Part shown: positions 1 to 64,000 of the stretch, piece by piece | Layout of the letters: every line of letters starts with the position of its first letter | How positions within the stretch are numbered: position 1 is the stretch's first letter | Assembly (NCBI RefSeq): GCF_025950085.1 | Contig: NZ_JAPDDS010000004.1 | Span: 310,001 to 374,000 of the forward strand | DNA: 64,000 nucleotides | Source: Luteolibacter flavescens | Lineage (GTDB): Bacteria; Verrucomicrobiota; Verrucomicrobiia; Verrucomicrobiales; Akkermansiaceae | Reading direction: 5' to 3' | Notes under the pieces: generated by a model | What the model was told of the DNA's origin: nothing | Database searches by the model: none | What the model saw: only the letters and a program-made list of their open reading frames with translations | Position numbers and translations under genes: made by a program

Positions 1-812
1 GCGGGCGTGCCGAAGAATTGATCGTGCGCGGTGATGGCCTCGCGGCGTGCGGTGTCCGAGGACTTCGCGATGCCGAAGTCGATGATCTTCGGGACATTCG
101 CGCCGTCCTGCCGGGTGACGATCACATTCGACGGCTTGATGTCGCGGTGGATGATGCCCTTCTGGTGGGCATGCTGGATGGCATTGCAGACGAGGACGAA
201 GAGCTCGAGTCGCGCGCGGCAGTCGAGCTTGTGGCGATTGCAGTAGGTGGTGATGGGCTCGCCGGTGACGAGCTCCATGGCGAAGTAGGGCTTGCCCGTG
301 GGGGTGGTGCCGGCGTCGAGGACCTTCGCGATATTCGGGTGGTCCATGAGGGCGAGCGCCTGCCGCTCGATGTCGAAGCGGGCGAGGGCATTCGGATTCT
401 CCACCTCCATGCGGACGATCTTCAGCGCGACGCGGCGGCAGATGGGGTGCTCCTGCTCCGCCTCGTAGACAACGCCGCCGCCGCCCTCGCCGAGGCGGGA
501 GATGAGGCGGTAGGGGCCGAGCTTTTCCGGCGGTGCATCGTCATCGATGAAGCGGCGTGCGACGATGGGCCGGCCGTGGTGGGTCTCGGAGAGGATGGTG
601 GCGGTGACGCGGGCGCGCTGCTCGCGGGCCTCCAGGAAGAAGGTGGCGGCACCGTCGGCAGCCTCCAGCAGGCCGGTCATCTCGACCTTCGCGGCCTCGC
701 GGTTTTCGAAGACGCGGTCGAGGAAGACGCGGCGCGAGGCGGGGTCGTCCAGCGAGAGTGCCACCTCCATGATGGCGCTGCTGATTTCCTCGTCGATGTC
801 GGCTGGGTTCAT
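1..812 (-). CDS. Ser/Thr protein kinase, Hanks type (C-terminus outside window)
   Basis: Reading the minus strand from the ATG at 812 gives about 270 residues running off the left edge. Residues 1-95 are a helical N-terminal region rich in Glu and Ala. The kinase domain starts near residue 100: glycine loop LGEGGGGVV (108-116), ATP-anchoring Lys131 in VALK, a conserved Glu149, catalytic loop HRDIKPSN (222-229) and DFG (245-247). The activation segment is reached just before the edge. The kinase should phosphorylate Ser/Thr on cytosolic targets; a C-terminal sensor or membrane segment may lie outside the window. It starts 16 bp after the ECF sigma stop at 829, so the two are probably one operon, a pairing common in Planctomycetes, Verrucomicrobia and Acidobacteria. 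Kinase identity is certain from the motifs; substrate and signal are unknown. Confidence 0.93.
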   Translation of the reverse strand, partial: MNPADIDEEISSAIMEVALSLDDPASRRVFLDRVFENREAAKVEMTGLLEAADGAATFFLEAREQRARVTATILSETHHGRPIVARRFIDDDAPPEKLGPYRLISRLGEGGGGVVYEAEQEHPICRRVALKIVRMEVENPNALARFDIERQALALMDHPNIAKVLDAGTTPTGKPYFAMELVTGEPITTYCNRHKLDCRARLELFVLVCNAIQHAHQKGIIHRDIKPSNVIVTRQDGANVPKIIDFGIAKSSDTARREAITAHDQFFGTP

Positions 813-828
813 GGGTGCCGGGTGTGAG

Positions 829-1377
829 TCAGCGCTGGTGGTCTTCCTGGATGAGGCGGTAGAGCTTCGCCTTTGCAAACATCCACTGGCGCTCCACGGA
901 GCGCATGCTGCGGCCGGTGACCTGGCTGATCTCCTCGCTGCTGAGGCCGCCGTAAAATTTCAGGAGGACGACCTTCGCGGAGTAGGGGTCGATCTTTTCC
1001 AGCTTGGTGAGGCAGTCGTGGATGAGGAGGATGTGGGAGTCGTCCTCGAAGACTCCGGCGTCGAGATTCTCCGGCGGGCGGGTGCGCTTCTGGCGGGTCT
1101 GGGCGCGCACGCGGTCCACCAGGATGCGGCGCATGGCCTGGGCGGCGGCATTGAAGAAGTGTTCCTTGCTTTGCCACATCTTCCCATCGATCTCGGAGAG
1201 GCGGAGCCATGCCTCGTGGACGAGCGCGGTGGGCTGGAGGGTCTTGCTGGCGCTCTCCCGGTCGAGGCGGAAGGCAGCGAGGCGCCGGAGCTCGTCATAG
1301 ACGACGGGCATCAACTCCGCGGAAGAAAAGCAGAACTCGTCCGCCCTGATCTCCGGGCATCCGGTGGTCGTTCCCAT
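829..1377 (-). CDS. ECF-type RNA polymerase sigma factor (TIGR02999-like, kinase-linked)
   Basis: The protein has 182 residues from the ATG at 1377. An open frame extends further upstream, but its residues do not resemble the family. Region 2 includes an LQPTALVHEAWLRL stretch and a following helix with AAQAMRRILVDRVRA. Region 4 includes LLKFYGGLSSEEIS and the recognition helix SMRSVERQWMFAKAKL. This layout matches the ECF group often found next to Ser/Thr kinases (TIGR02999 / Sigma70_ECF). It would redirect core RNA polymerase to a small regulon. No anti-sigma factor is adjacent; the kinase gene follows directly and may control its activity by phosphorylation, which is an inference from gene order. 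Target promoters are unknown. Confidence 0.9.
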   Translation of the reverse strand: MGTTTGCPEIRADEFCFSSAELMPVVYDELRRLAAFRLDRESASKTLQPTALVHEAWLRLSEIDGKMWQSKEHFFNAAAQAMRRILVDRVRAQTRQKRTRPPENLDAGVFEDDSHILLIHDCLTKLEKIDPYSAKVVLLKFYGGLSSEEISQVTGRSMRSVERQWMFAKAKLYRLIQEDHQR

Positions 1378-1609
1378 TCCCTCACGGGTTATGCGGGAGG
1401 GAAAGCCGGGGCAAGCGGAAAGGGCGTCTGCAAAGGGGGCGGCGGGGGCGATGTGGGATTTTTGATATCCGGTGAAGTTTTTTGGCGGGTTTGTCGGGCG
1501 GACGTCGGAGTGAGGGATGGAGGCGCACCAACCCTGTGCGCCGCCGGGGCGCGTGGAGACACGGCCCGAACCCAGAAATCCAAGACCCAGACCCCGACCC
1601 AAACCCACC

Positions 1610-2422
1610 GTGAAACCTTCGTTTCTCCCCCTGTTTCTCATTTCCGGCCTTCTCCCTTTGGCAAGCCAGGCCGCCCTCATCGCCACCGAGAGATTCGACT
1701 ACGCGGACGGCTCCGTGGTCGGCCAGACCGGAGGCACGGGCTGGAACTACGAGCGGAATGACGAGCCCGCCGCGCCGCCGCAGTCGCCGTCGAACTGGAA
1801 CAATGAGTTCGGCACGCACTCGATCGTCTCGTCCGCGCTGGTGACGAATTCCGGCGGCGTGCGCCGTGAATTCGGCGGTGCGACCGAGGGCACGGGCAGC
1901 GACAGCAACGAGCGCGAGGGTGCCTTCCGTGCGAGCGGCACCATGTTCTTTTCCGTGAGCTACACGGCGGTGACGGCCGGCCAGTGGAGCGGCGTGAGCT
2001 CGTATGACTTCAGCGGCCCCGGCGCGGAGAAGATCTTCTGGGGCGCGCCCGGCGGCGGGAACAACGGCGCTTTCTTCGGCATCGACGTGAATGGCAGCGG
2101 CCAGACGATCAGCACCATCCCGGTGGTGACGGGGCAGACTTACACGCTCGTCGGCATGCTGGACTTCGACGCGGACGTGGTGGCGCTGTGGGTGAATCCT
2201 GACTCGAACGACACGGCGACCTCCTACGATGTCTCGCGCCCCTACACCGGTGGCAACTGGTCCACCGCGCTGCGCCTCGCCTCCGGGAACCAGGTGCGCT
2301 GGGACGACCTGCTGGTGGGAACCAGCTTCTCCGACGTGGTCGCGGTGCCAGAGACCTCCGTGCCATTGCTCGGCCTCGCGGGTGCCGCGCTGCTGCTGAA
2401 GCGCCGCCGCCGTGGCTGCTGA
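1610..2422 (+). CDS. Secreted PEP-CTERM sorting-domain protein, single module
   Basis: I place the start at GTG 1610, because translation from there gives a good signal peptide (MKPSFLPLFLISGLLPLASQ, cleavage near Ala23). The upstream in-frame ATG at 1517 only adds a Pro/Arg-rich stretch. The 270-residue product begins its mature part with ALIATERFDYADGSVVGQ, then a beta-rich module of about 220 residues ending in W-D-D-L-L-V. The same module recurs three times in the next gene. The C-terminus VPETSVPLLGLAGAALLLKR plus further basic residues has the PEP-CTERM layout: a short Pro-Glu motif, a hydrophobic helix and an arginine cluster. It is expected to be processed by an exosortase at the cell envelope, but no exosortase gene is present here. 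Function of the module is unknown; its fold may be lectin/LamG-like. Confidence 0.82.
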   Translation: MKPSFLPLFLISGLLPLASQAALIATERFDYADGSVVGQTGGTGWNYERNDEPAAPPQSPSNWNNEFGTHSIVSSALVTNSGGVRREFGGATEGTGSDSNEREGAFRASGTMFFSVSYTAVTAGQWSGVSSYDFSGPGAEKIFWGAPGGGNNGAFFGIDVNGSGQTISTIPVVTGQTYTLVGMLDFDADVVALWVNPDSNDTATSYDVSRPYTGGNWSTALRLASGNQVRWDDLLVGTSFSDVVAVPETSVPLLGLAGAALLLKRRRRGC

Positions 2423-2531
2423 GGCGGTCCTAGCTCCCCCACATGACCGCGCGCATCCCGCACCCCAAGTGCGGCGGCGCGCGGTGCTTCATTTCCTTTT
2501 CCCCGAATACCCAGACCCAAACCCAAGACCC

Positions 2532-5500
2532 ATGAAACAAACGATCCTCCCGCTCCTGATGACCGGGGCGGCCATCGTTCCCCTCCAGGCTCAACTGGTG
2601 GGAACGGAGACCTTCACGTATGCCGATGGACCGCTGGCCGACAAGAACGGCGGCACCGGCTTCGACTTCAACAACATCACCGACATCCACACGGGCACGA
2701 AGTCCGACTGGGATGTCACGGGCGGCACGCCGACGGTGACGAATGGTGCCTTCGTGACAAACAACACGGGCGCGAAGCGCGAGTACAACGGCCCGACGGA
2801 GGGCTCGGCGGGCGGCGAGGGCGACGATACCGAGCGCTCCGGCGCGGTGCGTGGCACGGGCCGCGTCTTCTACCGTTTCACGATGAAGCGGAATCCGGGG
2901 ACGCCATGGGCTGGCGCGAGCAGCATGGACTTCGGCACGGAGCGCGCCTTCTTCGGCATGCCGGGCGGCACGGGCGTGACGGGCCAGGTCGAGTGGGGCT
3001 GCCAGATCGCGGGCAGCACGACGTATCGCACGGGCATCGCCGCGGATGACCAGACGCACACCTTCGTCGCGCTGCTGGACTTCGACTACGACCGCATCGC
3101 GCTGTGGGTGGATCCCTCGGCGACGGATTACTACGATCCGGTGAATGGCTCGCACTCGGCAGATGCGGTGGGTTCCTTCACGGGGAACAACTGGTCCACG
3201 GCGGTGCGCCTGGCCTCGGGCGGCGTCACGACTTTCGACGATCTCTCGGTGGCTCTCGATCCGGTGAGCGCGGGCCTGAAGGACTTCACGGATGTGGACC
3301 AGGACGGGCTGCCTGCTTCGTGGGAGGAATTCCACGGGCTGGATGACAATGACGACGGCACGGTGGGTGAGACCTCGCCGGGCGCGAAGAACGGCCCGAA
3401 CGGCGCGCTGGGCGACCCGGACGGCGACACGATCACGAATGCGGTCGAGTTCGCGGACAAGACCTTCCCGACTTCATCCGATACCGATGGCGATGGCCTG
3501 GATGACAAGCGCGAGAAGACGCTGGGAACGAACCCGCTGCTCGACGACACGGACGGCGACAATCTGACGGACGGCTCCGAGGTGGACATGCTGCTGACGA
3601 ACCCGCTGAATGCGGACACGGACGGCGGCGGCACGGCGGACTTCACGGAGACCGCGCTTTCCACAAATCCGCGCGCGGGTCAGGGCGCGGATGATCCGGA
3701 CACGAATGGCAACATGCAGCTCGTGGGTCTGGAATACTTCGACACCTACGTGGACGGGCCGATCTCGGGCGCGTCCGAGGGCATCGGCTGGGACTATGAC
3801 AACAGCGCGCTCGGCGAGACCTTCCTCGGCCACACGACGCTGGCGAGCGCGTGGACGAATGTGACGGGCACGCCGGTGGTGCAGGCCGGCACGCTGCTGA
3901 CGCAGGAGAGCGCGGTGCGCCGTGCCTTCCACGGCGGGACCACGCGGCCCGCGGCAGTGGTGGGCGAGGCGGCGGGCTATTGGCGCGAGGATGCCGCGGG
4001 CACCGGCGTGAATGGCAGCGATGTGCTCTACATCAAGGTGAACATCACGCGCCAGGCGGGTGCCACGTGGAGCGGCCTGAGCCTGTATGACTTCGGCGCG
4101 GAGAAGGTCTTCCTCGGCGTGCCGAGCGGCCTGAGCCCGCGGGGCGTGCGCGAGTATGCGATCGAGCAGACACCGGGCGGGCCGATCACGAAGTTCTCCG
4201 GCGTGCCGGCGGTGACGGCCACCCCGGCGACGCTGGTGGCGCGCTATGACTTCGTGGCCTCGCGCGTGGACCTGTGGGTGAATCCCGACCTGGACTCGCC
4301 CGAGTCCTCGACGCCGATCCTGGCGACGCTGAACATGCCGACGGCGCACATGAGGGGGACCTCGATGCGCCTGGGCTCCGGCGGCTCCGGCACCACGGGC
4401 TGGGACCAGCTCGTGGTGGCCACCACGTGGGACACGCTGAGTTCCCTGCCATCCGACCGCGACGGCGACCGCATGCCGGATGCCTACGAGCTGATCTGGG
4501 GCTTCAATCCCGACGTGAACGATGCCGACGAGGATGCGGACAATGACGGCCGCACGAACCTCCAGGAGTATCGCGACGGCACGAACCCGACCGACGCCGA
4601 CTCCGACAATGACGGCCTGACCGATGGCGAGGAAGCTGCCGCCGGAACCTCGCCGCTGGACCCGGACGCGGACCGCGACGGCATCCTGGATGGAGACGAG
4701 GTGAAGGTCCACGGCACCGACCCGCACAAGGCGGACACGGACGACGACGGGCAGACCGATGGCGGCGAGATCCAAGGCACCGGCGGCGTGACCTCCGATC
4801 CCACGGACCCGAATGACACGGTCGGCGCACCGCTCGGACTCATCGGCATGGAGGACTTCGCCTACACGGACGGCACCATCGAGGGCCTCACGGGTGGGAC
4901 GTACTTCGACTATGAGAACTGGCTCTTCAACGGCCCCTTCGTCGGCCACACCTCGACGACGTCCGACTGGGACGGCACGGCGGCGGTGGCAGGCGGGAAG
5001 CTGGTGACGCGCGAGACCTATGCGTATCGCGACTTCAACGGCCCGACGGAAGGTGCGGGGAACAACGAAGCACCGACCGATGCCCGCATGGGTGCCGTGA
5101 ACGATGATGCGAACTTCCTCTCCAGGGTGGTTTACTTCAAGACGACGATGACGCGCCGCGCGGGTGCGGTGCTGAGCGTCTTCGGCCCGGATGACTTCAA
5201 TGCGGAGCGCCTCGGCTTTGGCGTCGTGAACAACGGTGGCCCCTCGCAGTGGGGCATCCGCGTGGGCAATGAATCGACCACGGACGGCGGCACGCTGGGC
5301 GTGGTGGACGGACAGACCTACACGGTGGTGGGCAAGCTGGACTTCACCGGGAACCGCCTGACGATGTGGGTGGACCCGAACCTCGGCACCACCGAGGCGG
5401 CGAATCCGGCGCGCGTGACGCGTGTCTATGAAGGCACGAACTGGACGAGCGGCGTGCGCTTCACCTCGACCGGCACGGGTGACACCGAGTGGGACGACGT

Positions 5501-5792
5501 GGTCGTGGCGAATACCTGGGCGCAACTGGTCGGCGAGAACGACGATGCGGTGCAGCTCCGCGTGACCGGCTTCGACCGCGTGGCGGGAACGATGAGCCTG
5601 ATGGCGACGGGTATCCCTGCGGGCGAGACCTTCCACCTGCGGAGCTCGACGAACCTGCAGTCCTTCGTGCCGCTGGTGCCTGCGTTCAACTTCAACAGCA
5701 ACACGCCGCAGCCCTTCGTGGTGCCGGTGGCCCCGGGCACGGTGCCGAAGCTCTTCTTCCGCGCGGAGGAAGGTGCGTCGCCCGCACCGTGA
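2532..5792 (+). CDS. Large secreted protein: three lectin-like modules joined by TSP3 calcium repeats
   Basis: The protein has 1086 residues from ATG 2532. A signal peptide (MKQTILPLLMTGAAIVPLQA) is followed by three copies of the roughly 230-residue module seen in the preceding gene. They begin LVGTETFTYADG, LVGLEYFDTYVDG and LIGMEDFAYTDG, and each ends with a W-x-(T/S)-x-x-R-(L/F) strand and a W/F-D-D/Q-L/V-V element. The modules are separated by two Asp-rich linkers with many DxDxDG repeats (for example DTDGDGLDD, DSDNDGLTD, DTDDDGQTD), typical of calcium-binding thrombospondin type 3 repeats. The C-terminus, about 75 residues with HLRSSTNLQSFVPL, resembles the terminal domain common on verrucomicrobial secreted proteins. 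It lacks a PEP-CTERM tail, unlike its neighbour. An envelope or extracellular adhesin or binding role is likely; the ligand is unknown. Confidence 0.8.
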   Translation: MKQTILPLLMTGAAIVPLQAQLVGTETFTYADGPLADKNGGTGFDFNNITDIHTGTKSDWDVTGGTPTVTNGAFVTNNTGAKREYNGPTEGSAGGEGDDTERSGAVRGTGRVFYRFTMKRNPGTPWAGASSMDFGTERAFFGMPGGTGVTGQVEWGCQIAGSTTYRTGIAADDQTHTFVALLDFDYDRIALWVDPSATDYYDPVNGSHSADAVGSFTGNNWSTAVRLASGGVTTFDDLSVALDPVSAGLKDFTDVDQDGLPASWEEFHGLDDNDDGTVGETSPGAKNGPNGALGDPDGDTITNAVEFADKTFPTSSDTDGDGLDDKREKTLGTNPLLDDTDGDNLTDGSEVDMLLTNPLNADTDGGGTADFTETALSTNPRAGQGADDPDTNGNMQLVGLEYFDTYVDGPISGASEGIGWDYDNSALGETFLGHTTLASAWTNVTGTPVVQAGTLLTQESAVRRAFHGGTTRPAAVVGEAAGYWREDAAGTGVNGSDVLYIKVNITRQAGATWSGLSLYDFGAEKVFLGVPSGLSPRGVREYAIEQTPGGPITKFSGVPAVTATPATLVARYDFVASRVDLWVNPDLDSPESSTPILATLNMPTAHMRGTSMRLGSGGSGTTGWDQLVVATTWDTLSSLPSDRDGDRMPDAYELIWGFNPDVNDADEDADNDGRTNLQEYRDGTNPTDADSDNDGLTDGEEAAAGTSPLDPDADRDGILDGDEVKVHGTDPHKADTDDDGQTDGGEIQGTGGVTSDPTDPNDTVGAPLGLIGMEDFAYTDGTIEGLTGGTYFDYENWLFNGPFVGHTSTTSDWDGTAAVAGGKLVTRETYAYRDFNGPTEGAGNNEAPTDARMGAVNDDANFLSRVVYFKTTMTRRAGAVLSVFGPDDFNAERLGFGVVNNGGPSQWGIRVGNESTTDGGTLGVVDGQTYTVVGKLDFTGNRLTMWVDPNLGTTEAANPARVTRVYEGTNWTSGVRFTSTGTGDTEWDDVVVANTWAQLVGENDDAVQLRVTGFDRVAGTMSLMATGIPAGETFHLRSSTNLQSFVPLVPAFNFNSNTPQPFVVPVAPGTVPKLFFRAEEGASPAP

Positions 5793-5825
5793 GCTGCGGA
5801 TTGACTGACCGACTGATGATTCACG

Positions 5826-5867
5826 GGCCCGCCTCGCAGGGATGCGGGGCGGGCCTTTCTCTTTTTC
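5826..5867 (+). terminator. Rho-independent terminator after the three-module gene
   Basis: Arms GGCCCGCC (5826-5833) and GGCGGGCC (5848-5855) pair perfectly and are followed by TTTCTCTTTTT. It lies 34 bp after the stop at 5792 and separates that gene from the sigma factor gene at 5897. Confidence 0.8.
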
Positions 5868-5896
5868 CCCTGCACCCGGTGGCGAGCGAGCCAGCC

Positions 5897-6436
5897 ATGA
5901 GAGATCACGCGTTCGAGAGCCTGCTGGTGGAGCACCAGCGGTCGCTGCTGCTTTTCATCAAGTCGCAGGTGGCGAACCATCATGAGGCGGAGGACCTGCT
6001 GCAGCGGACGAATGTGATCCTGTGGCAGAAGCGGGGGAACTTCGAGGAGGGGTCGAATTTCCGGGCGTGGGCCTTTGCCATCGCGCGGCTGGAGATGATG
6101 AACCAGCTCCGCCAGCTCCAGCGGGACCGGAAGGTATTCACGGACGAGGAAGCGGGCGAGCGGGTGGCGGATGCCACGTCGCGGACGGCGCACGGGGACG
6201 AGACGTCATTGATCGCGCTGAGGGATTGCCTGAAGCGGCTGCCGCCACGGGACCGCGAGCTGCTCTTTGTGCGATACTCGACGGATCGTCCGCTGAAGGA
6301 CTATGCGGAGAACCTGAGCCGCAGTCCCGGCACGCTGAAGGCGCGGCTGCACCGCATCCGCGAGCGGCTGAGGAAGAGCATCATGATCCGCCTCCGCGAG
6401 CTGGAGCCGACGATGGCGGGCGGCGCGGTGGATTGA
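5897..6436 (+). CDS. ECF RNA polymerase sigma factor (Rhodopirellula/Verrucomicrobium type, orphan)
   Basis: The protein has 179 residues from ATG 5897 (MRDHAFESLLVEHQ). Region 2 is clear: HHEAEDLLQRTNVILWQK and FRAWAFAIARLEMMNQLR. Region 4 has LPPRDRELLFVRY and a helix-turn-helix with SPGTLKARLHRIRERL. This fits the Rhodopirellula/Verrucomicrobium sigma-70 family (TIGR02989). Relatives are usually followed by a FecR-domain anti-sigma gene, as happens elsewhere in this window at 59937-61837. Here no partner follows; the next 380 bp hold only palindromic repeats. It is therefore an orphan, or its partner sits elsewhere. Regulon unknown. Confidence 0.88.
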   Translation: MRDHAFESLLVEHQRSLLLFIKSQVANHHEAEDLLQRTNVILWQKRGNFEEGSNFRAWAFAIARLEMMNQLRQLQRDRKVFTDEEAGERVADATSRTAHGDETSLIALRDCLKRLPPRDRELLFVRYSTDRPLKDYAENLSRSPGTLKARLHRIRERLRKSIMIRLRELEPTMAGGAVD

Positions 6437-6477
6437 GCCGCGAGGGTGTGCGGAAAGGGGAGAGATGGCGCCTGAAA

Positions 6478-6779
6478 GTGGCTGGGGCATCCTGCCCCAA
6501 GCCTTTGCACGGGTCTGGTGGCGGAGGCTCGCCGATGAGGAGGGTGGACGTTCCGTCCACCCGGGTCGACGGAACGTCGACCCTCCTCAGGGCAGGCCTG
6601 CGTGGCGGGACTTTCGAGGGCTTCGGGCTTTCTTTGATGGACCGCGAAAAACGCGAAAAGGCGCGAAATTTTAAAGGCAGGGGGAGGGAGGGCAGCGTCT
6701 AACAGGAGAAGAAGGAGCCGGGTCTAACAGGTAGTGGCGCGCTCCCTCGGCAAGGCTTGGGGCAGGATGCCCCAGCCAC
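6478..6779. repeat. Inverted REP-like doublet in a gene-free stretch, with a central palindrome
   Basis: The stretch 6437-6822 holds no convincing gene. A palindromic unit containing CTGGGGCATCCTGCCCCA lies at 6478-6508 and recurs in opposite orientation at 6750-6779 (about 30-bp arms with one indel). Each unit is itself a hairpin (TGGGGCA/TGCCCCA). Relatives of the unit occur at 28545 and 32377. Between the arms is a second, different near-palindrome at 6538-6587. Confidence 0.8.
6538..6587. repeat. 50-bp near-perfect palindrome
   Basis: The two 25-bp halves meet with no loop and differ from perfect symmetry at only two pairs. The halves carry GGACGTTCCGTC and its mirror GACGGAACGTC. It sits between the arms of the 6478/6779 repeat doublet. 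Confidence 0.75.
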
Positions 6780-6822
6780 GGTCTCCGGGCCTTTGGCTTT
6801 CCCAACTCTCAACCCTCATCCA

Positions 6823-7497
6823 TCAACTCTCAACCTTCTCCGCCTTCGCATCGGACTCCGCCTTCGAGGCCTTGCGGGCTTCGGCGACGAAGTGATTGCA
6901 GGCCTCGCGGCAGAGAAGGGGGAGCGCCCGGGTGCGGTCGCGGTCTCCGGGGATACCGTCGTAGCGACTGGCCTCGCTGTCCTCGAGCGGGGTATCGGCG
7001 TCGATCTGCCAGAGGATCTTTTTCACACAGCAGTTCGCGGGGCCGCAGACCTCGCGGACGAGCGCCTGGGCACCGGTGTCGCTGAGATTCCGGGCAAAGC
7101 GGTACATGCCGGTCTGCCGGTTGAGCTTGTCACGCAGGTGCTCGACTTCCAGGCGGCCATCCTGCTGCGCGAGCCACAGACCGACGGCGGCGGGGTAGAA
7201 GAGATCGAGCGCCTGGAGAAGCTCCGCATCATCGGCGAGGTGGAGCTGCCAGCCACGCTTGAGGGATTGCTCGGCCTTCGTGAAGCGGTAGCGGCCGTCC
7301 TCCGTCCAGGTGGAAATGTCGCGCGCGGCTGCTGGACCGTGGTGGTTTTCTAGCAGATCGGCAGCGGTGTCTCCGTCGTCAATGTGGCGGAGCACGTGGC
7401 CGGCGCCACCGGCCTGCGGGAGGATGGCGACCTGGCCAATCTGGCAGATGCCGCCGGCAATGGCTTCGGTGAGGCGTTCGGAAAGCTTCATCGTCAT
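6823..7497 (-). CDS. DR2241-type Fe-S domain protein, partner of CbiX-like chelatase
   Basis: The protein has 224 residues, and its ATG at 7497 overlaps the stop of the upstream CbiX-like gene (ATGA), so the two are translationally coupled. It is soluble, with no signal peptide. The C-terminal half carries the cysteine set CGPANCC plus LLCREAC, suited to one Fe-S cluster. In Deinococcus DR2241-like proteins a CbiX-like chelatase domain is followed by a stabilising domain and an Fe-S domain in one chain; here that second half appears to be a separate gene. The N-terminal part (RYRFTKAEQSLKRGW, LADDAELLQALDLFYP) would be the stabilising portion. The role is probably in tetrapyrrole metal insertion or a related redox-gated step, inferred from the family. 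The low-complexity Lys/Glu/Ala tail at the C-terminus looks disordered. Confidence 0.68.
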   Translation of the reverse strand: MTMKLSERLTEAIAGGICQIGQVAILPQAGGAGHVLRHIDDGDTAADLLENHHGPAAARDISTWTEDGRYRFTKAEQSLKRGWQLHLADDAELLQALDLFYPAAVGLWLAQQDGRLEVEHLRDKLNRQTGMYRFARNLSDTGAQALVREVCGPANCCVKKILWQIDADTPLEDSEASRYDGIPGDRDRTRALPLLCREACNHFVAEARKASKAESDAKAEKVES

Positions 7498-8315
7498 TTG
7501 GGGAGGAGGTGTTTCGCGTCGAAGTCGGAGACCTGGTCGAGGATCACGTCGGCGAGGTGGCGTTCGGTGCCGATGGCGGAGGAGTAGTAGAGGGTCTTGC
7601 CCTGAAGGTGGTGGGGATTGTGGCGGAAGACCTCGCGCTGGCTGGCGGCCTCGCCGGGCTCGGCCTCGAAGCCGAGGAGCACGGGGATATCCTGGTAGCT
7701 GTGGAGGCCGTCCGCGATGAAGAAGGGGACAACGACGACATTCGGCGTGGTGGCGAGGGTGGCCCAGTCGGCGATGAGGGGCGCTTCTTCCATGTAGGCG
7801 TCGAGCACCTCGGCGTAGCCGGCGCCGGAGGACTTGATGAGGGCCACCTGGTCCTTGATGGCCTTGGTGGAGTTCTGGTTCAGCCCGGTGCCGTGGCCGA
7901 CGATGAAGAGGGTGGTTTGCGCGGGGTCGGCATCGGGGGCCACTTCCTTCGCGCGGGCGAGCAGCAGCCCGGTCATGGAGGGGTGGACGCCCACGGGGAG
8001 GGTGTAGTGCCAGGTCTTCCCGGCGCGGCGGGTGGTGGGGCCGTCGAGGCGGAGCTCGCGGGGGATCACTTCCTGGGTGAAGTAGCCTTCGCTGATGAAG
8101 TCAGGGACGACATAGACTTCCTCGGCATCAATGAGATACTCCGCCTCGCGCATGGAGGGCTCCTCCTTCCAGAAGCAACAGTGGACCTCGCCGAAGGCAC
8201 CGAGCCGACGGATCTCGTCGGCATGGTCGAAGTAGGGCGTGGAGGAGTCCGGATTCTCGGTGGAGCCGTGGCCGACGATGAGCAGGGCGGCGTGCGGCTT
8301 GGGAGTGAAGGGCAT
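7494..8315 (-). CDS. CbiX/SirB-like sirohydrochlorin chelatase family protein
   Basis: The protein has 273 residues from ATG 8315 (MPFTPKPHAALLIVGHGSTEN); an in-frame GTG at 8336 would add only seven residues. Two tandem chelatase-like halves are visible. The first has the metal-site motif VGHGS near residue 15 and EVHCCFWKEEPSMREA, and the second has FIVGHGTGLNQNS near residue 132 and ADGLHSYQDIP. CbiX proteins insert Co2+ or Fe2+ into sirohydrochlorin using such His residues. The double-domain layout and the coupled Fe-S protein downstream make DR2241-like proteins the closest described relatives. No other cobalamin or siroheme genes are nearby, so the true substrate is uncertain. Confidence 0.78.
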   Translation of the reverse strand: MPFTPKPHAALLIVGHGSTENPDSSTPYFDHADEIRRLGAFGEVHCCFWKEEPSMREAEYLIDAEEVYVVPDFISEGYFTQEVIPRELRLDGPTTRRAGKTWHYTLPVGVHPSMTGLLLARAKEVAPDADPAQTTLFIVGHGTGLNQNSTKAIKDQVALIKSSGAGYAEVLDAYMEEAPLIADWATLATTPNVVVVPFFIADGLHSYQDIPVLLGFEAEPGEAASQREVFRHNPHHLQGKTLYYSSAIGTERHLADVILDQVSDFDAKHLLPK

Positions 8316-8418
8316 GGGGGAAAGGGTGCGCGGCACGGGGCCGTGCGCAAGTCTCGGTTTCCCCCGGGGTGGTGCTTGGCGCTTGGAAGAGACGGGCGGG
8401 GCGGGCAGGCTCCGCGGC

Positions 8419-9087
8419 GTGCTGCCTCATCTCCAGCTCTGGCCCGACCCGACCCCGCGCGATGGCCCGGAAAACATGGCCGTGGACCAGTGGCTGGCGG
8501 AGACGTGCGAGGTGCCGGTGCTGCGCAGCTACCGGTGGCTGCCGGGCTGGGGGAGCTACGGGTATTTCGTGAAGACGGCGGACCTGCCCGACCACGGCGG
8601 GGACCTGCGGTGGGTGCGGCGCTGGACGGGCGGGGGCATCGTGGACCACCGGGCGGACTGGACCTACACCCTCTTCATCCCGCGTGGCCACGCGCTGGCA
8701 GAGGCGCGGGGGGCGGAGAGCTACCGGGTGATCCACGCCGCGCTGGTGACGGCACTGCGGGCGGGGGGCGTGGAGGCAAGGCTCTCCGGCGAGATGCCAC
8801 CGGCGGCCGGCGGGGAGTGCTTCCTCCAGCCGGTGGAGCACGACGTGCTGGACGCGGCGGGGCGGAAGATCGCCGGAGCGGGGCAAAGACGCACCGCCAG
8901 GGGTCTGCTGCACCAGGGGTCGGTGGCGGTGTCTGCCCCCGGCGAGTCTCTTCATGCTCAGGCGCTTGCTTTGGCCACGGCGCTTGCAGGGCAGGTGAGC
9001 GAGCGGGAGTTTTTCCCGGATACCGGTTGGCTGGAGGAAGTGGTGGCGGACAGATTCGGCAGCGCCGCGTGGCAGGCGCGGAGGTGA
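8419..9087 (+). CDS. Lipoate/biotin-protein ligase family protein (LplA-like)
   Basis: The start is placed at GTG 8419, giving 222 residues that begin VLPHLQLWPDPTPRDGPENMAVDQWL. This is the typical entry to the BPL/LplA/LipB catalytic fold. RRWTGGGIVDHRADWTYTL (near residue 75) corresponds to the substrate-binding RRxSGGGxVxHxxG segment, and the downstream GAGQRRTARGLLHQGSV matches the IxGxAQRR...LHHGS segment that holds the ligand carbonyl. The conserved catalytic Lys that follows IxG in true ligases is replaced (KIAGAGQ: the lysine sits just before, at K-I-A-G), so activity as an amidotransferase or as a ligase is both possible. It is transcribed divergently from the CbiX-like gene with 103 bp between them and ends convergent with the nitroreductase-like gene. 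Confidence 0.7.
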   Translation: MLPHLQLWPDPTPRDGPENMAVDQWLAETCEVPVLRSYRWLPGWGSYGYFVKTADLPDHGGDLRWVRRWTGGGIVDHRADWTYTLFIPRGHALAEARGAESYRVIHAALVTALRAGGVEARLSGEMPPAAGGECFLQPVEHDVLDAAGRKIAGAGQRRTARGLLHQGSVAVSAPGESLHAQALALATALAGQVSEREFFPDTGWLEEVVADRFGSAAWQARR

Positions 9088-9139
9088 GGTCGCCACCCTC
9101 CCACCTCCGAGATCCGGGCAAAGAACACTCAAGACCGGC

Positions 9140-9796
9140 TCACCGGATGATCTTCACGCGGTCGCTGTAGCGGATCGGGGCGGTGGGGGATTCGGCGGCG
9201 TGGCCGAGGGCGACGTTGATGGTGACCTGATGGTCCGTGGGGATATTCATCAGCTTCAGCAGGTCGGCATTTTCCGGCAGGTTCAGGATGGGGACCAGCG
9301 AGCCCAGCGGGCAGGTGCCGAGGCCGAGGGCGGCGGCGGAGAGCAGGATATTCTGCAGGGTGATGCCGATATCGAGCGTCGCGGTCGGGATGTCCTTGTC
9401 CCCGGCGATGACGATGAGCGTGGGGGCGCTGTGGAAGATGCTGAAGCCGGGCTCGCGGTATCGCGCGGCGCTGCCCTGGAATTCCTTCCCTTGGGCGAAT
9501 CTCAGGAAGCGCTTGTTCACCTCCGCCAGGATGTCCGGATTCTGCACCACTCGCATTTCCCACGGCTGCTTGTTCAGCGCGCTCGGGGCGTAGATGGCGC
9601 AGCGCATGATCACGTCGAGCTGCTCCTGGCTGACCTGCTCGGTGGTGTATTTCCGGATGGAGCGGCGCGTCATCATGTTGTCGATGATGGCGTCCCTACT
9701 AGATCCCTCGTAGGTGACCTTTTCCGGCTGACGTTTCTCGCATCCGGCCAGGGCGGGCACGGCGGCTCCCATCAGCAGCATTTTTCTCCGGTTCAT
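9140..9796 (-). CDS. Nitroreductase-family lipoprotein
   Basis: The protein has 218 residues. The N-terminus MNRRKMLLMGAAVPALAGC ends in a lipobox (L-A-G-C, Cys19), so it should be lipid-anchored outside the cytoplasm. The mature part is a nitroreductase fold: MMTRRSIRKYTTEQV (FMN-phosphate binding region), APSALNKQPWEMRVV, and LGIGxCPLG-like GLGTCPLGSLVPIL. Such proteins bind FMN non-covalently and pass electrons from a nicotinamide donor. NAD(P)H is normally absent outside the membrane, so it may take electrons from the RnfC/RnfD pair encoded upstream. It starts 19 bp after the rnfD stop and is the last gene of that operon. An extracytoplasmic nitroreductase-like protein in an rnf operon is unusual. 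Confidence 0.85.
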   Translation of the reverse strand: MNRRKMLLMGAAVPALAGCEKRQPEKVTYEGSSRDAIIDNMMTRRSIRKYTTEQVSQEQLDVIMRCAIYAPSALNKQPWEMRVVQNPDILAEVNKRFLRFAQGKEFQGSAARYREPGFSIFHSAPTLIVIAGDKDIPTATLDIGITLQNILLSAAALGLGTCPLGSLVPILNLPENADLLKLMNIPTDHQVTINVALGHAAESPTAPIRYSDRVKIIR

Positions 9797-9815
9797 AAAT
9801 CCTGGTGTCTTTCGT

Positions 9816-10919
9816 TCAAACGGGGTTCCCGACCTGCTTCCCCGCGATCAGGCGGAAATGGCAGGCCGTGTAGAGGATGTAGCCGCAGACCAGCCACGGG
9901 ATCATGCCCATGCGGTCCATGGTGATGACGGCCAGCACGGCGAGCGCGATCATCCCCGTCAGCGGAAGGATCTCCGCGGCCCGTGCCCGCCAGTCCGCCG
10001 GCTCGCCCCAGGTGCGCGGGCGGAAGGCGAGGCTGATCGGACGGGCGAAGGCATTCAGCGTGAGGATGGCGAAGGAGACATACTCGTGGCGGATGCCGCC
10101 CTTGACCATGACGAACATCGCGCCGCCCATCATCGCGCCGTAGTAGGCCTTGCCCGCCGGAGTGGTGGGGCTGGAGGGCATGTCCGTGGCCATGAAGATG
10201 GTGCCGAGGAGGATGCCCGCCATGGAGTAGCGGATGGCATTCTCCGGAGCACTCATGTCGCCCAGCCACACCAGCGCCATGAAGGTGCCGAGCAGCGCGA
10301 GCGGGATGTGCCACGAGATGCGGTGCCGCAGCAGCAGGTAGAGGCCGCCCAGCGCGATGCACGCGAGCGAGCATTCGCCGACGGCGCCGCCGGGCCTGAA
10401 GACGAGCGAGGCGAGGTAGCCATCGACGCCCGAGGGCTCGATGTGCGGGAAGAGATCGCGCGTCGAGCGCTGCACCAGGTCCGCCGTCTTCCAGATGTCC
10501 GGCGAGGTCATCACGGAGGCGAAGAAGACCGACATGAACTCCCGGCCCACGAGCGCGGGATTGAAGACATTCTTCCCCAGTCCGCCGAAGACCAGCTTGC
10601 CAAACAGGATGGCCGCGGCAGAGCCGAATGCCACCACGGGCAGGGGCGTCGCAGGCGAGAGCGTGAAGACCAGCAGCAGCGACGTGATGACCGCGGACCC
10701 GTCCAGGATGCTCGCGGGGCGGCGCAGCAGCAGCGTGGAGAAAAGCAGCTCCGTCACCCAGGCCGCGGCGATGGCGGTGCCTACCTGCCAGAGGACCACG
10801 CTGCCGTAGGCCCACCACGCGGCGGCCAGCAGCGGGAGCAATGCCAGTATGACGTCCAGCATCACCACCTGCACGGTGTGAAAGCGGGGCTTCAGGTGGG
10901 GGCTGCGGCTACGGCTCAT
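9816..10919 (-). CDS. rnfD: RnfD-like membrane flavoprotein subunit
   Basis: The protein has 367 residues with about eight to ten hydrophobic helices, of the NQR2/RnfD/RnfE family. Family signatures are FGGLGKNVFNPALVGREF (about 111-128), MATDMPSSPTTPAGKAYYGA (about 243-262) and the closing CGYILYTACHFR. The SPTTP element matches the site where RnfD carries FMN covalently on a threonine (Thr252 or Thr253 here), attached by ApbE, whose gene lies two genes upstream. It should carry electrons across or within the inner membrane. It starts 6 bp after the rnfC stop. In a full Rnf complex it would work with RnfA, B, E and G, none of which is encoded here. Confidence 0.92.
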   Translation of the reverse strand: MSRSRSPHLKPRFHTVQVVMLDVILALLPLLAAAWWAYGSVVLWQVGTAIAAAWVTELLFSTLLLRRPASILDGSAVITSLLLVFTLSPATPLPVVAFGSAAAILFGKLVFGGLGKNVFNPALVGREFMSVFFASVMTSPDIWKTADLVQRSTRDLFPHIEPSGVDGYLASLVFRPGGAVGECSLACIALGGLYLLLRHRISWHIPLALLGTFMALVWLGDMSAPENAIRYSMAGILLGTIFMATDMPSSPTTPAGKAYYGAMMGGAMFVMVKGGIRHEYVSFAILTLNAFARPISLAFRPRTWGEPADWRARAAEILPLTGMIALAVLAVITMDRMGMIPWLVCGYILYTACHFRLIAGKQVGNPV

Positions 10920-10925
10920 CTAGTA

Positions 10926-12194
10926 CTAGGCGCGTGTGAGATCGCGCAGGGCCGCCTTCCCCGCGTGGATGCTTTCCATGAGCGGCACGTCGCTCGGGCA
11001 GGCGTATTCGCAGGCGCCGCACTCGATGCAGTCGGGCAGGTGCAGGCCGGTCATGGCGTGCGTGTCGCCCCTTGACTGCGCGCGGGCGAATTCCACGGGC
11101 ATCAGCCGCTGCGGACAGACGTCCACGCACAGCCCGCACTGGATGCAATTGTAGGCGGCCAGCGGCTTCCTGCGCAGCACCAGCAGGCCGCCTGCGCCCT
11201 TGTGGACGGGCGTGTCCGGCGACTCCAGTTCCACGCCCATCATGCCGCCGCCGAGGATGATGCGCTGCGCCTCCGGGTCCCAGCCGCTGCCGGTCTCGCG
11301 CAGGATGTGGCCGACCGGGGTGCCGATCTTGACGTGGAAATTCCCCGTCCGCGGGCTGCCCTCGCCGGACACGGTGATGACGCGGCCGATGTAGGGGCGG
11401 CCCTCGTGGAGGGCGCGGTGGATCGCGCGCACGGTGCCGACATTGCTGACCAGCACGCCGTGCGCGGCGGGGATGCTGCCCTTCCTCAGCTCCAGCCCGG
11501 TGACGGAGCGGATGAGCTGCAGCTCGCCGCCCTGCGGGTAGGTGTCCGGCACGATGTGGACTTCCAGCGGCACGCCGAGGCGCGCGGCCGTTTTCAGCAG
11601 CGGGCGCTTCAGGTCCTTGTTCTGCCGCTCGATCGCGATGACCAACCGCGCCGCGCCGGTGACGTTGCGGATGACCTGCGCGGCCTCCAGCAGCGGCTCC
11701 GCTTCCTCTTTCATCACGGCGTAGTCCGCGCTGAGGTAGGGCTCGCACTCGACGCCATTCAGGATGACCGTGGAGATCGCGCTGCCGCCGGTACGATACT
11801 TCAGGGCGGCGGGAAAGCGTGCGCCTCCCGCGCCCTCGATGCCGTGATCCAGCAGTGCCTGGAGGAAATCGTCGGGCGCGAGTGTGCCGGGTGCGGCCTG
11901 CCGCGATGGCTCGGCTTCATCCTCGCGGAAGTCATTCTGCAGGCATAGTACTTCCTGCCCGGCGATGGTGCGGACGCCCGTGATGATGCCGGATGCAGGT
12001 GCGTGCAGCCGGGCGGCGAAGACTCCCGTGCTCTCGGCGACGAGTTGGTACTTCTTCACCGCATCGCCCGCCTTCACCACCGGGGTCAATGTCCCACGGT
12101 AGCTGCCGAGCGGCAGGTGAAACTCCGGCGGATCCGCGATCACGGCGATCCCGTGATGCTTCGTGCGCTTTTTCAGTGAAGGGATCAGAAGCAT
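10926..12194 (-). CDS. rnfC: RnfC-like NADH/ferredoxin-side electron transport subunit
   Basis: The protein has 422 residues. The N-terminal RnfC barrel-sandwich part contains LPLGSYRGTLTPVVKAGDAV and HAPASGIITGV (about 27-73). The Nqo1-type Rossmann domain contains the GIEGAGGARFPAALK loop (118-132) and ILNGVECEPYLSADYAVM (144-161), which bind NADH and FMN. Two 4Fe-4S motifs end the protein: Cys350/353/356/360 and Cys389/392/395/399. It oxidises NADH or ferredoxin on the cytoplasmic face and passes electrons to the membrane partner, here RnfD. The gene overlaps the apbE stop by 10 bp and precedes rnfD by 6 bp, so the operon is tight. The length is shorter than proteobacterial RnfC, which have a long repeat tail. 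Confidence 0.94.
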   Translation of the reverse strand: MLLIPSLKKRTKHHGIAVIADPPEFHLPLGSYRGTLTPVVKAGDAVKKYQLVAESTGVFAARLHAPASGIITGVRTIAGQEVLCLQNDFREDEAEPSRQAAPGTLAPDDFLQALLDHGIEGAGGARFPAALKYRTGGSAISTVILNGVECEPYLSADYAVMKEEAEPLLEAAQVIRNVTGAARLVIAIERQNKDLKRPLLKTAARLGVPLEVHIVPDTYPQGGELQLIRSVTGLELRKGSIPAAHGVLVSNVGTVRAIHRALHEGRPYIGRVITVSGEGSPRTGNFHVKIGTPVGHILRETGSGWDPEAQRIILGGGMMGVELESPDTPVHKGAGGLLVLRRKPLAAYNCIQCGLCVDVCPQRLMPVEFARAQSRGDTHAMTGLHLPDCIECGACEYACPSDVPLMESIHAGKAALRDLTRA

Positions 12195-13141
12195 GCGCGG
12201 CTCGTGGTGCGGTGTCCGTGATCCGACAGGTGGAAGTATTCGAAATCGAAGCGCTCGCCCACGGCTCGTGCGACTCCCGCCAACTCGTCATCACGCACGG
12301 AGAAGAGCGCGGTGGACAGCGCGTCGCCGAGGAAGGCATCGCGCGTGCGCACGCCCACCTGCACGGTCGCGGAGGGATGGCCGGTGCGGGAGTCGAGGAT
12401 GTGCCCGTAGCTCTTCCCGCCGATGACGAGCTTGTTGTGAGCGCGGGCGGAGAGGCTGAAGCATTCGTTCGCGATGGCGATGCGTCCTTGGAAGATGCCC
12501 GGGAGATCGGGATGCGGGAGGTTCACCTTCCACGTCGCGTGGCGCTCGTCATTCAGCGCCATGATGGTGCTGCCGCCGGCATTGATGATCGCGTCGGTGA
12601 CGCCCTCGGCTTTCAGGAATCTAACGACTTCATCCACCGCGTGAGCTTTCAGGAAAGAGCCGGTGATGATCTCTTGGCCACGTGCGATCTTCACACGATG
12701 GCCGTCGATTTCGATCCGGCGGTGGTCCACGCGTCGCAGGGTTTCATGCAACGCGGCGGCATCGGGAATAGCGTGCCCGGCGGTGCGGTAGAAGCCCCAC
12801 AGGCGGATCAGCGGCATGCAGGTGATGTCGTAACTGCCATGGGTGAGTGAGGAGATCTCGCCGAGCGTGCGGATCATCTTCACGCAGGTCTCGTCCACCT
12901 CGACCCACTCGCCCGCGTGGCGATTGATGCGGCTGAAAAGCGAGCCGGGCTGGTGGGAATTGTATCGCGCGTCGATGCGCTCCAGCACTTCGAAGCATCG
13001 GTCGAGCAACGCCTCGCCGTGATGGGCGGGCAGCTTCACCTTCACCTGGCAGTGGAAGATGCGGCGCGTCTGGAAGCGATAGGTCGTGGCCTTTGTCTCC
13101 GCTGCCGACGCCGTGGAGTCGTCAGAAAGTATCAGAGGCAT
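12185..13141 (-). CDS. apbE: FAD:protein FMN transferase (ApbE)
   Basis: The protein has 318 residues. ApbE signatures: IDARYNSHQPGSLFSRINR near residue 55, HGSYDITCMPLIRLWGF near residue 98, INAGGSTIMAL near residue 185, and the C-terminal ILDSRTGHPSATVQVGVRTRDAFLGDALSTALF, with the Asp that binds the metal. ApbE transfers FMN from FAD to a Ser/Thr of extracytoplasmic or membrane proteins; the RnfD SPTTP site encoded downstream is the obvious target. No clear signal peptide is seen: the N-terminus MPLILSDDSTASAAE is polar. Export may therefore depend on another route, or the flavin transfer occurs at the cytosolic side. It overlaps both neighbours, by 20 bp upstream and 10 bp downstream. Confidence 0.93.
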   Translation of the reverse strand: MPLILSDDSTASAAETKATTYRFQTRRIFHCQVKVKLPAHHGEALLDRCFEVLERIDARYNSHQPGSLFSRINRHAGEWVEVDETCVKMIRTLGEISSLTHGSYDITCMPLIRLWGFYRTAGHAIPDAAALHETLRRVDHRRIEIDGHRVKIARGQEIITGSFLKAHAVDEVVRFLKAEGVTDAIINAGGSTIMALNDERHATWKVNLPHPDLPGIFQGRIAIANECFSLSARAHNKLVIGGKSYGHILDSRTGHPSATVQVGVRTRDAFLGDALSTALFSVRDDELAGVARAVGERFDFEYFHLSDHGHRTTSRACF

Positions 13142-13451
13142 TTTCGTCGTCGTTCGTTTCCGTGCCCGAGGTGCGTGCCGGCCGGAGCGCTTTGAAATTC
13201 ACGCGGCCGACGTGCATGGTGCGGAAGTAGGTGTGGGGATTTCGCAGATCCCCGGTGGCGGGATTGCGGACCAGCACCTGGGTTTCGAAGGGCTCGCTGG
13301 AGGCGATGCGTGCTTCTTCCGCTTGTTTGCGCGTGGCTTCCTTCGTGCGCTTCTCCTCGCGGATTTTTTCCCACAGGTCGCGATTGCCGAAGACGAGGAG
13401 TCCGAGGCTCGCCGCGTAGAGCAGCGCGTGACCGGGTTGGATACGTAGCAT
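13122..13451 (-). CDS. Small membrane protein heading the rnfCD-apbE operon
   Basis: The protein has 109 residues from ATG 13451; the longer frame to 13526 adds a non-conserved-looking stretch. One hydrophobic segment (HALLYAASLGLLVFG, about residues 8-22) is followed by a charged Lys/Glu helix (WEKIREEKRTKEATRKQAEE) and a polar tail with RNPATGDLRNPHTYFRTMHVG. It contains no Cys pair and no flavinylation motif, so it is not an obvious RnfG or RnfB replacement. It overlaps apbE by 20 bp, which implies translational coupling. A structural or docking role for the reduced Rnf module is possible but not shown by the sequence. No family recognised. Confidence 0.72.
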   Translation of the reverse strand: MLRIQPGHALLYAASLGLLVFGNRDLWEKIREEKRTKEATRKQAEEARIASSEPFETQVLVRNPATGDLRNPHTYFRTMHVGRVNFKALRPARTSGTETNDDENASDTF

Positions 13452-13703
13452 GCGGAGGAGAGTCGGTGGATGTGATTCACGCTGCCACGCCGACACGGAA
13501 GGGAGCCCGGTGCGTGCGGTTGGCAACCAGGGTCTCCATAGAAGAGGCGCGGGTGTGGATCATTGCGCCCCTAAGAGCATGGCGGTCCCGGGTTATTCCC
13601 CGGCGAGTGAGGGAATGCGGGTATCCCCGTAGGTGTGTGTGGGAAGGGAATACAGGTGTCTCCATGGCCGCGTACGGGTAAAGGAATGCGTCTTCGGGAT
13701 CTC

Positions 13704-14121
13704 AGGGCCAAAGGCCCGGTCATCCCTCAGCCCGGGCCAACGGCCCGGGAACGTGTGGGCCCGTAACGGCGGCCTGAAGGGCCGCGATATCTGTCAGCGG
13801 GTCTCAACCGAAAGACGACAAAGTGAATGCCCAGCATGAAGGCGTCCCGCGCGGATCACGGGTGGCATTTTCCCGATAGACCGGCGTGTCTAATATCGCG
13901 TCCCTTCAGGCCGCCGACCTCTGCGATCAGCAAACCCCGGGCGATGCCCGGGGCTGAGGAATGAACGGGCCGTTGGCCCTGAAGAAAGAGGCGAAAGAGG
14001 ACCGGGATTTTAAGGCAAGAGGACCGGGATTTTAGGGCCGAAGGCCCGGCCATCCCTCAGCCCGGGCCAACGGCCCGGGAAATGCGCCGTGTGATCACGG
14101 CGGCCTGAAAGGCCGCGATAC
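13704..14121. repeat. Three copies of a ~90-bp palindromic intergenic repeat in a gene-free region
   Basis: No gene is visible between 13452 and 14187. A unit of about 88 bp appears at 13704-13790 and 14034-14121 in direct orientation and at 13892-13981 inverted and more diverged. Each copy has three nested hairpins: GGGCC..GGCCC, CCCGGGCC..GGCCCGGG and a last GGCGGCCTGAAGGGCCGCGATA-like block. A short tandem of GGACCGGGATTTTA also occurs at 14000-14036. Confidence 0.82.
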
Positions 14122-14187
14122 CTTCGGGCCTGAAGAACGAAGCCCGGCTGGAACGCTATGCACGCCGCGGCCAGGCTTCCCCCTAAC

Positions 14188-14718
14188 TCAATGCAAGCTC
14201 CCCTCCACACGCTCCCAGCTCGCGCGGGTGGCTTGGCGGGCGCGGTTCCACGTCAGGCGCGATGCTCCCTTGTTTGCCTCCCACTCCTTCTCAAGTTCGG
14301 GCTCGACCTCGTGGAAGGGGATCTTTCTCACCCCGGGGACGTGTTCCCAGCCCATGCGGTAGGCGGGCTGATAGTCCTCGTATCCCAACTCGGGATCCGC
14401 CCATGGCTGGGAAGCGTGGTGCTCGCGCCAATGCGCATCCTCGACCGTGGGGTCGATATTCTCCGCGATCGCCTTGCCCGCAACGGCTCCGGCGAGTCCA
14501 CCGACTGCTGCTCCGACCGCCGCACCCACGGGACCTGCCACGGCACCCAATGCGGCTCCGGCGAGCGCGCCACCCGTGGTGCCAACGCCCACGCCGACGG
14601 GATGGCTGCCGGGTTCACCGGTGATCGGATCGGGATTCAGGTCGAGCTCGGGCTTCTCCGCGACGACTTCCGCTTCGATGACATCTTCGTGTTTCATGGC
14701 AGTAAGAGGTTGGTTCAT
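14188..14718 (-). CDS. Glycine-zipper hypothetical protein
   Basis: The protein has 176 residues. An acidic N-terminus (DVIEAEVVAEKPELDLNPDP) is followed by a Gly/Ala-rich hydrophobic region of about 45 residues (about 42-86) with regular Gly spacing (GALAGAALGAVAGPVG and AAVGGLAGAVAGKAIAE), a glycine-zipper pattern that favours membrane insertion or oligomerisation. The C-terminal third is hydrophilic, with HWREHHASQPWADPELGYEDY and a basic end. There is no signal peptide. Similar proteins are annotated as hypothetical, sometimes stress-related, in environmental bacteria. It stands alone between long repeat-rich gaps. Function not known. Confidence 0.8.
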   Translation of the reverse strand: MNQPLTAMKHEDVIEAEVVAEKPELDLNPDPITGEPGSHPVGVGVGTTGGALAGAALGAVAGPVGAAVGAAVGGLAGAVAGKAIAENIDPTVEDAHWREHHASQPWADPELGYEDYQPAYRMGWEHVPGVRKIPFHEVEPELEKEWEANKGASRLTWNRARQATRASWERVEGSLH

Positions 14719-14937
14719 GGGTTCGACGACAAAGGAGCGGGTTGCTCCTTTGATCTGATGCCGATGTCATCGCAACCTGCATGCCAAGGGACTGTGCACG
14801 CTATTGCCGTGCTTTATCCTGTAGCCCCGGCGCAATTTGCCCCGGCGTCCCGTGCACATGGCCCCGCGTGGCAAAACATCGCATGCCCTGCGGATCGGCA
14901 TTGAAAGCACGCGCGCCCGCCGTAGTTTCCCGGCGCC

Positions 14938-15042
14938 ATGCTGCAAGGTGCTGGAGCCGCGGTGCTCACCGTGATCGTGATTGTCGCGCTGCTCGCCCTG
15001 GCGCGGCTCATCACGAATTGGATCGTGGACTGGTGGGAATAG
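14938..15042 (+). CDS. Putative 34-residue single-span membrane protein
   Basis: Reading the plus strand from ATG 14938 to TAG 15042 gives 34 residues. A small Gly/Ala start is followed by one hydrophobic helix (AVLTVIVIVALLALARLI) and a polar aromatic end (NWIVDWWE). The pattern of one membrane span with a Trp-rich border is typical of bacterial micro-proteins. No strong ribosome binding site is visible, and the gene sits alone between the glycine-zipper gene (divergent) and the terminator at 15066. Chance occurrence cannot be excluded. Confidence 0.42.
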   Translation: MLQGAGAAVLTVIVIVALLALARLITNWIVDWWE

Positions 15043-15065
15043 ATCGCGTGAAGCCGCTTTTCTAA

Positions 15066-15104
15066 CAGAAAAGAAAAACGCCGCGGGTTCGTGGTCCCGC
15101 GGCG
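15066..15104 (-). terminator. Rho-independent terminator for the porin gene
   Basis: Read on the minus strand, CGCCGCGGG (15104-15096) pairs with CCCGCGGCG (15087-15079) and is followed by TTTTTCTTTT. It lies 33 bp downstream of the porin stop. Confidence 0.85.
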
Positions 15105-15136
15105 TCGTGATCGATGAAGGTGGGGCGAGCCGAGCT

Positions 15137-16360
15137 TCAGAAGGTATAGCTCAGCTCGACGCTCACGCGCGTGGTGGACTTGTAGAGCGCGTCACTGGTG
15201 TCGAAGTAGCCGAGCTTGCCGAGGGCGGTGAAGTGGTCGTCGAACTTCTTCGCGAGCACGGAGTCGAATCCGAAACCGAGGTCGTTGCTGATGGCATTGT
15301 CGCCGAAGATGTGGGCGACATTCGTCCACTTGATGCCCCAGAAGATGGGGATCATGTAGCTGGCGTAGGTATCGGTGAGGCCGCCGTGGGTACCATTGAT
15401 GCGGCGAGCATCGGTGGCGTCGGCATAGCCATTGAAGGCGTGGACGGTGCAGAGCGGCGTCTGCACGCCGGCGTCCATGTGCTCCACGCCGAGGAGGAGG
15501 ACCTGGTCGCCGAAGTTCTTCGTGACAGTGAAGTGGGCATAGAGGCCTTCCTCATTGTTCAGCGGGCCCGCCTCGTCCTGATACGCGAGCTCGCCGTAGA
15601 GGGTGAGACCGGCCACCGCTCCCTTGGCGCTCAGGCCGTAGGTCTGGTTGTCCCAGCCGACGGTGACGCCGTCGTCGAAGCTCATGTCGTAGATGTAGCC
15701 GCCGAGGGTGAGGCCCTTGATGCCAGTGTAGGAGGCATTGAAGAGGTGGATCTCGCCGGGTGCATTCTCGAAGATGCCGGTAGCGTCCTCGCCGAAGACG
15801 CGGTTCACCTGGTCGATGAAGGTGTAGTTCAGCGTGAGGCCGGGGATGGAGCTGTTAGAGAGCGAGATGGCGTCGTAGGTCTGCTCGTTCTGACGCCAGC
15901 CGACATTGCCGACGAAGGCCGCATTGTCGTAGATGATGCGCTGGCGGCCGAGCTTCACCGTGGTGTCAAAGCCGGTGTACTGCAGGTAGGCCTGGTTCAA
16001 CTCGGCATTCTCGGGATCGTTGATGAAGGAATTCCGCACGTCATCCGGGTCCACGCCGGGAGCACCGCCGTAGTAGTCATCGATGACGGCCTGCGTGAAC
16101 TCTCCCTCGACGAGCGCGGAAAAGCCGTGCCACGCCTTTGTCTTCAGCCCGATGCGTTCGCGGATGGTGAGCGCGTGCGAGGGATCGAGCCCGTCCACGT
16201 CGGCGAATTCATAGCGCGCGCGGATGTCGATGATGGGCGTGACCCATGGCGCGTCCTTCGCCGCGGCGATCTCGGGCGATGGGGTGGGCGTGCCTGCCCG
16301 GGCGATGACAGTGGTGGCGGCGAGTGCCAGCAAAGGGGAGGTGGTGAGGTGGATTTTCAT
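15137..16360 (-). CDS. Outer-membrane beta-barrel protein, alginate-export-porin-like
   Basis: The protein has 407 residues from ATG 16360; a longer frame to 16393 adds 11 residues before the signal peptide. The signal peptide is MKIHLTTSPLLALAATTVIARAG. The rest is built of alternating amphipathic strands (for example TVKLGRQRIIYDNAAFVGNV, ALVEGEFTQAVIDDYYGG, LTLNYTFIDQVNRVFGED) and closes with VSVELSYTF, a typical outer-membrane terminal strand with aromatic C-terminal Phe. The LGRQ...NVGWRQNEQTYDA region resembles the alginate-export family (PF13372). It should form a monomeric 16-18-strand channel. The transported substrate cannot be told from the sequence. A terminator follows, and the 628 bp upstream are gene-free and repeat-rich. 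Confidence 0.85.
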   Translation of the reverse strand: MKIHLTTSPLLALAATTVIARAGTPTPSPEIAAAKDAPWVTPIIDIRARYEFADVDGLDPSHALTIRERIGLKTKAWHGFSALVEGEFTQAVIDDYYGGAPGVDPDDVRNSFINDPENAELNQAYLQYTGFDTTVKLGRQRIIYDNAAFVGNVGWRQNEQTYDAISLSNSSIPGLTLNYTFIDQVNRVFGEDATGIFENAPGEIHLFNASYTGIKGLTLGGYIYDMSFDDGVTVGWDNQTYGLSAKGAVAGLTLYGELAYQDEAGPLNNEEGLYAHFTVTKNFGDQVLLLGVEHMDAGVQTPLCTVHAFNGYADATDARRINGTHGGLTDTYASYMIPIFWGIKWTNVAHIFGDNAISNDLGFGFDSVLAKKFDDHFTALGKLGYFDTSDALYKSTTRVSVELSYTF

Positions 16361-16510
16361 CGTGACTGACTTTCGTGAGACGGGAGGTGGCAAAGCCGGA
16401 GCCTTGCCAAGGAGGGTGGTGTGATGAAACCGATGCGTGCGAAATATGACGGCTGGAGATGAATGAGGCTCATCCCGCGGGGAAACAAGGGGGATTCGCG
16501 GGGAGGGGGA

Positions 16511-16615
16511 TGGTGGATGGTGGATGGTGGATGGTGGATGGTGGATGGTGGATGGGAGATGGTGGATGGGAGATGGTGGATGGGAGATGGGAGATGGGAG
16601 ATGGGAGATGGGAGA
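16511..16615. repeat. 7-bp minisatellite, 15 units
   Basis: Six TGGTGGA units are followed by alternating TGGGAGA and TGGTGGA and then five TGGGAGA, all in perfect 7-bp register; a partial unit ends the array. Because 7 is not a multiple of 3, all three frames stay open across it, which creates artificial His/Pro or Asp/Gly/Trp repeats. The array is about 150 bp upstream of the porin start, so its length may affect the porin promoter. Confidence 0.95.
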
Positions 16616-16625
16616 TGGGAAGGGT

Positions 16626-16661
16626 GCCGCAGGCGGAGCGCTGGCTTTAGCCGGCGAGTAT
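16626..16661. repeat. Single copy of the GCAGGCGGAGCGCTGGC repeat
   Basis: This 36-bp unit contains an internal hairpin (GCTGGCTTTAGCCGGC). It is nearly identical to both arms of the doublet at 24602-24702. The rest of 16662-16890 holds no gene or other structure that I recognise. Confidence 0.8.
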
Positions 16662-16890
16662 CATTCGCAGGTGCCGAAGCCGGTGCCCCCGCTTCCATTC
16701 ATGCTTGGGCCTCTCGCCTCCCCATCCCCTCTTCATCTGTGTCTATCCGTGTTCATCAGTGGTTGAAAAAAGCGGCAGTCAGGGTGACTCGGGCGGAATG
16801 AATTCCGCGTTCCCAGGGGTGGGCGAGGCGGGCTTTGCACGGAGACGTGTTGGGGCATTTTGGGGGTCGCGCGGCACGCGGGGTGAGGCG

Positions 16891-16917
16891 GGCCGGTTTG
16901 ATGACCGGCGCTCCCAG
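16891..16917. repeat. Single copy of the TGATGACCGGCGCTCCCAG repeat
   Basis: GGCCGGTTTGATGACCGGCG is a short hairpin unit whose close relatives form the doublet at 30486-30689. Confidence 0.72.
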
Positions 16918-16921
16918 TAGG

Positions 16922-16957
16922 GGAAGAAAAAGGCCGCCCGGGATGGGGCGGCCTTTT
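16922..16957 (-). terminator. Rho-independent terminator for the carboxypeptidase gene
   Basis: On the minus strand AAAAGGCCGCCC (16957-16946) pairs with GGGCGGCCTTTT (16939-16928) and the T run continues as TTTTCTT. It is 32 bp after the stop at 16989. Confidence 0.85.
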
Positions 16958-16988
16958 GAGATCAGAGAGGGAGACTTGCCGGGTGGGA

Positions 16989-18497
16989 TTACTTCTGGCC
17001 GGCGTTGATGAAGTCCACGAGGTCCTTGCGGCCCTTCGCGAGGTCGGGCGGATTCAGGTAGAACATGTGGCCCGCCTCATACTGGGTGTAGCTGATGTTC
17101 TTCTTCGCGGCTTCCGGCAGGTCCAGCAGGTGGGAGACGGAGTAGAGGATGCCATCCGGCGGGGTGGCGAGGTCGGCCATGCCGCCCATGACGAGGATGC
17201 GGAGGTGGGGATTGTCCCGCATGGCCATGGCCAGGCGGTTGCTCATGTTCACGTGGCCATTGCCGCTGCCCATCTTCCACGGGTGGACCTTCGAGGTGAG
17301 GATCTCGTAGGGCGACTCTTCCTTCCAGCCGAGGTCGCTGCCGAGGTAGGAGAGCATGGTAGTGGAGTAGGCGCCGAGCGCGAGGGAGAAGGAGGGATCA
17401 TACTCCGGCATGTCCGACGAGGCATCGGTGGTCGGCCAGGCGACGCGGGCGTCGAAGCGGCCGAGGACCTTGCCTTCCTTTCGCAGCAGCTCGCCGCGGA
17501 AGCGGGTGGGGTCGATGCGCAGGTTTGCCTGCAGGAACATCTCCGCGGGGAGCGTGGTGAGCGCGGAGAGCTTGTCGGCGATGGCCTGGCGCTTCTCCGG
17601 CGCGAGGGTATTCCCGGCGAGCAGCGCCATGGCGTACTCGCCCTTCGCGAATTCGCGGGCCTCCTTCACCAGCGCATCGCGGTCGCCCTTCAGCTTGCCG
17701 TGATAGTGCGCGACGGAGGTGAAGAGCGGGAGGAAGACCTGATAGGAAAGGTCGTCGCCCTGGCCGGAGGAGAGCGTGCGGAAATCCAGCAGCGAGGACA
17801 GCAGCACCACGCCATTCAGCGACATGCCGTAGCGCGACTGCAGGTGAGCGGACAGCCCGGCGACGCGGATGCCGCCGTAGGACTCGCCGAGCAGATACTT
17901 CGGCGAGGACCAGCGCTGGTGCTCCGTGACCCAGCGGCGGATGAAGTCGCTGAGCGACTCGACATCGCCGTCCACACCGTGGAATTCCTCCGGCCTGCCG
18001 TCCTTTTCCACGCGGCTGTAGCCGGTGGTGACGGGATCGACGAAGACGAGGTCCGCCACATCGAGGATGGAAAATTCATTCGAGACGAGGCGCGCGGGCG
18101 GCACGGGAGCCTCGGTGCCATCGCCGGGCAGGTCCACGCGCTTCGGTCCCAGGGTACCGAGGTGGAGCCACACGGCGGAGGAGCCGGGGCCGCCATTGAA
18201 GGCGAAAAGCACGGGGCGCTTCGAGACGTCGGCGACGTCCTTTTTCACGTAGCTCACGTGGAAGACGGAGGCGCGCGGTGAGCCGTCGTCCTTTTCCAGC
18301 ACCAGCTTCGCGGTGGTGACCTGGTAGTCGATCTTCTTGCCGTCGATGGTGACGGAGCCGTCGCGGATCACCGGCTCGGCGGGCTTTTTCTGCTCCTTCG
18401 GTGCCTCGGGCTTTGCCTCAGGCGGCGGGCCGGGCGGTCGTTCCTGGGCGGTGGCGAGGATGGTGGACAGGGCGAGGAGCAAGAGGGACGGGCGCAT
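16989..18497 (-). CDS. Secreted serine carboxypeptidase-like protein, peptidase family S10
   Basis: The protein has 502 residues from ATG 18497 (MRPSLLLLALSTILATAQ signal peptide); the frame extends 23 residues further upstream without function. A Pro/Lys/Glu-rich linker (20-42) precedes the alpha/beta-hydrolase domain. Oxyanion-region NGGPGSS (101-107), nucleophile elbow GESYGG (204-209, Ser206), the acid in GGMADLATPP and the base in EAGHMFY are all present, so the triad is complete. Family S10 enzymes release C-terminal residues at acid pH; bacterial members like this one are poorly characterised, and some act as esterases. It is a monocistronic unit with a terminator, in the envelope or outside the cell. 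Confidence 0.9.
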   Translation of the reverse strand: MRPSLLLLALSTILATAQERPPGPPPEAKPEAPKEQKKPAEPVIRDGSVTIDGKKIDYQVTTAKLVLEKDDGSPRASVFHVSYVKKDVADVSKRPVLFAFNGGPGSSAVWLHLGTLGPKRVDLPGDGTEAPVPPARLVSNEFSILDVADLVFVDPVTTGYSRVEKDGRPEEFHGVDGDVESLSDFIRRWVTEHQRWSSPKYLLGESYGGIRVAGLSAHLQSRYGMSLNGVVLLSSLLDFRTLSSGQGDDLSYQVFLPLFTSVAHYHGKLKGDRDALVKEAREFAKGEYAMALLAGNTLAPEKRQAIADKLSALTTLPAEMFLQANLRIDPTRFRGELLRKEGKVLGRFDARVAWPTTDASSDMPEYDPSFSLALGAYSTTMLSYLGSDLGWKEESPYEILTSKVHPWKMGSGNGHVNMSNRLAMAMRDNPHLRILVMGGMADLATPPDGILYSVSHLLDLPEAAKKNISYTQYEAGHMFYLNPPDLAKGRKDLVDFINAGQK

Positions 18498-18713
18498 ACG
18501 GGATCGGAAACTAGAAGGTTCGGGTGGCTTGTCGATGGGAGAAGCGACGGGCCAGCGGGCATTCATCCAACTTTCCGGGCGGGGGGAGCTGTTAGTGGCG
18601 GGGCTCTTGCGATCCGGGGCGATGGGTGATGCGGGTGTTTCCTGTGGGGTGGGGTTGGGAGAGGGCTGAAATTTCGGGCGGAGGGGCGATGGGGGTGCGT
18701 GGCCTCGCCCTGC

Positions 18714-18734
18714 CGAAGGGACGCAGTCCCTTCG
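18714..18734. repeat. Short palindromic repeat upstream of the esterase terminus
   Basis: CGAAGGGAC and GTCCCTTCG form perfect 9-bp arms around GCA. The rest of 18498-18744 shows no gene. Confidence 0.65.
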
Positions 18735-18744
18735 CTACGAATCG

Positions 18745-19593
18745 CTATAAAGACCGGAGCCAGGTGAGGGCGGCGTCGGGCCAGGCCTTTGCGTCGCGGT
18801 CGCTGCGGAGGCCGTAGCCGTGGCCGCCGGTGGGGTAGAGTAGGAATTTGTGCGGGCGCTTCGCCGCGGTGAGCGCGGCATCGTAGATCTTGCTGCCGCG
18901 GACGAAGCCGGGGTCGTCCTCACTGTGGACGATCAGCGTGGGCGGGACATCCGCCTGCACGTCGAGGCTCGGGGAAAGCCCGCCTTTCCCATCATCGAGA
19001 TACGCGGGATACACGAGGATGGCGAAGTCGGGACGGCAGGCCTGCTTGTCGATGTCATCGACGGCTGCATAGGCACGCTGCCCGAAGCGATTGCTGGCGC
19101 GGGCGGAGAGGTGGCCGCCCGCGGAGAAACCAATGACGCCGAGGCACTGCGGATCCACGGACCACTCCGCGCCGCGCGAACGGACGAGGCTGAGGGCGCG
19201 CTGGAGATCCTGCAGCGCGCCGTCGCGATTACCCGGTGCGCGATACTTCAGGATGAAGGCGGAGATGCCGTGCTTGTTCAGCCACGTGGCGATCTCCGTG
19301 CCCTCCTTGTCCATGGTGAGCCAGGTGTAGCCGCCACCGGGGCAGACGATCATCGCGGGCGCGTCCTTCCCCTCCGCGGGGTAAAAGCTCAGCGTGGGGC
19401 GGCTCACGTTCGTCACGCGCACCGCATCCATGCGCTCGGGCGAGTGAAGCGCCTGCGCTTCCTGCGTCGCGCGGCCCGGCATTTTTCCCTCCGGCCAGAG
19501 GTCGAGCGTGACGCGCGCGGATTTCAGGACCGGGAGATCCTGGGCGGACATCGCGCCGGTGAGGAGCGAGAAGATAAGGAGCGGGAGCTTCAT
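18745..19593 (-). CDS. Secreted alpha/beta-hydrolase, acetylxylan-esterase/BD-FAE-like
   Basis: The protein has 282 residues from ATG 19593, with signal peptide MKLPLLIFSLLTGAMSAQ. The oxyanion strand is MIVCPGGGYTWL (82-92), the nucleophile elbow is GFSAGGH (155-161, Ser157), the acid lies in HSEDDPGF and the base in GGHGYGL. DLWPEGKMPG and SRPTLSFYPAEG at the N-terminus are typical of planctomycete/verrucomicrobial hemicellulose esterases. It likely removes acetyl or feruloyl groups from plant or algal polysaccharide in the periplasm. It is the last gene of a three-esterase minus-strand operon (18745-22959), starting 20 bp after the SGNH hydrolase stop. Confidence 0.87.
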   Translation of the reverse strand: MKLPLLIFSLLTGAMSAQDLPVLKSARVTLDLWPEGKMPGRATQEAQALHSPERMDAVRVTNVSRPTLSFYPAEGKDAPAMIVCPGGGYTWLTMDKEGTEIATWLNKHGISAFILKYRAPGNRDGALQDLQRALSLVRSRGAEWSVDPQCLGVIGFSAGGHLSARASNRFGQRAYAAVDDIDKQACRPDFAILVYPAYLDDGKGGLSPSLDVQADVPPTLIVHSEDDPGFVRGSKIYDAALTAAKRPHKFLLYPTGGHGYGLRSDRDAKAWPDAALTWLRSL

Positions 19594-19613
19594 GTGAATG
19601 GGAAGGAGGCTTG

Positions 19614-20687
19614 TCATTTATCTTCCGCCTTTGCCTTTGCGCGGGCTTGCTCCAGCAGTGCGTGGACGGTCGGCCACGTGACGGCGAGGCTCGGCTCGGC
19701 CTGCGGGTGGATGCCATCGGCCACGGACTTTTCGAAGCGCTCGCGGTCGTCCTTCATCATCTTCGCCCAGGCCGGGAAGTGGTCGGCAAGGGGGAGGCCG
19801 TTTTCTTTCGCGTAGCTACGATAGACATCGTAGTAGGACTCCAGCTCGGGCCGGTCGGTGGCGTATTTCTTCGCCGGATTCGATGGCGAGTCCCAAGCGG
19901 GATTCATGGTTTGGAGGACGATGTCCACCTGCGGATTCTGCCCGCGCAGGGACTTCACCATCGCGTCGAGATTTGCCCGGGATTTCTCGCGGGAGATCTT
20001 GTGCTTGGTCGCGGCGTCATTGGCGGAGAATTCGATGAAAACGAGGTCGGGCTTCCGGTCCAGCACGCGTTTCTGGAGATTGGCCACGCCCCAGTTCGAG
20101 TGCATGCCCGCCTGCGCGGCATTCGCGAAGGTGACCTGGCCGGGGAATTCCTTGTCGAAGTATTCGCGCAGCGCCTTCGCCCACGCGCCATTGATCGAGA
20201 GACTGGTGCCATACACCACCACGGTCTGCTTCTCACTGGCTTGCAGGCGCTTGAAGACATTCACGGGGAGCGGGGCTTCCGCTGCGGGAATGGTATCCCG
20301 GTCTCCGGATTCGGGAGGAATGGACACCTGCATTGATCCATCGGCGGAGAAAGCGAATGAAGTCACAGGGATGGAAACTTCCAGGCCCTTCACCGGGCGA
20401 TGGGCGGGAGTGGTCATGAGTCGCAGGTAGCTGATCTTTCCAGTGCTCTTTTCCATGGTCGCGACGAGGTCCAGGCCTTTCCTCAACGGGTGATATCGTG
20501 TTTCGAGATCGGGATTCTCGCGGGTGGAATAATGCCGCTCTTCGCCTGCCGCGCCGTGCATGGCCAAGGTCTCGGCGGCGGACGCGTAGCTGCTGCCGGG
20601 GGTGATCATTCGTGCTTCATCAGCCCGCAGTTGAAGGATCGCGGAAAGGAAGACGGCGGTTCCTGTCAGGATGGTTCCGGGCTTCAT
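19614..20687 (-). CDS. Secreted SGNH/GDSL-type esterase
   Basis: The protein has 357 residues with signal peptide MKPGTILTGTAVFLSAILQLRA. Residues 22-150 form a beta-rich N-terminal domain; the SGNH domain follows: block I VVYGTSLSINGAW (the usual GDS is GTS), block II Gly in ANAAQAGMHSNWG, block III EFSANDAA with Asn, and block V DGIHPQ with Asp and His. This matches SGNH-hydrolase family members that deacetylate carbohydrates. It acts in the periplasm or outside. It lies between two other esterase genes in the same direction; the upstream spacer of 58 bp contains a strong hairpin. Confidence 0.86.
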   Translation of the reverse strand: MKPGTILTGTAVFLSAILQLRADEARMITPGSSYASAAETLAMHGAAGEERHYSTRENPDLETRYHPLRKGLDLVATMEKSTGKISYLRLMTTPAHRPVKGLEVSIPVTSFAFSADGSMQVSIPPESGDRDTIPAAEAPLPVNVFKRLQASEKQTVVVYGTSLSINGAWAKALREYFDKEFPGQVTFANAAQAGMHSNWGVANLQKRVLDRKPDLVFIEFSANDAATKHKISREKSRANLDAMVKSLRGQNPQVDIVLQTMNPAWDSPSNPAKKYATDRPELESYYDVYRSYAKENGLPLADHFPAWAKMMKDDRERFEKSVADGIHPQAEPSLAVTWPTVHALLEQARAKAKAEDK

Positions 20688-20695
20688 CGGTCCTA

Positions 20696-20721
20696 CCTCT
20701 GGGCGGTTTCACGCCCAGAGG
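20696..20721 (-). other. Strong intercistronic hairpin in the esterase operon
   Basis: CCTCTGGGCG and CGCCCAGAGG are perfect 10-bp arms around a 6-base loop, between the stop at 20746 and the start at 20687. No T run follows on either strand, so it looks like an mRNA stabiliser or attenuator and not a terminator. Confidence 0.6.
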
Positions 20722-20745
20722 AAAGCTGGAAGTCATGTCACCCCG

Positions 20746-22959
20746 TCACGGGTCCGTGCGGAAGGGCGCGGCGGGCAGGCCGGCGGAGTTCCGGAGATTC
20801 GCGGAGGAAGGATTGTCCGCCCAGGCGTAGCGGACGTAGGCGGGGCGCGGGACTTCGGGGCTGGACACGATGACCTTGTCGCCGTCCTCGATCTCGGCAT
20901 CGGCCCAGACGAACTTGCGGTCGTCGCCCGCGATGGCGAAGTGCCTCAGCGCGCCGTCCTTTGCCACAAGCCCGTCCGCGATGTGGTCGAAGTGGAGGAC
21001 CACGCGCCCGTCCTCGATCTCCGACATCCTGAAGACGGGGCCGGAATGGATGACATCCTTCCTACCATAGGCATCGTACATCGCGAGTCGCGCGAGACGC
21101 AGTCCGACGTCCTGCTTGTTCCGCGGGTGGACGTCCTTCTCATCACCGATGTCCAGGGTGACGGCCATGCCGGTGTGGGGCAGGGCGAGCGTGGATGCCT
21201 GCGCCTCGCGCATGGTGGCCAGGCTGCTGTCCGCGGGCTGGTCCTTCACCGCCTTGTGCGAGGCTAGCTGGACATACAGGAAGGGGAAATCGCCCAGGCC
21301 CCAGCGCGTGCGCCAGTCCGTGACGAGCGCTCGCTGGAGCGCGGGGTAGAGTTGGCGCGTGCCCCCGTTCGACTCGCCCTGGTACCAGATGACGCCGCGG
21401 ATGCCGTAGGGGATGACGGGTGCGATCATGCCATTGAAGAGCACGGCGGGATTGTGTTGGTCGCGGAGCGGGTCGGGGTGGGCAGGGGCGCGGCCCTTGC
21501 GATCGGAGGCGAGCCACCGGGTCATGGCGTTGCCGTATTTCTCGAAGGACGCCGGATCATCGCGGTAGGCGATGAACTTCGTCCGGAAGGCATCGCGCAG
21601 GGGCTTGAGCGCGGGCTCCCCCGCGAGCTTGTCGCTGCTGATCCATGCCTCCGCAGTGCTGGCCCCGTAGGCGCAGGTGATGAGGCCGACGGGCACGCCG
21701 AGTTCCTTCTGGAGCTCGCGGGCGAAGAAGTAGGCGACGGCCGAGAAGTCACCCGCGGTCTGCGGCGTGCATGCGGTCCATGTGCCCTCGATCTCGGGCT
21801 GCGGGTCCTCGCGCATCGTCCACTCGGCCTTGAACTCGCGGATCCGCGGGTGATCCGCAGCGGCCACCTCGCGCTCCCAATCCGTCACGCCGGCGAAATA
21901 ACGCTTTGCTGTTTTCGCGAGCGTGAAGTCCATGTTCGACTGGCCGGAGCAGAGCCACACCTCGCCGACCAGCACGTCCTTGAAAGTCCGCTCACCCGCA
22001 CCCGTCACCTTCAGCACATGCGGCCCGCCCGCGGGCAGCGGTGGCAGGTCGATGCGGAAGTTCCCGTCCTCATCGGACTTCGTGCTGACATTGTCCCCGT
22101 CGATGCTGGCGACGACGAGGGTGTCCGGCGCGGTCTTCCCCCACAGCGGATTCGCCTTGTCGCGCTGGAGCACCATGCCATCGCCGAAGATGCGCGGCAT
22201 CCAGAGGCCGGTGGCGAGCAGATGGTCCGCGAGATCGGTCTTGAGCAGCGCATTTGCCAGCACGGAGGCGTTCAGCTCCGCGCCCGCGGGAGCCGGATGC
22301 GTGTGGTCTCCCGGGGCGAAGATCGCGGTCGTCCTTTCCTTGCCGAGCGGCTGGTAGCGGTCGGCGAGAAGCGAGTGGAAGTCGATGAATGTCGCGCCTT
22401 CCTTCTCCGCGGACTGTCTTGCCCACAGACTGTAGCCATCGGTATCGCGGGTGATGCTGCCGCCCTTCCAGATATTCCGCGGGATCGGCGAGAGCACGAT
22501 GGGTGTCGCGCCCTTCTCCTTCGTGTCGGCGATGTATTTCCGGAGATACCAGCCGTAGCTGCGGACGGTCTCCGGCTTGCCATCGGTCTTGCGGATGATG
22601 TCTTCGGTCTCGTCGCCGGTTCCCTTGAGCGAGGCCCGGCAGCGGTCGTCATTGATCGGCCCGCCGTCATTGTGGCCGAATTGCATGAGGACGAAATCGC
22701 CTGCGCGGAGGTTCGCCATCACCGCGTCCCAGCGGCCTTCTGTTAGAAACGTGCGACTGCTGCGCCCACCGATCGCCCGGTTCACCACCTCGATTCCCGC
22801 GGGGTCGAAGTGCGCCACCAGCGGATCGCCCCAGCCCTTCTGACCCGCGGTGTGGTTCCGCACCGTGGAGTCGCCGATGATGTAGAGCGTCGGCTTCGCC
22901 CAAGCCGCCGCGGTCAGGAAAGTGCAGCACGCGAGGATGAGGCGCAGTGGATTTAGCAT
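20746..22959 (-). CDS. Two-domain acetylesterase: CE12-like SGNH domain fused to sialate-O-acetylesterase domain
   Basis: The protein has 737 residues with signal peptide MLNPLRLILACCTFLTAAAWA. Domain 1 (about 22-255) is a rhamnogalacturonan-acetylesterase-like SGNH hydrolase: IGDSTVRNH (Ser31), RAIGGRSSRTF, MQFGHNDGGP and GDHTHP. Domain 2 (about 258-720) is a SASA/sialate O-acetylesterase-like unit: MPRIFGDGMVLQRD, GEVWLCSGQSNMDF (Ser near 340), IWYQGESN and DIGDEKDVHP. Both catalytic sets are intact, so one exported chain can remove acetyl groups with two specificities, probably from pectin- or xylan-type polysaccharide. It is the first gene of the three-esterase operon. The fusion is close to full length for both families. 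Confidence 0.9.
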   Translation of the reverse strand: MLNPLRLILACCTFLTAAAWAKPTLYIIGDSTVRNHTAGQKGWGDPLVAHFDPAGIEVVNRAIGGRSSRTFLTEGRWDAVMANLRAGDFVLMQFGHNDGGPINDDRCRASLKGTGDETEDIIRKTDGKPETVRSYGWYLRKYIADTKEKGATPIVLSPIPRNIWKGGSITRDTDGYSLWARQSAEKEGATFIDFHSLLADRYQPLGKERTTAIFAPGDHTHPAPAGAELNASVLANALLKTDLADHLLATGLWMPRIFGDGMVLQRDKANPLWGKTAPDTLVVASIDGDNVSTKSDEDGNFRIDLPPLPAGGPHVLKVTGAGERTFKDVLVGEVWLCSGQSNMDFTLAKTAKRYFAGVTDWEREVAAADHPRIREFKAEWTMREDPQPEIEGTWTACTPQTAGDFSAVAYFFARELQKELGVPVGLITCAYGASTAEAWISSDKLAGEPALKPLRDAFRTKFIAYRDDPASFEKYGNAMTRWLASDRKGRAPAHPDPLRDQHNPAVLFNGMIAPVIPYGIRGVIWYQGESNGGTRQLYPALQRALVTDWRTRWGLGDFPFLYVQLASHKAVKDQPADSSLATMREAQASTLALPHTGMAVTLDIGDEKDVHPRNKQDVGLRLARLAMYDAYGRKDVIHSGPVFRMSEIEDGRVVLHFDHIADGLVAKDGALRHFAIAGDDRKFVWADAEIEDGDKVIVSSPEVPRPAYVRYAWADNPSSANLRNSAGLPAAPFRTDP

Positions 22960-23017
22960 CCCGCGACGATGGAGGAGGGGAGGGGGCTTGTCGCGTTACC
23001 TGTATGGGGGAGGGAAC

Positions 23018-23632
23018 TCAGGGGGAGCCGGGCCAGGCCTGCATGGCGAGGGTGGCGATGGCTTCGAGGTCCTTCGGCGTGGCACCGTCGCGGGCCTGGA
23101 TGGACATGCCCTGCTGGACGGTGACGTAGAAGCGGGCGAGCGCTTTCACGTTCGTGCCGCGGGGGAGGTCGCCCTCCTTGATGCCGCGCTGGAGGCGCGC
23201 CTCGAGAAGTTGTTGCGATTTCTTCCGCTCGCTGAGGACGATCTCGCCGAGACCGGTGACACCCTCGCTGGCGACGGCGGAGAGGACGACCATGCAGCCG
23301 CCGGGGCCCTGCGGGCAGGCGAGGGATCGGGCGGAGCAGCGGAGGAAGGACTCGATGCCATCACGCGCGGTGGGGCCGGACTCCAGCGCGGCGGTGAGCA
23401 TCGGCATGCCACGCTCGCCATAGTGTCGGATGGCCTCGGCGTAGAGCTGCTCCTTGCTGCCAAAGGCGGCGTAGAGGCTGGGCGAGCCGATGCCCATGGC
23501 CTCGCACAGGTCCGTCATGGAGGCGGCGGTGAATCCCTTCTGCCAGAAGACGCGGGTGGCCGCCTCCAGTGCCGCGGTGCGGTCAAAGGAGCGGGGTCGC
23601 CCGCGGGTGCCGGTGGTGGATTTCTCGCTCAT
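23018..23632 (-). CDS. TetR/AcrR-family transcriptional repressor
   Basis: The protein has 204 residues. The N-terminal helix-turn-helix is clear: RGRPRSFDRTAALEAATRVFWQKGFTAASM, then LCEAMGIGSPSLYAAFGSKEQLY. The C-terminal ligand-binding domain has CxxGPGGCMVVLSA-like ACPQGPGGCMVVLSAVAS and an FYVTVQQGMSIQARDGA segment, as in YcdC/NemR-type regulators that sense reactive electrophiles or metabolites through cysteines. It is divergent from the SDR gene with 109 bp between them, holding a strong palindrome near the SDR start. It most likely represses both itself and the SDR gene until an inducer binds. Confidence 0.9.
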   Translation of the reverse strand: MSEKSTTGTRGRPRSFDRTAALEAATRVFWQKGFTAASMTDLCEAMGIGSPSLYAAFGSKEQLYAEAIRHYGERGMPMLTAALESGPTARDGIESFLRCSARSLACPQGPGGCMVVLSAVASEGVTGLGEIVLSERKKSQQLLEARLQRGIKEGDLPRGTNVKALARFYVTVQQGMSIQARDGATPKDLEAIATLAMQAWPGSP

Positions 23633-23667
23633 GTCACTATTTCTGTGCCGATCAATCTATAAATCGG

Positions 23668-23696
23668 TTGACGTCCGGCGGCAAGCGGATAAGGAC
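23668..23696 (+). promoter_or_regulatory. Putative sigma-70 promoter of the SDR gene
   Basis: TTGACG (23668-23673) and TAAGGA (23691-23696) are 17 bp apart and 45 bp upstream of the SDR start codon. The -35 is near-consensus, the -10 weak, as expected for a repressed promoter. Confidence 0.5.
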
Positions 23697-23718
23697 TTCT
23701 GTGTCGAACGATACAGAA
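23697..23718. promoter_or_regulatory. Palindromic operator for the TetR-family repressor
   Basis: Arms TTCTGT-x-TCG and CGA-x-ACAGAA are perfectly symmetric over 22 bp and begin right after the -10 hexamer, so binding would block initiation. A related half-site, TTCTGTGCCGATC, lies at 23641-23653 just upstream of the tetR start. TetR proteins usually bind palindromes of 15-22 bp between divergent genes. Confidence 0.72.
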
Positions 23719-23741
23719 ATAAGAATCACAACCAAGAGATC

Positions 23742-24485
23742 ATGAGCACTTCATTGACAGGCAAGCGGGCATTGGTGACGGGAGCGAGCCGTGGCATCGG
23801 CGCGGCGATCGCGAAGGCGCTGGCGGCGGAAGGCGCGAGCGTGGCGATCACCTACGAGCGCTCCGCGGAAAAGGCGGCGGAGGTGGTGAAGGAAATCGAG
23901 GCAGCGGGTGGCAAGGCCGTGGCCTTCGCGGCGAACAGCGCGGACCCGCAGGCGGTGCGCGGCTCGATCGACCAGACGGTGGCGGCCCTCGGCGGGCTGG
24001 ACATCCTGGTGAACAACGCGGGCATCGCGCGTCAGGGCAGCTTCGAGGAGATCTCACTGGAAGACATCGACGCGCTGCTGAACGTGAATGTGCGCGGCGT
24101 GATCCTGGCGAGCCAGGCGGCCATCCCGCACCTCGGCGAGGGCGGACGCATCATCAGCATCGGCAGCGGCCTGGGCGAGCGCGTCCCATTCAGCGGGGTG
24201 ACGGTGTATTCCGCGACGAAATCCGCGCTGCGCTCGCTGACGGCGGGTCTCTCCCGTGAGCTGGGGCCGAAGGGCGTGACGGTGAATCTGGTGCAGCCGG
24301 GCTCGACGGACACCGACATGAATCCCGCGGACGGCGAGGGCGCGGCGGCGCAGAAGAGCGCCATGTCCCTGGGCCAATACGGCACGCCGGAGGACATCGC
24401 CGCCGCGGTGGTCTTCCTCGCCGGACCGGGTGGGAAGCAGATCACGGGCACCACCATCACGGTGGATGGCGGCGCGATCGCGTGA
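23742..24485 (+). CDS. Short-chain dehydrogenase/reductase (SDR), 3-oxoacyl-ACP-reductase-like
   Basis: The protein has 247 residues from ATG 23742 with an AAGAGA ribosome site; longer reading into the divergent region is not needed. Classical SDR motifs: cofactor loop TGASRGIG (13-20), NNAG (about 91-94), the catalytic set with Ser in ISIGSG, YSATK (Tyr and Lys) and PGSTDTDMN. It uses NAD(P)H to reduce a carbonyl in the cytoplasm. The position next to a TetR repressor with a clear operator suggests inducible detoxification or metabolism of a small carbonyl compound and not housekeeping fatty-acid synthesis. A terminator follows. Confidence 0.92.
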   Translation: MSTSLTGKRALVTGASRGIGAAIAKALAAEGASVAITYERSAEKAAEVVKEIEAAGGKAVAFAANSADPQAVRGSIDQTVAALGGLDILVNNAGIARQGSFEEISLEDIDALLNVNVRGVILASQAAIPHLGEGGRIISIGSGLGERVPFSGVTVYSATKSALRSLTAGLSRELGPKGVTVNLVQPGSTDTDMNPADGEGAAAQKSAMSLGQYGTPEDIAAAVVFLAGPGGKQITGTTITVDGGAIA

Positions 24486-24512
24486 TGCGCCGGGTGAGGT
24501 TCTTGTGGAGTG

Positions 24513-24556
24513 AAAGACCGGGGCTTCCTTTTTCGGGGTCTCCGGTCTTTCTTTTC
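24513..24556 (+). terminator. Rho-independent terminator of the SDR gene
   Basis: AAAGACCGG (24513-24521) pairs with CCGGTCTTT (24542-24550), followed by CTTTTC. A second small hairpin, AACTACGG/CCGTAGTT, follows at 24562-24583. Confidence 0.75.
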
Positions 24557-24601
24557 TCGGGAACTACGGGAGACGCCGTAGTTGGATTTGATCAAGGATT
24601 G

Positions 24602-24702
24602 GCGCAGGCGGAGCGCTGGCTTTAGCCGGCGAGTATACTTCGTAACCCCGGCCCGGCGTGGCAATACTCGCCGGCTAAAGCCAGCGCTCCGCCTGCGGCG
24701 CC
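24602..24702. repeat. Inverted doublet of the GCAGGCGGAGCGCTGGC repeat
   Basis: A 35-bp unit at 24602-24636 is repeated inverted at 24664-24702 with nearly perfect pairing, leaving a 27-bp loop. The right arm ends six bases before the stop codon of the EF-hand gene. A third copy is at 16626-16661. Confidence 0.9.
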
Positions 24703-24707
24703 TTGAA

Positions 24708-25022
24708 TCACTTCGAGGTCTTTCCCTCGGCTTTCCCCTTTCCCTTGGCCTTTGCCTTCGGCTGGGCCTTGAATTCCTCGAGGGTCAGCTTGCCGTCCTT
24801 GTCCTTGTCCTTTCGCTTGAAGAGCTTCTCGCGCTTCGTGGCGTCCTTTGCGCCGCGGAGGAATTCTTCCTTGGTGAGGTGGCCGTCCTTGTCGCCGTCC
24901 TTCTTCTTGAAGACCTTCTGCGGGTTCGGCTTTTTCTTCGCTGCTCCGGTCTCTGGTGCCGCGGTCACGGCGGGTGCGAGGATGGCAAGCGAGAGGGCGA
25001 TGATGGCTGTGATCGATTTCAT
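24708..25022 (-). CDS. Small secreted EF-hand calcium-binding protein
   Basis: The protein has 104 residues: signal peptide MKSITAIIALSLAILAPAVTA, then two EF-hand loops DGDKDGHLTKEEF (about 42-54) and DKDKDGKLTLEEF (about 72-84), both with Asp at positions 1, 3 and 5 and Glu at position 12, so both should bind Ca2+. The remainder is very Lys-rich, giving a basic tail (PKAKAKGKGKAEGK). It is a paralog of the next gene, 73 bp away in the same direction. Such proteins are frequent in Planctomycetes and Verrucomicrobia; the role (calcium buffering, polysaccharide or envelope binding) is unknown. Confidence 0.86.
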   Translation of the reverse strand: MKSITAIIALSLAILAPAVTAAPETGAAKKKPNPQKVFKKKDGDKDGHLTKEEFLRGAKDATKREKLFKRKDKDKDGKLTLEEFKAQPKAKAKGKGKAEGKTSK

Positions 25023-25095
25023 GAGATGATGAGGAAACGTGCTGCGGCGTTGTCGGCCGTTCGATCAATGATTTCGCGGGACGCGCGGGTGTTCC

Positions 25096-25419
25096 TCAAA
25101 GTCCGAGCAAATCCTGGATCTCCGATTTCGAAAGCGCGCGGTCGCCGTTCTTGTTGAAGCGGTCGAAGCGCTTTTCGCCCCTCGCCTTGTCGGGCTCGCC
25201 GGTCAGGAATTCATCGCGGCTGAGCGAGCCGTCCTTGTTCTTGTCGCGGTCGCGGAGGAAGCCCTGGATGGCGTCGCGTTTCCTCTCCCGTGCCTCGCGT
25301 TCCTTCTGCTCGCGCTTTTGCTCGGCGATGTCGCGCTTGCGCTGGGCGGCACGGTTGGGCTTCGCGTCCACGGTCACCATGAGTGACGCGAGGATCAGCA
25401 GCAGGGTCGTCGCTTTCAT
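25096..25419 (-). CDS. Second small secreted EF-hand protein
   Basis: The protein has 107 residues from ATG 25419; the frame runs on to 26004 but that part lies antisense to the glycosidase gene. Signal peptide MKATTLLLILASLMVTVDA, a highly charged Arg/Lys/Glu helix (RKRDIAEQKREQKEREARERKR), then EF-hand DKNKDGSLSRDEF and a more degenerate loop NKNGDRALSKSEI, where the usual spacing is kept but the final Glu falls outside a strict motif. It is similar in plan to the preceding paralog. It is divergent from the GH2 fusion gene, sharing a 147-bp spacer with two palindromes. Confidence 0.83.
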   Translation of the reverse strand: MKATTLLLILASLMVTVDAKPNRAAQRKRDIAEQKREQKEREARERKRDAIQGFLRDRDKNKDGSLSRDEFLTGEPDKARGEKRFDRFNKNGDRALSKSEIQDLLGL

Positions 25420-25489
25420 GGCAAATGGCACGGTGAGGGGATCTCTCGCCCGGTTCCACCGGTTCACCCGGTGATCCGGGAAATCCAGC

Positions 25490-25521
25490 GACATTTTCCC
25501 ACCGGGTGGTGGGAAAATGTC
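25490..25521. promoter_or_regulatory. Perfect 14-bp inverted repeat upstream of the glycosidase
   Basis: Arms GACATTTTCCCACC and GGTGGGAAAATGTC flank a 4-base centre. It lies in the 147-bp spacer between the divergent EF-hand and GH2-GH43 genes, without a T run directly after either arm, so an operator is more likely than a terminator. Confidence 0.62.
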
Positions 25522-25531
25522 AGAATTCGCA

Positions 25532-25553
25532 CGCCACACTTCCGCGTGTGGCG
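25532..25553. promoter_or_regulatory. Second inverted repeat, 8-bp arms, just upstream of the glycosidase start
   Basis: CGCCACAC and GTGTGGCG flank TTCCGC and end 13 bp before ATG 25567, where a protein or mRNA hairpin would interfere with initiation. Confidence 0.5.
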
Positions 25554-25566
25554 AAATTATCCGGTC

Positions 25567-28506
25567 ATGATCCTGCGGAAGTCCTTGCCCCTGCTGTTGC
25601 TCGCCCTCGTCGCGGTGCCCATCCCGGCCATCGCGTGGCAGGCCGCGCCGGGGTCGATGCTCACCGAGTGGGGCGAAAAGCTGACCCCGGAGTCCGCCTG
25701 GCGCGAATACCCGCGGCCCGCACTCGCCCGCGAGCAGTGGACGAACCTGAACGGCCTGTGGAACTACGCCATCACGCCGAAGGACGCGCCCGCACCGGAG
25801 TCGCTGGCGGGCGAGATCCTGGTGCCCTTCGCCATCGAGTCGGCGCTCTCCGGCGTCAAGAAACGCATCACCGCGAATGACGCCATCTGGTATCGCCGCG
25901 ATTTCGAGCACACGACAACGCCCGGCAAGCGCGTCGTGCTGAATTTCGAGGCGGTCGATTGCCAGTCCACCGTGCGCGTGAATGGCGAGGAAGTGGGAAC
26001 GCACACGGGCGGCAATTTGCCATTCTCATTCGACATCACCGACGCGCTGAAGGCGGGCAAGAACACGCTGGAGGTGAAGGTGACCGACGCCACCGACACG
26101 GGCTACCAACTCCACGGCAAGCAGGTGACGGAGCCGCGCGGAATCTGGTACACACCGGTCAGCGGGATCTGGCAGACGGTGTGGCTGGAGGAGGTGGCGG
26201 CAAATCACATCACCGCGGCGAAGATCACGCCGGCGATTTCCGGAAAGGTGGAGATTTTCCTGACCACCTCCGGCGAGGCGGTGGAGGCGACGGTGATCGC
26301 GACGCTGGATGGAAAGGAAATCGCGCGCGCCACCGGGCCATCCAACAAGATCTCGCTCGCGATCCCGGAGCCCAGGCTGTGGTCGCCGGAGTCGCCTACG
26401 CTTTACGACCTCACCATCACCGCGGGCGAAGACACGGTGAAGTCCTACGTGGGCCTGCGCGAGACGACCATCGCGAGGGACGAGGCCGGGCACCTGCGCT
26501 TCCTGCTGAATGGCAAGCCGGTCTTCCACTGGGGCACGCTGGACCAGGGGTGGTGGCCGGATGGTCTGCTGACGCCGCCGTCCGATGCGGCGATGCGCTC
26601 GGACATCGAGTTCCTGAAGGCGGCGGGATTCAATACCATCCGCAAGCACATCAAGGTCGAGCCACGGCGCTACTACACGCACTGCGACAAGATCGGCATG
26701 CTCGTGTGGCAGGATCAGGTTTCTTCGGGCACCGGGCAGGGCCGGAAGAAGGAAGGCTCCAGCAGTCCGCCGTGGACCCGCCTCGCGCCGAAGCCGGTGG
26801 ATGCCGTGTGGCCGGATGACGCGCACGCGCATTACATGAAGGAGCTGAAGGGCATGATCGACCTGCTCTACAGCCACCCGGCGATCGTGCAGTGGGTGCC
26901 CTTCAATGAAGCATGGGGCCAGCATCGCACGATGGAAGTGGGCGAGTGGGTGGTGCCGTACGACACGACGCGGCAGATCAATATCGCGTCCGGCGGGAAT
27001 TTCTGGCCGGTGGGCCACATCGTCGATGAACACCGCTATCCGCACCCCGGCTTCCCGCTGAATCAGCCGAGACGCTTCAAGGACTACGTGAAGGTGGTGG
27101 GTGAATTCGGCGGCCACGGCTTCCCCGTGGAGGGTCACCTGTGGGACCCGAAGGCGCGGAACTGGGGCTACGGCGGCCTGCCGAAGGACAAGGACGAATG
27201 GCTGGAGCGCTACAAGACCTCCATCCGCACGCTGGCGGACCTGAAGGCCAAGGGCGTCGCCGCCGGGATCTACACGCAGACGACGGACGTGGAGGGCGAG
27301 ATCAACGGCCTCATCACCTACGATCGCAAGGTGCGCAAGCTGACTCCGGAGACGCTCGCCGCGATCCATCGCGAGGCGGCACTGCTCGATGGCACGCGCA
27401 CTACTGCCGCTGCGCCCCGGCAGGAGGGCAGCACCGGCGAGATCTTTCCATCACCGGAGGCCGCACCGATCCTGCCCGCGATGCCGCGCGCGGAGATCGA
27501 GGCCGGGCTGGCGAGCCACGACCGGGCGCTCTACATCAAGGAAGGCTGGATCCGAGATCCCTACATCACCCTCGGCCCGGATGATCACTACTATCTCACG
27601 GGCACGACGCCGGACGAGAATGACCCGCGCGAGAAGAGCGATCCCTACAACGTCGGCCTCGGCGACAATTCCATCGTGGGCAAGACGGTGCGCGTGTGGA
27701 AGAGCAAGGACCTCGTCGAGTGGGAGTATCTTGGTACGCCCTTCACGCTCGAGGACAGCGTGCGGGTGAGGAAGGGGAAGTTCGTCTGGGCACCGGAACT
27801 CCACTGGATGGGTGACCGCTGGGCGCTGGTGCATTGCCCCGCCGCGAGCGCGAATTTTTCCCTGACAAGTGGCGCTGAACTGAAGGGCCCGTGGACGCAT
27901 CCGATGAAGCGGAAGCTGGGCGAGAAGCATGATCCCTCGCTCTTCAAGGACGGGGACACGTGGTGGATGCTGTGGCAGAATACGATGATCGCGCCGCTGT
28001 CGGCGGATCTCGCGAGCTTCACCGCGGAGCCGGTGCGGATCGATCCCGCAGGCAGCCGCCCGGGGCCGAAGGGGCAGCCGATCAGCCGCATCGGCCACGA
28101 GGGCGCGACGATGATCAAGGTGGGCGACAAGTATGCCCACATCGGCACCGCGTGGTCCACGGACCAGGGGCGGAAGGGATCGTACAATCTCTACTACTGC
28201 ACGGCGGACAAGATCACCGGACCCTATGGCGAACGGAAGTTCGCGGGGCGCTTCCTCGGTCACGGCACGCCCTTCCAGACCCGCGATGGCAAGTGGTGGT
28301 GCACCGCGTTCTTCAATGGCAACGTGCCGCCGCTGCCGCGCGAGGGCATCGAGACGCGCGATCTCTCCGGGACGGCGCAGACGATCAACCAGCGCGGCGT
28401 GACCATCGTGCCCATGGAAATTCGCATGAAGGACGGCGACGTGTGGATGCGCGCGAAGGACGCCGCGTATGCAACCCCGGGACCGGATGAAGCACAGAAA
28501 TTCTGA
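25567..28506 (+). CDS. Secreted bifunctional glycosidase: GH2 domain plus GH43/GH117-like beta-propeller
   Basis: The protein has 979 residues from ATG 25567, with signal peptide MILRKSLPLLLLALVAVPIPAIA. The first ~640 residues are a glycoside hydrolase family 2 enzyme: sugar-binding jelly-roll (LNGLWNYAI, VNGEEVGTHTGGNLPFSFDIT), immunoglobulin-like sandwich, and TIM barrel with acid/base Glu448 in PFNEAWG and nucleophile Glu near 513 in VGEFGGHG. From about 655 a five-bladed propeller follows: RDPYITLGPDDHYYLTG, FVWAPELHW, KHDPSLFKDGDTWWMLW and GHEGATMIKV, matching GH43/GH117-type catalytic Asp/Asp/Glu and His positions. Two exo-acting activities on one exported chain are implied. It opens the polysaccharide locus that continues with three sulfatases. 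Exact sugars cannot be read from sequence. Confidence 0.9.
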   Translation: MILRKSLPLLLLALVAVPIPAIAWQAAPGSMLTEWGEKLTPESAWREYPRPALAREQWTNLNGLWNYAITPKDAPAPESLAGEILVPFAIESALSGVKKRITANDAIWYRRDFEHTTTPGKRVVLNFEAVDCQSTVRVNGEEVGTHTGGNLPFSFDITDALKAGKNTLEVKVTDATDTGYQLHGKQVTEPRGIWYTPVSGIWQTVWLEEVAANHITAAKITPAISGKVEIFLTTSGEAVEATVIATLDGKEIARATGPSNKISLAIPEPRLWSPESPTLYDLTITAGEDTVKSYVGLRETTIARDEAGHLRFLLNGKPVFHWGTLDQGWWPDGLLTPPSDAAMRSDIEFLKAAGFNTIRKHIKVEPRRYYTHCDKIGMLVWQDQVSSGTGQGRKKEGSSSPPWTRLAPKPVDAVWPDDAHAHYMKELKGMIDLLYSHPAIVQWVPFNEAWGQHRTMEVGEWVVPYDTTRQINIASGGNFWPVGHIVDEHRYPHPGFPLNQPRRFKDYVKVVGEFGGHGFPVEGHLWDPKARNWGYGGLPKDKDEWLERYKTSIRTLADLKAKGVAAGIYTQTTDVEGEINGLITYDRKVRKLTPETLAAIHREAALLDGTRTTAAAPRQEGSTGEIFPSPEAAPILPAMPRAEIEAGLASHDRALYIKEGWIRDPYITLGPDDHYYLTGTTPDENDPREKSDPYNVGLGDNSIVGKTVRVWKSKDLVEWEYLGTPFTLEDSVRVRKGKFVWAPELHWMGDRWALVHCPAASANFSLTSGAELKGPWTHPMKRKLGEKHDPSLFKDGDTWWMLWQNTMIAPLSADLASFTAEPVRIDPAGSRPGPKGQPISRIGHEGATMIKVGDKYAHIGTAWSTDQGRKGSYNLYYCTADKITGPYGERKFAGRFLGHGTPFQTRDGKWWCTAFFNGNVPPLPREGIETRDLSGTAQTINQRGVTIVPMEIRMKDGDVWMRAKDAAYATPGPDEAQKF

Positions 28507-28544
28507 AACAAGTGATGGAACCGCGCTGGCCATAATTACCAAAG

Positions 28545-28714
28545 GTAGCTGGGGCATCTTGCCCCAGTCCGTTTCAGGGGCGTCCCGCCCCTGTTTTCCG
28601 GTTTCCGTCACCCTTCCTGTTTTATTAGGCACCTTCCAATTGTTTCCCGATAGATACCTGAAGAAGAGGGGCGGGACGCCCCTCCAACGGACTGGGGCGA
28701 GACGCCCCAGCTAC
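28545..28714. repeat. Inverted doublet of the CTGGGGC / GGGGCG repeats
   Basis: The arm at 28545-28593 holds two hairpin units (CTGGGGCATCTTGCCCCAG and AGGGGCGTCCCGCCCCT); the arm at 28667-28714 holds the same two units in reverse. The 28507-28769 spacer contains nothing else. Confidence 0.85.
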
Positions 28715-28769
28715 GGCGAGAACCCCTGAGACACCCACGGCCTGACTTCCTGCGAACCAACCTTTTCCC

Positions 28770-30437
28770 ATGAAATCCGCACTCCTGCTTTCCTGCCTGC
28801 TCTCCGTCCCGCTCGTATCAGACGCGGCGGAGAAGAAGCCGAATGTCGTCCTCATCATGGTGGATGACATGGGCTACTCCGATCTGCCCGCCTGGGGCGG
28901 GGAGATCGACACGCCGAACCTGAACGCGCTGGCGAAGGACGGCCTGCGCTTCACGCAGTTCTACAATTCCGCGCGCTGCTGCCCCACGCGTGCGACGCTG
29001 ATGACCGGCCTGCACCCGCACGAGGTGAGTATCGGCCACATGACCGGCGAAAATAGTAATGGTGACAACTCGGTGCCCCCATCCTACGCGGGAAATATCA
29101 ATGACTCATGCGTGACGCTCGCGCAGGTGGCGAAGAGTGCGGGCTACGCAACCTTCATGACCGGGAAGTGGCACCTCGCGGGGAAGGACCAGGGCGATTG
29201 GCCGCTGCAGCGCGGATTCGACCGCTACTACGGCTGCCTCGCCGGGGCCACGCACTATTTTCACCCGGTAGGCCCGCGCATCATGTACGATGGCAATGAG
29301 CCGGACCGAAATCCGAAGAGCACAACGGACCGCCCGTTTTACACCACCGACGCCTTCGCCGATCATGCGCGGAAGTTCATCGACGAGCACGAGGCGGGAG
29401 CGGAGAAGGAGAAGCCCTTCTTCCTCTATCTCGCCTTCACCGCGCCGCACTGGCCGTTGCATGCGCACGACCAGGAGCTGGAGAAGTATCGCGGGAAGTA
29501 TGCGATGGGTTGGGACAAGCTCCGCGAGCAACGCTTCGCCCGGCAGCAGGCATCCGGCCTGATCCCCGCGGGCTGGAAGATGTCCCCGCGTGATCCCGAG
29601 GTGCCGGCGTGGGATTCGCTCGATGAGACGAAGCAGAAGGAGTCCGCGGACCGCATGGCGGCGTATGCCGGGATGATCGACCGCGTGGACCAGAAGATCG
29701 GCGACCTGATCGGCACGCTGAAGAAGCACGGCGCGTATGAGAACACGCTGATCATGTTCCTCTCCGACAATGGCGCGTGCGCGGAAATGTCCATCATCGG
29801 CAAGGGCGACCCGGTGAAGGATCGCGAGCCGGGCACGGACTGGGCGAGCCCGAGCTATGGCAAGGCATGGGCGAATGCGTCCGCGACGCCCTACCGGCAG
29901 TACAAGCACTTCGCGCACGAGGGCGGGGCGAATACGCCATTCATCGCGCACTGGCCCGCACGCATCAAGGCGGGGCGCGATTGGTATCGCGAGCCCGCGC
30001 AATTGATCGACCTGATGGCCACGGTGGTGGACGTGACCGGCGCGACGTATCCTAAGGAATTCGAGGGTCACGCGATTCTCCCGGCGGATGGCATTCCGCT
30101 GACGCCCGCATTCGATGGGAAGTCGCTCGCCCGCAAGGGGCCGATCTTCATCGAGCATGAGAACAATGCCTTCGTCCGTGACGGCGAGTGGAAGCTGGTC
30201 GGCAAGGGCGTCTCGATGCCGCGCGGCATCCAGCGGAACAAGTGGGAGCTGTATCACATCACCGCGGACGGCACCGAACTGAATGACTTGGCGAAGCAGC
30301 AACCGGAGAAGGTCGCGGCGATGTCTGCCCAATGGGAAACCTGGGCGGCAAGGGCTCACGTCTATCCGAAGCAGAAGCCGGGGCAGAGAAAGCAGCAGCA
30401 ACAACAACAGAAGAAGCAACAGGAGCAGAAGAAATGA
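28770..30437 (+). CDS. Secreted arylsulfatase (formylglycine-dependent)
   Basis: The protein has 555 residues with signal peptide MKSALLLSCLLSVPLVSDAA. The S1 sulfatase fold starts PNVVLIMVDDMGYSD, with the metal-binding Asp pair. The maturation motif is C-x-P-x-R in CCPTRATLMTG (Cys70 to Arg74); conversion of Cys70 to formylglycine would be needed. TGKWHLAG, FTAPHWPLHAHDQE and LSDNGACAEM supply further active-site residues. It hydrolyses a sulfate ester, probably on a carbohydrate, outside the cytoplasm. The C-terminus GQRKQQQQQQKKQQEQKK is an unusual basic poly-Gln tail. Full length for the family. The formylglycine-generating enzyme is not in this window. Confidence 0.94.
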   Translation: MKSALLLSCLLSVPLVSDAAEKKPNVVLIMVDDMGYSDLPAWGGEIDTPNLNALAKDGLRFTQFYNSARCCPTRATLMTGLHPHEVSIGHMTGENSNGDNSVPPSYAGNINDSCVTLAQVAKSAGYATFMTGKWHLAGKDQGDWPLQRGFDRYYGCLAGATHYFHPVGPRIMYDGNEPDRNPKSTTDRPFYTTDAFADHARKFIDEHEAGAEKEKPFFLYLAFTAPHWPLHAHDQELEKYRGKYAMGWDKLREQRFARQQASGLIPAGWKMSPRDPEVPAWDSLDETKQKESADRMAAYAGMIDRVDQKIGDLIGTLKKHGAYENTLIMFLSDNGACAEMSIIGKGDPVKDREPGTDWASPSYGKAWANASATPYRQYKHFAHEGGANTPFIAHWPARIKAGRDWYREPAQLIDLMATVVDVTGATYPKEFEGHAILPADGIPLTPAFDGKSLARKGPIFIEHENNAFVRDGEWKLVGKGVSMPRGIQRNKWELYHITADGTELNDLAKQQPEKVAAMSAQWETWAARAHVYPKQKPGQRKQQQQQQKKQQEQKK

Positions 30438-30485
30438 ACGAGTGGGGTGCAGGTGGGGAGGGCTCCTCAAGAGCGCCAGCCCTCT

Positions 30486-30689
30486 CCTGGGAGCGCCGGT
30501 CATCAGACCGGCCCGAGTGGTCCCTCACCGGCTGCTACATCGCAAAAGCCCGCATCGCCCACCACTGGGAACGCGGAATTCATTCCGCCCGAGCTCCTCG
30601 CCGGCAAGGTCCCACCCGCCCCGCCGACCAAGGGTAAACAACAATACCGAATCACCATCCAAGCCGGTCTGATGACCGGCGCTCCCAGG
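30486..30689. repeat. Perfect inverted doublet of the CCTGGGAGCGCCGGTCATCA repeat
   Basis: The 27-bp unit at 30486-30512 is exactly mirrored at 30663-30689. A diverged single copy lies at 16891. The spacer 30438-30968 holds no gene. Confidence 0.9.
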
Positions 30690-30746
30690 AGTGCCGGTCA
30701 CGTCATCCACGATATCCCTAGTAGCTGAAGCACCTCGCCGCCCCCC

Positions 30747-30892
30747 CTGGGAGCGCGGGCCACTGGCTCGCAGAAGCACCGTGAGACATCCACCACAAGA
30801 TTTGGTCCACACCGCCCTCAAGCCTCCTTTCACCCCACCCTTCACCACCGCCGCCATATCGCTTCTGCGGGCCGGTGGCTCCGCGCTCCCAG
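30747..30892. repeat. Second inverted doublet in the sulfatase spacer
   Basis: CTGGGAGCGCGGGCCACTGG plus CTCGCAGAAGC (30747-30777) recurs inverted at 30861-30892 with one inserted base. It is followed at 30908-30965 by degenerate TTCCATC/TCCCATC heptamers that resemble the reverse complement of the 16511 minisatellite. Confidence 0.8.
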
Positions 30893-30968
30893 TATAAGCC
30901 CACCGCAGAGCGCCCGATTTCCATCTTCCATCTCCCATCGTCCATCCACGATCTTCCATCTCACTTCC

Positions 30969-32372
30969 ATGAAACCCTGGATCACCCTCATCGCGGCCGT
31001 CATGCTCTCGCCGCTGCTGCGCTCGGCGGAGAAGCCGAATATCCTCGTCATCATCGCGGACGACTGCACGCACAGCGACCTCTCATTCCACGGCGGACAG
31101 AACGCAAAGACACCGCACCTCGATGCCTTCGCAAAGCAGGGCACCGTCTTCGAGCGCGCCTACCTCGGCATGGCGATGTGCGCGCCTTCCCGCTCCGAGC
31201 TCTACACCGGCCGCCTGCCGCTGCGGAATGGCTGCGCCTGGAACCAAGCGACGAGTCGCCCGGGCACGAAGAGCATCACCCACTATCTCGGCGATCTCGG
31301 CTACCGCGTCGGCCTCGCGGGAAAGACGCACATCAAGCCCCGCAGCGTTTACCCCTTCGAGGAAGTCCCCGGCTTCGACGAGAACTGCGTGCGCGACCCC
31401 ACCCTGCCGCACGATCTGGAGGGCTCGCGGAAATTCATCACACGCGATGAAAAGCAGCCCTTCTGCCTTGTCGTCGCCCTGACCGAGCCGCACGCACCTT
31501 GGGTGATGGGCGATGCTTCCCAGTATCCGCCGCGCTCGCTGAAGCTGCCCGGCTACCTCGCGGACACGCCGCTGACGCGCCAGAGCTACTCGCGCTACCT
31601 TGCCGAGGTCACCTACATGGACGGCCAGGTCGGCGAGTTGCTGGAGATGCTGGAAAAGACCGGCAAGGCGAAGGACACGCTGGTCCTCTTCACCAGCGAG
31701 CAGGGCGCGCAATTCCCCGGCTGCAAGTGGACGAATTGGGACCTCGGCCTGCACACCTCCATCGTGGCCCGTTGGCCGGGCGTGGTGCCTGCCGGTCGTC
31801 GCACCCCGGCGCTGGTGCAGTACGCGGACGTGGTGCCGACCTTCATCGAGATCGCCGGTGGCAAGCCCGAGCCAAAGGACTTCGACGGCACCAGCTTCGC
31901 CGCGGTGCTACGCGGGGAGAAGGACACGCACCGTGAATACGTGGAGGGCATGCACAACAACTATCCGGAAGGCCCGCCGTATCCCATTCGCTCCATCAGC
32001 GATGGCGAGTGGCGTTACATCCGGAATCTCACCCCGGAGCGCATCTACATCGAGAAGCACCTGATGGGCCGCACGGAGCACAATCCGTACTGGGGCACGT
32101 GGGTCTTTTCCTCCACAGAGAAGCCGAAGCACCTCCACCTCGTGGAGCGCTTCATCAATCGTCCCGCGGAGGAGCTGTATCACACCGCTCAGGACAATTT
32201 CGAACACAAGAACCTCGCGAACGATCCGGCACATGCGGCGGTGAAGGCGCGGCTCTCGGCGGCGCTCGATCGCTATCTGAAGGACCAGCTTGATCCCGGT
32301 GCGGTGCTCGATACGCCGGAGGCATTCCAGGCTGCACAGGACCTGAAGCCGAACTTCCCCGGGAAGGAATAA
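30969..32372 (+). CDS. Secreted sulfatase
   Basis: The protein has 467 residues, signal peptide MKPWITLIAAVMLSPLLRSA. PNILVIIADDCTHSDLSFHGG gives the metal-binding Asp pair and CAPSRSELYTG (Cys71 to Arg75) the formylglycine site. Further active-site segments are AGKTHIKP, LTEPHAPWVMGD and TSEQGAQFPGCKW, where a Gln replaces the usual Asn of D-N-G motifs, as in the heparan N-sulfatase-like branch. It is a clear paralog of the following gene, sharing FHGGQ..KTPHL, GKTHI and RNLTPE elements. It should remove sulfate from carbohydrate in the periplasm or outside. The three sulfatases differ enough to suggest different positions of sulfate on one glycan. Confidence 0.93.
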   Translation: MKPWITLIAAVMLSPLLRSAEKPNILVIIADDCTHSDLSFHGGQNAKTPHLDAFAKQGTVFERAYLGMAMCAPSRSELYTGRLPLRNGCAWNQATSRPGTKSITHYLGDLGYRVGLAGKTHIKPRSVYPFEEVPGFDENCVRDPTLPHDLEGSRKFITRDEKQPFCLVVALTEPHAPWVMGDASQYPPRSLKLPGYLADTPLTRQSYSRYLAEVTYMDGQVGELLEMLEKTGKAKDTLVLFTSEQGAQFPGCKWTNWDLGLHTSIVARWPGVVPAGRRTPALVQYADVVPTFIEIAGGKPEPKDFDGTSFAAVLRGEKDTHREYVEGMHNNYPEGPPYPIRSISDGEWRYIRNLTPERIYIEKHLMGRTEHNPYWGTWVFSSTEKPKHLHLVERFINRPAEELYHTAQDNFEHKNLANDPAHAAVKARLSAALDRYLKDQLDPGAVLDTPEAFQAAQDLKPNFPGKE

Positions 32373-32376
32373 GACC

Positions 32377-32477
32377 GTGGCTGCGGCATCCTGCCGCAAG
32401 CCTTGCACCAGTCCGTGGAAGCAGGCCGCAAGCCCTGCAGATGCACATGAAGGCTTGCGGCAAGATGCCGCAGCCAC
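32377..32477. repeat. Inverted doublet of the GTGGCTGCGGCATCCTGCCG repeat
   Basis: The arm at 32377-32407 is mirrored at 32450-32477, each an internal hairpin (TGCGGCA/TGCCGCA). It is related to the 6478 family with GGGG exchanged for GCGG. It fills most of the spacer between the two paralogous sulfatases. Confidence 0.88.
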
Positions 32478-32512
32478 TTTTCCCTGAATTTCAATCCAAG
32501 CCTGGCACTGCC

Positions 32513-33907
32513 ATGAAACCATCCCGCACCATCGCCCTCATCCGGGGCATCCTGCTTGTCTTCTCGCTCGCCACCTTGCACGCCGAGCCGGAAGCGAAGC
32601 CGCAGCAGAAGCCGAACTTCGTCCTCATCATCGCCGATGACTGCACGTGGAGCGACCTGGAGATCCACGGCGGGCAGGCGAAGACGCCGCACCTGATGAA
32701 GCTCGCGGCGGAGGGGATGAAATTCGAGCGCTGCTTCCAGAGTTCGCCGACGTGCTCGCCCACGCGGCACAATCTCTACACCGGGCTGCACCCCGTGAAG
32801 TCCGGCGCGTGGCCGAACCACACGATGGCCTATCCCGACGTGAAGAGCATCGCCCACTACCTGCAGGCGGGCGGGTATCGCACGCATCTTTCCGGGAAGA
32901 CGCACATCCAGCCGAAGTCGGTCTTCCCCTTCGAATACTCGGCGGTGAAGAAGAACCCGGATCTAACAGCCATCCGCCAGCTCTTCACCGAGTGCGGGGA
33001 GAAGAAGCAGCCCTTCCTGCTCATCGCCGCGTCCACGGAGCCGCATTCGCCGCACAACAAGGGCGACGCCAGTAAGTATCCGCCGGGGAAGATCAAGCTC
33101 AGTCCCATCCAGGCGGACACCCCGGAGACCCGCACCGGGCTCTCGAAGTACTTCGCGGAGATCACCTACTTCGACTCACAGGTCGGAGAGATCCTCACGG
33201 CGTTGGAGGAAAAGGGCCTGCGTCAGAATACATTCGTCATCGTGCTCAGCGAGCAGGGTTACGACCTGCCCTTCGCGAAGTGGACGTGCTACGACGCCGG
33301 GCTGCACAGCGCCTGCGTCATCCGTTGGCCCGGTCAGGTGAAGCCCGGCAGCACCACGCGCGCCATCGTGGAATACACCGATGTGGTCCCGACTTTCCTC
33401 GATGCCGCCGGCCTGCCAGTGCCGGAGGGGCTGGACGGGAAGTCCTTCCTGCCGGTGCTGCGCGGCCAGGCGGAGAAACATCGCGACCACACCTACGCGC
33501 AGCAGACCTCCAAGGGCATCATCCGCGGGCCCGTGAACTACGGCATCCGTAGTATCCGCGGCGAGCGCTACCGTTACATCCGGAATCTGACGCCGGAGGT
33601 CACCTTCAAGAATGCGGTCACGCCCGGGAAGATCTTCCAGAGCTGGGTGAAGGCGGGGGAGGCCGGTGACAAGCACGCCGCGAAGCTGGTCCACGACTTC
33701 CAGCACCGCCCGGCAGAGGAACTCTACGACTGCGATGCCGATCCGTGGAGCCGGAAGAATCTCATCGGCGAGAAATCGCTGGAGCCCGTGGCGGCCGATC
33801 TGAAGCAGCGCCTCGACACCTGGATGAAGGAGCAGGGTGACGAGGGGCAGGCGACGGAGGAGAAGGCATTGTCACGCATGCCGGGGAAGGGAAGGGGTGG
33901 GGATTGA
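32513..33907 (+). CDS. Secreted sulfatase, paralog of the preceding gene
   Basis: The protein has 464 residues from ATG 32513; the frame opens earlier inside the repeat doublet. Signal peptide ends near residue 24 (LVFSLATLHA). PNFVLIIADDCTWSDLEIHGG and CSPTRHNLYTG (Cys81 to Arg85) mark the active site; SGKTHIQPKSVFPFE, STEPHSPHNKGD and LSEQGYDLPFAKW align with the paralog. The two were probably produced by tandem duplication and are separated by a repeat doublet. Export and formylglycine maturation are required. The C-terminus is charged (GQATEEKALSRMPGKGRGG). It is the last gene of the polysaccharide locus. Confidence 0.93.
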   Translation: MKPSRTIALIRGILLVFSLATLHAEPEAKPQQKPNFVLIIADDCTWSDLEIHGGQAKTPHLMKLAAEGMKFERCFQSSPTCSPTRHNLYTGLHPVKSGAWPNHTMAYPDVKSIAHYLQAGGYRTHLSGKTHIQPKSVFPFEYSAVKKNPDLTAIRQLFTECGEKKQPFLLIAASTEPHSPHNKGDASKYPPGKIKLSPIQADTPETRTGLSKYFAEITYFDSQVGEILTALEEKGLRQNTFVIVLSEQGYDLPFAKWTCYDAGLHSACVIRWPGQVKPGSTTRAIVEYTDVVPTFLDAAGLPVPEGLDGKSFLPVLRGQAEKHRDHTYAQQTSKGIIRGPVNYGIRSIRGERYRYIRNLTPEVTFKNAVTPGKIFQSWVKAGEAGDKHAAKLVHDFQHRPAEELYDCDADPWSRKNLIGEKSLEPVAADLKQRLDTWMKEQGDEGQATEEKALSRMPGKGRGGD

Positions 33908-33919
33908 GGCAGTGCCATC

Positions 33920-34071
33920 GTGGTCCGCACGCTCCGCGTGCGGCTTGAGGCAGTTCTTGAGGCGGTCGGAGATCTCCGGCTACTGAAGGTAGGGTGAGAG
34001 TGGTTGTTAGAGAAATGTGCCGCTCCCTGGGTTCCCCGAACGGTGAACCACACGCGGAGCGTGCGGACCAC
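33920..34071. repeat. Perfect inverted doublet of GTGGTCCGCACGCTCCGCGTG
   Basis: The 21-bp unit at 33920-33940 is mirrored exactly at 34051-34071. The unit itself contains CACGC/GCGTG symmetry. The rest of 33908-34128 is empty. Confidence 0.88.
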
Positions 34072-34137
34072 TTCGGTGATGACTCCGGCTGGACTGGGTA
34101 TGCGCAGATGACACTCCGGCGTTCCCCCGTTGTCACA

Positions 34138-34159
34138 TTGTCACGAAAGCGTCAGTTTT
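34138..34159 (+). promoter_or_regulatory. PhoB-box-like direct repeat upstream of the two-partner secretion cluster
   Basis: TTGTCAC-GAAA-GCGTCAG-TTTT reproduces the layout of a PhoB box: two 7-bp CTGTCAC-like direct repeats whose starts are 11 bp apart, each followed by a 4-base spacer. Another GTCAC precedes it at 34132. It lies about 115 bp before the TpsB start. The match is by eye; no score was computed. Confidence 0.5.
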
Positions 34160-34223
34160 CCATTTCGCTGACGACGAATCAGTTGCTCCGATGGTTCCCG
34201 GAATGATTCGGAAATGTAACGCA

Positions 34224-34254
34224 TCGTGTGACGCCACCGTGACGGAAGCGTCAC
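34224..34254 (-). promoter_or_regulatory. Second PhoB-box-like repeat, minus orientation, near the TpsB start
   Basis: On the minus strand CCGTCAC-GGTG-GCGTCAC-ACGA again shows 7-bp repeats 11 bp apart (plus-strand GTGACG at 34228 and 34239). A further inverted GTCAC at 34250 keeps the 11-bp phase and makes GTGACG-GAAG-CGTCAC a palindrome. The site is 20 bp before ATG 34275. Confidence 0.48.
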
Positions 34255-34274
34255 TTGAGGCGGGTTGAGGGGGG

Positions 34275-35996
34275 ATGGGCCGCGCGGCATATCGCCGGGG
34301 CTTGCAAGGCTCCCCATCCATGCCCGTGCCCGCCTCTTCTTCATCCCTCCGCCTCGCCCCGCGATTCCTCGGTGCCGGATGGCTGTGGCTCGGTGCCGCC
34401 ACCCTGCCCGCCGCGGCACAGGATTCACCGGCAGCGGCATCTAACAGCTCTCCCGGCCCTGCCGCGGAAGCCGCCCCGGTCCCGCGGCCGATGTATATCC
34501 GCCAGTACCGCGTGCGCGGGTCGAAGACCCTGAGCGCCGCCGAGGTCCAGAGCGCGGTGTATCCCTACCTCGGCCCGGGACGCCTGCCATCGGACGTCGA
34601 TCAGGCACGTGCGGCGCTGGAAAAGGCGTATCACGAAAAGGGCTACAAGGCCGTCTCCGTCTTCATCCCCGAGCAGCGCATCCGCCAGGGCATCGTCACC
34701 CTGCAGGTGGAGGAAAATCCCGTCGGCCGCCTGCGCGTGCGCGGTGCCCAATTCACCTCGCCCTCCGCTCTCACCCGCCAGGCACCCTCGATGCAGGAGG
34801 GCAAGCCGCTCGATTTCACGCGCCTCACCGACGAGGTGATGGCGATGAACCAGCTACCCGGCCGCACCGTTACTCCCTCGCTGAAGCCCGGCGTGGTCCC
34901 CGGCACCGTGGACGTGGACCTGGAGGTGAAGGACGAGCTGCCCGCCCACGGCAGCCTCGAGCTGAACAATCGCTACAGCGCGGACACCTCCGAGCTCCGC
35001 CTGAATGGCTCGCTGTCCTACGACAATCTCTGGCAGCTCGGCCACTCCGCGGGCCTCAGCTTCCAGATCGCGCCCGAGGACATCGATGACGCGCGCGTCT
35101 TCACCGGCTACTACATGGCGCGCATGCTGGATCACCCCGACTGGGCGATCATGCTGCAGGGCACGAAGCAGGATAGCGACGTGGCCACGCTCGGCGGTGC
35201 GAATTCGCTCGGCCGCGGCGAGATCATCGGCCTCCGCGCGATCAAGACGCTGCCGCCCGCGAAGAATCTCTACCACTCGCTCAGCGTCGGCTTCGACTAC
35301 AAGAACTACGATGACGAGACGGTCATCGCCGGTGTCTCGCTGCCAGCGCCCATCACCTACTACCCCTTCAGCGCGCTCTACACCGCGTCCATCCAGGGCG
35401 GCGCGGCGACGAAGGACAAGGTGGACCGCATCGACATCAATGCCGGTCTCACCTGGGGCTTCCGCGGGCTGGGCGACTCGGCCTACGACTACGCGACGAA
35501 GCGCTACCAGGCGACCGGCGGCTTCATCTACTTCCGCGGCGACATCTCGAAGACGCGCGACCTGACGAACGGCTACCAGTGGTTCGCCAAGATCCAGGGC
35601 CAGGCGTCGAACGAGCCGCTGGTGAATGCCGAGCAATTCTCCGCGGGCGGTCTCGGCACCGTGCGCGGCTACCTGGAGTCCGAGGTGGTGGGGGACAATG
35701 CGATCTTCGGCACCTTCGAATTCCGCAGCCCGTCCCTGCTCCCCGAGAGCTGGAAATACGGCGATGAGGATGACCTCCGCGTCTATGCCTTCATCGAGGG
35801 CGGCGTGACCAGCATCCACGAGGCGCTGCCCGGCCAGGACAGCGGCGAGCAGCTCGGCAGTGTCGGCATCGGCACGCGCGGGAGATTGTTCGACCACCTC
35901 AACGGATCCTTGGATGCCGCCTATCCCATCTTCGACCGACCTGCCGGCCGCGAGCAGGACGTGATGTACACCTTCCGCCTGTGGGGCGATTTCTAA
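34275..35996 (+). CDS. Two-partner secretion transporter, ShlB/FhaC/HecB type (TpsB)
   Basis: The protein has 573 residues from ATG 34275; ATG 34320 (MPVPASSSS) is an alternative start, and both give a signal peptide ending in LPAAAQ. Residues about 72-150 are a POTRA domain (IRQYRVRGSKTLSAAEVQSA, LEKAYHEKGYKAVSVFIPEQ, GIVTLQVEE); a second POTRA follows to about 225 (GRLRVRGAQF, DVDLEVKDELP). The rest is the 16-strand Omp85-type barrel with GGLGTVRGYLESEV, the VRGY-like motif of loop L6 typical of FhaC, and a terminal FRLWGDF. It exports its TpsA partner, presumably the 3733-residue exoprotein in the same cluster, from periplasm to surface. It opens a nine-gene collinear unit. Confidence 0.92.
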   Translation: MGRAAYRRGLQGSPSMPVPASSSSLRLAPRFLGAGWLWLGAATLPAAAQDSPAAASNSSPGPAAEAAPVPRPMYIRQYRVRGSKTLSAAEVQSAVYPYLGPGRLPSDVDQARAALEKAYHEKGYKAVSVFIPEQRIRQGIVTLQVEENPVGRLRVRGAQFTSPSALTRQAPSMQEGKPLDFTRLTDEVMAMNQLPGRTVTPSLKPGVVPGTVDVDLEVKDELPAHGSLELNNRYSADTSELRLNGSLSYDNLWQLGHSAGLSFQIAPEDIDDARVFTGYYMARMLDHPDWAIMLQGTKQDSDVATLGGANSLGRGEIIGLRAIKTLPPAKNLYHSLSVGFDYKNYDDETVIAGVSLPAPITYYPFSALYTASIQGGAATKDKVDRIDINAGLTWGFRGLGDSAYDYATKRYQATGGFIYFRGDISKTRDLTNGYQWFAKIQGQASNEPLVNAEQFSAGGLGTVRGYLESEVVGDNAIFGTFEFRSPSLLPESWKYGDEDDLRVYAFIEGGVTSIHEALPGQDSGEQLGSVGIGTRGRLFDHLNGSLDAAYPIFDRPAGREQDVMYTFRLWGDF

Positions 35997-36047
35997 CAGA
36001 CGCTCCCGCCCGCTCCTTCTTCTCTCCGACACGCCCGCATCTCCTCC

Positions 36048-37901
36048 ATGACCCTCCGTCTTCTCTCCATCCCCTTCCTGCTCGCCGCAGCCCCGCTTCT
36101 CGCCGCTGAAGAAGGCGGCGGCTCCTGGTGGAATCCCGCGTGGACGCAGCGCCAGAAGATCACCATCGACGCCGCCTCGGACACGAAGCTGCCCGATGCC
36201 ACCGGTGCTGCGAATATCCTGCTGCGCCTGCACGAGGGGAATTTCCAATTCACCGCCGCAGCCGAGGGCGGTGCGGACATGCGCTTCGTCTCCGAGGACG
36301 GCGCGACCGTGTATCCGCACCAGGTGGAGAAGTATGACTCGCTGATGAACGAGGCATTCGTCTGGGTGAAGCTCCCCGAGGTCTCCCCCGGCAGCCAGAC
36401 GGTCGCGAATCTCTACTACGGGAATGCCGCGCCGGATGCCGCCGCCGCATCCACCGAGACCTACGACGCCGACACCGCCGCGATCTATCACTTCGCCGAG
36501 GCTTCCGGCAATCCCGCCGACTCTACCTCGAACGAGAACAATGCCACCACCCCCGGCATGGCCGCGGAGGGCTCGCTCGTCGGCAATGGCCTCCGCCTGC
36601 TCGGCAGCGGCGAGCCGGTGAGCATCCCCGCCAGCCCCTCGCTCGCATGGTCGGAAGGCCAGGCCGCCACGGTCTCGCTGTGGGTGAATCCCTCCGCGCT
36701 GGCCGCGAATGCCGTGATCCTCTCGCGCAGCGAGGGTGGCAAGTCCTTCCGCCTGGTGCTCGACCAGGGCATCCCGGTCGTCGAGATCGGCGGCACGCGC
36801 AGCACGCCCGGTGCGCCTCTCACCGAGAAGACGTGGTCGCACCTCGCGATCGTCAGCGCTGCCGGCCAGGTGAAGCTCTACGTGAATGGAGCGGAGTATT
36901 CGCTCGCGCAGGTCGCGCTGCCCGCGCTGAACAGCCCGCTCGCCATTGGTGGTGCCGCCAGCTTCCAGGGCGAGATCGATGAACTCCGCTTCGACAAGGT
37001 CGCGCGCACTGCGGGCTGGATCAAGCTGGCTGCCGTATCCCAAGGCACGTCGGATGCCGCCCAGCGTCTCGTGGCCATCGGCCAGTCGGAGACGGGTGAA
37101 GGCGGTGCCGGTGAGGAAGGCCACGGCGGCGCGCTGGAGCACGTGATGCTCTTCGGCGACATCGCGAAGAACATGATGTTCGACGGCTGGATCGCCATCG
37201 GCGTCTGCGTGCTCATGATTATCGCGGGCTGGACGGTCGCCATCAAGAAGTTCGCCTACCTGAACTCCATCGACAAGGGCACGAAGGAATTCATGCGCCT
37301 GTGGAAGACCCTTTCCTCCGACCTCACCGCGCTCGACCACTCCTGCAATACCAGCGTGAAGAGCTTGGGCGGCAAGGCCGACCCGACCACCGAGGCGCTC
37401 ATCCGCAAGTCGCCGCTTTACGAGATCTACCAGATCGGCTCCACCGAGATCCGCCATCGCCTCGAGCAGGACCGCGCGCACCGGAAGGGCCTCACCGGCC
37501 GCTCCATCCAGGCGATCCGCGCCAGCCTCGACGGCGGCCTCGTCCACGAGACGCACCGTCTCACCAGTGGCCTCGTTTACCTCACCATGAGCATCGCGGG
37601 CGGCCCGTATGTCGGCCTGCTCGGCACCGTGGTCGGCGTGATGATCACCTTCGCCATCATCGCGAAGAGCGGCGAGGTGAACGTGAACTCCATCGCGCCC
37701 GGCATCGCCTCCGCTCTGCTCGCCACCGTGGTCGGCCTCATCGTCGCGATCCCCGCGCTTTTCATCTACAGCTACCTGAACAGCCGCATCAAGAACGCCA
37801 TCGCGGTGATGCAGGTCTTCATCGACGAGTTCGTCGCGAAGATGGCCGAGTTCTACCAGGGCTCGGACAATTCCGGCCCGGTGTCGAAGGTCATCGAGTA
37901 A
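36048..37901 (+). CDS. exbB: ExbB/TolQ-type proton channel with N-terminal DUF2341 and LamG-like periplasmic domains
   Basis: The protein has 617 residues with signal peptide MTLRLLSIPFLLAAAPLLA. Residues about 25-135 (WWNPAWTQRQKITIDA, EAFVWVKLPEVSPGSQTVANLYYGN) match DUF2341. About 140-330 form a concanavalin/LamG sandwich (AIYHFAEASGNPADST, ATVSLWVNPSA, FQGEIDELRFDKVART). From about 375 follows a MotA/TolQ/ExbB channel with three membrane helices; the signature region GGPYVGLLGTVVGVMITF and SALLATVVGLIVAIPALFIY is intact. With ExbD it should couple proton flow to TonB. A lectin-like outer part on ExbB is unusual and may sense or bind glycan or the exoprotein. It lies 51 bp after tpsB. Confidence 0.92.
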   Translation: MTLRLLSIPFLLAAAPLLAAEEGGGSWWNPAWTQRQKITIDAASDTKLPDATGAANILLRLHEGNFQFTAAAEGGADMRFVSEDGATVYPHQVEKYDSLMNEAFVWVKLPEVSPGSQTVANLYYGNAAPDAAAASTETYDADTAAIYHFAEASGNPADSTSNENNATTPGMAAEGSLVGNGLRLLGSGEPVSIPASPSLAWSEGQAATVSLWVNPSALAANAVILSRSEGGKSFRLVLDQGIPVVEIGGTRSTPGAPLTEKTWSHLAIVSAAGQVKLYVNGAEYSLAQVALPALNSPLAIGGAASFQGEIDELRFDKVARTAGWIKLAAVSQGTSDAAQRLVAIGQSETGEGGAGEEGHGGALEHVMLFGDIAKNMMFDGWIAIGVCVLMIIAGWTVAIKKFAYLNSIDKGTKEFMRLWKTLSSDLTALDHSCNTSVKSLGGKADPTTEALIRKSPLYEIYQIGSTEIRHRLEQDRAHRKGLTGRSIQAIRASLDGGLVHETHRLTSGLVYLTMSIAGGPYVGLLGTVVGVMITFAIIAKSGEVNVNSIAPGIASALLATVVGLIVAIPALFIYSYLNSRIKNAIAVMQVFIDEFVAKMAEFYQGSDNSGPVSKVIE

Positions 37902-37929
37902 TCCCTAACAACACCTCGAACGTCACGCC

Positions 37930-38337
37930 ATGGCCTCTGCCGACGACAAGAGCTACGATGACATCAACGTCACGCCGATGGTGGACCTCTACCTCGTGCT
38001 GCTGCTCATCTTCATCATCATGACCACTGCCGGCGTGCAGGGGGTGAAGGTGGACCTGCCGCGCGCGAGCAAGGCCGCCGCGCCGAAGATGGACGGCCCG
38101 AAGATGCAGGCCATCACCATCGACAACCAGGGGAAGATCCGCCTGAACACCACGCCCATCTCCTCGCTCGCCGAGCTGGAGAGCAAGCTGAGCGCGGTGA
38201 AGGCCTCCGCCCCGGACACCCCGGTCGTCGTACGCGGTGACCGCGGTTCGCAGTACCAGGGCGTGATGGACGTGCTCGACGTGCTCGGGCGCGTGGGCAT
38301 CACGAAGATCGGCCTCGCCACCGAGCCGTCGAAGTAA
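37930..38337 (+). CDS. exbD: ExbD/TolR family biopolymer transport protein
   Basis: The protein has 135 residues. The single membrane helix carries the catalytic Asp in NVTPMVDLYLVLLLIFII (about residues 14-31), the protonatable residue of ExbD/TolR. The periplasmic domain has VKVDLPRAS, ITIDNQGKIRLN and VVVRGDRGSQYQGVMDVLDVLGRVGI, typical of the family. It forms the stator with the ExbB encoded 28 bp upstream and drives the TonB-like protein encoded 23 bp downstream. Normal length. Confidence 0.95.
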   Translation: MASADDKSYDDINVTPMVDLYLVLLLIFIIMTTAGVQGVKVDLPRASKAAAPKMDGPKMQAITIDNQGKIRLNTTPISSLAELESKLSAVKASAPDTPVVVRGDRGSQYQGVMDVLDVLGRVGITKIGLATEPSK

Positions 38338-38360
38338 TCCTCACCCGACTCACCGCCGCC

Positions 38361-39032
38361 ATGGCCTCTTTCACCAGGATCACCACCGGCACCGCAGGCC
38401 TCTGCCTGGCTGCGGTCGCGCTCGCACTCACCTCGTGCGGGAAGAAGGAGGAGCCGAAGAAGAAGGCCCCCTCCGTCGTCATCGTCGATATCCCGCCGCC
38501 ACCTCCTCCACCACCCCCGCCGCCGCCACCGAAGCAGGAGCCGCCGCCGGAGGAACAGCCGAAGGAGGAGGAAATGATCGCCCAGGAGGAGATCCAGGAG
38601 GAGGCACCCGCCGAGCCCGATGCTCCTGCCGATGAACCCGCACCGCTCGGCACCGGCATCGCCGGCGACGGCCCGCCCGATGGCTTCGGCCTGAGTGGCA
38701 AGGGCGGCGGCGGTGGCACCGGCACGGGTGGTGGCCGCCGCGGCATCCCCGCCGGGAAATACGACGGCGCTGCCCGCATGGTCATCCGCTCGCTGACCGC
38801 CGAACTCCAGCGGAACGCGAAGACGCGCTCCGCCACCTTCAACGGCCGCGTCGCTGTCTGGGTGGACTCCACCGGTCGCGTCACCCGCGTGAAGCTCACC
38901 GGCTCCTCCGGCAGCTCCGCCGCGGACGATGCGATCCGGAATGACCTCATCGGCTTCCAGTTCTCCGAGCCTCTCCCGTCCGACATGCCCATGCCGATCC
39001 ACATGCGGCTCTCCGGCCGCAAGGCGAACTGA
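38361..39032 (+). CDS. TonB-like energy transducer with a lipobox-like N-terminus
   Basis: The protein has 223 residues. The N-terminus has one hydrophobic helix (GLCLAAVALALTSC) and a lipobox-like L-T-S-C at residue 26, then KKEEPKKKAPS. A 13-residue Pro run, a Pro/Glu-rich stretch (about 43-85) and a Gly-rich hinge follow, the rigid periplasm-spanning arm seen in TonB. The C-terminal about 85 residues (VIRSLTAELQRNAKTRS, GRVAVWVDSTGRVTRVKLTGSSG, MPIHMRLSGR) fit a TonB C-terminal fold. It should transmit ExbBD energy to an outer-membrane partner. If the cysteine is lipidated, this TonB would be held by lipid and not by a helix that contacts ExbD, which would be unusual; reading it as a plain membrane anchor is equally possible. 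Confidence 0.8.
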   Translation: MASFTRITTGTAGLCLAAVALALTSCGKKEEPKKKAPSVVIVDIPPPPPPPPPPPPPKQEPPPEEQPKEEEMIAQEEIQEEAPAEPDAPADEPAPLGTGIAGDGPPDGFGLSGKGGGGGTGTGGGRRGIPAGKYDGAARMVIRSLTAELQRNAKTRSATFNGRVAVWVDSTGRVTRVKLTGSSGSSAADDAIRNDLIGFQFSEPLPSDMPMPIHMRLSGRKAN

Positions 39033-39081
39033 CCCCATCCGCCCGTCCCCTCCCGACAAGACCGACCTCTCTCTCATCCCA

Positions 39082-40935
39082 ATGCTCCGCCACGACTCAC
39101 ACGTCCGTCTCTCCACGTTGCTTGCGCTCCTCTCGCTGCAGGCCGGACTGCTGCACGCCCAGGAAGCCGACCCCGCCGCGCTGCCTGATGAACCCGGCAC
39201 CGACCTGCCCGCGCTGACCGAGCCGGATGCAAACGCCCCGGCGACCGATGCCGCCACCGGCCCCGCCGCGATGATGGCCGGAGGCTCCGTCTCGCAAAAC
39301 GTCACCATCAATCTCATCAGCCGCCTCGTGAAGCGCGGCATGCTCACGCAGGAGGATGCGAATGACCTCATCGCCATGGCCGAGGCGGATGCCCAGGCCG
39401 CGCGCCTCCGCGACGAGTCCATGCGGGTTGCTATCGCCGACGCCGCCGCGCCTCCGTTGGAAGAGGGCGACGTGGGCGTCAGCTACGTGCCGGAGCCGGT
39501 GCGCCAGCAGATGCAGGCCGAGATCAAGGCCCAGCTCACGGCCGAGGCCCGCGAGCAGGAGTGGTCCGCGAAGAATCCGAAGCCGGAGTGGAAGGAACAG
39601 TGGGAGATCTTCGGCGACCTCCGCACCCGCTACGAGGGAACCTTCTTCGGCGATGGCAATGACAACACGGGTGCCTTCCCGAATTTCAACGCGATCAACA
39701 CGGGCTCGCCTTTCGATGTCGCGGGCACGCAGTTCTCGCCGCAGCTCAATGTGGACGAGGATCGCCAGCGCTTCCGCTTCCGCTTCCGTGCAGGCGCGGG
39801 CTTCGATCTCGAGGACGGCTTCAGCGGTGGCTTCCGCGTGGCCACCGGCGACAGCAACTCGCCCGTCTCGACGAACCAGTCCTTCGGCACCTCGGGCGGC
39901 AATTTCTCGAAGTACCAGCTCTGGCTCGACCGCGCCTTCCTCTCCTACAACTTCGGCAAGCAGCTCGATGCCGACGTGAACATCGACATCGGCCGCTTCG
40001 AGAATCCCTTCTTCGCCTCCGAGGTGATGTGGGACGACGACATCGGTCTGGACGGCATCGCGCTGCGCGGCTCGCACCAGGTGGCGGACGGCGTGAAGGT
40101 CTTCGGTGCCGGTGGTGCCTTCCCGATCTTCAATACGGACTTCCATTTCGCGTCGAACCAGCCCGCGAAATTCGAGAGCACGGACAAGTATCTCTTCGCC
40201 GGCCAGATCGGCGTGGACCTCAAGATCAAGGACGACCTGAATGCGAAGTTCAGCGTCGCCTACTATGACTTTAGTGGAGCCGAGGGCGAGTTCTCCTCGC
40301 CCTACACGCCGCTCACTTCCTCCGACGCGGGCAGCAGCGATGCGACGCGCCCGTCCTTCGCTCAGAAGGGCAATACCTACATGCCGCTGCGCGTCATCAT
40401 CCCGGATGCGAGCAATGGCTTCGGCACCACGAACCAGTGGCAGTACTTCGGCCTCGCGACGCCCTTCAAGAACGTGACCTTCACCGGCCGCCTGGACTAC
40501 GACGGCTACGAGCCCGTCCGCCTCTCGGCCGTGGGCGAGGTCATCAAGAACGTGGCCTTCGATGAAAACCGCCTCGCGCTCTACGGCGTGAACAACCGCG
40601 GCCCGGCCGGTGCTGGCGGTGGCAGCGGTGCCTTCGAGGGCGGCGACATGGCATGGTTCCTGAATCTCATCGCGGGCAGTCCGTCCTTCGACAAGCGCGG
40701 CGACTGGAATACCTTCATCGGCTACCGCCATGTGGAATCCGACGCGGTCATCGACGGCTTCACCGACTCCGACTTCGGCGGCGGTGGCACGAACATGAAG
40801 GGCTTCACCATCGGCGGGAATTACGCGCTCTCGCCCTCCGTCCGCGTCGGCGCCCGCTGGATGAGCGCCGGGGAAATCGCCGGACCCACGCTGAAGAGCG
40901 ACGTCCTCCAGTTCGACATCAACGCCAAATTCTAA
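39082..40935 (+). CDS. Putative outer-membrane porin (Porin_5-like) with coiled N-terminal region
   Basis: The protein has 617 residues from ATG 39082; the frame extends upstream into the TonB gene. A signal peptide (about 1-27, LLALLSLQAGLLHAQ) is followed by an acidic linker, then NLISRLVKRGMLTQEDANDLIAMAEADAQAARL, a helical periplasmic segment often found at the start of this porin family, and from about residue 185 a barrel with strands such as FGDLRTRYEGTFFGDG, RFRFRFRAGAGFDLEDG and FSKYQLWLDRAFLSYNFG, ending DVLQFDINAKF. This resembles the putative-porin family (PF16930). It has no TonB box or plug domain, so it is not a classical TonB-dependent receptor. Substrate unknown; phosphate or phosphoester uptake is a hypothesis from the upstream Pho-like sites. 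Confidence 0.82.
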   Translation: MLRHDSHVRLSTLLALLSLQAGLLHAQEADPAALPDEPGTDLPALTEPDANAPATDAATGPAAMMAGGSVSQNVTINLISRLVKRGMLTQEDANDLIAMAEADAQAARLRDESMRVAIADAAAPPLEEGDVGVSYVPEPVRQQMQAEIKAQLTAEAREQEWSAKNPKPEWKEQWEIFGDLRTRYEGTFFGDGNDNTGAFPNFNAINTGSPFDVAGTQFSPQLNVDEDRQRFRFRFRAGAGFDLEDGFSGGFRVATGDSNSPVSTNQSFGTSGGNFSKYQLWLDRAFLSYNFGKQLDADVNIDIGRFENPFFASEVMWDDDIGLDGIALRGSHQVADGVKVFGAGGAFPIFNTDFHFASNQPAKFESTDKYLFAGQIGVDLKIKDDLNAKFSVAYYDFSGAEGEFSSPYTPLTSSDAGSSDATRPSFAQKGNTYMPLRVIIPDASNGFGTTNQWQYFGLATPFKNVTFTGRLDYDGYEPVRLSAVGEVIKNVAFDENRLALYGVNNRGPAGAGGGSGAFEGGDMAWFLNLIAGSPSFDKRGDWNTFIGYRHVESDAVIDGFTDSDFGGGGTNMKGFTIGGNYALSPSVRVGARWMSAGEIAGPTLKSDVLQFDINAKF

Positions 40936-40936
40936 C

Positions 40937-41602
40937 ATGTCACTCTCCCTTTCCCGCTCCATCCTGCTCCTCGCCTGCATGCTGCCGCTCGCCGTCGCGC
41001 GCGGCCAGGAGGCGGCGGAGGACCCGCAGGCCGCCGCGAATGCGAAGCTCCGTGCCTCGCTGCGCGACACCATGCTCCAGCTCCGCACCGCGCAGACCGA
41101 GGCCGCGCAGGCCAAGGCGGACAAGGCGCTGGCCGACGAGAAGATCGCCGAGCTGACTAAGAAGTCCGCCGACCTGGCAAAGCAGTCCGCCGAGGACCAG
41201 GCCGCATCGAAGAAGGCGATCGAGAAGCTCACCGTCGATTACAAGGAGCTTGAGACGAAATACGCTGCACTCGACCAGGCGCTCGCGAAGTGGAAGGAAG
41301 GCTACGCCAAGGCCGCCGCCGTCGCGAACGCGAAGGAAGGCGAGCGTGCGAAGCTGGCCGACGAGAAGTCCGTGCTCCAGGCAAAGGTGCGCGACCACAA
41401 GTCGCAGAACCTCGAGCTCTACCGTCTCGCGACCGAGATCCTGGAACGCTACCGCAGCTTCGGCGTGGGTGACGCGCTGAAGGCCCGCGAGCCCTTCACC
41501 GGCATCACGAAGGCCCGCCTGGAATCCCAGGTGCAGGACTACCGCGACAAGGTCGAGGACGCCCGCATCCCCGCCGAGGGCGAGAAGAAAGCAGCCCGCT
41601 GA
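40937..41602 (+). CDS. Periplasmic coiled-coil protein
   Basis: The protein has 221 residues with signal peptide MSLSLSRSILLLACMLPLAVARG. Residues about 35-165 are a continuous Ala/Lys/Glu-rich coiled coil (LRASLRDTMLQLRTAQTEAA, KADKALADEKIAELTKKSADLAK and so on). The end FGVGDALKAREPFTGITKARLES looks folded, with a basic tail. It begins one base after the porin stop, so the two are translationally linked. A periplasmic scaffold or chaperone between porin, TonB and exoprotein is a reasonable guess; no family name can be assigned with confidence. Confidence 0.82.
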   Translation: MSLSLSRSILLLACMLPLAVARGQEAAEDPQAAANAKLRASLRDTMLQLRTAQTEAAQAKADKALADEKIAELTKKSADLAKQSAEDQAASKKAIEKLTVDYKELETKYAALDQALAKWKEGYAKAAAVANAKEGERAKLADEKSVLQAKVRDHKSQNLELYRLATEILERYRSFGVGDALKAREPFTGITKARLESQVQDYRDKVEDARIPAEGEKKAAR

Positions 41603-41642
41603 TCCCGTCACGGCATCCCGACTATCACCGTTTCATCTTTTC

Positions 41643-42527
41643 ATGCATCGCATCCTTTTCTCCTGCCTCGCCCTGCTTGCCCCGCTGCACGCGCAATCCG
41701 CCAAGACCGTCGTCGCCAAGGTGGGCGATGCCGAGGTCTATGTGGACGACCTGCAAGGATGGCTCGCCGGCCTGGAACCCGCCCAGCGCGAGGCTGCCAA
41801 GAAGCAACCATCGCTGCTCACGGAGGCCGTTCGCACCCTGCTCGTGCAGCGCCTGGTGCTGCAGGAAGCCGAGGCGAAGAAGTGGGCGGATCGCCCCGAG
41901 GTCGCCGCGGCCATCCAGCGCCAGCGCTCCACCATCGTTGCCGAGAGCTACCTGCGCTCCGTCGCCCAGCCCGCCGCGGATTTCCCCGATGAGGAGACCT
42001 TGAAGAAGGCCTACGAGGCAGCCGGTGACGCGCTGATGATCCAGCGCCGCCACAAGCTCGCGCAGGTCTTCATCGCCGCTCCAGAAGCTGCAAAGGACAA
42101 GGCCGCGAAGGACGCCGAAGTCGCCGAGGTGAAGAAGAAGCTGGCCGCCGCCGGTGCCGACTTCGCCGCGATCGCCCGCGCGCACAGCGAGGAAGCCGCG
42201 TCCGCAGGCAAGGGCGGCGAGATCGGCTGGCTGGATGAAAATCTCATCGAGGAAGGCATCCGCGCCGAGGTCACGAAGGTCTCGAAGGGTGGCGTCACCC
42301 CGCCGATTCTGCTCAAGGACGGCTGGCATTTCGTCAAGGTGCTCGACCGCGAGGAACCGCGGAAGCTCACCTTCGACGAAGTGAAGCCGCGCCTCGCCGA
42401 GCGCCTCCGCGAGCAGCAGGCACAGGCCGCCAGCCAAGCCTATGTGGCGAAACTGTTGCAGGACCATCCGGTGGTCATCAACGAGATTGAGCTGCCCAAG
42501 GTCCTTGCCGAGCCGAAGTCGAAGTAA
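41643..42527 (+). CDS. Periplasmic peptidyl-prolyl isomerase, SurA/parvulin type
   Basis: The protein has 294 residues with signal peptide MHRILFSCLALLAPLHAQ. An N-terminal SurA-like chaperone region (VVAKVGDAEVYVDDLQGW, LLTEAVRTLLVQRLVLQEAEAKKW) precedes the parvulin domain (about 150-255): RHKLAQVFIAAPE, IARAHSEEAASAGKGGEIGWLDE, GGVTPPILLKDGWHFVKVLDRE. The C-terminal helix (FDEVKPRLAERLREQQAQAA) completes the family layout. It should keep the exoprotein or the barrel proteins of this cluster unfolded or correctly folded in the periplasm. Its place directly before the giant exoprotein gene (32 bp) supports a dedicated foldase. Confidence 0.9.
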   Translation: MHRILFSCLALLAPLHAQSAKTVVAKVGDAEVYVDDLQGWLAGLEPAQREAAKKQPSLLTEAVRTLLVQRLVLQEAEAKKWADRPEVAAAIQRQRSTIVAESYLRSVAQPAADFPDEETLKKAYEAAGDALMIQRRHKLAQVFIAAPEAAKDKAAKDAEVAEVKKKLAAAGADFAAIARAHSEEAASAGKGGEIGWLDENLIEEGIRAEVTKVSKGGVTPPILLKDGWHFVKVLDREEPRKLTFDEVKPRLAERLREQQAQAASQAYVAKLLQDHPVVINEIELPKVLAEPKSK

Positions 42528-42559
42528 CCCGTTTCCGAGTTCTCTTTTCCCCGTCCGTC

Positions 42560-45500
42560 ATGTCGCCCGTCCGCCATCCTCGCCTGCTCCGCCGCACGTC
42601 ACAAGCCGCAGGCACCGCCCTGCTCTTGCTCGGGGAGATCGGCCTGCTCGCCACGCCCGCCATGGCGGGGGATATCCTGCGGGGCGGCAGGGCAGGGGGC
42701 GGAGCACCGCAGGGCGCGGCGAATCCGGTCGGCACCACGCCGCCACCGATCGTGCCCTCCGGCGGCACCACGCGTGACTCGCTCGCGCGCACGGCCATGG
42801 CCATCCAGTCCGTGCAGGCGATGCAGCTCGCCGCGCGCAATCTGGCGAACAACGGCGGCAATCACGCGAACACGAATCCGAACGGCACCGGCGCGATCCT
42901 GCCCGACGTGCCGGACGGCCTCACGCCCGGCGGCCTGCAGGTCGACCCGCGCGTCACCGGCCCCGGCTCGCCCCACTGGACCGGTGCGAACCTTCCCGTC
43001 CAGACCACTACCTCCGGCGGCACCGCGCAGGTCACCGTGAAGCAGACCGCCCAGCAGGCGCTGCTGAATTGGCAGACCTTCAACGTCGGCAAGAACACCA
43101 CGCTCACCTTCGACCAATCGGCGGGCGGTGCCAACGTGGGCCAGTGGACGGCATTCAATTTCATCAACGATCCGCTCGCCAATCCGACGCAGATCCTCGG
43201 GAAGATCGAGGCACCCGGGCAGGTGTATATCATGAACCGCAACGGCATCGTCTTCGGCGGTTCCTCGCAGGTGAATGTCCGCGGCCTCACCGTTTCGTCG
43301 CTGCCGATCAATACGAACCTGATCGCGAACGGCCTGCTGAACAACCCGGACTCGCAGTTCCTTTTCTCCGGCCTCGCCATCCCCGCGGGAGCGAATGGCA
43401 CGCCCGCCTTCACCCCGGAGGCACCTCACCCGGATCTCGGCCGCTATGGCGACGTGGTGGTGGAAGCCGGTGCGATCCTCAACAGCCCCACCGATGCCGC
43501 GAAGGTCGGCGGGCGCATCACGCTCGTCGGTCCGAATGTCACGAACCGCGGCAGCATTCTCACGCCCGATGGCCAGGCCATCCTCGCCGCGGGCATGCAG
43601 GTCGGCTTCGCCGCGCATGATACGAATGACCCGAGCCTGCGTGGCCTGGATGTCTTCATCGGCCAGGCGTCCGGATACGCGGGCACGGCGACGAATGACG
43701 GCCTCATCGAGGCGATGCGTGGCAGCATCGTCATGGCGGGCCGGGCCATCGCGCAGAATGGCGCGCTAACCTCCACCACCTCCGTCGCGCTGAATGGTCG
43801 CATTGATCTGCTCGCGCACTACAATGCGGTCGCGAACACGGCCTACAATCCGACGAACACCACCACGGGCCGCCCCTTCATCTATCAGGATAGCGGCACG
43901 GTCAGCCTCGGCGAGGGGAGCCTCATCAGCATCCTGCCCGAGCTGACCAGCAAGGACACGACCGTGGGCACACAGCTCGCGCTCCGCTCGCAGGTGAATA
44001 TTGCCGGTCGCTCCGTGTATCTCGGCGAGGACTCGCTGATGTACGCTCCGAATGCGAAGGTGAGCATCCAGGCGGGTGAGTGGGTCCGCTTCGGCACGAA
44101 TCCGCAGCCGTCCTTCGTCCAGTCCACCGGTCAGGTCTATCTCGACAAGAACGCGCAGATCGATGTCTCCGGCACCGATGGCGTGGAGGTGGGTGTCGCG
44201 CAGAATATCCTCTCCATCCAGCTCCGCGGTGCGGAGCTCGCGAATTCGCCGCTGCAGCGCGAGGGCCCGCTGCGGAATGCCACGGTGAATGTGGACATCC
44301 GCGATGCCGGCGTCTTCCAGTCGGAAATGTGGGTGGGCACCCCGCTCGCGGACATCTCCGGCTTCGCGAATCTCATCCAGCGCGGCGTGGGCCAGCTCAC
44401 GGTCGCGGGTGGTTCAGTGGACATCGGTGCGGGTGGCTCCTTCGTGATGCAGTCCGGCTCTGGCATCGATGTGTCCGGCGGTTCGACCATCTTCAAGGGC
44501 GGCGTGGTGAAGACGACGCGCCTCGTCACGGCGGATGGCAGCCTCGTCGATATCGCCGATGCACGTCCGGACGAGACCTACCTGGGCATCTACGACGGCC
44601 TCACCGCCGAGGTAAACCGCAAGTGGAGCGTCAGCAATCTCTACAAGAACCCGCTCGGCCCGAGTGGCGAGCGCTACGAGGCAGACTCCGTCCAGGGCGG
44701 TGCCGGTGGCTCCATTTCCATCGCTGCGCCTTCCATGGCTCTCGATGGGAAATTCACCGGCGAGACGGTAAATGGCGCCTACCAGCGCGACACGCCCGCG
44801 CAGGCGGCGAAGCTGAGCCTCTCCTTCACCTCGCAGGACAAGAGCTACGCGAGCCTGCCGCTTCACGCACCGACACCGCCTACCGTCACCTTCCAGAGCG
44901 GCGTCACCCAGACCGCCGTCGCGGCCTTCCAGGTGGATGCTGCGGGGAATGCCGCGCCGCTCTCCGCCGAGCGCCAGGAGAATGTCTATCTCTCGCCGGA
45001 GCTCCTCGCTGGCGATGGCTTCGGCTCGCTGACGGTTTACAATCCCGATGGCGACATCGTCGTCCCGGAGAATGTCTCGCTTGTCGCCCCGGCGCTCGGA
45101 TCGATCTCGCTCACGGGCACGAATGTCACCGTGGATGGCAGCATCATCGCGCCCGGCGGCAGCATCACCTTCAAGTCGTCGAACTTCACCCTCGACATGC
45201 TGAACCAGATCGCGGGCGGCAATGTGCTGCCCGCACCGCTGGCGGACCGCGGGGTCTTCACGCTGGGTGAGAAGGCGGTGATCAGCACCGCGGGCATGAT
45301 CGTGGACGATCGCCCCACCACTGCCGGCTCTCCACAGGGCACGCGCGCGGTGGACGGCGGCTCGGTCAGCATCGACGCGTATTCCACCACGCTCTCGACG
45401 GGCGGCCTCATCGATGTGTCCGGCGGCGCGATCATGTCCGAGCGCGGGCGCGTCACCTATGGCGACGGCGGCTCCATCACCGTGGCCGACGGCAGCGATG

Positions 45501-48500
45501 ATTCCCCGGTAGGCACGCTGCAGGGCGGTCGTCTCCAGCTCGGTGCCACGCTGAAGGGCTACTCCGGCGCGAAGGCGGGCTCGCTCACGCTGAATGCCTC
45601 GGCATTCCAGGTCGGCGGGACTTCCACGACTCCGGGCGTGATCGTCCTCCAGCCGGACTTCTTCAATCAGGGCGGCTTCGGCAGCTTCTCGCTCACCGGC
45701 CTCAGCATGCCGGATGGCGCGGGCGGATCCATCCCCGGGCTCTCCATCGCGGAGGGCACCGTGATCGCGCCGGTGGTACAGGGCCTCATCGCCAGCAGCC
45801 CGGACTCGCCGGTCTTCTCGCTTTCCACCGTGCTCCAGGAGGAGGGCGTGCGCACTCCGGTGAGCCTCACCTTCGGCGCGAAGGGCGTCTCCGCCGCTCC
45901 CGTGGGTCTCATCTCCCGCGGCGGCGTGGTGATGGGCGAGGGCGCGGTGATCCGCACGGATGCGCAGGGCACCGTGGTCTTCAATGGCCAGACCGTCGCC
46001 ATCCACGGCACCGTCGAGGCACCGGCGGGCAGCATCACCATCAATGGCGCGAACAGCCTGCCGTCGAACAGCGTGCCGACCAGCGCCGCGGCCACCACGC
46101 TCATCGGCTCCACCGCGCGTCTCTCCACCGCTGGCACCACCGTCCTCACCTCAAATCCCCTCGGCCTCCGCCAGGGCAAGGTGCTCGGTGGCGGCAGCAT
46201 CACCGTCACCGGCAATATCATCGCGGAAACCGGTGCCGTGCTCGATGTCTCCGGCACCAGCGGCGTGCTGGATCTCCCGCCCGGCTACCTTTCCCTCTCC
46301 CGCGCCGAGCAGCGCGCAGCCCGCGGTCGCGACTACGTCCCGGTGACTCGCGAGACGAATGGCGGCAGCATCACTCTCTCCGGGGCACAGATGCTCTACT
46401 CGGATGCTACGCTCGTCGCGAATGCAGGCGGCAAGTCGGCCACCGGCGGCTCGCTCACCGTTTCCTCCGGCCGCTTCATCACGCCCGGACAGGCATATAC
46501 CAGCGCGGACACGAATCTCATCGTCACGCAGACCGGCCCGAATCTTCCTGCGGGAAACCCCGGCATCGGCGAGACACTGCGCGATGCCGATGGCAATGTG
46601 ATCGCGGGCATCGGCAATTTCGCGGTTGACCGCTTCGCCGCGGGTGGCTTCGACTCGCTCACGCTGAATGGCAATGTCCGCTTCGAGGGCGACGTGACCA
46701 TCCAGACGCCGGGCCGCCTGCGCGTGGCCAGCGGTGGCGTCATCACTGCTACGGGGAATGTAGTACTGGATGCCTCGCACGTCGCGCTCGGCCAGGCCTT
46801 CCGCCCGCCCGCCGCGGCAGGCGAGGTGATCACCCGCTTCACCAGCACGGATACCAGCGGCACCACCACCCCCTACGCCTTCGCCCCGGTCCATGGCACG
46901 GGCGATCTCACGGTGAAGGCACAGCTCATCGATGTGGGAGATCTTTCCCTCCAGAGCATCGGCCACGCCGACTTCATCGCCACGAAGGGCGACATCCGCG
47001 GGAATGGCACGCTCAGCGCCGCGGGCGACCTCACCTTCGAGGCCGGGCAGATCTACCCGACCACCGGCTCCGCCTTCAATATCTTCGCCTACGATCACGC
47101 GGGCGGGAAGGGCTCCGTGACCATCCGCAAGGGCGAGCAGCGCGCTCTGCCATACTCGGCCGGCGGCACGCTCTCCATCCACGCGTCCACCATCGTGCAG
47201 GGCGGCACCCTGCGCGCGCCCATCGGCACCATCAATCTCGGCTGGGATGGCACGGGCACCGCGCCGGTGAATCCCATCGCGGGCACCACCGTGGCGGCCC
47301 CGGTCACCACGCACGTCACGCTTTCCTCCGGCAGCGTCACCTCCGTCTCCGCCATCGACCCGGTCACGGGCAAGGGCGTGATCCTCCCGTATGGCCTCAG
47401 CCTCGACGGCAACTCGTGGATCGATCTCGCGGGGAACAACATCACCGTCGGTGGCGTGCCGTCGAAGGAGATCAATCTCGCGGGCCTCGACGTCACCAGC
47501 GAGGCGGGCTCCGTCATCGACATGAGGGGCGGCGGCAATCTCTACGCCTACCGCTGGATCTCCGGCAACGGTGGCCGCAAGGACGTGCTCGACAATTCCG
47601 GTGCCTTCGCCGTGATCCCCGGCTACGGCTTCGACTACGCGCCGTATGCCGCCAATAGCAGCACCTCCACGGTGGGCGGCGATCCCGGCTATGTGAATGC
47701 CGGCCTGCGCGTGGGTGACCAGATCACGCTCGGTGCATCCTCCGGCCTGCCCGCAGGCACCTACACGCTGCTGCCTGCACGCTACGCGCTTCTTCCCGGT
47801 GCCTTCCTCGTCACTCCCGGCAGCGGCACGCCCGCGGGCACGGTGAAGCGCCCCGACGGCTCGGCCATCGTCTCCGGTTACCGGGCGAACAACCTCGACC
47901 CGTCCCGCACCGGCGCGACCGTCATCTCGAATTTCGAGGTGGCCTCCGCGAAGGTCGTCCGCGCGCGCTCGGAGTATCAGGATCTCTACGCGAATACGAC
48001 ACTGCGCGAGGCCGCGATCGCCCGCGAGTTCGCCGTGCCGCGCCTGCCCGTGGATGCGGGCTACCTTTCCTTCACCGCCACCACCGGCATGAGATTGGGA
48101 GGCACCGTCACCTCCACCGCGCCGCAGGGCGGACGTGGCGGCGTGGTCGATATCAATAGCCCTGTGGACATCTTCATCAATGCCACCGGCACCGGCGGCC
48201 CCGAGGGCAGCCTCACGCTCAGCTCCACGTTGCTGAATAGCTTCGGCGCGGAGAGCATCCTCATCGGCGGCATCCGCACCTTTGGCACGGACGGCGCCAC
48301 CGTCAGCGTCGGCACGGGGAATCTGACCGTGGACAATGCCGGGTCTGCACTCACCGGCAGCGATATCATCCTCGTCGCGAAGAACGACCTGACGCTGAAG
48401 GACGGCTCGCTCGTCACCAGCACCGGCTCGGTGAATACCGACGATCTCATCCTCGGCAATGCCGCCGTGGCAGGCAGCGGGGATGGCACGCTGGTCCGCG

Positions 48501-51500
48501 TGAGCGGTGACACCACCACCGGTCTCACGCGCCGCGGTGTCACCTCCGCCACGAATGCCCGCCTGCAGGTGGGCGCGGGCTCCATCCTCACCGGCGGCAG
48601 CATCACGCTCGACTCCACCTACGCCACCTCCTTCGACGGCACCGCGCGCCTGAATGGCACCTCGGTCTCGCTGAACAGCGGCCGCATCAGCCTGCTGCTC
48701 GACGGAGCAGGCACGCTCGACCCCGCGAACTACGGCCTGGTGCTTTCCGGCCAGGCGCTCGCGGCGCTCCAGTCCACGGCGAAGAGCTTGTCGATGACGA
48801 GCTACTCATCGCTCGATGTCTATGGCACCGGCACGGTCGGCTCGCGCGCCTTTGAGCAGCTCTCGCTGCAGGCGTCGTCGATCCGCGGCTTCAATCAGAA
48901 TGGCGGCACCGCCACCTTCACCGCGTCCCACCTCATCCTCGGGAATGCGGGCGACCGCGCGGCAGGTGCGGCACCGGCGGGGCCGCTTGGCGGCACGCTC
49001 GCCTTCGACGCGAGGCAGATCACGCTCGGTGCGAATGACCTGCGCGTGGACAGCTTCGCGAATGTGAGCCTCGCAGCGGATGAACGGCTCGTCGTTTCCG
49101 GCGAGGGGTCCTTCCGCACCGCGGGCGATCTCCAGGTCCGCACCCCGCTCGTCACCGGCCTGAAGGCGGCGAACCATCTCATCGGCTCTGCCGGTCACCT
49201 CAGCGTCACTCGCCCGCCCGGCTCCTCCGCAGGTGCGAATGGCGGGCTCGGCGCGAAGCTGACGCTGGAAGGCGGCACGCTCGACGTGGCCAGCAATATC
49301 ACCCTCTCCAGCGGCGAGCTCACGCTGCGCTCCACGGCGGGCAATGTGAACGTCGGCAATGCCCGAATCGACGTGGGCGGCACCGTGACGCGTTTCGTGG
49401 ATGTCACGCGCTACACCGGCGGCGGCACCGTGAACCTCGAGTCGAAGGGCGGCTCGGTCATCGTCGGCCAGCCCGCCGTCATCTCCGTGGCCGCGGTTTC
49501 CGGCGGTGGAAATGCAGGCACGCTGAATGTGAGCGCCGCCGATGGCAGCCTCGTGCTCGATGGCACCATCGATGCCTCCGCAGGCAGCACCGGGCTGAAG
49601 GGCCGCTTCACGCTGGATGCCGGCTCACTCCCGGGAGAGAGCCTCGCTACTCTCGACGCGACCTTGAACAAGGGCGGCTTCACCCGCTCCCGCGACTACC
49701 GCTTCCGCAACGGCGACGTGCTCATCGACGGCCTCGCCACCTCCGGCACCTATCGCGTCGCGACGGACAACGGATCGATCACCGTCACCGCGGCTGGAGA
49801 GATCGACGCCTCGGGCAAGACCGGCGGTACCATCGACCTGAAGGCGCACCGCAGCCTCATCCTCGAGGATGGAGCTTCGCTCAGCGTCGCCGCGCGCGAA
49901 TTTGACTCCGCTGGCAAGGGCGGCTCCATCGTCCTGGAAGCCGGTGCGCATCGGAATGGCGTGATCGACACCACGGCACTGCTCGACCTCCGGACGGGTG
50001 CCGTGCTCGACCTTGGCGTGGCCGCGCAGACCGCGGACAGCGCGAAGCAGGGGAAATATGCCGGAACGCTCCACCTGCGTGCGCCGCGCAATGCCGCGAA
50101 CACGGACCTCCAGGTCGCGGCCATCGGCAGCACGATCAACGGGGCCTCCAGCATCCTCGTGGAGGGTTACAAGGTATACGATCTCACCGGCACGCCGAAT
50201 GGCACCATCACCTCCGGCGTGCAGGGCCAGATCCTCGCCGACGGGAATGCCTTCCTCGGCAGCACCGGCAATACCGGCGCGAACTACACCGCCATGATGA
50301 ACCGCCTGACCGGCGGGAATGCGGCGCTCGACCTGATCCTCGCTCCGGGTGCCGAGATCATCAACCGCACCGGCAATCTCACGCTCGGCAGCACGGGTTC
50401 CACCGCGAGCGAGGACTGGAATCTCTCCACCTTCCGCTTCGGGCCGCGCGGTGCGGCCGGCGTGCTCACGCTGCGCGCGGCGGGCGACCTGAAATTCCAC
50501 AATGCGCTCAGCGACGGCTTCTCCGGGGGCACCAGCCTCTGGCTCTCGCCGCTGAATGCCTACAATGCCGCGCTGCCGGCGAATTCGCAGACCTGGTCCT
50601 ACCGCCTCACCGCGGGTGCGGATTTCTCGGCAGCGAGCTTCCGCGAGGCCATTGACGGCACGGGCTCGCTCGACCTTGGCAAGGCCATCGGGTCCGCCTC
50701 TGCCACCGGTGGCAGCAACGCGACCACCGCGTCCATCATCGGAAATGCCTTCCAGGTCATCCGGACCGGCTCCGGGAACATCGACATCACCACCGGTGAT
50801 GCGGTCCGCCTGCTGAATCCCTTCGCGTCGATCTACACGGCGGGCACACGTCTCGCGAATGCGAACTCGATCTTCGCCGAGAGCGACTTCGTCACGCCTA
50901 TCCTCACGGGGAACAACAGCAACGGCAGCCTGGGCGCGACCCAGCAGACCTACGCCGCCTCCTACAGCATGGCGGGTGGCAATGTCACCATCACCGCGGG
51001 CGGGAACATCGAGCGGAAGACGAACAACAACTCCGGCCTCATCGACGACTCGTCACGCCAGCTCCCGAACAACTGGCTCTACCGCCGCGGCCTCGTGGGT
51101 GCGGACGGCACGTATGGATCCGTCCGCGTCTCAACCGGACTCGGCGGTGCGACCGACGCCGCTGCCTCCACCACCTGGTGGGTGGACTTCAGCAATTTCT
51201 TCCAGAGTGTCGGCGCGCTCGGTGGTGGCAATGTCACCATGACCGCGGGCAACGACATCACCAACGTGGATGCCGTGATCCCGACGAATGCCCGCACGCC
51301 GCGCGGTACGCCTGATGCCACGAAGCTCGTGGAGCTGGGCGGCGGCGATCTCACCGTGACCGCCGGTGGCGACATCAGCGGCGGCGTTTACTACGTCGAG
51401 CGCGGCCGCGGCATCCTGGATGCCGGTGGCAGCATCACGACGAATGCCACGCGCTCGCTCTCGCTCGGCCTGCTGGGGAATCTGAACAACCCGGCGGCGG

Positions 51501-53761
51501 CGCGGCTTTCCGATCTCGCCTGGATGCCCACCACGCTCTTCCTGGGCAAGGGAAGCTTCGACATCACCGCCCGCGGCGATGTGCTCCTCGGCCCGGTGGC
51601 AAATCCCTTCCTGCTGCCGCAGGGGATGAACAACCGCTTCTGGTACAAGACACACTTCAGCACCTACGCCGCGGACAGCAGCGTGACGGCGCTCTCGCTC
51701 GGCGGTGACGTGGACTGGCGCTCCTCCGTGGCGCTCACGCGGGATGGCGATACGTCCTTCCTCCGCGCGTGGACGGAGACCCAGCAGATGCTCGGCGGCT
51801 CGGGCAGCGCGGCGAATTTCCAGCCATGGTTGCGCGTCGTGGAAACCAGCGCGGTGCCGTATGACTCGGTCTTCTCGCTCGCCGCGCCGACGCTCTCGCT
51901 GACCGCGCTTTCCGGCGATGTGAATCTCGGTGGCAGCATCACGCTCTCGCCCGCATCCCGCGGCCAGCTTGAGATCGTGGCAAGCGGTGCGGTGAATGCG
52001 CTGCAGGCGCTGGGCCGCTCGTCTCAGGCGGGCTTTGAGCAGCGGGTGTGGAGTACCGCGAGGATCAATGTCTCGGATGCCGATCCCTCGGCCATCGCCT
52101 CGGCGATCCGTCCGCTCGGTCGCCCGACACCCAGCAACGCGACGAACGCCACCTCGCTGGATGCGATCAATGCGCTCTTCAATGAGTCCGGTTCCTACAC
52201 CGGCATCTACGGCGTCACGCAGACGAAGCAGGCGCTGCACACCGCCGGCCTGTTGCACGCGGGGGATGCCGAGCCCGTCCGCATTTACGCGGGCGGCGGG
52301 GATATTTCCGGCCTCACGCTTTTCAGCCCGAAGGCGACGCGCGTCGTCGCGGCGAATGACATCACCGACGTCTCCTTCTATATCCAGAATCTGCGCGGGT
52401 CGGACGTGAGCCTCGTCTCCGCAGGCCGCGACATCATCGCCTACAATGCGAGCTCGCCCTTCCGCGTGGAGGCCACCACGGGCAGCAATACGATGGTGAG
52501 CAATACCACGCCGCTCGCCGGGGACATCCAGATCGCCGGTCCCGGCACGCTGGAGGTGCTGGCAGGGCGGAATCTCGACCTTGGCATCGGGCCCGGCAAT
52601 GCCGACGGCACTGGCGCGGGCGTCACCAGCATCGGCAACCTGCGGAATCCCTACCTGACGAATGACGGTGCGGACCTCGTCCTCGGCGCTGGCATTGGTG
52701 CCGCTGTGGGCTTGGCCGAGAGCGACCTGAATTTCGCGAATTTCATCACGACCTACGTGAAGGGCCCGAAGGGCGCGGACTACCTGAAGGAAGTCGCGCC
52801 GGGCGTGAACTTCGACGAGCAGCCGCCGGAAGAGCAGGCACGCATCGCGCTGGAGGTCTTCTACCTCGTGATGCGCGATACCGGCCGTGACTTCAACAAT
52901 CCGGAGAGCGAGGGGTATCGCAACTACGACTCCGGCATGGCGGCGATCAAGGCGCTCTTCGGCGAGGAAGCCGGTGCGTGGGATGGCGACATCCTCGCCC
53001 GTGCCCGCGACATCCGCACCCGCAGCGGCGGCAGCATCAGCATCTTCGCTCCGGGCGGCGGGCTCTCGCTGTCGAATACGACCATCGGCAATCCGCTCGC
53101 GCCTCCGGGCGTGGTCACGGAGTCCGGCGGGGATATCTCCATCTTCACCCACGAGAGCGTGGACATCGGCATCGGCCGTATCTTCACCCTGCGCGGTGGC
53201 AATGCGGTGATCTGGTCCACCACGGGCGACATCGCCGCGGGCTCCTCCTCGCGCACCGTTCAGGCGGCCCCGCCGACGCGCGTGATCGTGGATCCGCAGA
53301 GCGCCTCCGTGCAGACGGACCTCGCCGGTCTCGCGACCGGTGGTGGCATCGGCGTGCTCGCCACGGTGGCAGGCGTGGAGCCCGGCGACGTGGACCTCAT
53401 CGCTCCCGCCGGCATCATCGACGCCGGTGACGCGGGCATCCGCGTGAGTGGCAATATCAACCTCGCAGCCGTGACGGTGGTGAATGCCGGCAACATCTCC
53501 GCCGGTGGCAATACCGCCGGTGCCCCGGCTGCCCCGTCCGCACCGAGCATCTCCGCCACGACCAACGCTTCCAACAACGCCGCCGCCGCCTCCCAAGGTG
53601 CCGAGGCGAAGCCCGCCGACCGCACTGAAGAGACGCCGGTGGAGGAAGTGGAGTCTCCCTCCGTCATCACCGTGGAAGTCCTCGGCTACGGCGGAGGCAG
53701 CGGGGATGAGGAAGAAGACGAGGAGGACGACGAAGAAGGCGAAGAGGAAGAAGGCGCCTGA
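42560..53761 (+). CDS. Giant FhaB-type exoprotein (TpsA), 3733 residues
   Basis: The long signal peptide with a basic start ends at about residue 36 (LLATPAMAG). A Gly/Pro-rich stretch leads to the TPS secretion domain (about 140-390), with QQALLNWQTFNVGKNTTLTF, INDPLANPTQILGKI and the signature NRNGIVFGGSSQVNVRGL (227-244). Residues about 400-2800 are repetitive parallel beta-helix units rich in Gly, Thr, Ser and Asn, with recurring GGSI/V and LDGTI-type turns. From about 2830 to 3650 (NNWLYRRGLVGADGTYGS, GGDLTVTAGGDISGGVYYVERG, FSPKATRVVAANDITDVSFY) it resembles DUF3739, the C-terminal region of large FHA-family proteins. The end is Ala/Ser-rich and then strongly acidic (about 15 Glu/Asp). 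Secreted through the TpsB encoded upstream; adhesin, matrix or enzyme-anchor roles are possible. Confidence 0.95.
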   Translation: MSPVRHPRLLRRTSQAAGTALLLLGEIGLLATPAMAGDILRGGRAGGGAPQGAANPVGTTPPPIVPSGGTTRDSLARTAMAIQSVQAMQLAARNLANNGGNHANTNPNGTGAILPDVPDGLTPGGLQVDPRVTGPGSPHWTGANLPVQTTTSGGTAQVTVKQTAQQALLNWQTFNVGKNTTLTFDQSAGGANVGQWTAFNFINDPLANPTQILGKIEAPGQVYIMNRNGIVFGGSSQVNVRGLTVSSLPINTNLIANGLLNNPDSQFLFSGLAIPAGANGTPAFTPEAPHPDLGRYGDVVVEAGAILNSPTDAAKVGGRITLVGPNVTNRGSILTPDGQAILAAGMQVGFAAHDTNDPSLRGLDVFIGQASGYAGTATNDGLIEAMRGSIVMAGRAIAQNGALTSTTSVALNGRIDLLAHYNAVANTAYNPTNTTTGRPFIYQDSGTVSLGEGSLISILPELTSKDTTVGTQLALRSQVNIAGRSVYLGEDSLMYAPNAKVSIQAGEWVRFGTNPQPSFVQSTGQVYLDKNAQIDVSGTDGVEVGVAQNILSIQLRGAELANSPLQREGPLRNATVNVDIRDAGVFQSEMWVGTPLADISGFANLIQRGVGQLTVAGGSVDIGAGGSFVMQSGSGIDVSGGSTIFKGGVVKTTRLVTADGSLVDIADARPDETYLGIYDGLTAEVNRKWSVSNLYKNPLGPSGERYEADSVQGGAGGSISIAAPSMALDGKFTGETVNGAYQRDTPAQAAKLSLSFTSQDKSYASLPLHAPTPPTVTFQSGVTQTAVAAFQVDAAGNAAPLSAERQENVYLSPELLAGDGFGSLTVYNPDGDIVVPENVSLVAPALGSISLTGTNVTVDGSIIAPGGSITFKSSNFTLDMLNQIAGGNVLPAPLADRGVFTLGEKAVISTAGMIVDDRPTTAGSPQGTRAVDGGSVSIDAYSTTLSTGGLIDVSGGAIMSERGRVTYGDGGSITVADGSDDSPVGTLQGGRLQLGATLKGYSGAKAGSLTLNASAFQVGGTSTTPGVIVLQPDFFNQGGFGSFSLTGLSMPDGAGGSIPGLSIAEGTVIAPVVQGLIASSPDSPVFSLSTVLQEEGVRTPVSLTFGAKGVSAAPVGLISRGGVVMGEGAVIRTDAQGTVVFNGQTVAIHGTVEAPAGSITINGANSLPSNSVPTSAAATTLIGSTARLSTAGTTVLTSNPLGLRQGKVLGGGSITVTGNIIAETGAVLDVSGTSGVLDLPPGYLSLSRAEQRAARGRDYVPVTRETNGGSITLSGAQMLYSDATLVANAGGKSATGGSLTVSSGRFITPGQAYTSADTNLIVTQTGPNLPAGNPGIGETLRDADGNVIAGIGNFAVDRFAAGGFDSLTLNGNVRFEGDVTIQTPGRLRVASGGVITATGNVVLDASHVALGQAFRPPAAAGEVITRFTSTDTSGTTTPYAFAPVHGTGDLTVKAQLIDVGDLSLQSIGHADFIATKGDIRGNGTLSAAGDLTFEAGQIYPTTGSAFNIFAYDHAGGKGSVTIRKGEQRALPYSAGGTLSIHASTIVQGGTLRAPIGTINLGWDGTGTAPVNPIAGTTVAAPVTTHVTLSSGSVTSVSAIDPVTGKGVILPYGLSLDGNSWIDLAGNNITVGGVPSKEINLAGLDVTSEAGSVIDMRGGGNLYAYRWISGNGGRKDVLDNSGAFAVIPGYGFDYAPYAANSSTSTVGGDPGYVNAGLRVGDQITLGASSGLPAGTYTLLPARYALLPGAFLVTPGSGTPAGTVKRPDGSAIVSGYRANNLDPSRTGATVISNFEVASAKVVRARSEYQDLYANTTLREAAIAREFAVPRLPVDAGYLSFTATTGMRLGGTVTSTAPQGGRGGVVDINSPVDIFINATGTGGPEGSLTLSSTLLNSFGAESILIGGIRTFGTDGATVSVGTGNLTVDNAGSALTGSDIILVAKNDLTLKDGSLVTSTGSVNTDDLILGNAAVAGSGDGTLVRVSGDTTTGLTRRGVTSATNARLQVGAGSILTGGSITLDSTYATSFDGTARLNGTSVSLNSGRISLLLDGAGTLDPANYGLVLSGQALAALQSTAKSLSMTSYSSLDVYGTGTVGSRAFEQLSLQASSIRGFNQNGGTATFTASHLILGNAGDRAAGAAPAGPLGGTLAFDARQITLGANDLRVDSFANVSLAADERLVVSGEGSFRTAGDLQVRTPLVTGLKAANHLIGSAGHLSVTRPPGSSAGANGGLGAKLTLEGGTLDVASNITLSSGELTLRSTAGNVNVGNARIDVGGTVTRFVDVTRYTGGGTVNLESKGGSVIVGQPAVISVAAVSGGGNAGTLNVSAADGSLVLDGTIDASAGSTGLKGRFTLDAGSLPGESLATLDATLNKGGFTRSRDYRFRNGDVLIDGLATSGTYRVATDNGSITVTAAGEIDASGKTGGTIDLKAHRSLILEDGASLSVAAREFDSAGKGGSIVLEAGAHRNGVIDTTALLDLRTGAVLDLGVAAQTADSAKQGKYAGTLHLRAPRNAANTDLQVAAIGSTINGASSILVEGYKVYDLTGTPNGTITSGVQGQILADGNAFLGSTGNTGANYTAMMNRLTGGNAALDLILAPGAEIINRTGNLTLGSTGSTASEDWNLSTFRFGPRGAAGVLTLRAAGDLKFHNALSDGFSGGTSLWLSPLNAYNAALPANSQTWSYRLTAGADFSAASFREAIDGTGSLDLGKAIGSASATGGSNATTASIIGNAFQVIRTGSGNIDITTGDAVRLLNPFASIYTAGTRLANANSIFAESDFVTPILTGNNSNGSLGATQQTYAASYSMAGGNVTITAGGNIERKTNNNSGLIDDSSRQLPNNWLYRRGLVGADGTYGSVRVSTGLGGATDAAASTTWWVDFSNFFQSVGALGGGNVTMTAGNDITNVDAVIPTNARTPRGTPDATKLVELGGGDLTVTAGGDISGGVYYVERGRGILDAGGSITTNATRSLSLGLLGNLNNPAAARLSDLAWMPTTLFLGKGSFDITARGDVLLGPVANPFLLPQGMNNRFWYKTHFSTYAADSSVTALSLGGDVDWRSSVALTRDGDTSFLRAWTETQQMLGGSGSAANFQPWLRVVETSAVPYDSVFSLAAPTLSLTALSGDVNLGGSITLSPASRGQLEIVASGAVNALQALGRSSQAGFEQRVWSTARINVSDADPSAIASAIRPLGRPTPSNATNATSLDAINALFNESGSYTGIYGVTQTKQALHTAGLLHAGDAEPVRIYAGGGDISGLTLFSPKATRVVAANDITDVSFYIQNLRGSDVSLVSAGRDIIAYNASSPFRVEATTGSNTMVSNTTPLAGDIQIAGPGTLEVLAGRNLDLGIGPGNADGTGAGVTSIGNLRNPYLTNDGADLVLGAGIGAAVGLAESDLNFANFITTYVKGPKGADYLKEVAPGVNFDEQPPEEQARIALEVFYLVMRDTGRDFNNPESEGYRNYDSGMAAIKALFGEEAGAWDGDILARARDIRTRSGGSISIFAPGGGLSLSNTTIGNPLAPPGVVTESGGDISIFTHESVDIGIGRIFTLRGGNAVIWSTTGDIAAGSSSRTVQAAPPTRVIVDPQSASVQTDLAGLATGGGIGVLATVAGVEPGDVDLIAPAGIIDAGDAGIRVSGNINLAAVTVVNAGNISAGGNTAGAPAAPSAPSISATTNASNNAAAASQGAEAKPADRTEETPVEEVESPSVITVEVLGYGGGSGDEEEDEEDDEEGEEEEGA

Positions 53762-53794
53762 TGCTCGTCTCCTGATTTCCATCAAGGGATAGTC

Positions 53795-54643
53795 ATGAAA
53801 TCACCGCTCCTCGCGCTTCTCTTCGCCGCCTTGATTCCGGTCGCTCCGGTGCAAGCCGCCGGTGAGGATGCGGCCGCGCTTTATCGCCAGGGGCGCGATC
53901 TCTTCCACGGGAAGGGTGTGGCGAAGGATCCCGTGAAAGCACGCGAGATCCTCGGCCAGTCGTCGGATCTCGGCGACGTGAATGCGAAGACGCTGCTCTC
54001 CTTCATGATGGCGCAGGGCATCGGCGGTGAGAAAGATGCTGCGGCGGCTTTCAAACTCGTCCTGTCCGCTGCCGGGACGGGAAATGCGGATGCGTGCGTC
54101 AATGCGGGCGCGATGCTCCAGTCGGGGCTCGGCACGAAGAAGGATGCCGCGGCGGCGCTCGGCTGGTTCGAGAAAGCTGCCGCTGCAGGATCCGTCTCGG
54201 GAAGCTTGAAGCTCGGCGAGATCCATTACTTCGGCGACGATGGCGTGCCGCAGGATTACGCGAAGGCGCTGCCGCCGCTCACCGTGGCGGCGGAGGGAGG
54301 CGATGCCCGGGCCCGCACGATCCTCGGCTCCATGCATGAATTTGGCCAAGGCGTGGCTACCGATCGCAAGGCCGCGCTGAAGTGGTATGAAGCCGCGGCC
54401 CGTCAAGGCGATGCCAGGGCCCAGGCAAATCTGGGCCGCCTGCTCAGTGGTGGGAATCCAGAGGAGCAGGACCGCATCGCCGCCTACGCGTGGCTGAAGC
54501 TTGCCGCGCTGAAAGGCGAGGCCATGGGCAGCATCACGCTGGCGAATGTCGCCGCCGGATTGGACGATGCGCAGAAGCAGGAGGCCGAAAAGCGCTATGC
54601 TGAATTGCTGCGCGAGACGAATCCCCCTCGCCTCGGGAAGTGA
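53795..54643 (+). CDS. Periplasmic Sel1-repeat protein
   Basis: The protein has 282 residues with signal peptide MKSPLLALLFAALIPVAPVQA. Six or seven 36-residue Sel1/TPR-like repeats follow, for example ALYRQGRDLFHGKGVAKDPVK, GSLKLGEIHYFGDDGVPQDYAK and RTILGSMHEFGQGVATDRKA, which pack as a solenoid for protein binding. It lies 33 bp after the exoprotein stop in the same direction, as the last gene of the secretion cluster. Sel1 proteins often act as adaptors in the periplasm; here it may stabilise or regulate exoprotein export. The end (LRETNPPRLGK) is short and basic. It may instead be an independent housekeeping adaptor. Confidence 0.9.
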   Translation: MKSPLLALLFAALIPVAPVQAAGEDAAALYRQGRDLFHGKGVAKDPVKAREILGQSSDLGDVNAKTLLSFMMAQGIGGEKDAAAAFKLVLSAAGTGNADACVNAGAMLQSGLGTKKDAAAALGWFEKAAAAGSVSGSLKLGEIHYFGDDGVPQDYAKALPPLTVAAEGGDARARTILGSMHEFGQGVATDRKAALKWYEAAARQGDARAQANLGRLLSGGNPEEQDRIAAYAWLKLAALKGEAMGSITLANVAAGLDDAQKQEAEKRYAELLRETNPPRLGK

Positions 54644-54683
54644 GGTGAGAGGTGGCCAATCCCGCGATGGGGATGCCGCCTTG

Positions 54684-55256
54684 TTAGCCTAGCTTCCCGG
54701 CCACGGAGAGCACCTCCTGGATCACGCCGCGCACGGACTTCTCCGCCGACTCTTCGGTGAGCTTTCCGGTGTCGTCGAATTTTCCGTCAGCCCCGCTGAG
54801 CGAGAATTGCTTCGGCACGACGAGCACGCCGATGTTCCCGAGGATGGCGCGCAGATGCACCAGTCCGCGCAGGCCGCCCAGCTTGCCCGGCGAGGCGGAA
54901 AGCAGGCCCGCCACTTTGCCGCGATACGCGGAGAGCGCGGGCTCGTCGTCCGTTTCGGTGCGGCTCACCCAGTCGATGTAGTTCTTCATCAGGGGCGCGA
55001 TGGACGAGTTGTATTCCGGCGAGACGAAGAGGATCGCATCCGCCGCGGTGAATCGCTCCTTCAGCCGCTTCGCCGCCTCGGGCAGGCCGGTGGCATCCTC
55101 GATCTCCTGGTTGAAAAGAGGCAGGTCATACTCCGCGGGATCGATGAGATCCACCTCCGCCCCGGCATCGGTGGCGACCCTCGCGGCCACTGCGGCGAGC
55201 TTGCGATTGTAGGAGTCACGGCGGGCACTGCCCGGGAGGATGAGGAGCTTGGTCAT
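54684..55256 (-). CDS. NADPH-dependent FMN reductase / flavodoxin-like protein
   Basis: The protein has 190 residues. The FMN-phosphate loop is PGSARRDSYNRKL (8-20), and SPEYNSSIAPLMKNYIDWVSR (about 79-99) is the second conserved loop of NADPH-dependent FMN reductases (PF03358). SASPGKLGGLRGLVHLR contributes the third flavin loop. It likely forms a cytosolic dimer or tetramer that reduces free FMN or quinones. Its gene converges with the Sel1 gene and is read on its own. Confidence 0.93.
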   Translation of the reverse strand: MTKLLILPGSARRDSYNRKLAAVAARVATDAGAEVDLIDPAEYDLPLFNQEIEDATGLPEAAKRLKERFTAADAILFVSPEYNSSIAPLMKNYIDWVSRTETDDEPALSAYRGKVAGLLSASPGKLGGLRGLVHLRAILGNIGVLVVPKQFSLSGADGKFDDTGKLTEESAEKSVRGVIQEVLSVAGKLG

Positions 55257-55348
55257 TCAATCCACACCCATGCCCCATTTCCGGCGTGAGGAAAGCGAAG
55301 ATCTGCCTTTCACGCGATCGCACTCCACGGCGAGTGCTGAAACGAAGG

Positions 55349-55381
55349 AACCCTCCCCGCCGGGTGTGGCAAGGGAGGGTT
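55349..55381 (-). terminator. Probable terminator of the secreted-paralog gene
   Basis: On the minus strand AACCCTCCC pairs with GGGAGGGTT across a 15-base loop, 48 bp beyond the stop at 55429. The T-rich tract that follows is weak (CCTTCGTTTC). Confidence 0.55.
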
Positions 55382-55428
55382 GACTTGTTAGAAGATGCGA
55401 TGGTGAGGCTGCGATGCCTCCCGCCTGG

Positions 55429-56622
55429 TCAGGGCTGCGTGTAGCGGATGCGGCCGAAGAGCTTGCCGCCGGTGGCGACGGACTTCGGCACGGTGATGGT
55501 GATCTGGTCGGGGTTCGTGCCATTGTCCACCACGCCGATGCTCGCGCTGCCGACGGTGCCGCCGGTTTCGCCCACGGGCACGTCGGTCCAGCTTGTGAGG
55601 TTGCTTCCGTATTGGAAGATGAGCGTGGAGCCTGCCTTCGCATCGTCGCGGCGGTTGAAGGTGAAGACGAAGTTCGCACCCGTGGCATTCAGGGTCGGGA
55701 GGATGGAAGTGTCCGGGGTGCCGGGATTTCCGTTGAGGAGGAATTCCAGCAGGTTCTCGAGGCCATCGCCATCGGGATCGGCGGTCGGGAGGCGCTTGGC
55801 CGGGGTGTCGAGCGCGGGGAAGGTGGCGATCCAGGTATCGTAGCCACCCTGCGGCTGCGTGCTGCCCGCGGTGATGACGATGTCGCCGCCGCTGGTGATG
55901 CCCACGGAGCCCTCATATGCGCCGGTGCCCACGGAGCCGGTGGGATTCGCACCCGTATTCGTCGGGAGGATGCGCTGGACATCCACATAGGTGGTGCCGC
56001 CGGACTGGCCAAAGGAGGCCTGGATCATGCCGGTGAAAATGTCGTAGGCAGGCCCGGCAGACGGGTTCCACTTCGTCCAGCTGTTCTCCCAGCTCACGGA
56101 GTCGGTCTGGCTCAGCACTGCGGCACCGCTGGCGGTGGGGTTCAGCGTGCGGACCATTTCTTCCTGTCCGGTCAGCCTGCTTCCGGCCACGCCGAGCGAG
56201 TTCGAGGTATATCCGGTCCAGATTGCGGCGCTGCCCGGAGTCGCGGCGGCGGCGGACACATAGACCGTGCGGGAAGGATCACCAGCCACCGGAGCGGCGG
56301 CGCCGAGGCCACTGTTAGGAGAGGAACTCAGGTTTCCGATCACGCCGAAGTGGAGGTCGGTGCGCGAGTACCAGTTGGCACCGTAGGCGGCTACGAGGTC
56401 CGCGCTGATGTTGCCGCGCACGCCGGTGATCTGCCCGTCGCGGAATGCGGTGGCCGAGCCGAGGTTGAAGAAGACGTTCGTCGATGCGCCCGTGCCGCCC
56501 GTGGCTTGCACGCCGAGCAGGAGATTGCCATTCTCGAAGGTCCACGCGGCGGTGGCCACGGACGGGGCGACGAGGAGCGAGGCGACGGCGAGGATGCTGC
56601 GGAGCTTGTGATGAGCGTTCAT
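55429..56622 (-). CDS. Secreted protein, paralog of the divergent PEP-CTERM gene, with calcium-repeat C-terminus
   Basis: The protein has 397 residues, signal peptide about 1-26 (LAVASLLVAPSVATAA). Residues 27-255 (WTFENGNLLLGVQATGGTG, STNVFFNLGSATAFRDGQ, AAYGANWYSRTDLHFGVIGN, QRILPTNTGANPTGSVGTG) align along their length with the neighbour at 56910. Then the protein diverges: a LPTADPDGDGLENLLEFLLNGNP linker of TSP3/EF-hand type and a C-terminal beta-sandwich (FVFTFNRRDDAKAGSTLIFQY, SLTSWTDVP-like NLTSWTDVPVG), the usual verrucomicrobial secretion tail. It has no PEP-CTERM. Function unknown; extracytoplasmic. Confidence 0.82.
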   Translation of the reverse strand: MNAHHKLRSILAVASLLVAPSVATAAWTFENGNLLLGVQATGGTGASTNVFFNLGSATAFRDGQITGVRGNISADLVAAYGANWYSRTDLHFGVIGNLSSSPNSGLGAAAPVAGDPSRTVYVSAAAATPGSAAIWTGYTSNSLGVAGSRLTGQEEMVRTLNPTASGAAVLSQTDSVSWENSWTKWNPSAGPAYDIFTGMIQASFGQSGGTTYVDVQRILPTNTGANPTGSVGTGAYEGSVGITSGGDIVITAGSTQPQGGYDTWIATFPALDTPAKRLPTADPDGDGLENLLEFLLNGNPGTPDTSILPTLNATGANFVFTFNRRDDAKAGSTLIFQYGSNLTSWTDVPVGETGGTVGSASIGVVDNGTNPDQITITVPKSVATGGKLFGRIRYTQP

Positions 56623-56746
56623 GGGTCCGGGATGGAGGTCTCATTGGCAGTGCAGGTCCGTATCCGGGGGGACACCTCTCCCGTGGGAGGCCCGCTTCGC
56701 CACCGCCGGTCCTAGTCTTGATGCAGGGGCATTCAACGAACCGTTC

Positions 56747-56777
56747 GTGACGGAGGCGTCACACAGCCGTCCTGTGC
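56747..56777. promoter_or_regulatory. PhoB-box-like repeat between the divergent paralogs
   Basis: GCGTCAC-ACAG-CCGTCCT (56756-56773) has 7-bp repeats 11 bp apart. Together with GTGACGG just before it (56747) it repeats the palindrome GTGACG-GAxG-CGTCAC found at 34239-34254. GTCAT/GTCAC follow at 56806 and 56812. Confidence 0.42.
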
Positions 56778-56909
56778 GAGCCCCGTGAACCGGCAAACCT
56801 GTGGCGTCATCGTCACGAAGCCCCCTTTGACCCGTCCTGAAGCGAGCACAAGTCTCCGAGCGCCAGACGCAACGATCCCGCGGCGTCTTCTCCCACCGCT
56901 CAAATCCAC

Positions 56910-57749
56910 ATGAAACCAAACTCCCTCACCAAGTGTGGCCTGCTCCTCGGCTCGCTGCTCGCCCTGACGGCTCCTTCCGCCATGGCGGCCTGGACCTTCC
57001 CGAATGGCAATCTCCTGCTCGGCTTCCAGGCTTCCGGCGGCCAAGGTTCCACCACCAACGTTTTCTTCGACCTCGGCTCGGCCACGGCCTTCCGTGACAA
57101 TCCGAACCAAGGCCTGCTCGGCAACATCGGCGCCGACCTCGCCGCCGCCTACGGTGCCAACTGGTACTCGCGCACCGACCTTCACTTTGGCGTGGTGGGC
57201 AACCTGAACTTCGCTCCTAACAGCGGCCTCGGCTCCGCCGCCGCGGTGGATGGCGACCCTTCCCGCACCTTCTACGTCTCCGCCCCGACGATCGACATCG
57301 GCAGCGGTGCTCTCCAGACCGGCCAGACCGGCAACTCGCTCGGCGTGGCAGGCAACTACTTCGCAGGCCAGGAAGCCATGGTCCGCACGCTGACGGCCAC
57401 GGCCAATGGCACCGTATCCATCACCCAGGGTGCCAATCCCACCGAGTGGGCAAACGGCTGGACCACCTGGAATACCGTCGGCGGCAGCAGCTACAGCACG
57501 CTCGCCGGCATCCAGGACACCTTCGGCCAGTCGGGCTCGGTGAACTACCTCGATATCCAGCGTATCATCTCCACGAACACCGGCGCGAATCCTGCCGGCA
57601 CCGTGGGCACAGGCGCATGGGTCGGCACCATCGGCATCGGCAATGACGGCAGCCTCTATGCCATCCCGGAGCCGTCCGCCATGGCACTGGCCGGCCTCGC
57701 AGGCATCGCCGCCGCATTCCGCCGCCGCCGCACCTCCGCCAAGGCCTGA
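56910..57749 (+). CDS. Secreted PEP-CTERM protein, paralog of the divergent gene
   Basis: The protein has 279 residues: signal peptide about 1-25 (LLLGSLLALTAPSAMAA), a mature domain WTFPNGNLLLGFQASGGQGSTTNVFFDLGSATAFRD and so on (about 26-245), and the PEP-CTERM tail IPEPSAMALAGLAGIAAAFRRRR plus a short basic end. The tail has the canonical Pro-Glu-Pro motif, hydrophobic helix and Arg cluster. Sorted by an exosortase system to the envelope or extracellular matrix. The mature domain is shared with the divergent neighbour, so one ancestor was duplicated and received different C-terminal anchors. It precedes the PstS-like gene by 105 bp in the same direction. Confidence 0.87.
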   Translation: MKPNSLTKCGLLLGSLLALTAPSAMAAWTFPNGNLLLGFQASGGQGSTTNVFFDLGSATAFRDNPNQGLLGNIGADLAAAYGANWYSRTDLHFGVVGNLNFAPNSGLGSAAAVDGDPSRTFYVSAPTIDIGSGALQTGQTGNSLGVAGNYFAGQEAMVRTLTATANGTVSITQGANPTEWANGWTTWNTVGGSSYSTLAGIQDTFGQSGSVNYLDIQRIISTNTGANPAGTVGTGAWVGTIGIGNDGSLYAIPEPSAMALAGLAGIAAAFRRRRTSAKA

Positions 57750-57854
57750 GCCCGCATCTCCGTCCCGATTGACCACGAGCAGCACCACTCTCCTCCCCTG
57801 GTGCTGCACCCAAGATCGAACAATCCCAAAGCAAATCCTCCAACAACTACGACC

Positions 57855-59060
57855 ATGAAAGCCACCACCACCCTCGCGATCCTCGCCCTCGCCGCGGGTT
57901 CCGTCGCCTCCGGACAGACCGTGATCAATATCACCGGTGCCACCGCATTCCGCGCCGCCGCCACCAACACCATCATCGCCATGCTCGGCGGCAATGGCGT
58001 GACCCAGTTCGGCTATGACGGCACCTCCGGCCCGACCGGTGCGAACCGCCAGATCTTCCGCGGCACCTTCAATGGCCAGGACACCATCATCCGCACCTCC
58101 TGGTCCGGATCGACCCAGGGCATCCTCGACCTCGCCGACCAGAACCAGATCCAATTCCTGATCGCCAACTTCGGCACCGGCACCGGCGCCAACCCGATCA
58201 GCACCACCGGCTACAACTACGGTGCCGCTGGCAATGAGCCTGCCGAATTCAACACCGGCATCCCGCGCTTCGCCTTCTCCGACGTGGACAAGGCCCTCTC
58301 CACCCGCCCGAATGCAACCCTTTCCGGCGGCCCCGTCGGCGTGGTGCCCTTCATGTTCCTCGCCGGTGAAAGCGCTCCGGCCACGATGACCAACATCACC
58401 GACCAGCAGCACGAAGCCCTCTGGTCGCTCGGCCAGATGCCGCTGAGCCTCTTCACCGGCAATGCCGCTGATACCGACCTCGTGCTCGCTACCGGCCGCA
58501 ACAACGGCTCCGGCACCCGCGCCACCATCCTTGCTGAAACCGGATACGGTGCCTTCACCAACGTGCAGCAGTGGAACGCGGCCTTCACCGGCGATCGCGT
58601 CACCGGAACGCTGACCACGATTAGCGAATTCGAAAACAACGGCCACTCCAGCAACTCCGGAGTTCGCGACGTGCTGACCCGCCCGTCCAACAATGTGACC
58701 TACAACGGCAACTCCTTCTCCGTGGTCTTCTGTGGCTACCTCACCATCTCCGATGCCCTCGCTGCCTCCGGCTACAATCCGGTGACCGGCGCTGTCTCCG
58801 GTGGCGAAGGTGCCAAGCCGATGACCTACAATGGCGTCCGCTACTCTGAGGAAAACGTGAAGAACGGTGCCTACACCCTGTGGGGCTACCAGCAGCTCTA
58901 CCGTGCCTCGAATGCCACACAGGCTGAGATCGCCTTCGATGACGCCCTGCGCGCCGCAGTGCCGGTGAACATGGGCACCGCCGGTATCCCGATCCCGCAG
59001 ATGACCGTGAACCGCAGCGGCGGCGACGGTGGTCTCGTCCTCCCGATCCCACAGGGATAA
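57855..59060 (+). CDS. PstS-like periplasmic substrate-binding protein
   Basis: The protein has 401 residues from ATG 57855; the frame opens 18 codons earlier. Signal peptide MKATTTLAILALAAGSVASG. The mature part starts INITGATAFRAAATNTIIAML, as in PstS-type phosphate-binding proteins (xxGAxxx). GSTQGILDLADQ, FSDVDKAL, GVVPFMFLAGESA, MTNITDQQHEALW and the anion-binding TGRNNGSGTRATILAETGYG follow in the order of the phosphate-binding protein fold. No permease or ATPase gene follows; a terminator does. It may bind phosphate or an organophosphate outside an ABC system, or belong with the nearby PEP-CTERM proteins. Confidence 0.75.
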   Translation: MKATTTLAILALAAGSVASGQTVINITGATAFRAAATNTIIAMLGGNGVTQFGYDGTSGPTGANRQIFRGTFNGQDTIIRTSWSGSTQGILDLADQNQIQFLIANFGTGTGANPISTTGYNYGAAGNEPAEFNTGIPRFAFSDVDKALSTRPNATLSGGPVGVVPFMFLAGESAPATMTNITDQQHEALWSLGQMPLSLFTGNAADTDLVLATGRNNGSGTRATILAETGYGAFTNVQQWNAAFTGDRVTGTLTTISEFENNGHSSNSGVRDVLTRPSNNVTYNGNSFSVVFCGYLTISDALAASGYNPVTGAVSGGEGAKPMTYNGVRYSEENVKNGAYTLWGYQQLYRASNATQAEIAFDDALRAAVPVNMGTAGIPIPQMTVNRSGGDGGLVLPIPQG

Positions 59061-59104
59061 TTGATCGCAGATTCCGGCTGACTTCAGTCAGCCGAACCAC
59101 CCTC

Positions 59105-59143
59105 GGGGTGCTGGCGCAGCGCCAGCACCCCGTTTTCCTTTTC
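59105..59143 (+). terminator. Strong Rho-independent terminator of the PstS-like gene
   Basis: GGGGTGCTGGC (59105-59115) pairs perfectly with GCCAGCACCCC (59121-59131), followed by GTTTTCCTTTT. Confidence 0.9.
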
Positions 59144-59163
59144 TCATCCCGACGGTCATCGAC

Positions 59164-59919
59164 ATGAATGTGAGGGCAATCCTGATTCTAACAGGTGCCG
59201 CGGGGTTGCTCGCGGCGGTGGCCGCGTCGCTCGCGCCGAAGCGTGATGCGGAGGCGGCTGCCACCCGCGGGAGCGCGCCGTCTGTCTCGGTGGGGAAGGA
59301 GCACTCTCCCGGCCATGGAGCAGGGGAGGCACCTGTCCGCAGCAATCGCGGGCATGTATACGCGACGGCAGCTCCGAAGGACTCGTCGCATGCAGGGCAT
59401 CCAAGCGCCACCGGGCTGGCGCTGGCTATGGAGAGCGGCGAGGGCTCCTGTCCACCGTCATTGCCCACGAAGACGAGTGACCGCGGCATCGTCCATGAAA
59501 GGCGCGGAAGCGACGGCAGGCGGAATGCTCCCGTGACTTCCCAAAAGGAGGTGAATCCCTCATCCGCCCCGGCGGTGCGCAGGTCGCTGGGAACCGGTGG
59601 CACACTTTCCTCACGAGGCTCGCTCGGCCAGGCTGCGGCCACGCCGGATGACTCGCGGATACCCATGCCCGCCGCCCTGGCCACGAGCGATCCCGATCAA
59701 CCGCTGGCACCGGAGATCGAAGAAGCCCTCGACAAGATGGCCGGGGAATTTGCCGATAAGATGGAAGCCTCCGGGCTCAAGCCGGAGGACCCCGGCTACG
59801 CAAGCCTGTGGGAAGAGACCGTGAAGGCGAGCGACCAGGAATTCCGCGCGAAGTATGGCAAGCACGCTTGGCTCCGCCAGCATCTGGAAGCCCACCGCAT
59901 GGAGATGCACGGCGACTGA
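59164..59919 (+). CDS. Hypothetical secreted protein
   Basis: The protein has 251 residues. The N-terminus MNVRAILILTGAAGLLAAVAASLA is a signal peptide or anchor. Residues about 25-175 are low-complexity, rich in Ser, Ala, Gly, Pro and Arg, and probably disordered. The C-terminal 75 residues (LAPEIEEALDKMAGEFADKMEASG, DPGYASLWEETVKASDQEFRAKYG, WLRQHLEAHRMEMHG) form a helical, acidic domain that I do not recognise. It is followed directly by the convergent FecR/sigma pair. Nothing in the sequence gives a function. Confidence 0.72.
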   Translation: MNVRAILILTGAAGLLAAVAASLAPKRDAEAAATRGSAPSVSVGKEHSPGHGAGEAPVRSNRGHVYATAAPKDSSHAGHPSATGLALAMESGEGSCPPSLPTKTSDRGIVHERRGSDGRRNAPVTSQKEVNPSSAPAVRRSLGTGGTLSSRGSLGQAAATPDDSRIPMPAALATSDPDQPLAPEIEEALDKMAGEFADKMEASGLKPEDPGYASLWEETVKASDQEFRAKYGKHAWLRQHLEAHRMEMHGD

Positions 59920-59936
59920 GTCGAGCGCATGCGCGC

Positions 59937-61304
59937 TCAGTTGTCCCGTGTGATCGCGCGGATCTCGTCGATGGATTGATCCGCGAAGAAGGTGACGGTG
60001 ATGGTGCGGCGGTCGGCGGAGAGCTCCACGCGGTCATGGGGCGGGTGCTGCTGGCGCTCCAGGCCGCGCAGCTCGGTGTCCTGAGCATTCAGGGGCGGCA
60101 GCGGGGCCTTCGAGAGCAGGGCGTCCGTGCGGTTCAGCTTGCGGCTCGCGGTGATGATGCCGAGCACGGGCCGGTCGAAGGTGACGCTGCCCTCGAAGCG
60201 CTTGGCCTCGCCGCTCTTCATTTGGCCCACTGGATTGTAGCGCAGTAGGTAGCTCCGCACGCGCTTGCCCTTCCCCGGTCTCACATCGTGGGTGCCTAGG
60301 AGGCGGCTGCTCTCGTAGATGCCGGGCTGCACAATGTCCGCCCGCAGCGGCGCCTGGAGCCGCAGGTCGCGCCGCTCCGGGATGACCAGGATGCGGTGGT
60401 CATTTTCCAGTGCCGCCAGATACTCCGGCGTGCCTGGCGGGGCGGTCACCACCTCGCCACGCGTCGAGTGAATGCCGGACGCCACCGGCCACGTGCGGCG
60501 AAATCCGGACGGCTCGAAGGCGACCACGCTCAGGCGCTTCCCGCGGCGTGCGCGCAATGCGGCACCGCGCTCGATGAGCCGCTTCTCGTCGTCCTTTTGC
60601 ACCTCCACCTTCCCATCCATCACCATGAAGTCCGCGGTGCCATCGCGCTCCGCGGTCACGCCGAATGACGTGCCGAGATCCGTGAGCGTCGCCGAGGCCG
60701 TCACCACGCGGAAGCCGTGCGCGGTCTCCGGGCACCACGCATTCAGCCGCCCGTGCTCCAGCACCACCTCGTCGCCGGAGCGCACGGAAAGCTCGGCCGG
60801 TGCCTCGATCGCCACCACCGCGCCATTTGAGAATTCCATCCGCGTCACGCCGGTGTCGAAGACGAGACGCTCGCCCATGCGGACCTCGCTCGATTTCTCA
60901 TCGTCGTGGAATCGCGTCGCCACCACCGGGCCGCGCGACAGGGTCGTGGTGAGGAAGATCGCCGTCCCGGCCAGTATGATCAGCGCCGCCGCGGCCAGCG
61001 TCGTGCGCCGCCACCACTGCACTCGGATGGTCTTCCGCACGCGTGCGGGGAAGTCATCGTCTGCCTCGTCCGCCATCGCGCCTAGATGCGGCAGCACCGC
61101 ACCGAGGAAGCGCTCGTCACTCAGCTCCGGCCGCAGGCGTGCCAGCGCGCCGGACACCACGAGCTGCGAGCGCAGGGCGTCCAGCGCGGCGGGATCGCTC
61201 GCAAGTATGGCCGCCAGCCTGTCCCGGTCCACCTCGTCCATCGTGCCGTCTAGGTACTGCGCGCATAGTATGTCGAAGTCCGCATTCATGGCGTCGTCCT
61301 GCAT
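59937..61304 (-). CDS. FecR-domain transmembrane regulator
   Basis: The protein has 455 residues from ATG 61304, where TGATG couples it to the sigma factor stop; a GTG one codon earlier is possible. The cytoplasmic N-terminus (FDILCAQYLDGTMDEVDRDRLAAILASD) is an anti-sigma-like helical region, then one membrane helix (TLAAAALIILAGTAIFLTTTL, about 105-125). The periplasmic FecR domain follows: GERLVFDTGVTRMEFSNGAVVAIEAPAELSV, ATLTDLGTSFGVTAERDG and VMDGKVEVQKDD, all family signatures. The C-terminal about 190 residues are distinct and contain Arg/Lys-rich strands. It senses a periplasmic signal and releases or inhibits the sigma factor. Confidence 0.9.
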   Translation of the reverse strand: MQDDAMNADFDILCAQYLDGTMDEVDRDRLAAILASDPAALDALRSQLVVSGALARLRPELSDERFLGAVLPHLGAMADEADDDFPARVRKTIRVQWWRRTTLAAAALIILAGTAIFLTTTLSRGPVVATRFHDDEKSSEVRMGERLVFDTGVTRMEFSNGAVVAIEAPAELSVRSGDEVVLEHGRLNAWCPETAHGFRVVTASATLTDLGTSFGVTAERDGTADFMVMDGKVEVQKDDEKRLIERGAALRARRGKRLSVVAFEPSGFRRTWPVASGIHSTRGEVVTAPPGTPEYLAALENDHRILVIPERRDLRLQAPLRADIVQPGIYESSRLLGTHDVRPGKGKRVRSYLLRYNPVGQMKSGEAKRFEGSVTFDRPVLGIITASRKLNRTDALLSKAPLPPLNAQDTELRGLERQQHPPHDRVELSADRRTITVTFFADQSIDEIRAITRDN

Positions 61305-61837
61305 CACGCGTGGATCTGTTTTGCCACCAGGCAGTCCGCCAGCGCCTTCCGCGCGTGGAAGAGGAGCTTGCGCACGGAGGCGGGATTCATGGAAAGCTCG
61401 TCGCCGATCTCGCTGGAATTACGGTCGTCATAGTAGCGCGCATGGATCACTCGGCGGACGTTCTCCGGCAGATGGGCCAGGCAATCGCGCAGTGCCTCGT
61501 GGCGGATCTCGGCATCCTGCAGCATTCCCGGCGCGGGAGTGGTGGGCTCCGCGGCGATGAGGAGGCCGGTGATCTTTTCGTCCAGCAGGCGCTGGCGGCG
61601 GCCGGTCTTCGTCAGCTCGTTCATCACCAGATTCCGCGCGATCTGGCGGAACCACCCCGGCGCGTTCTCCGGGTCATCCAGCTCATCCCACTTCCGGTGC
61701 GCGATGACAAAGGTCTCCTGCGCCAGATCATCCACCCATGCATCATTCACGCCCAGCGAGCGGATGAAATATCGCAGCCCCGAGTGGTGTGCACGCACCG
61801 CGGCATCGATCTGCTGGTCTCTCTCCCGGCGGCTCAT
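61304..61837 (-). CDS. ECF RNA polymerase sigma factor, FecR-paired
   Basis: The protein has 177 residues. Region 2: NDAWVDDLAQETFVIAHRKWDEL and APGWFRQIARNLVMNELTK; region 4: CLAHLPENVRRVIHARYYDDRNSSEIGDELSMNPASVRKLLFHARKAL. The gene overlaps the FecR start, giving an equal-expression pair that is the standard verrucomicrobial signalling unit. Upstream DNA is gene-free for 347 bp. Target genes are unknown. Confidence 0.92.
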   Translation of the reverse strand: MSRRERDQQIDAAVRAHHSGLRYFIRSLGVNDAWVDDLAQETFVIAHRKWDELDDPENAPGWFRQIARNLVMNELTKTGRRQRLLDEKITGLLIAAEPTTPAPGMLQDAEIRHEALRDCLAHLPENVRRVIHARYYDDRNSSEIGDELSMNPASVRKLLFHARKALADCLVAKQIHA

Positions 61838-62184
61838 GGCAGGAAGGGGCGGCGGGTTGATGTGGGATGGCGCTGCATTGGCGGGAAACGGAGATCGGAA
61901 GCCGGAGATCAGAAATCGGAAATCGGAGGTTCGGGGGGAGGCTCCCCGCGAATCTACCCCGCATCAGACGATTTCGCGAGCCCCGCCGATGTTCCCACAA
62001 AAATGCGGGATGGCAGAAAAAGTGGCCCCGGCTTCCAGCCGGCAGCCCTCAGCAGCCTCACCGTGGTCCGCATCGGTCCGCGTGCGGTGCGCCAGTCCGG
62101 GAAGGACGGGTGTAAAGCCCGCCCCTCGGTCTCTTCTTCCTCAGGCACCACCCATTGACGATCCCCGGAGGGACCGCCCGCATC
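61838..62184. other. Gene-free stretch upstream of the sigma/FecR pair
   Basis: No credible gene on either strand. It holds degenerate tandem GGAGATC/GGAAATC heptamers (about 61888-61930) of the same general style as the 16511 minisatellite, and a GGTCCGCATCGGTCCGCGTGC short repeat near 62069. Promoters for the divergent sigma unit must lie here, but none is clear. Confidence 0.55.
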
Positions 62185-62688
62185 CTACCGCGGAGGCAGA
62201 GGCGGCGGCATCGCGCCGGTACCGGGTGCCGGTGGAGGCACCGTCCCTGCTCCCTCATCCGCATACATCTTCTCCCAGAGTTGCTTGAAGACCTCGTTGC
62301 ACAGGAATTTCGTCGCGAGGAAGAGCTTGGAGTCTTCACCGTTCATCCGTTCGTAGGCCGTATTGAGCGGTAGGATGGTGAGATCCAGTCCGCCGATCTT
62401 TTTCAGCGCGAGGCCGAGTTTCTCATCCCGCTCCCACACGCCGCCGAAGGTCTCACGAATGCATTCCCCGTAGTAGGTCGCGATCGGGATGCGGAGTGCC
62501 CGCTGGGCCTCCTCCATGTCCTCCCCTTGCAGGTGGCTCATGCCCTTCCCTGCGATGTCCTCCAGGACCTTGTCCACGATGAGCAGCGAGATCAGCGAGT
62601 AATCGAGCTTCACGCCGGTCTTCTCCTTCACCAGATTTCGCAGCGTGTCCGCGTGCTTGCGGATGGGGTTCTCATTGGATTCGCTCAT
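62185..62688 (-). CDS. Hypothetical cytosolic protein with Pro-rich tail
   Basis: The protein has 167 residues without signal peptide or membrane segment. It is mainly helical (IRKHADTLRNLVKEKTGVKLDY, LLIVDKVLEDIAGKGM) with a mid-region RIPIATYYGECIRETFGGVWERDE, an alpha/beta motif seen in various uncharacterised immunity- or phage-adjacent proteins, and ends with a Pro-rich flexible tail (PPPAPGTGAMPPPLPPR). I do not recognise the family. It is the upstream neighbour of a tiny membrane-protein gene on the same strand. Confidence 0.75.
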   Translation of the reverse strand: MSESNENPIRKHADTLRNLVKEKTGVKLDYSLISLLIVDKVLEDIAGKGMSHLQGEDMEEAQRALRIPIATYYGECIRETFGGVWERDEKLGLALKKIGGLDLTILPLNTAYERMNGEDSKLFLATKFLCNEVFKQLWEKMYADEGAGTVPPPAPGTGAMPPPLPPR

Positions 62689-62883
62689 GATGATCGTTGG
62701 CTTGTATGAATGTCATTTTTGCTCCCGGCTGACGTACGGGCGATGGCGAAAACACGAGCGGCATTCCCCGTGACTCTTGCTCAGTCGGTAGTGTGGAAAT
62801 CTGCGGCTTCCAGCCGGTCGTTCAAGCACGATGCATGCAACGGCACGGAGGATCGGGGAGTCCTCCGCGAGCGCGTGCGCTCA

Positions 62884-63018
62884 TCAGATCGAAAGCCAGA
62901 TTCCCACTGCTATCAAGACGCCGACGACGAACAGCACTCCGGGCAATGTCACCGTTTTACTGCGGTAACGTGGATCATCCGTACTACTGGAACGGCGGCG
63001 CCTTGGGGAGATGCTCAT
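62884..63018 (-). CDS. Putative 44-residue single-span membrane protein
   Basis: Reading the minus strand from ATG 63018 to TGA 62884 gives 44 residues: a basic N-terminus (SPRRRRSSS), a polar linker (TDDPRYRSK) and one C-terminal membrane helix (LPGVLFVVGVLIAVGIWLSI), ending directly at the stop. The positive-inside charge pattern supports a real tail-anchored protein with a cytosolic N-terminus. The plus strand over the same bases has only a low-complexity Cys/His-rich reading. No ribosome site is clear. Confidence 0.55.
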   Translation of the reverse strand: MSISPRRRRSSSTDDPRYRSKTVTLPGVLFVVGVLIAVGIWLSI

Positions 63019-63284
63019 GCACGGAACCTAACAAGAACCGATCCCCCGTCGAATAACAAGAACGCGTAATGGCGCTCCTAACAGAAAAATTCCCTTGTGG
63101 CGCATGGATTTGCGGCGCTTCCGTCACATTGGTGGTTCCGATGCGGGCGTGAGGGTAGAAAGATGTCGCTCAGCCTCAGCCCGCTTCAGCGGATGGGCCC
63201 CGGACCGGTGCACCTCGCCCAAGGGCGGGGAGAGCTTTCCTGCGGGATGGATCCATGCATGCTGTCCGGAGCTTCCGACATCGC

Positions 63285-63590
63285 ATGCACCCGTCACCTT
63301 CTCGCAATGATGATCCCGCATCGCGGGATGAGCATCCCTATGCACCGCCGCTCTCACTGGACGAGCCATCCGCGACGCAGGGCCCGCCGTGTCCGAAGTG
63401 CTTGCGGCCCATGCACGTCGGCCAGCTCCGCTCGAGCTCCCGCATCACGTGGGCAGGCGATGACGAGCGCTGGATCATCAAGGCATTCTTTGGCGGCACG
63501 CCCGTTGGCAAGATCACCACCGGCATAGGCTGCCGTCATCGCGCATTCCGCTGCGCCGACTGCCGACTCTATATCCTCGATGGCGAATGA
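63285..63590 (+). CDS. Small zinc-ribbon-like protein
   Basis: The protein has 101 residues from ATG 63285; the frame begins at 63255, and the start could lie at either ATG. After a polar N-terminus, residues about 45-100 carry CPKCLRPMHVGQLRSSSRITW and CRHRAFRCADCRLYIL. Two Cys-x2-Cys pairs flank a beta strand region, the layout of a zinc ribbon similar to DUF6487. It should be a cytosolic zinc-binding protein of unknown role. It lies alone near the right edge. Confidence 0.72.
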   Translation: MHPSPSRNDDPASRDEHPYAPPLSLDEPSATQGPPCPKCLRPMHVGQLRSSSRITWAGDDERWIIKAFFGGTPVGKITTGIGCRHRAFRCADCRLYILDGE

Positions 63591-63673
63591 AGATTTCCCA
63601 TTGTCCTAAAGCTTTGCCATTCCCGCGCGTTTCTTCCTTCGGTCGTCGCTGTGACAAGCATGCCTAACACTTC

Positions 63674-64000
63674 ATGAAGAAACGCACCGCCATCCTTCTG
63701 TCCGCCGCGCTGCTGTGCAGCATCAGCGGGTATGTCGCGTGGTGCTTCAGGACTTTCTACCTGCCGCCGCCGGTTGAGTTCATCGGTGATGTCTCGCCGG
63801 GAGCGAGAGAAGCGGTGGAGGAGTGGCGGTGGAGTCTCAGAGGCCCCCGCGAGCGCGAGTTCAGTCGGCCGGAGGCATGGTGGAATCTGCAACACCCGTG
63901 GAATTGCAGGAGGGGGGAGCCGCTAGAGGCGGTAGAGGAGACCGGTTTTGGTTTGTCGGCATTGAGAGGAGGTGGGTTTGGGGCTTATGGTCGGCGCGGG
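63674..64000 (+). CDS. Secreted hypothetical protein (C-terminus outside window)
   Basis: An open frame runs from ATG 63674 to the right edge (109 codons, no stop). The N-terminus MKKRTAILLSAALLCSISGY is a signal peptide or membrane anchor, followed by TFYLPPPVEFIGDVSPGAREA and a Trp/Arg-rich region (VEEWRWSLRGPREREF, WWNLQHPWNCRRG). No family is recognised. The last residues are Gly-rich, so the frame may not remain coding beyond the window. Confidence 0.5.
   Translation, partial: MKKRTAILLSAALLCSISGYVAWCFRTFYLPPPVEFIGDVSPGAREAVEEWRWSLRGPREREFSRPEAWWNLQHPWNCRRGEPLEAVEETGFGLSALRGGGFGAYGRRG

What the first reader, a model, noticed from the sequence alone, without database searches (positions are those of the whole stretch)
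34275..54643. Self-contained two-partner secretion cluster with its own ExbB-ExbD-TonB, porin, coiled-coil protein, foldase and Sel1 protein
Nine collinear genes with gaps of 1 to 51 bp read TpsB, ExbB, ExbD, TonB-like, porin, coiled coil, parvulin, TpsA (3733 aa) and Sel1. Standard two-partner systems need only TpsA and TpsB and no energy input, because TpsB exports an unfolded partner without TonB. Here an ExbBD-TonB set is embedded, and the porin between them has no TonB box, so the energy may be used on TpsB, on the porin or on the exoprotein itself. From memory, Pseudomonas aeruginosa has a related arrangement (PdtA/PdtB beside exbB2-exbD2-tonB4); this should be verified. A verrucomicrobial version with a dedicated foldase, coiled coil and Sel1 adaptor appears undescribed.
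Basis: partly seen in the sequence, partly recalled or inferred. Interest (0 to 1): 0.78.

Follow-up and report, generated by a model that had tools for sequence, protein, structure and literature searches.

The report
TonB-linked two-partner secretion operon
A nine-gene operon pairs a giant surface protein and its outer-membrane exporter with a private proton-powered motor (ExbB-ExbD-TonB); the same set is found from Verrucomicrobiota to Pseudomonas-type bacteria, and a conserved tail motif on the giant protein suggests, untested, that the motor grips the exported protein itself.

Summary
In detail: TpsB, DUF2341-LamG-ExbB, ExbD, TonB-like, Porin_5, coiled coil, PpiC, 3733-aa TpsA (TPS + DUF3739) and Sel1 are collinear. 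It is a verrucomicrobial relative of the P. aeruginosa Pdt/PUMA3 locus (pdtB-exbB2-exbD2-tonB4-PA0696..PA0699), so the gene set is not verrucomicrobial; its TonB part is still called uncharacterised. Coupling is subfamily-specific: in 289 Verrucomicrobiota genomes, 9/9 DUF3739 loci with upstream sequence carry ExbB-ExbD-TonB-porin-coiled coil, against 0/32 other TPS loci for TonB or porin. Full-length DUF2341-ExbB was found only in DUF3739 genomes. PpiC (6/9) and Sel1 (3/11) are optional. New lead: after the DUF3739 solenoid every TpsA has a predicted-disordered tail holding one conserved island, PSIITVEVLGYGG: strict in 80/87 verrucomicrobial tails, recognisable in the other 7, present in 9/9 proteobacterial tails, absent from 22 control TpsAs and 17,400 shuffles. 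It resembles TonB boxes of this genome's own receptors (EMTVEA, PLTVVG). No such box was seen in TpsB or the porin. Best reading: TonB docks on the periplasmic tail of TpsA and works on the exoprotein itself. The operon unit is near certain; tail docking is about 50%, inferred, no binding tested.

The parts
34275..35996 (+). TpsB outer-membrane transporter (POTRA_2 + ShlB barrel)
   Evidence: Pfam; nearest solved relative CdiB 6wim, 9.7e-14
36048..37901 (+). ExbB with N-terminal periplasmic DUF2341-LamG module
   Evidence: Pfam; full-length form found only in DUF3739-TpsA genomes
37930..38337 (+). ExbD
   Evidence: PF02472 3.1e-27
38361..39032 (+). TonB-like energy transducer: hydrophobic anchor ending in a lipobox-like LTSC, Pro-rich and Gly-rich linkers, TonB/TolA-type C-terminal domain (38760-39029)
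39082..40935 (+). Porin_5 outer-membrane protein (mechanical ORF starts 38929; likely start 39082)
   Evidence: PF16930 9.7e-185; no TonB-box-like island in its N-terminus
40937..41602 (+). Periplasmic coiled-coil protein (position of P. aeruginosa PA0697)
   Evidence: in 9/9 verrucomicrobial loci and in the proteobacterial operons read
41643..42527 (+). PpiC parvulin-type foldase (position of PA0699); optional
   Evidence: PF00639; 6 of 9 loci
42560..53761 (+). TpsA exoprotein, 3733 aa
   Evidence: PF05860 + PF12545
43010..43339 (+). TPS secretion domain of TpsA
   Evidence: residues 151-260
53195..53527 (+). DUF3739, C-terminal cap of the solenoid
   Evidence: confident beta model
53528..53758 (+). 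Predicted-disordered C-terminal tail of TpsA
   Evidence: pLDDT 31-45 after the solenoid
53657..53695 (+). Conserved tail motif PSVITVEVLGYGG (TpsA residues 3700-3712), candidate C-terminal TonB box
53795..54643 (+). Sel1-repeat protein, optional neighbour
   Evidence: PF08238; adjacent in 3 of 11 DUF3739 loci

Best explanation
This is a Pdt-type two-partner secretion operon with its own proton-powered motor. Shown by sequence: TpsB and a DUF3739-type TpsA are tied to a DUF2341-ExbB, ExbD, a TonB with a TolA/TonB-type C-terminal domain, a Porin_5 protein and a periplasmic coiled coil, across Verrucomicrobiota and Pseudomonadota; and each TpsA of this family ends in a flexible tail with one conserved beta-prone motif. 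[quoted passage not shown] ExbBD then uses the proton gradient to pull on or reposition the surface-tethered exoprotein, controlling its final extension, anchoring or release. The coiled coil and PpiC would keep the 3700-residue chain export-competent. In Pseudomonadota the same motif could also be read by the VreA-type STN-TonB_C protein in front of the tpsA genes, reporting exoprotein status to the sigma factor.
For: Two-way association: DUF3739 in 9/289 genomes; full-length DUF2341-ExbB only in those genomes; operon order 9/9. 49/49 further DUF3739 genomes have this ExbB, and for 33 of 50 TpsA loci it sits 14-16.6 kb upstream on the same strand. Control TPS loci: 0/32 with TonB or porin, 2/32 with generic ExbB/ExbD. 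Same gene set on Klebsiella, Methylosinus, Cupriavidus and Aquabacterium plasmids. In P. aeruginosa one promoter transcribes phdA, pdtB, exbB2D2, tonB4 and PA0696-PA0701 (PMC4971064). Tail motif: 80/87 strict, the other 7 recognisable; 9/9 Pseudomonadota; 0/22 complete control TpsAs; 0/17,400 shuffles; flanks unconserved; tail modelled as disordered. The genome's 16 TonB-dependent receptors have boxes of the form [EP]-[LM]-[VT]-V-x-[AGS]. TonB domain verified. VreA-type C-terminal domains are homologous to this TonB domain (hhalign 99.5%, 5.9e-23). Periplasmic retention of a TpsA C-end is known for FhaB (PMC8263021) and ExbBD-TonB-dependent protein secretion for PopC/Oar (PMC6434023).
Against: No binding or export datum exists for this operon. 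TonB boxes are short and degenerate, so resemblance to ITVEV is weak by itself, and known boxes lie near N-termini. The motif could equally bind another co-conserved component (coiled coil, POTRA domains, LamG module). The conserved part (PS..GYGG) is longer than a usual TonB box. Type V export needs no external energy in vitro (PMC5422565). A P. aeruginosa tonB4 insertion did not change VreI-induced zebrafish killing (PMC2729926), and VreA is not needed for VreI activation (PMC7035377). This window's TonB has a lipobox-like LTSC that, if cleaved, would remove the membrane anchor that contacts ExbBD.
Confidence: 0.52

Rival explanations
1. The TonB set energises the Porin_5 protein (gated uptake), and TpsA/TpsB are only co-regulated surface genes.
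For: The porin lies directly after tonB in nearly all loci read and is co-conserved. The closest ExbB motor relatives (69-78% identical) sit beside TonB-dependent receptors in sister genomes.
Against: The porin has no plug domain and its conserved N-terminus is a helix-like NLI.LLV..GVLT.E.A segment, not a box. It would not explain the specificity for DUF3739 TpsAs or the tail motif.
Confidence: 0.18
2. TonB acts on TpsB, for example on the POTRA domains or to unplug the barrel, to drive translocation.
For: tpsB is directly upstream of exbB in nearly all loci read; TonB-dependent protein secretion has a precedent (PopC/Oar).
Against: The stretch between signal peptide and first POTRA strand is unconserved in TpsB; conservation starts with the POTRA itself. 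TpsBs of other families work without TonB.
Confidence: 0.15
3. The tail motif binds the coiled-coil protein, PpiC or the ExbB LamG module as a chaperone or retention signal; TonB has another job.
For: The coiled coil is present wherever the TonB is; a short C-terminal motif could be a chaperone or protease tag, as the FhaB extreme C-terminus regulates processing.
Against: The motif is beta-prone and box-like, and the operon's one domain of a family known to bind such strands is the TonB C-terminal domain. PpiC is absent in 3 of 9 loci that keep the motif.
Confidence: 0.15

Closest known systems
P. aeruginosa Pdt/PUMA3 locus: pdtA, phdA, pdtB-exbB2-exbD2-tonB4-PA0696-PA0697-PA0698-PA0699 (PMC2729926, PMC7035377, PMC4971064)
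   Same: TpsB-ExbB-ExbD-TonB-porin-then-PpiC order; one transcript there; PA0697 sits at the coiled-coil position
   Different: No VreA-type sensor here (no STN domain found in the whole genome); no YbjN; tpsA is the downstream gene of the same operon; Sel1 follows. PdtA sequence itself not read.
Klebsiella quasipneumoniae plasmid pKqq_SB98_1 and Methylosinus sp. C49 plasmid pMSC49a operons
   Same: TpsB-ExbB-ExbD-TonB-porin-coiled coil-PpiC/YbjN and a DUF3739 TpsA with the tail motif; Methylosinus has tpsA last, as here
   Different: STN, sigma factor and FecR genes in front; YbjN present; Klebsiella tail has a second element
Bordetella FhaB/FhaC
   Same: TPS domain, POTRA-barrel transporter; C-terminal part kept in the periplasm (PMC8263021)
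   Different: No linked ExbBD-TonB, no DUF3739 tail motif (from established knowledge, not tested here)
Myxococcus PopC/Oar secretion (PMC6434023)
   Same: Protein export depending on ExbB/ExbD/TonB
   Different: Exporter there is a TonB-dependent transporter with its own TonB box, not a TpsB

Membership tests
Two-partner secretion (type Vb) | TpsA with N-terminal TPS domain | tested here: met
   PF05860 57.2 bits, cut-off 33.5
Two-partner secretion (type Vb) | Cognate TpsB with POTRA and barrel domains, genetically linked | tested here: met
   ShlB 65.7 bits, POTRA_2 51.3 bits; CdiB 6wim nearest
Two-partner secretion (type Vb) | Export without external energy | not testable with these tools
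   needs export assay
Pdt/PUMA3-type TPS locus | TpsB-ExbB-ExbD-TonB-porin gene order | tested here: met
   window order against published order
Pdt/PUMA3-type TPS locus | DUF3739-type TpsA with tail motif | tested here: inconclusive
   present in window and 9 proteobacterial TpsAs; whether PdtA itself has it could not be read
Pdt/PUMA3-type TPS locus | VreA-VreI-VreR type regulators | tested here: not met
   no STN domain found anywhere in the own genome; so filed as a relative that lacks the regulatory half, not as PUMA3
TonB energy transducer | TonB C-terminal domain fold | tested here: met
TonB energy transducer | Uncleaved N-terminal transmembrane anchor | tested here: inconclusive
   homologues G252, G179 and G255 show a plain anchor without lipobox; window LTSC and second copy ASSC look like a lipobox
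TonB-dependent client (TonB box) | Conserved box-like motif in a flexible periplasmic segment | tested here: inconclusive
   conserved motif and predicted disorder shown; periplasmic location is inferred from FhaB
TonB-dependent client (TonB box) | Physical binding to TonB | not testable with these tools
   no complex modelling or binding assay available

The most novel reading that the evidence does not exclude
A widespread class of two-partner secretion is TonB-powered: the exported giant protein carries a TonB box at its own C-terminus, kept in the periplasm, so the inner-membrane proton motor pulls directly on a surface-exposed fibre; in Pseudomonadota the same tail is also read by a TonB-domain sensor (VreA type).
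Probability: 0.45. Interest if true: 0.83.

Novelty: new variant of a known kind. Interest (0 to 1): 0.64.

Why it matters
How type V systems drive large proteins across the outer membrane without energy is a standing question. Here is a TPS family, in several bacterial classes, that keeps a private proton motor and an exoprotein tail with a box-like motif. If the motor acts on the tail, TPS is not always energy-free, TonB has a client that is itself an exported protein, and the uncharacterised exbB2-exbD2-tonB4 genes and the unexplained TonB-like half of VreA in P. aeruginosa get one testable explanation. The 13-residue motif makes the question a peptide-binding assay.

Tried and rejected
Chance or one-off gene arrangement: rejected by recurrence. 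General TPS-ExbBD linkage: rejected by 32 control loci. PpiC and Sel1 as core parts: rejected, patchy. TonB box in TpsB or porin: none found. VreA-type sensor in this genome: none found. Promoter/terminator scan: one promoter-like site (0.9 expected) and four terminator-like sites (4.7 expected), all on the opposite strand, so no internal signal but no positive evidence either. A wider proteobacterial genome survey could not be centred, so proteobacterial data come from plasmids only. No phage record matched. No held paper mentions DUF3739, and none of the five held papers naming both Verrucomicrobia and two-partner secretion is about such a system by title and abstract.

Full report
WHAT IS THERE. 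Two corrections: the porin start is probably ATG 39082, not 38929, and the TonB-like protein is only a sub-threshold Pfam match (TonB_2 0.0012). I therefore tested the TonB call separately. A 13-member profile of its C-terminal domain hits PDB TonB chains (5e-4). A model made without an alignment gives helix-strand-strand-helix-strand with pLDDT mostly 67-89 over residues 131-220, and its top 21 structural matches are TolA, TonB, HasB and FusB C-terminal domains (best Z 8.1 over 88 residues at 2.8 A).

IT IS A UNIT. DUF3739-type TpsAs occur in 9 of 289 Verrucomicrobiota genomes, 11 copies, with a second copy in the window's own genome. In all 9 copies with upstream DNA on the contig (window included) the order is TpsB-ExbB-ExbD-TonB-porin-coiled coil-(PpiC)-TpsA. 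Full-length DUF2341-LamG-ExbB is found in DUF3739 genomes only. Three extra hits are motor-domain-only ExbBs (69-78% identical), two in G252 and G179, which also have the operon, and one in G269, which does not; in the two of these loci scanned with Pfam (G252, G269) they sit beside Plug-domain TonB-dependent receptors, and G179 has the same layout. In 49 further genomes reached through named DUF3739 loci (a few of them the same organisms as in the 289), 49/49 carry a strong ExbB match, and for 33 of 50 loci its position is 14-16.6 kb upstream on the same strand, as in the window (contig identity inferred from coordinates). As control I took 32 TPS-domain loci without DUF3739 from the same genome set: 24 have a TpsB, none has TonB or porin, 2 have generic ExbB/ExbD. 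9/9 against 0/32 for TonB gives Fisher p = 2.9e-9 (phylogenetic dependence not corrected). PpiC is in 6 of 9, Sel1 adjacent in 3 of 11: both optional.

KNOWN RELATIVE. P. aeruginosa has pdtA, phdA, pdtB, exbB2, exbD2, tonB4, PA0696 (putative porin), PA0697, PA0698 (YbjN), PA0699 (PpiC) (PMC2729926, PMC7035377), and one promoter there transcribes phdA, pdtB, exbB2D2, tonB4 and PA0696-PA0701 (PMC4971064). The 2020 paper calls exbB2-exbD2-tonB4 a still uncharacterised putative TonB system. The same operon is on plasmids of Klebsiella, Methylosinus (same order as the window, tpsA last), Cupriavidus and Aquabacterium. In most of the proteobacterial loci read, the DUF3739 tpsA is preceded by an STN or TonB-C protein, a sigma factor and a FecR-type gene. 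In this genome no STN domain was found at all, so the regulatory half is missing.

THE TAIL MOTIF. The DUF3739 cap is a confident beta structure; the last ~78 residues are predicted disordered (pLDDT 31-45). Inside that unconserved tail is one island, P-S-[IVL]-I-[TS]-V-E-V-[LI]-G-Y-G-G. By a fixed pattern it is present in 80 of 87 verrucomicrobial tails, the other 7 being recognisable variants such as PSIYSVEVIGYGG; in 9 of 9 proteobacterial tails (ISVEILGYG, FTVRVLGFG, ITVEVLGYG); in 0 of 22 complete control TpsAs; and in 0 of 17,400 shuffled tails. The pattern was written after seeing the sequences, the proteobacterial ones included, so the counts describe conservation, not an independent prediction. 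The own genome's 16 TonB-dependent receptors carry N-terminal boxes of the form [EP][LM][VT]Vx[AGS], for example EMTVEA and PLTVVG (boxes picked by eye), which the ITVEV core resembles. No comparable island exists before the TpsB POTRA or at the porin N-terminus.

A SECOND READER IN PROTEOBACTERIA. The C-terminal domains of the STN proteins are homologous to this operon's TonB domain (hhalign 99.5%, 5.9e-23). Llamas et al. 2009 had described VreA as STN plus TolA/TonB-like and speculated that the latter contacts an outer-membrane partner. A shared ligand, the TpsA tail, would explain both. Against it: VreA is dispensable for VreI activation in P. aeruginosa (PMC7035377).

MECHANISM. Shown: gene coupling, TonB fold, conserved tail motif. 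Established for other systems: TpsB exports N-end first; the FhaB prodomain stays periplasmic (PMC8263021); ExbBD-TonB can be needed for protein secretion (PopC/Oar, PMC6434023). Inferred: the tail stays inside, TonB docks on it, force is applied to the exoprotein. Whether this drives late export, holds the fibre, or triggers release cannot be told from sequence.

LIMITS. Proteobacterial sampling is plasmid-only; PdtA was not read; no complex could be modelled; literature search covers open-licence papers only.

Noticed in passing
window 38361-38440; G000:C16 second copy: TonB-like proteins of this genome have a lipobox-like Cys at the end of the hydrophobic segment (LTSC, ASSC), while three homologues checked (G252, G179, G255) have a plain membrane anchor; a lipoprotein TonB would be odd.
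   Followed up: partly
L106, L107, L108, L110, L111 (TpsA C-termini): Proteobacterial DUF3739 TpsAs carry a second tail element (VQVLGAG...L...ER..L) after the first motif; not seen in the verrucomicrobial tails or in Methylosinus C49.
   Followed up: partly
L164, L165, L166: Sister genomes have ExbB-ExbD-TonB-TPR clusters beside ~1150-1190-aa receptor-like proteins (CarboxypepD_reg + Plug in the two scanned) whose ExbB motor domain is 69-78% identical to the window's.
   Followed up: partly
G000:C16:45873-46659, L147:21649-22465: Some operons carry two exbD genes in tandem.
   Followed up: no
window 60603-60845: FecR-domain protein (493-aa frame, - strand) about 6 kb downstream of the operon, one of seven in the genome.
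   Followed up: no
window 30969-33907: Two sulfatase-like genes, each with an apparent signal peptide, directly upstream of tpsB; not recognised upstream of tpsB in the other loci.
   Followed up: no
G216:C30 and G216:C75: Both contigs start in the same TPS-domain sequence, so this genome probably has two TpsAs with near-identical 5' ends that broke the assembly.
   Followed up: no
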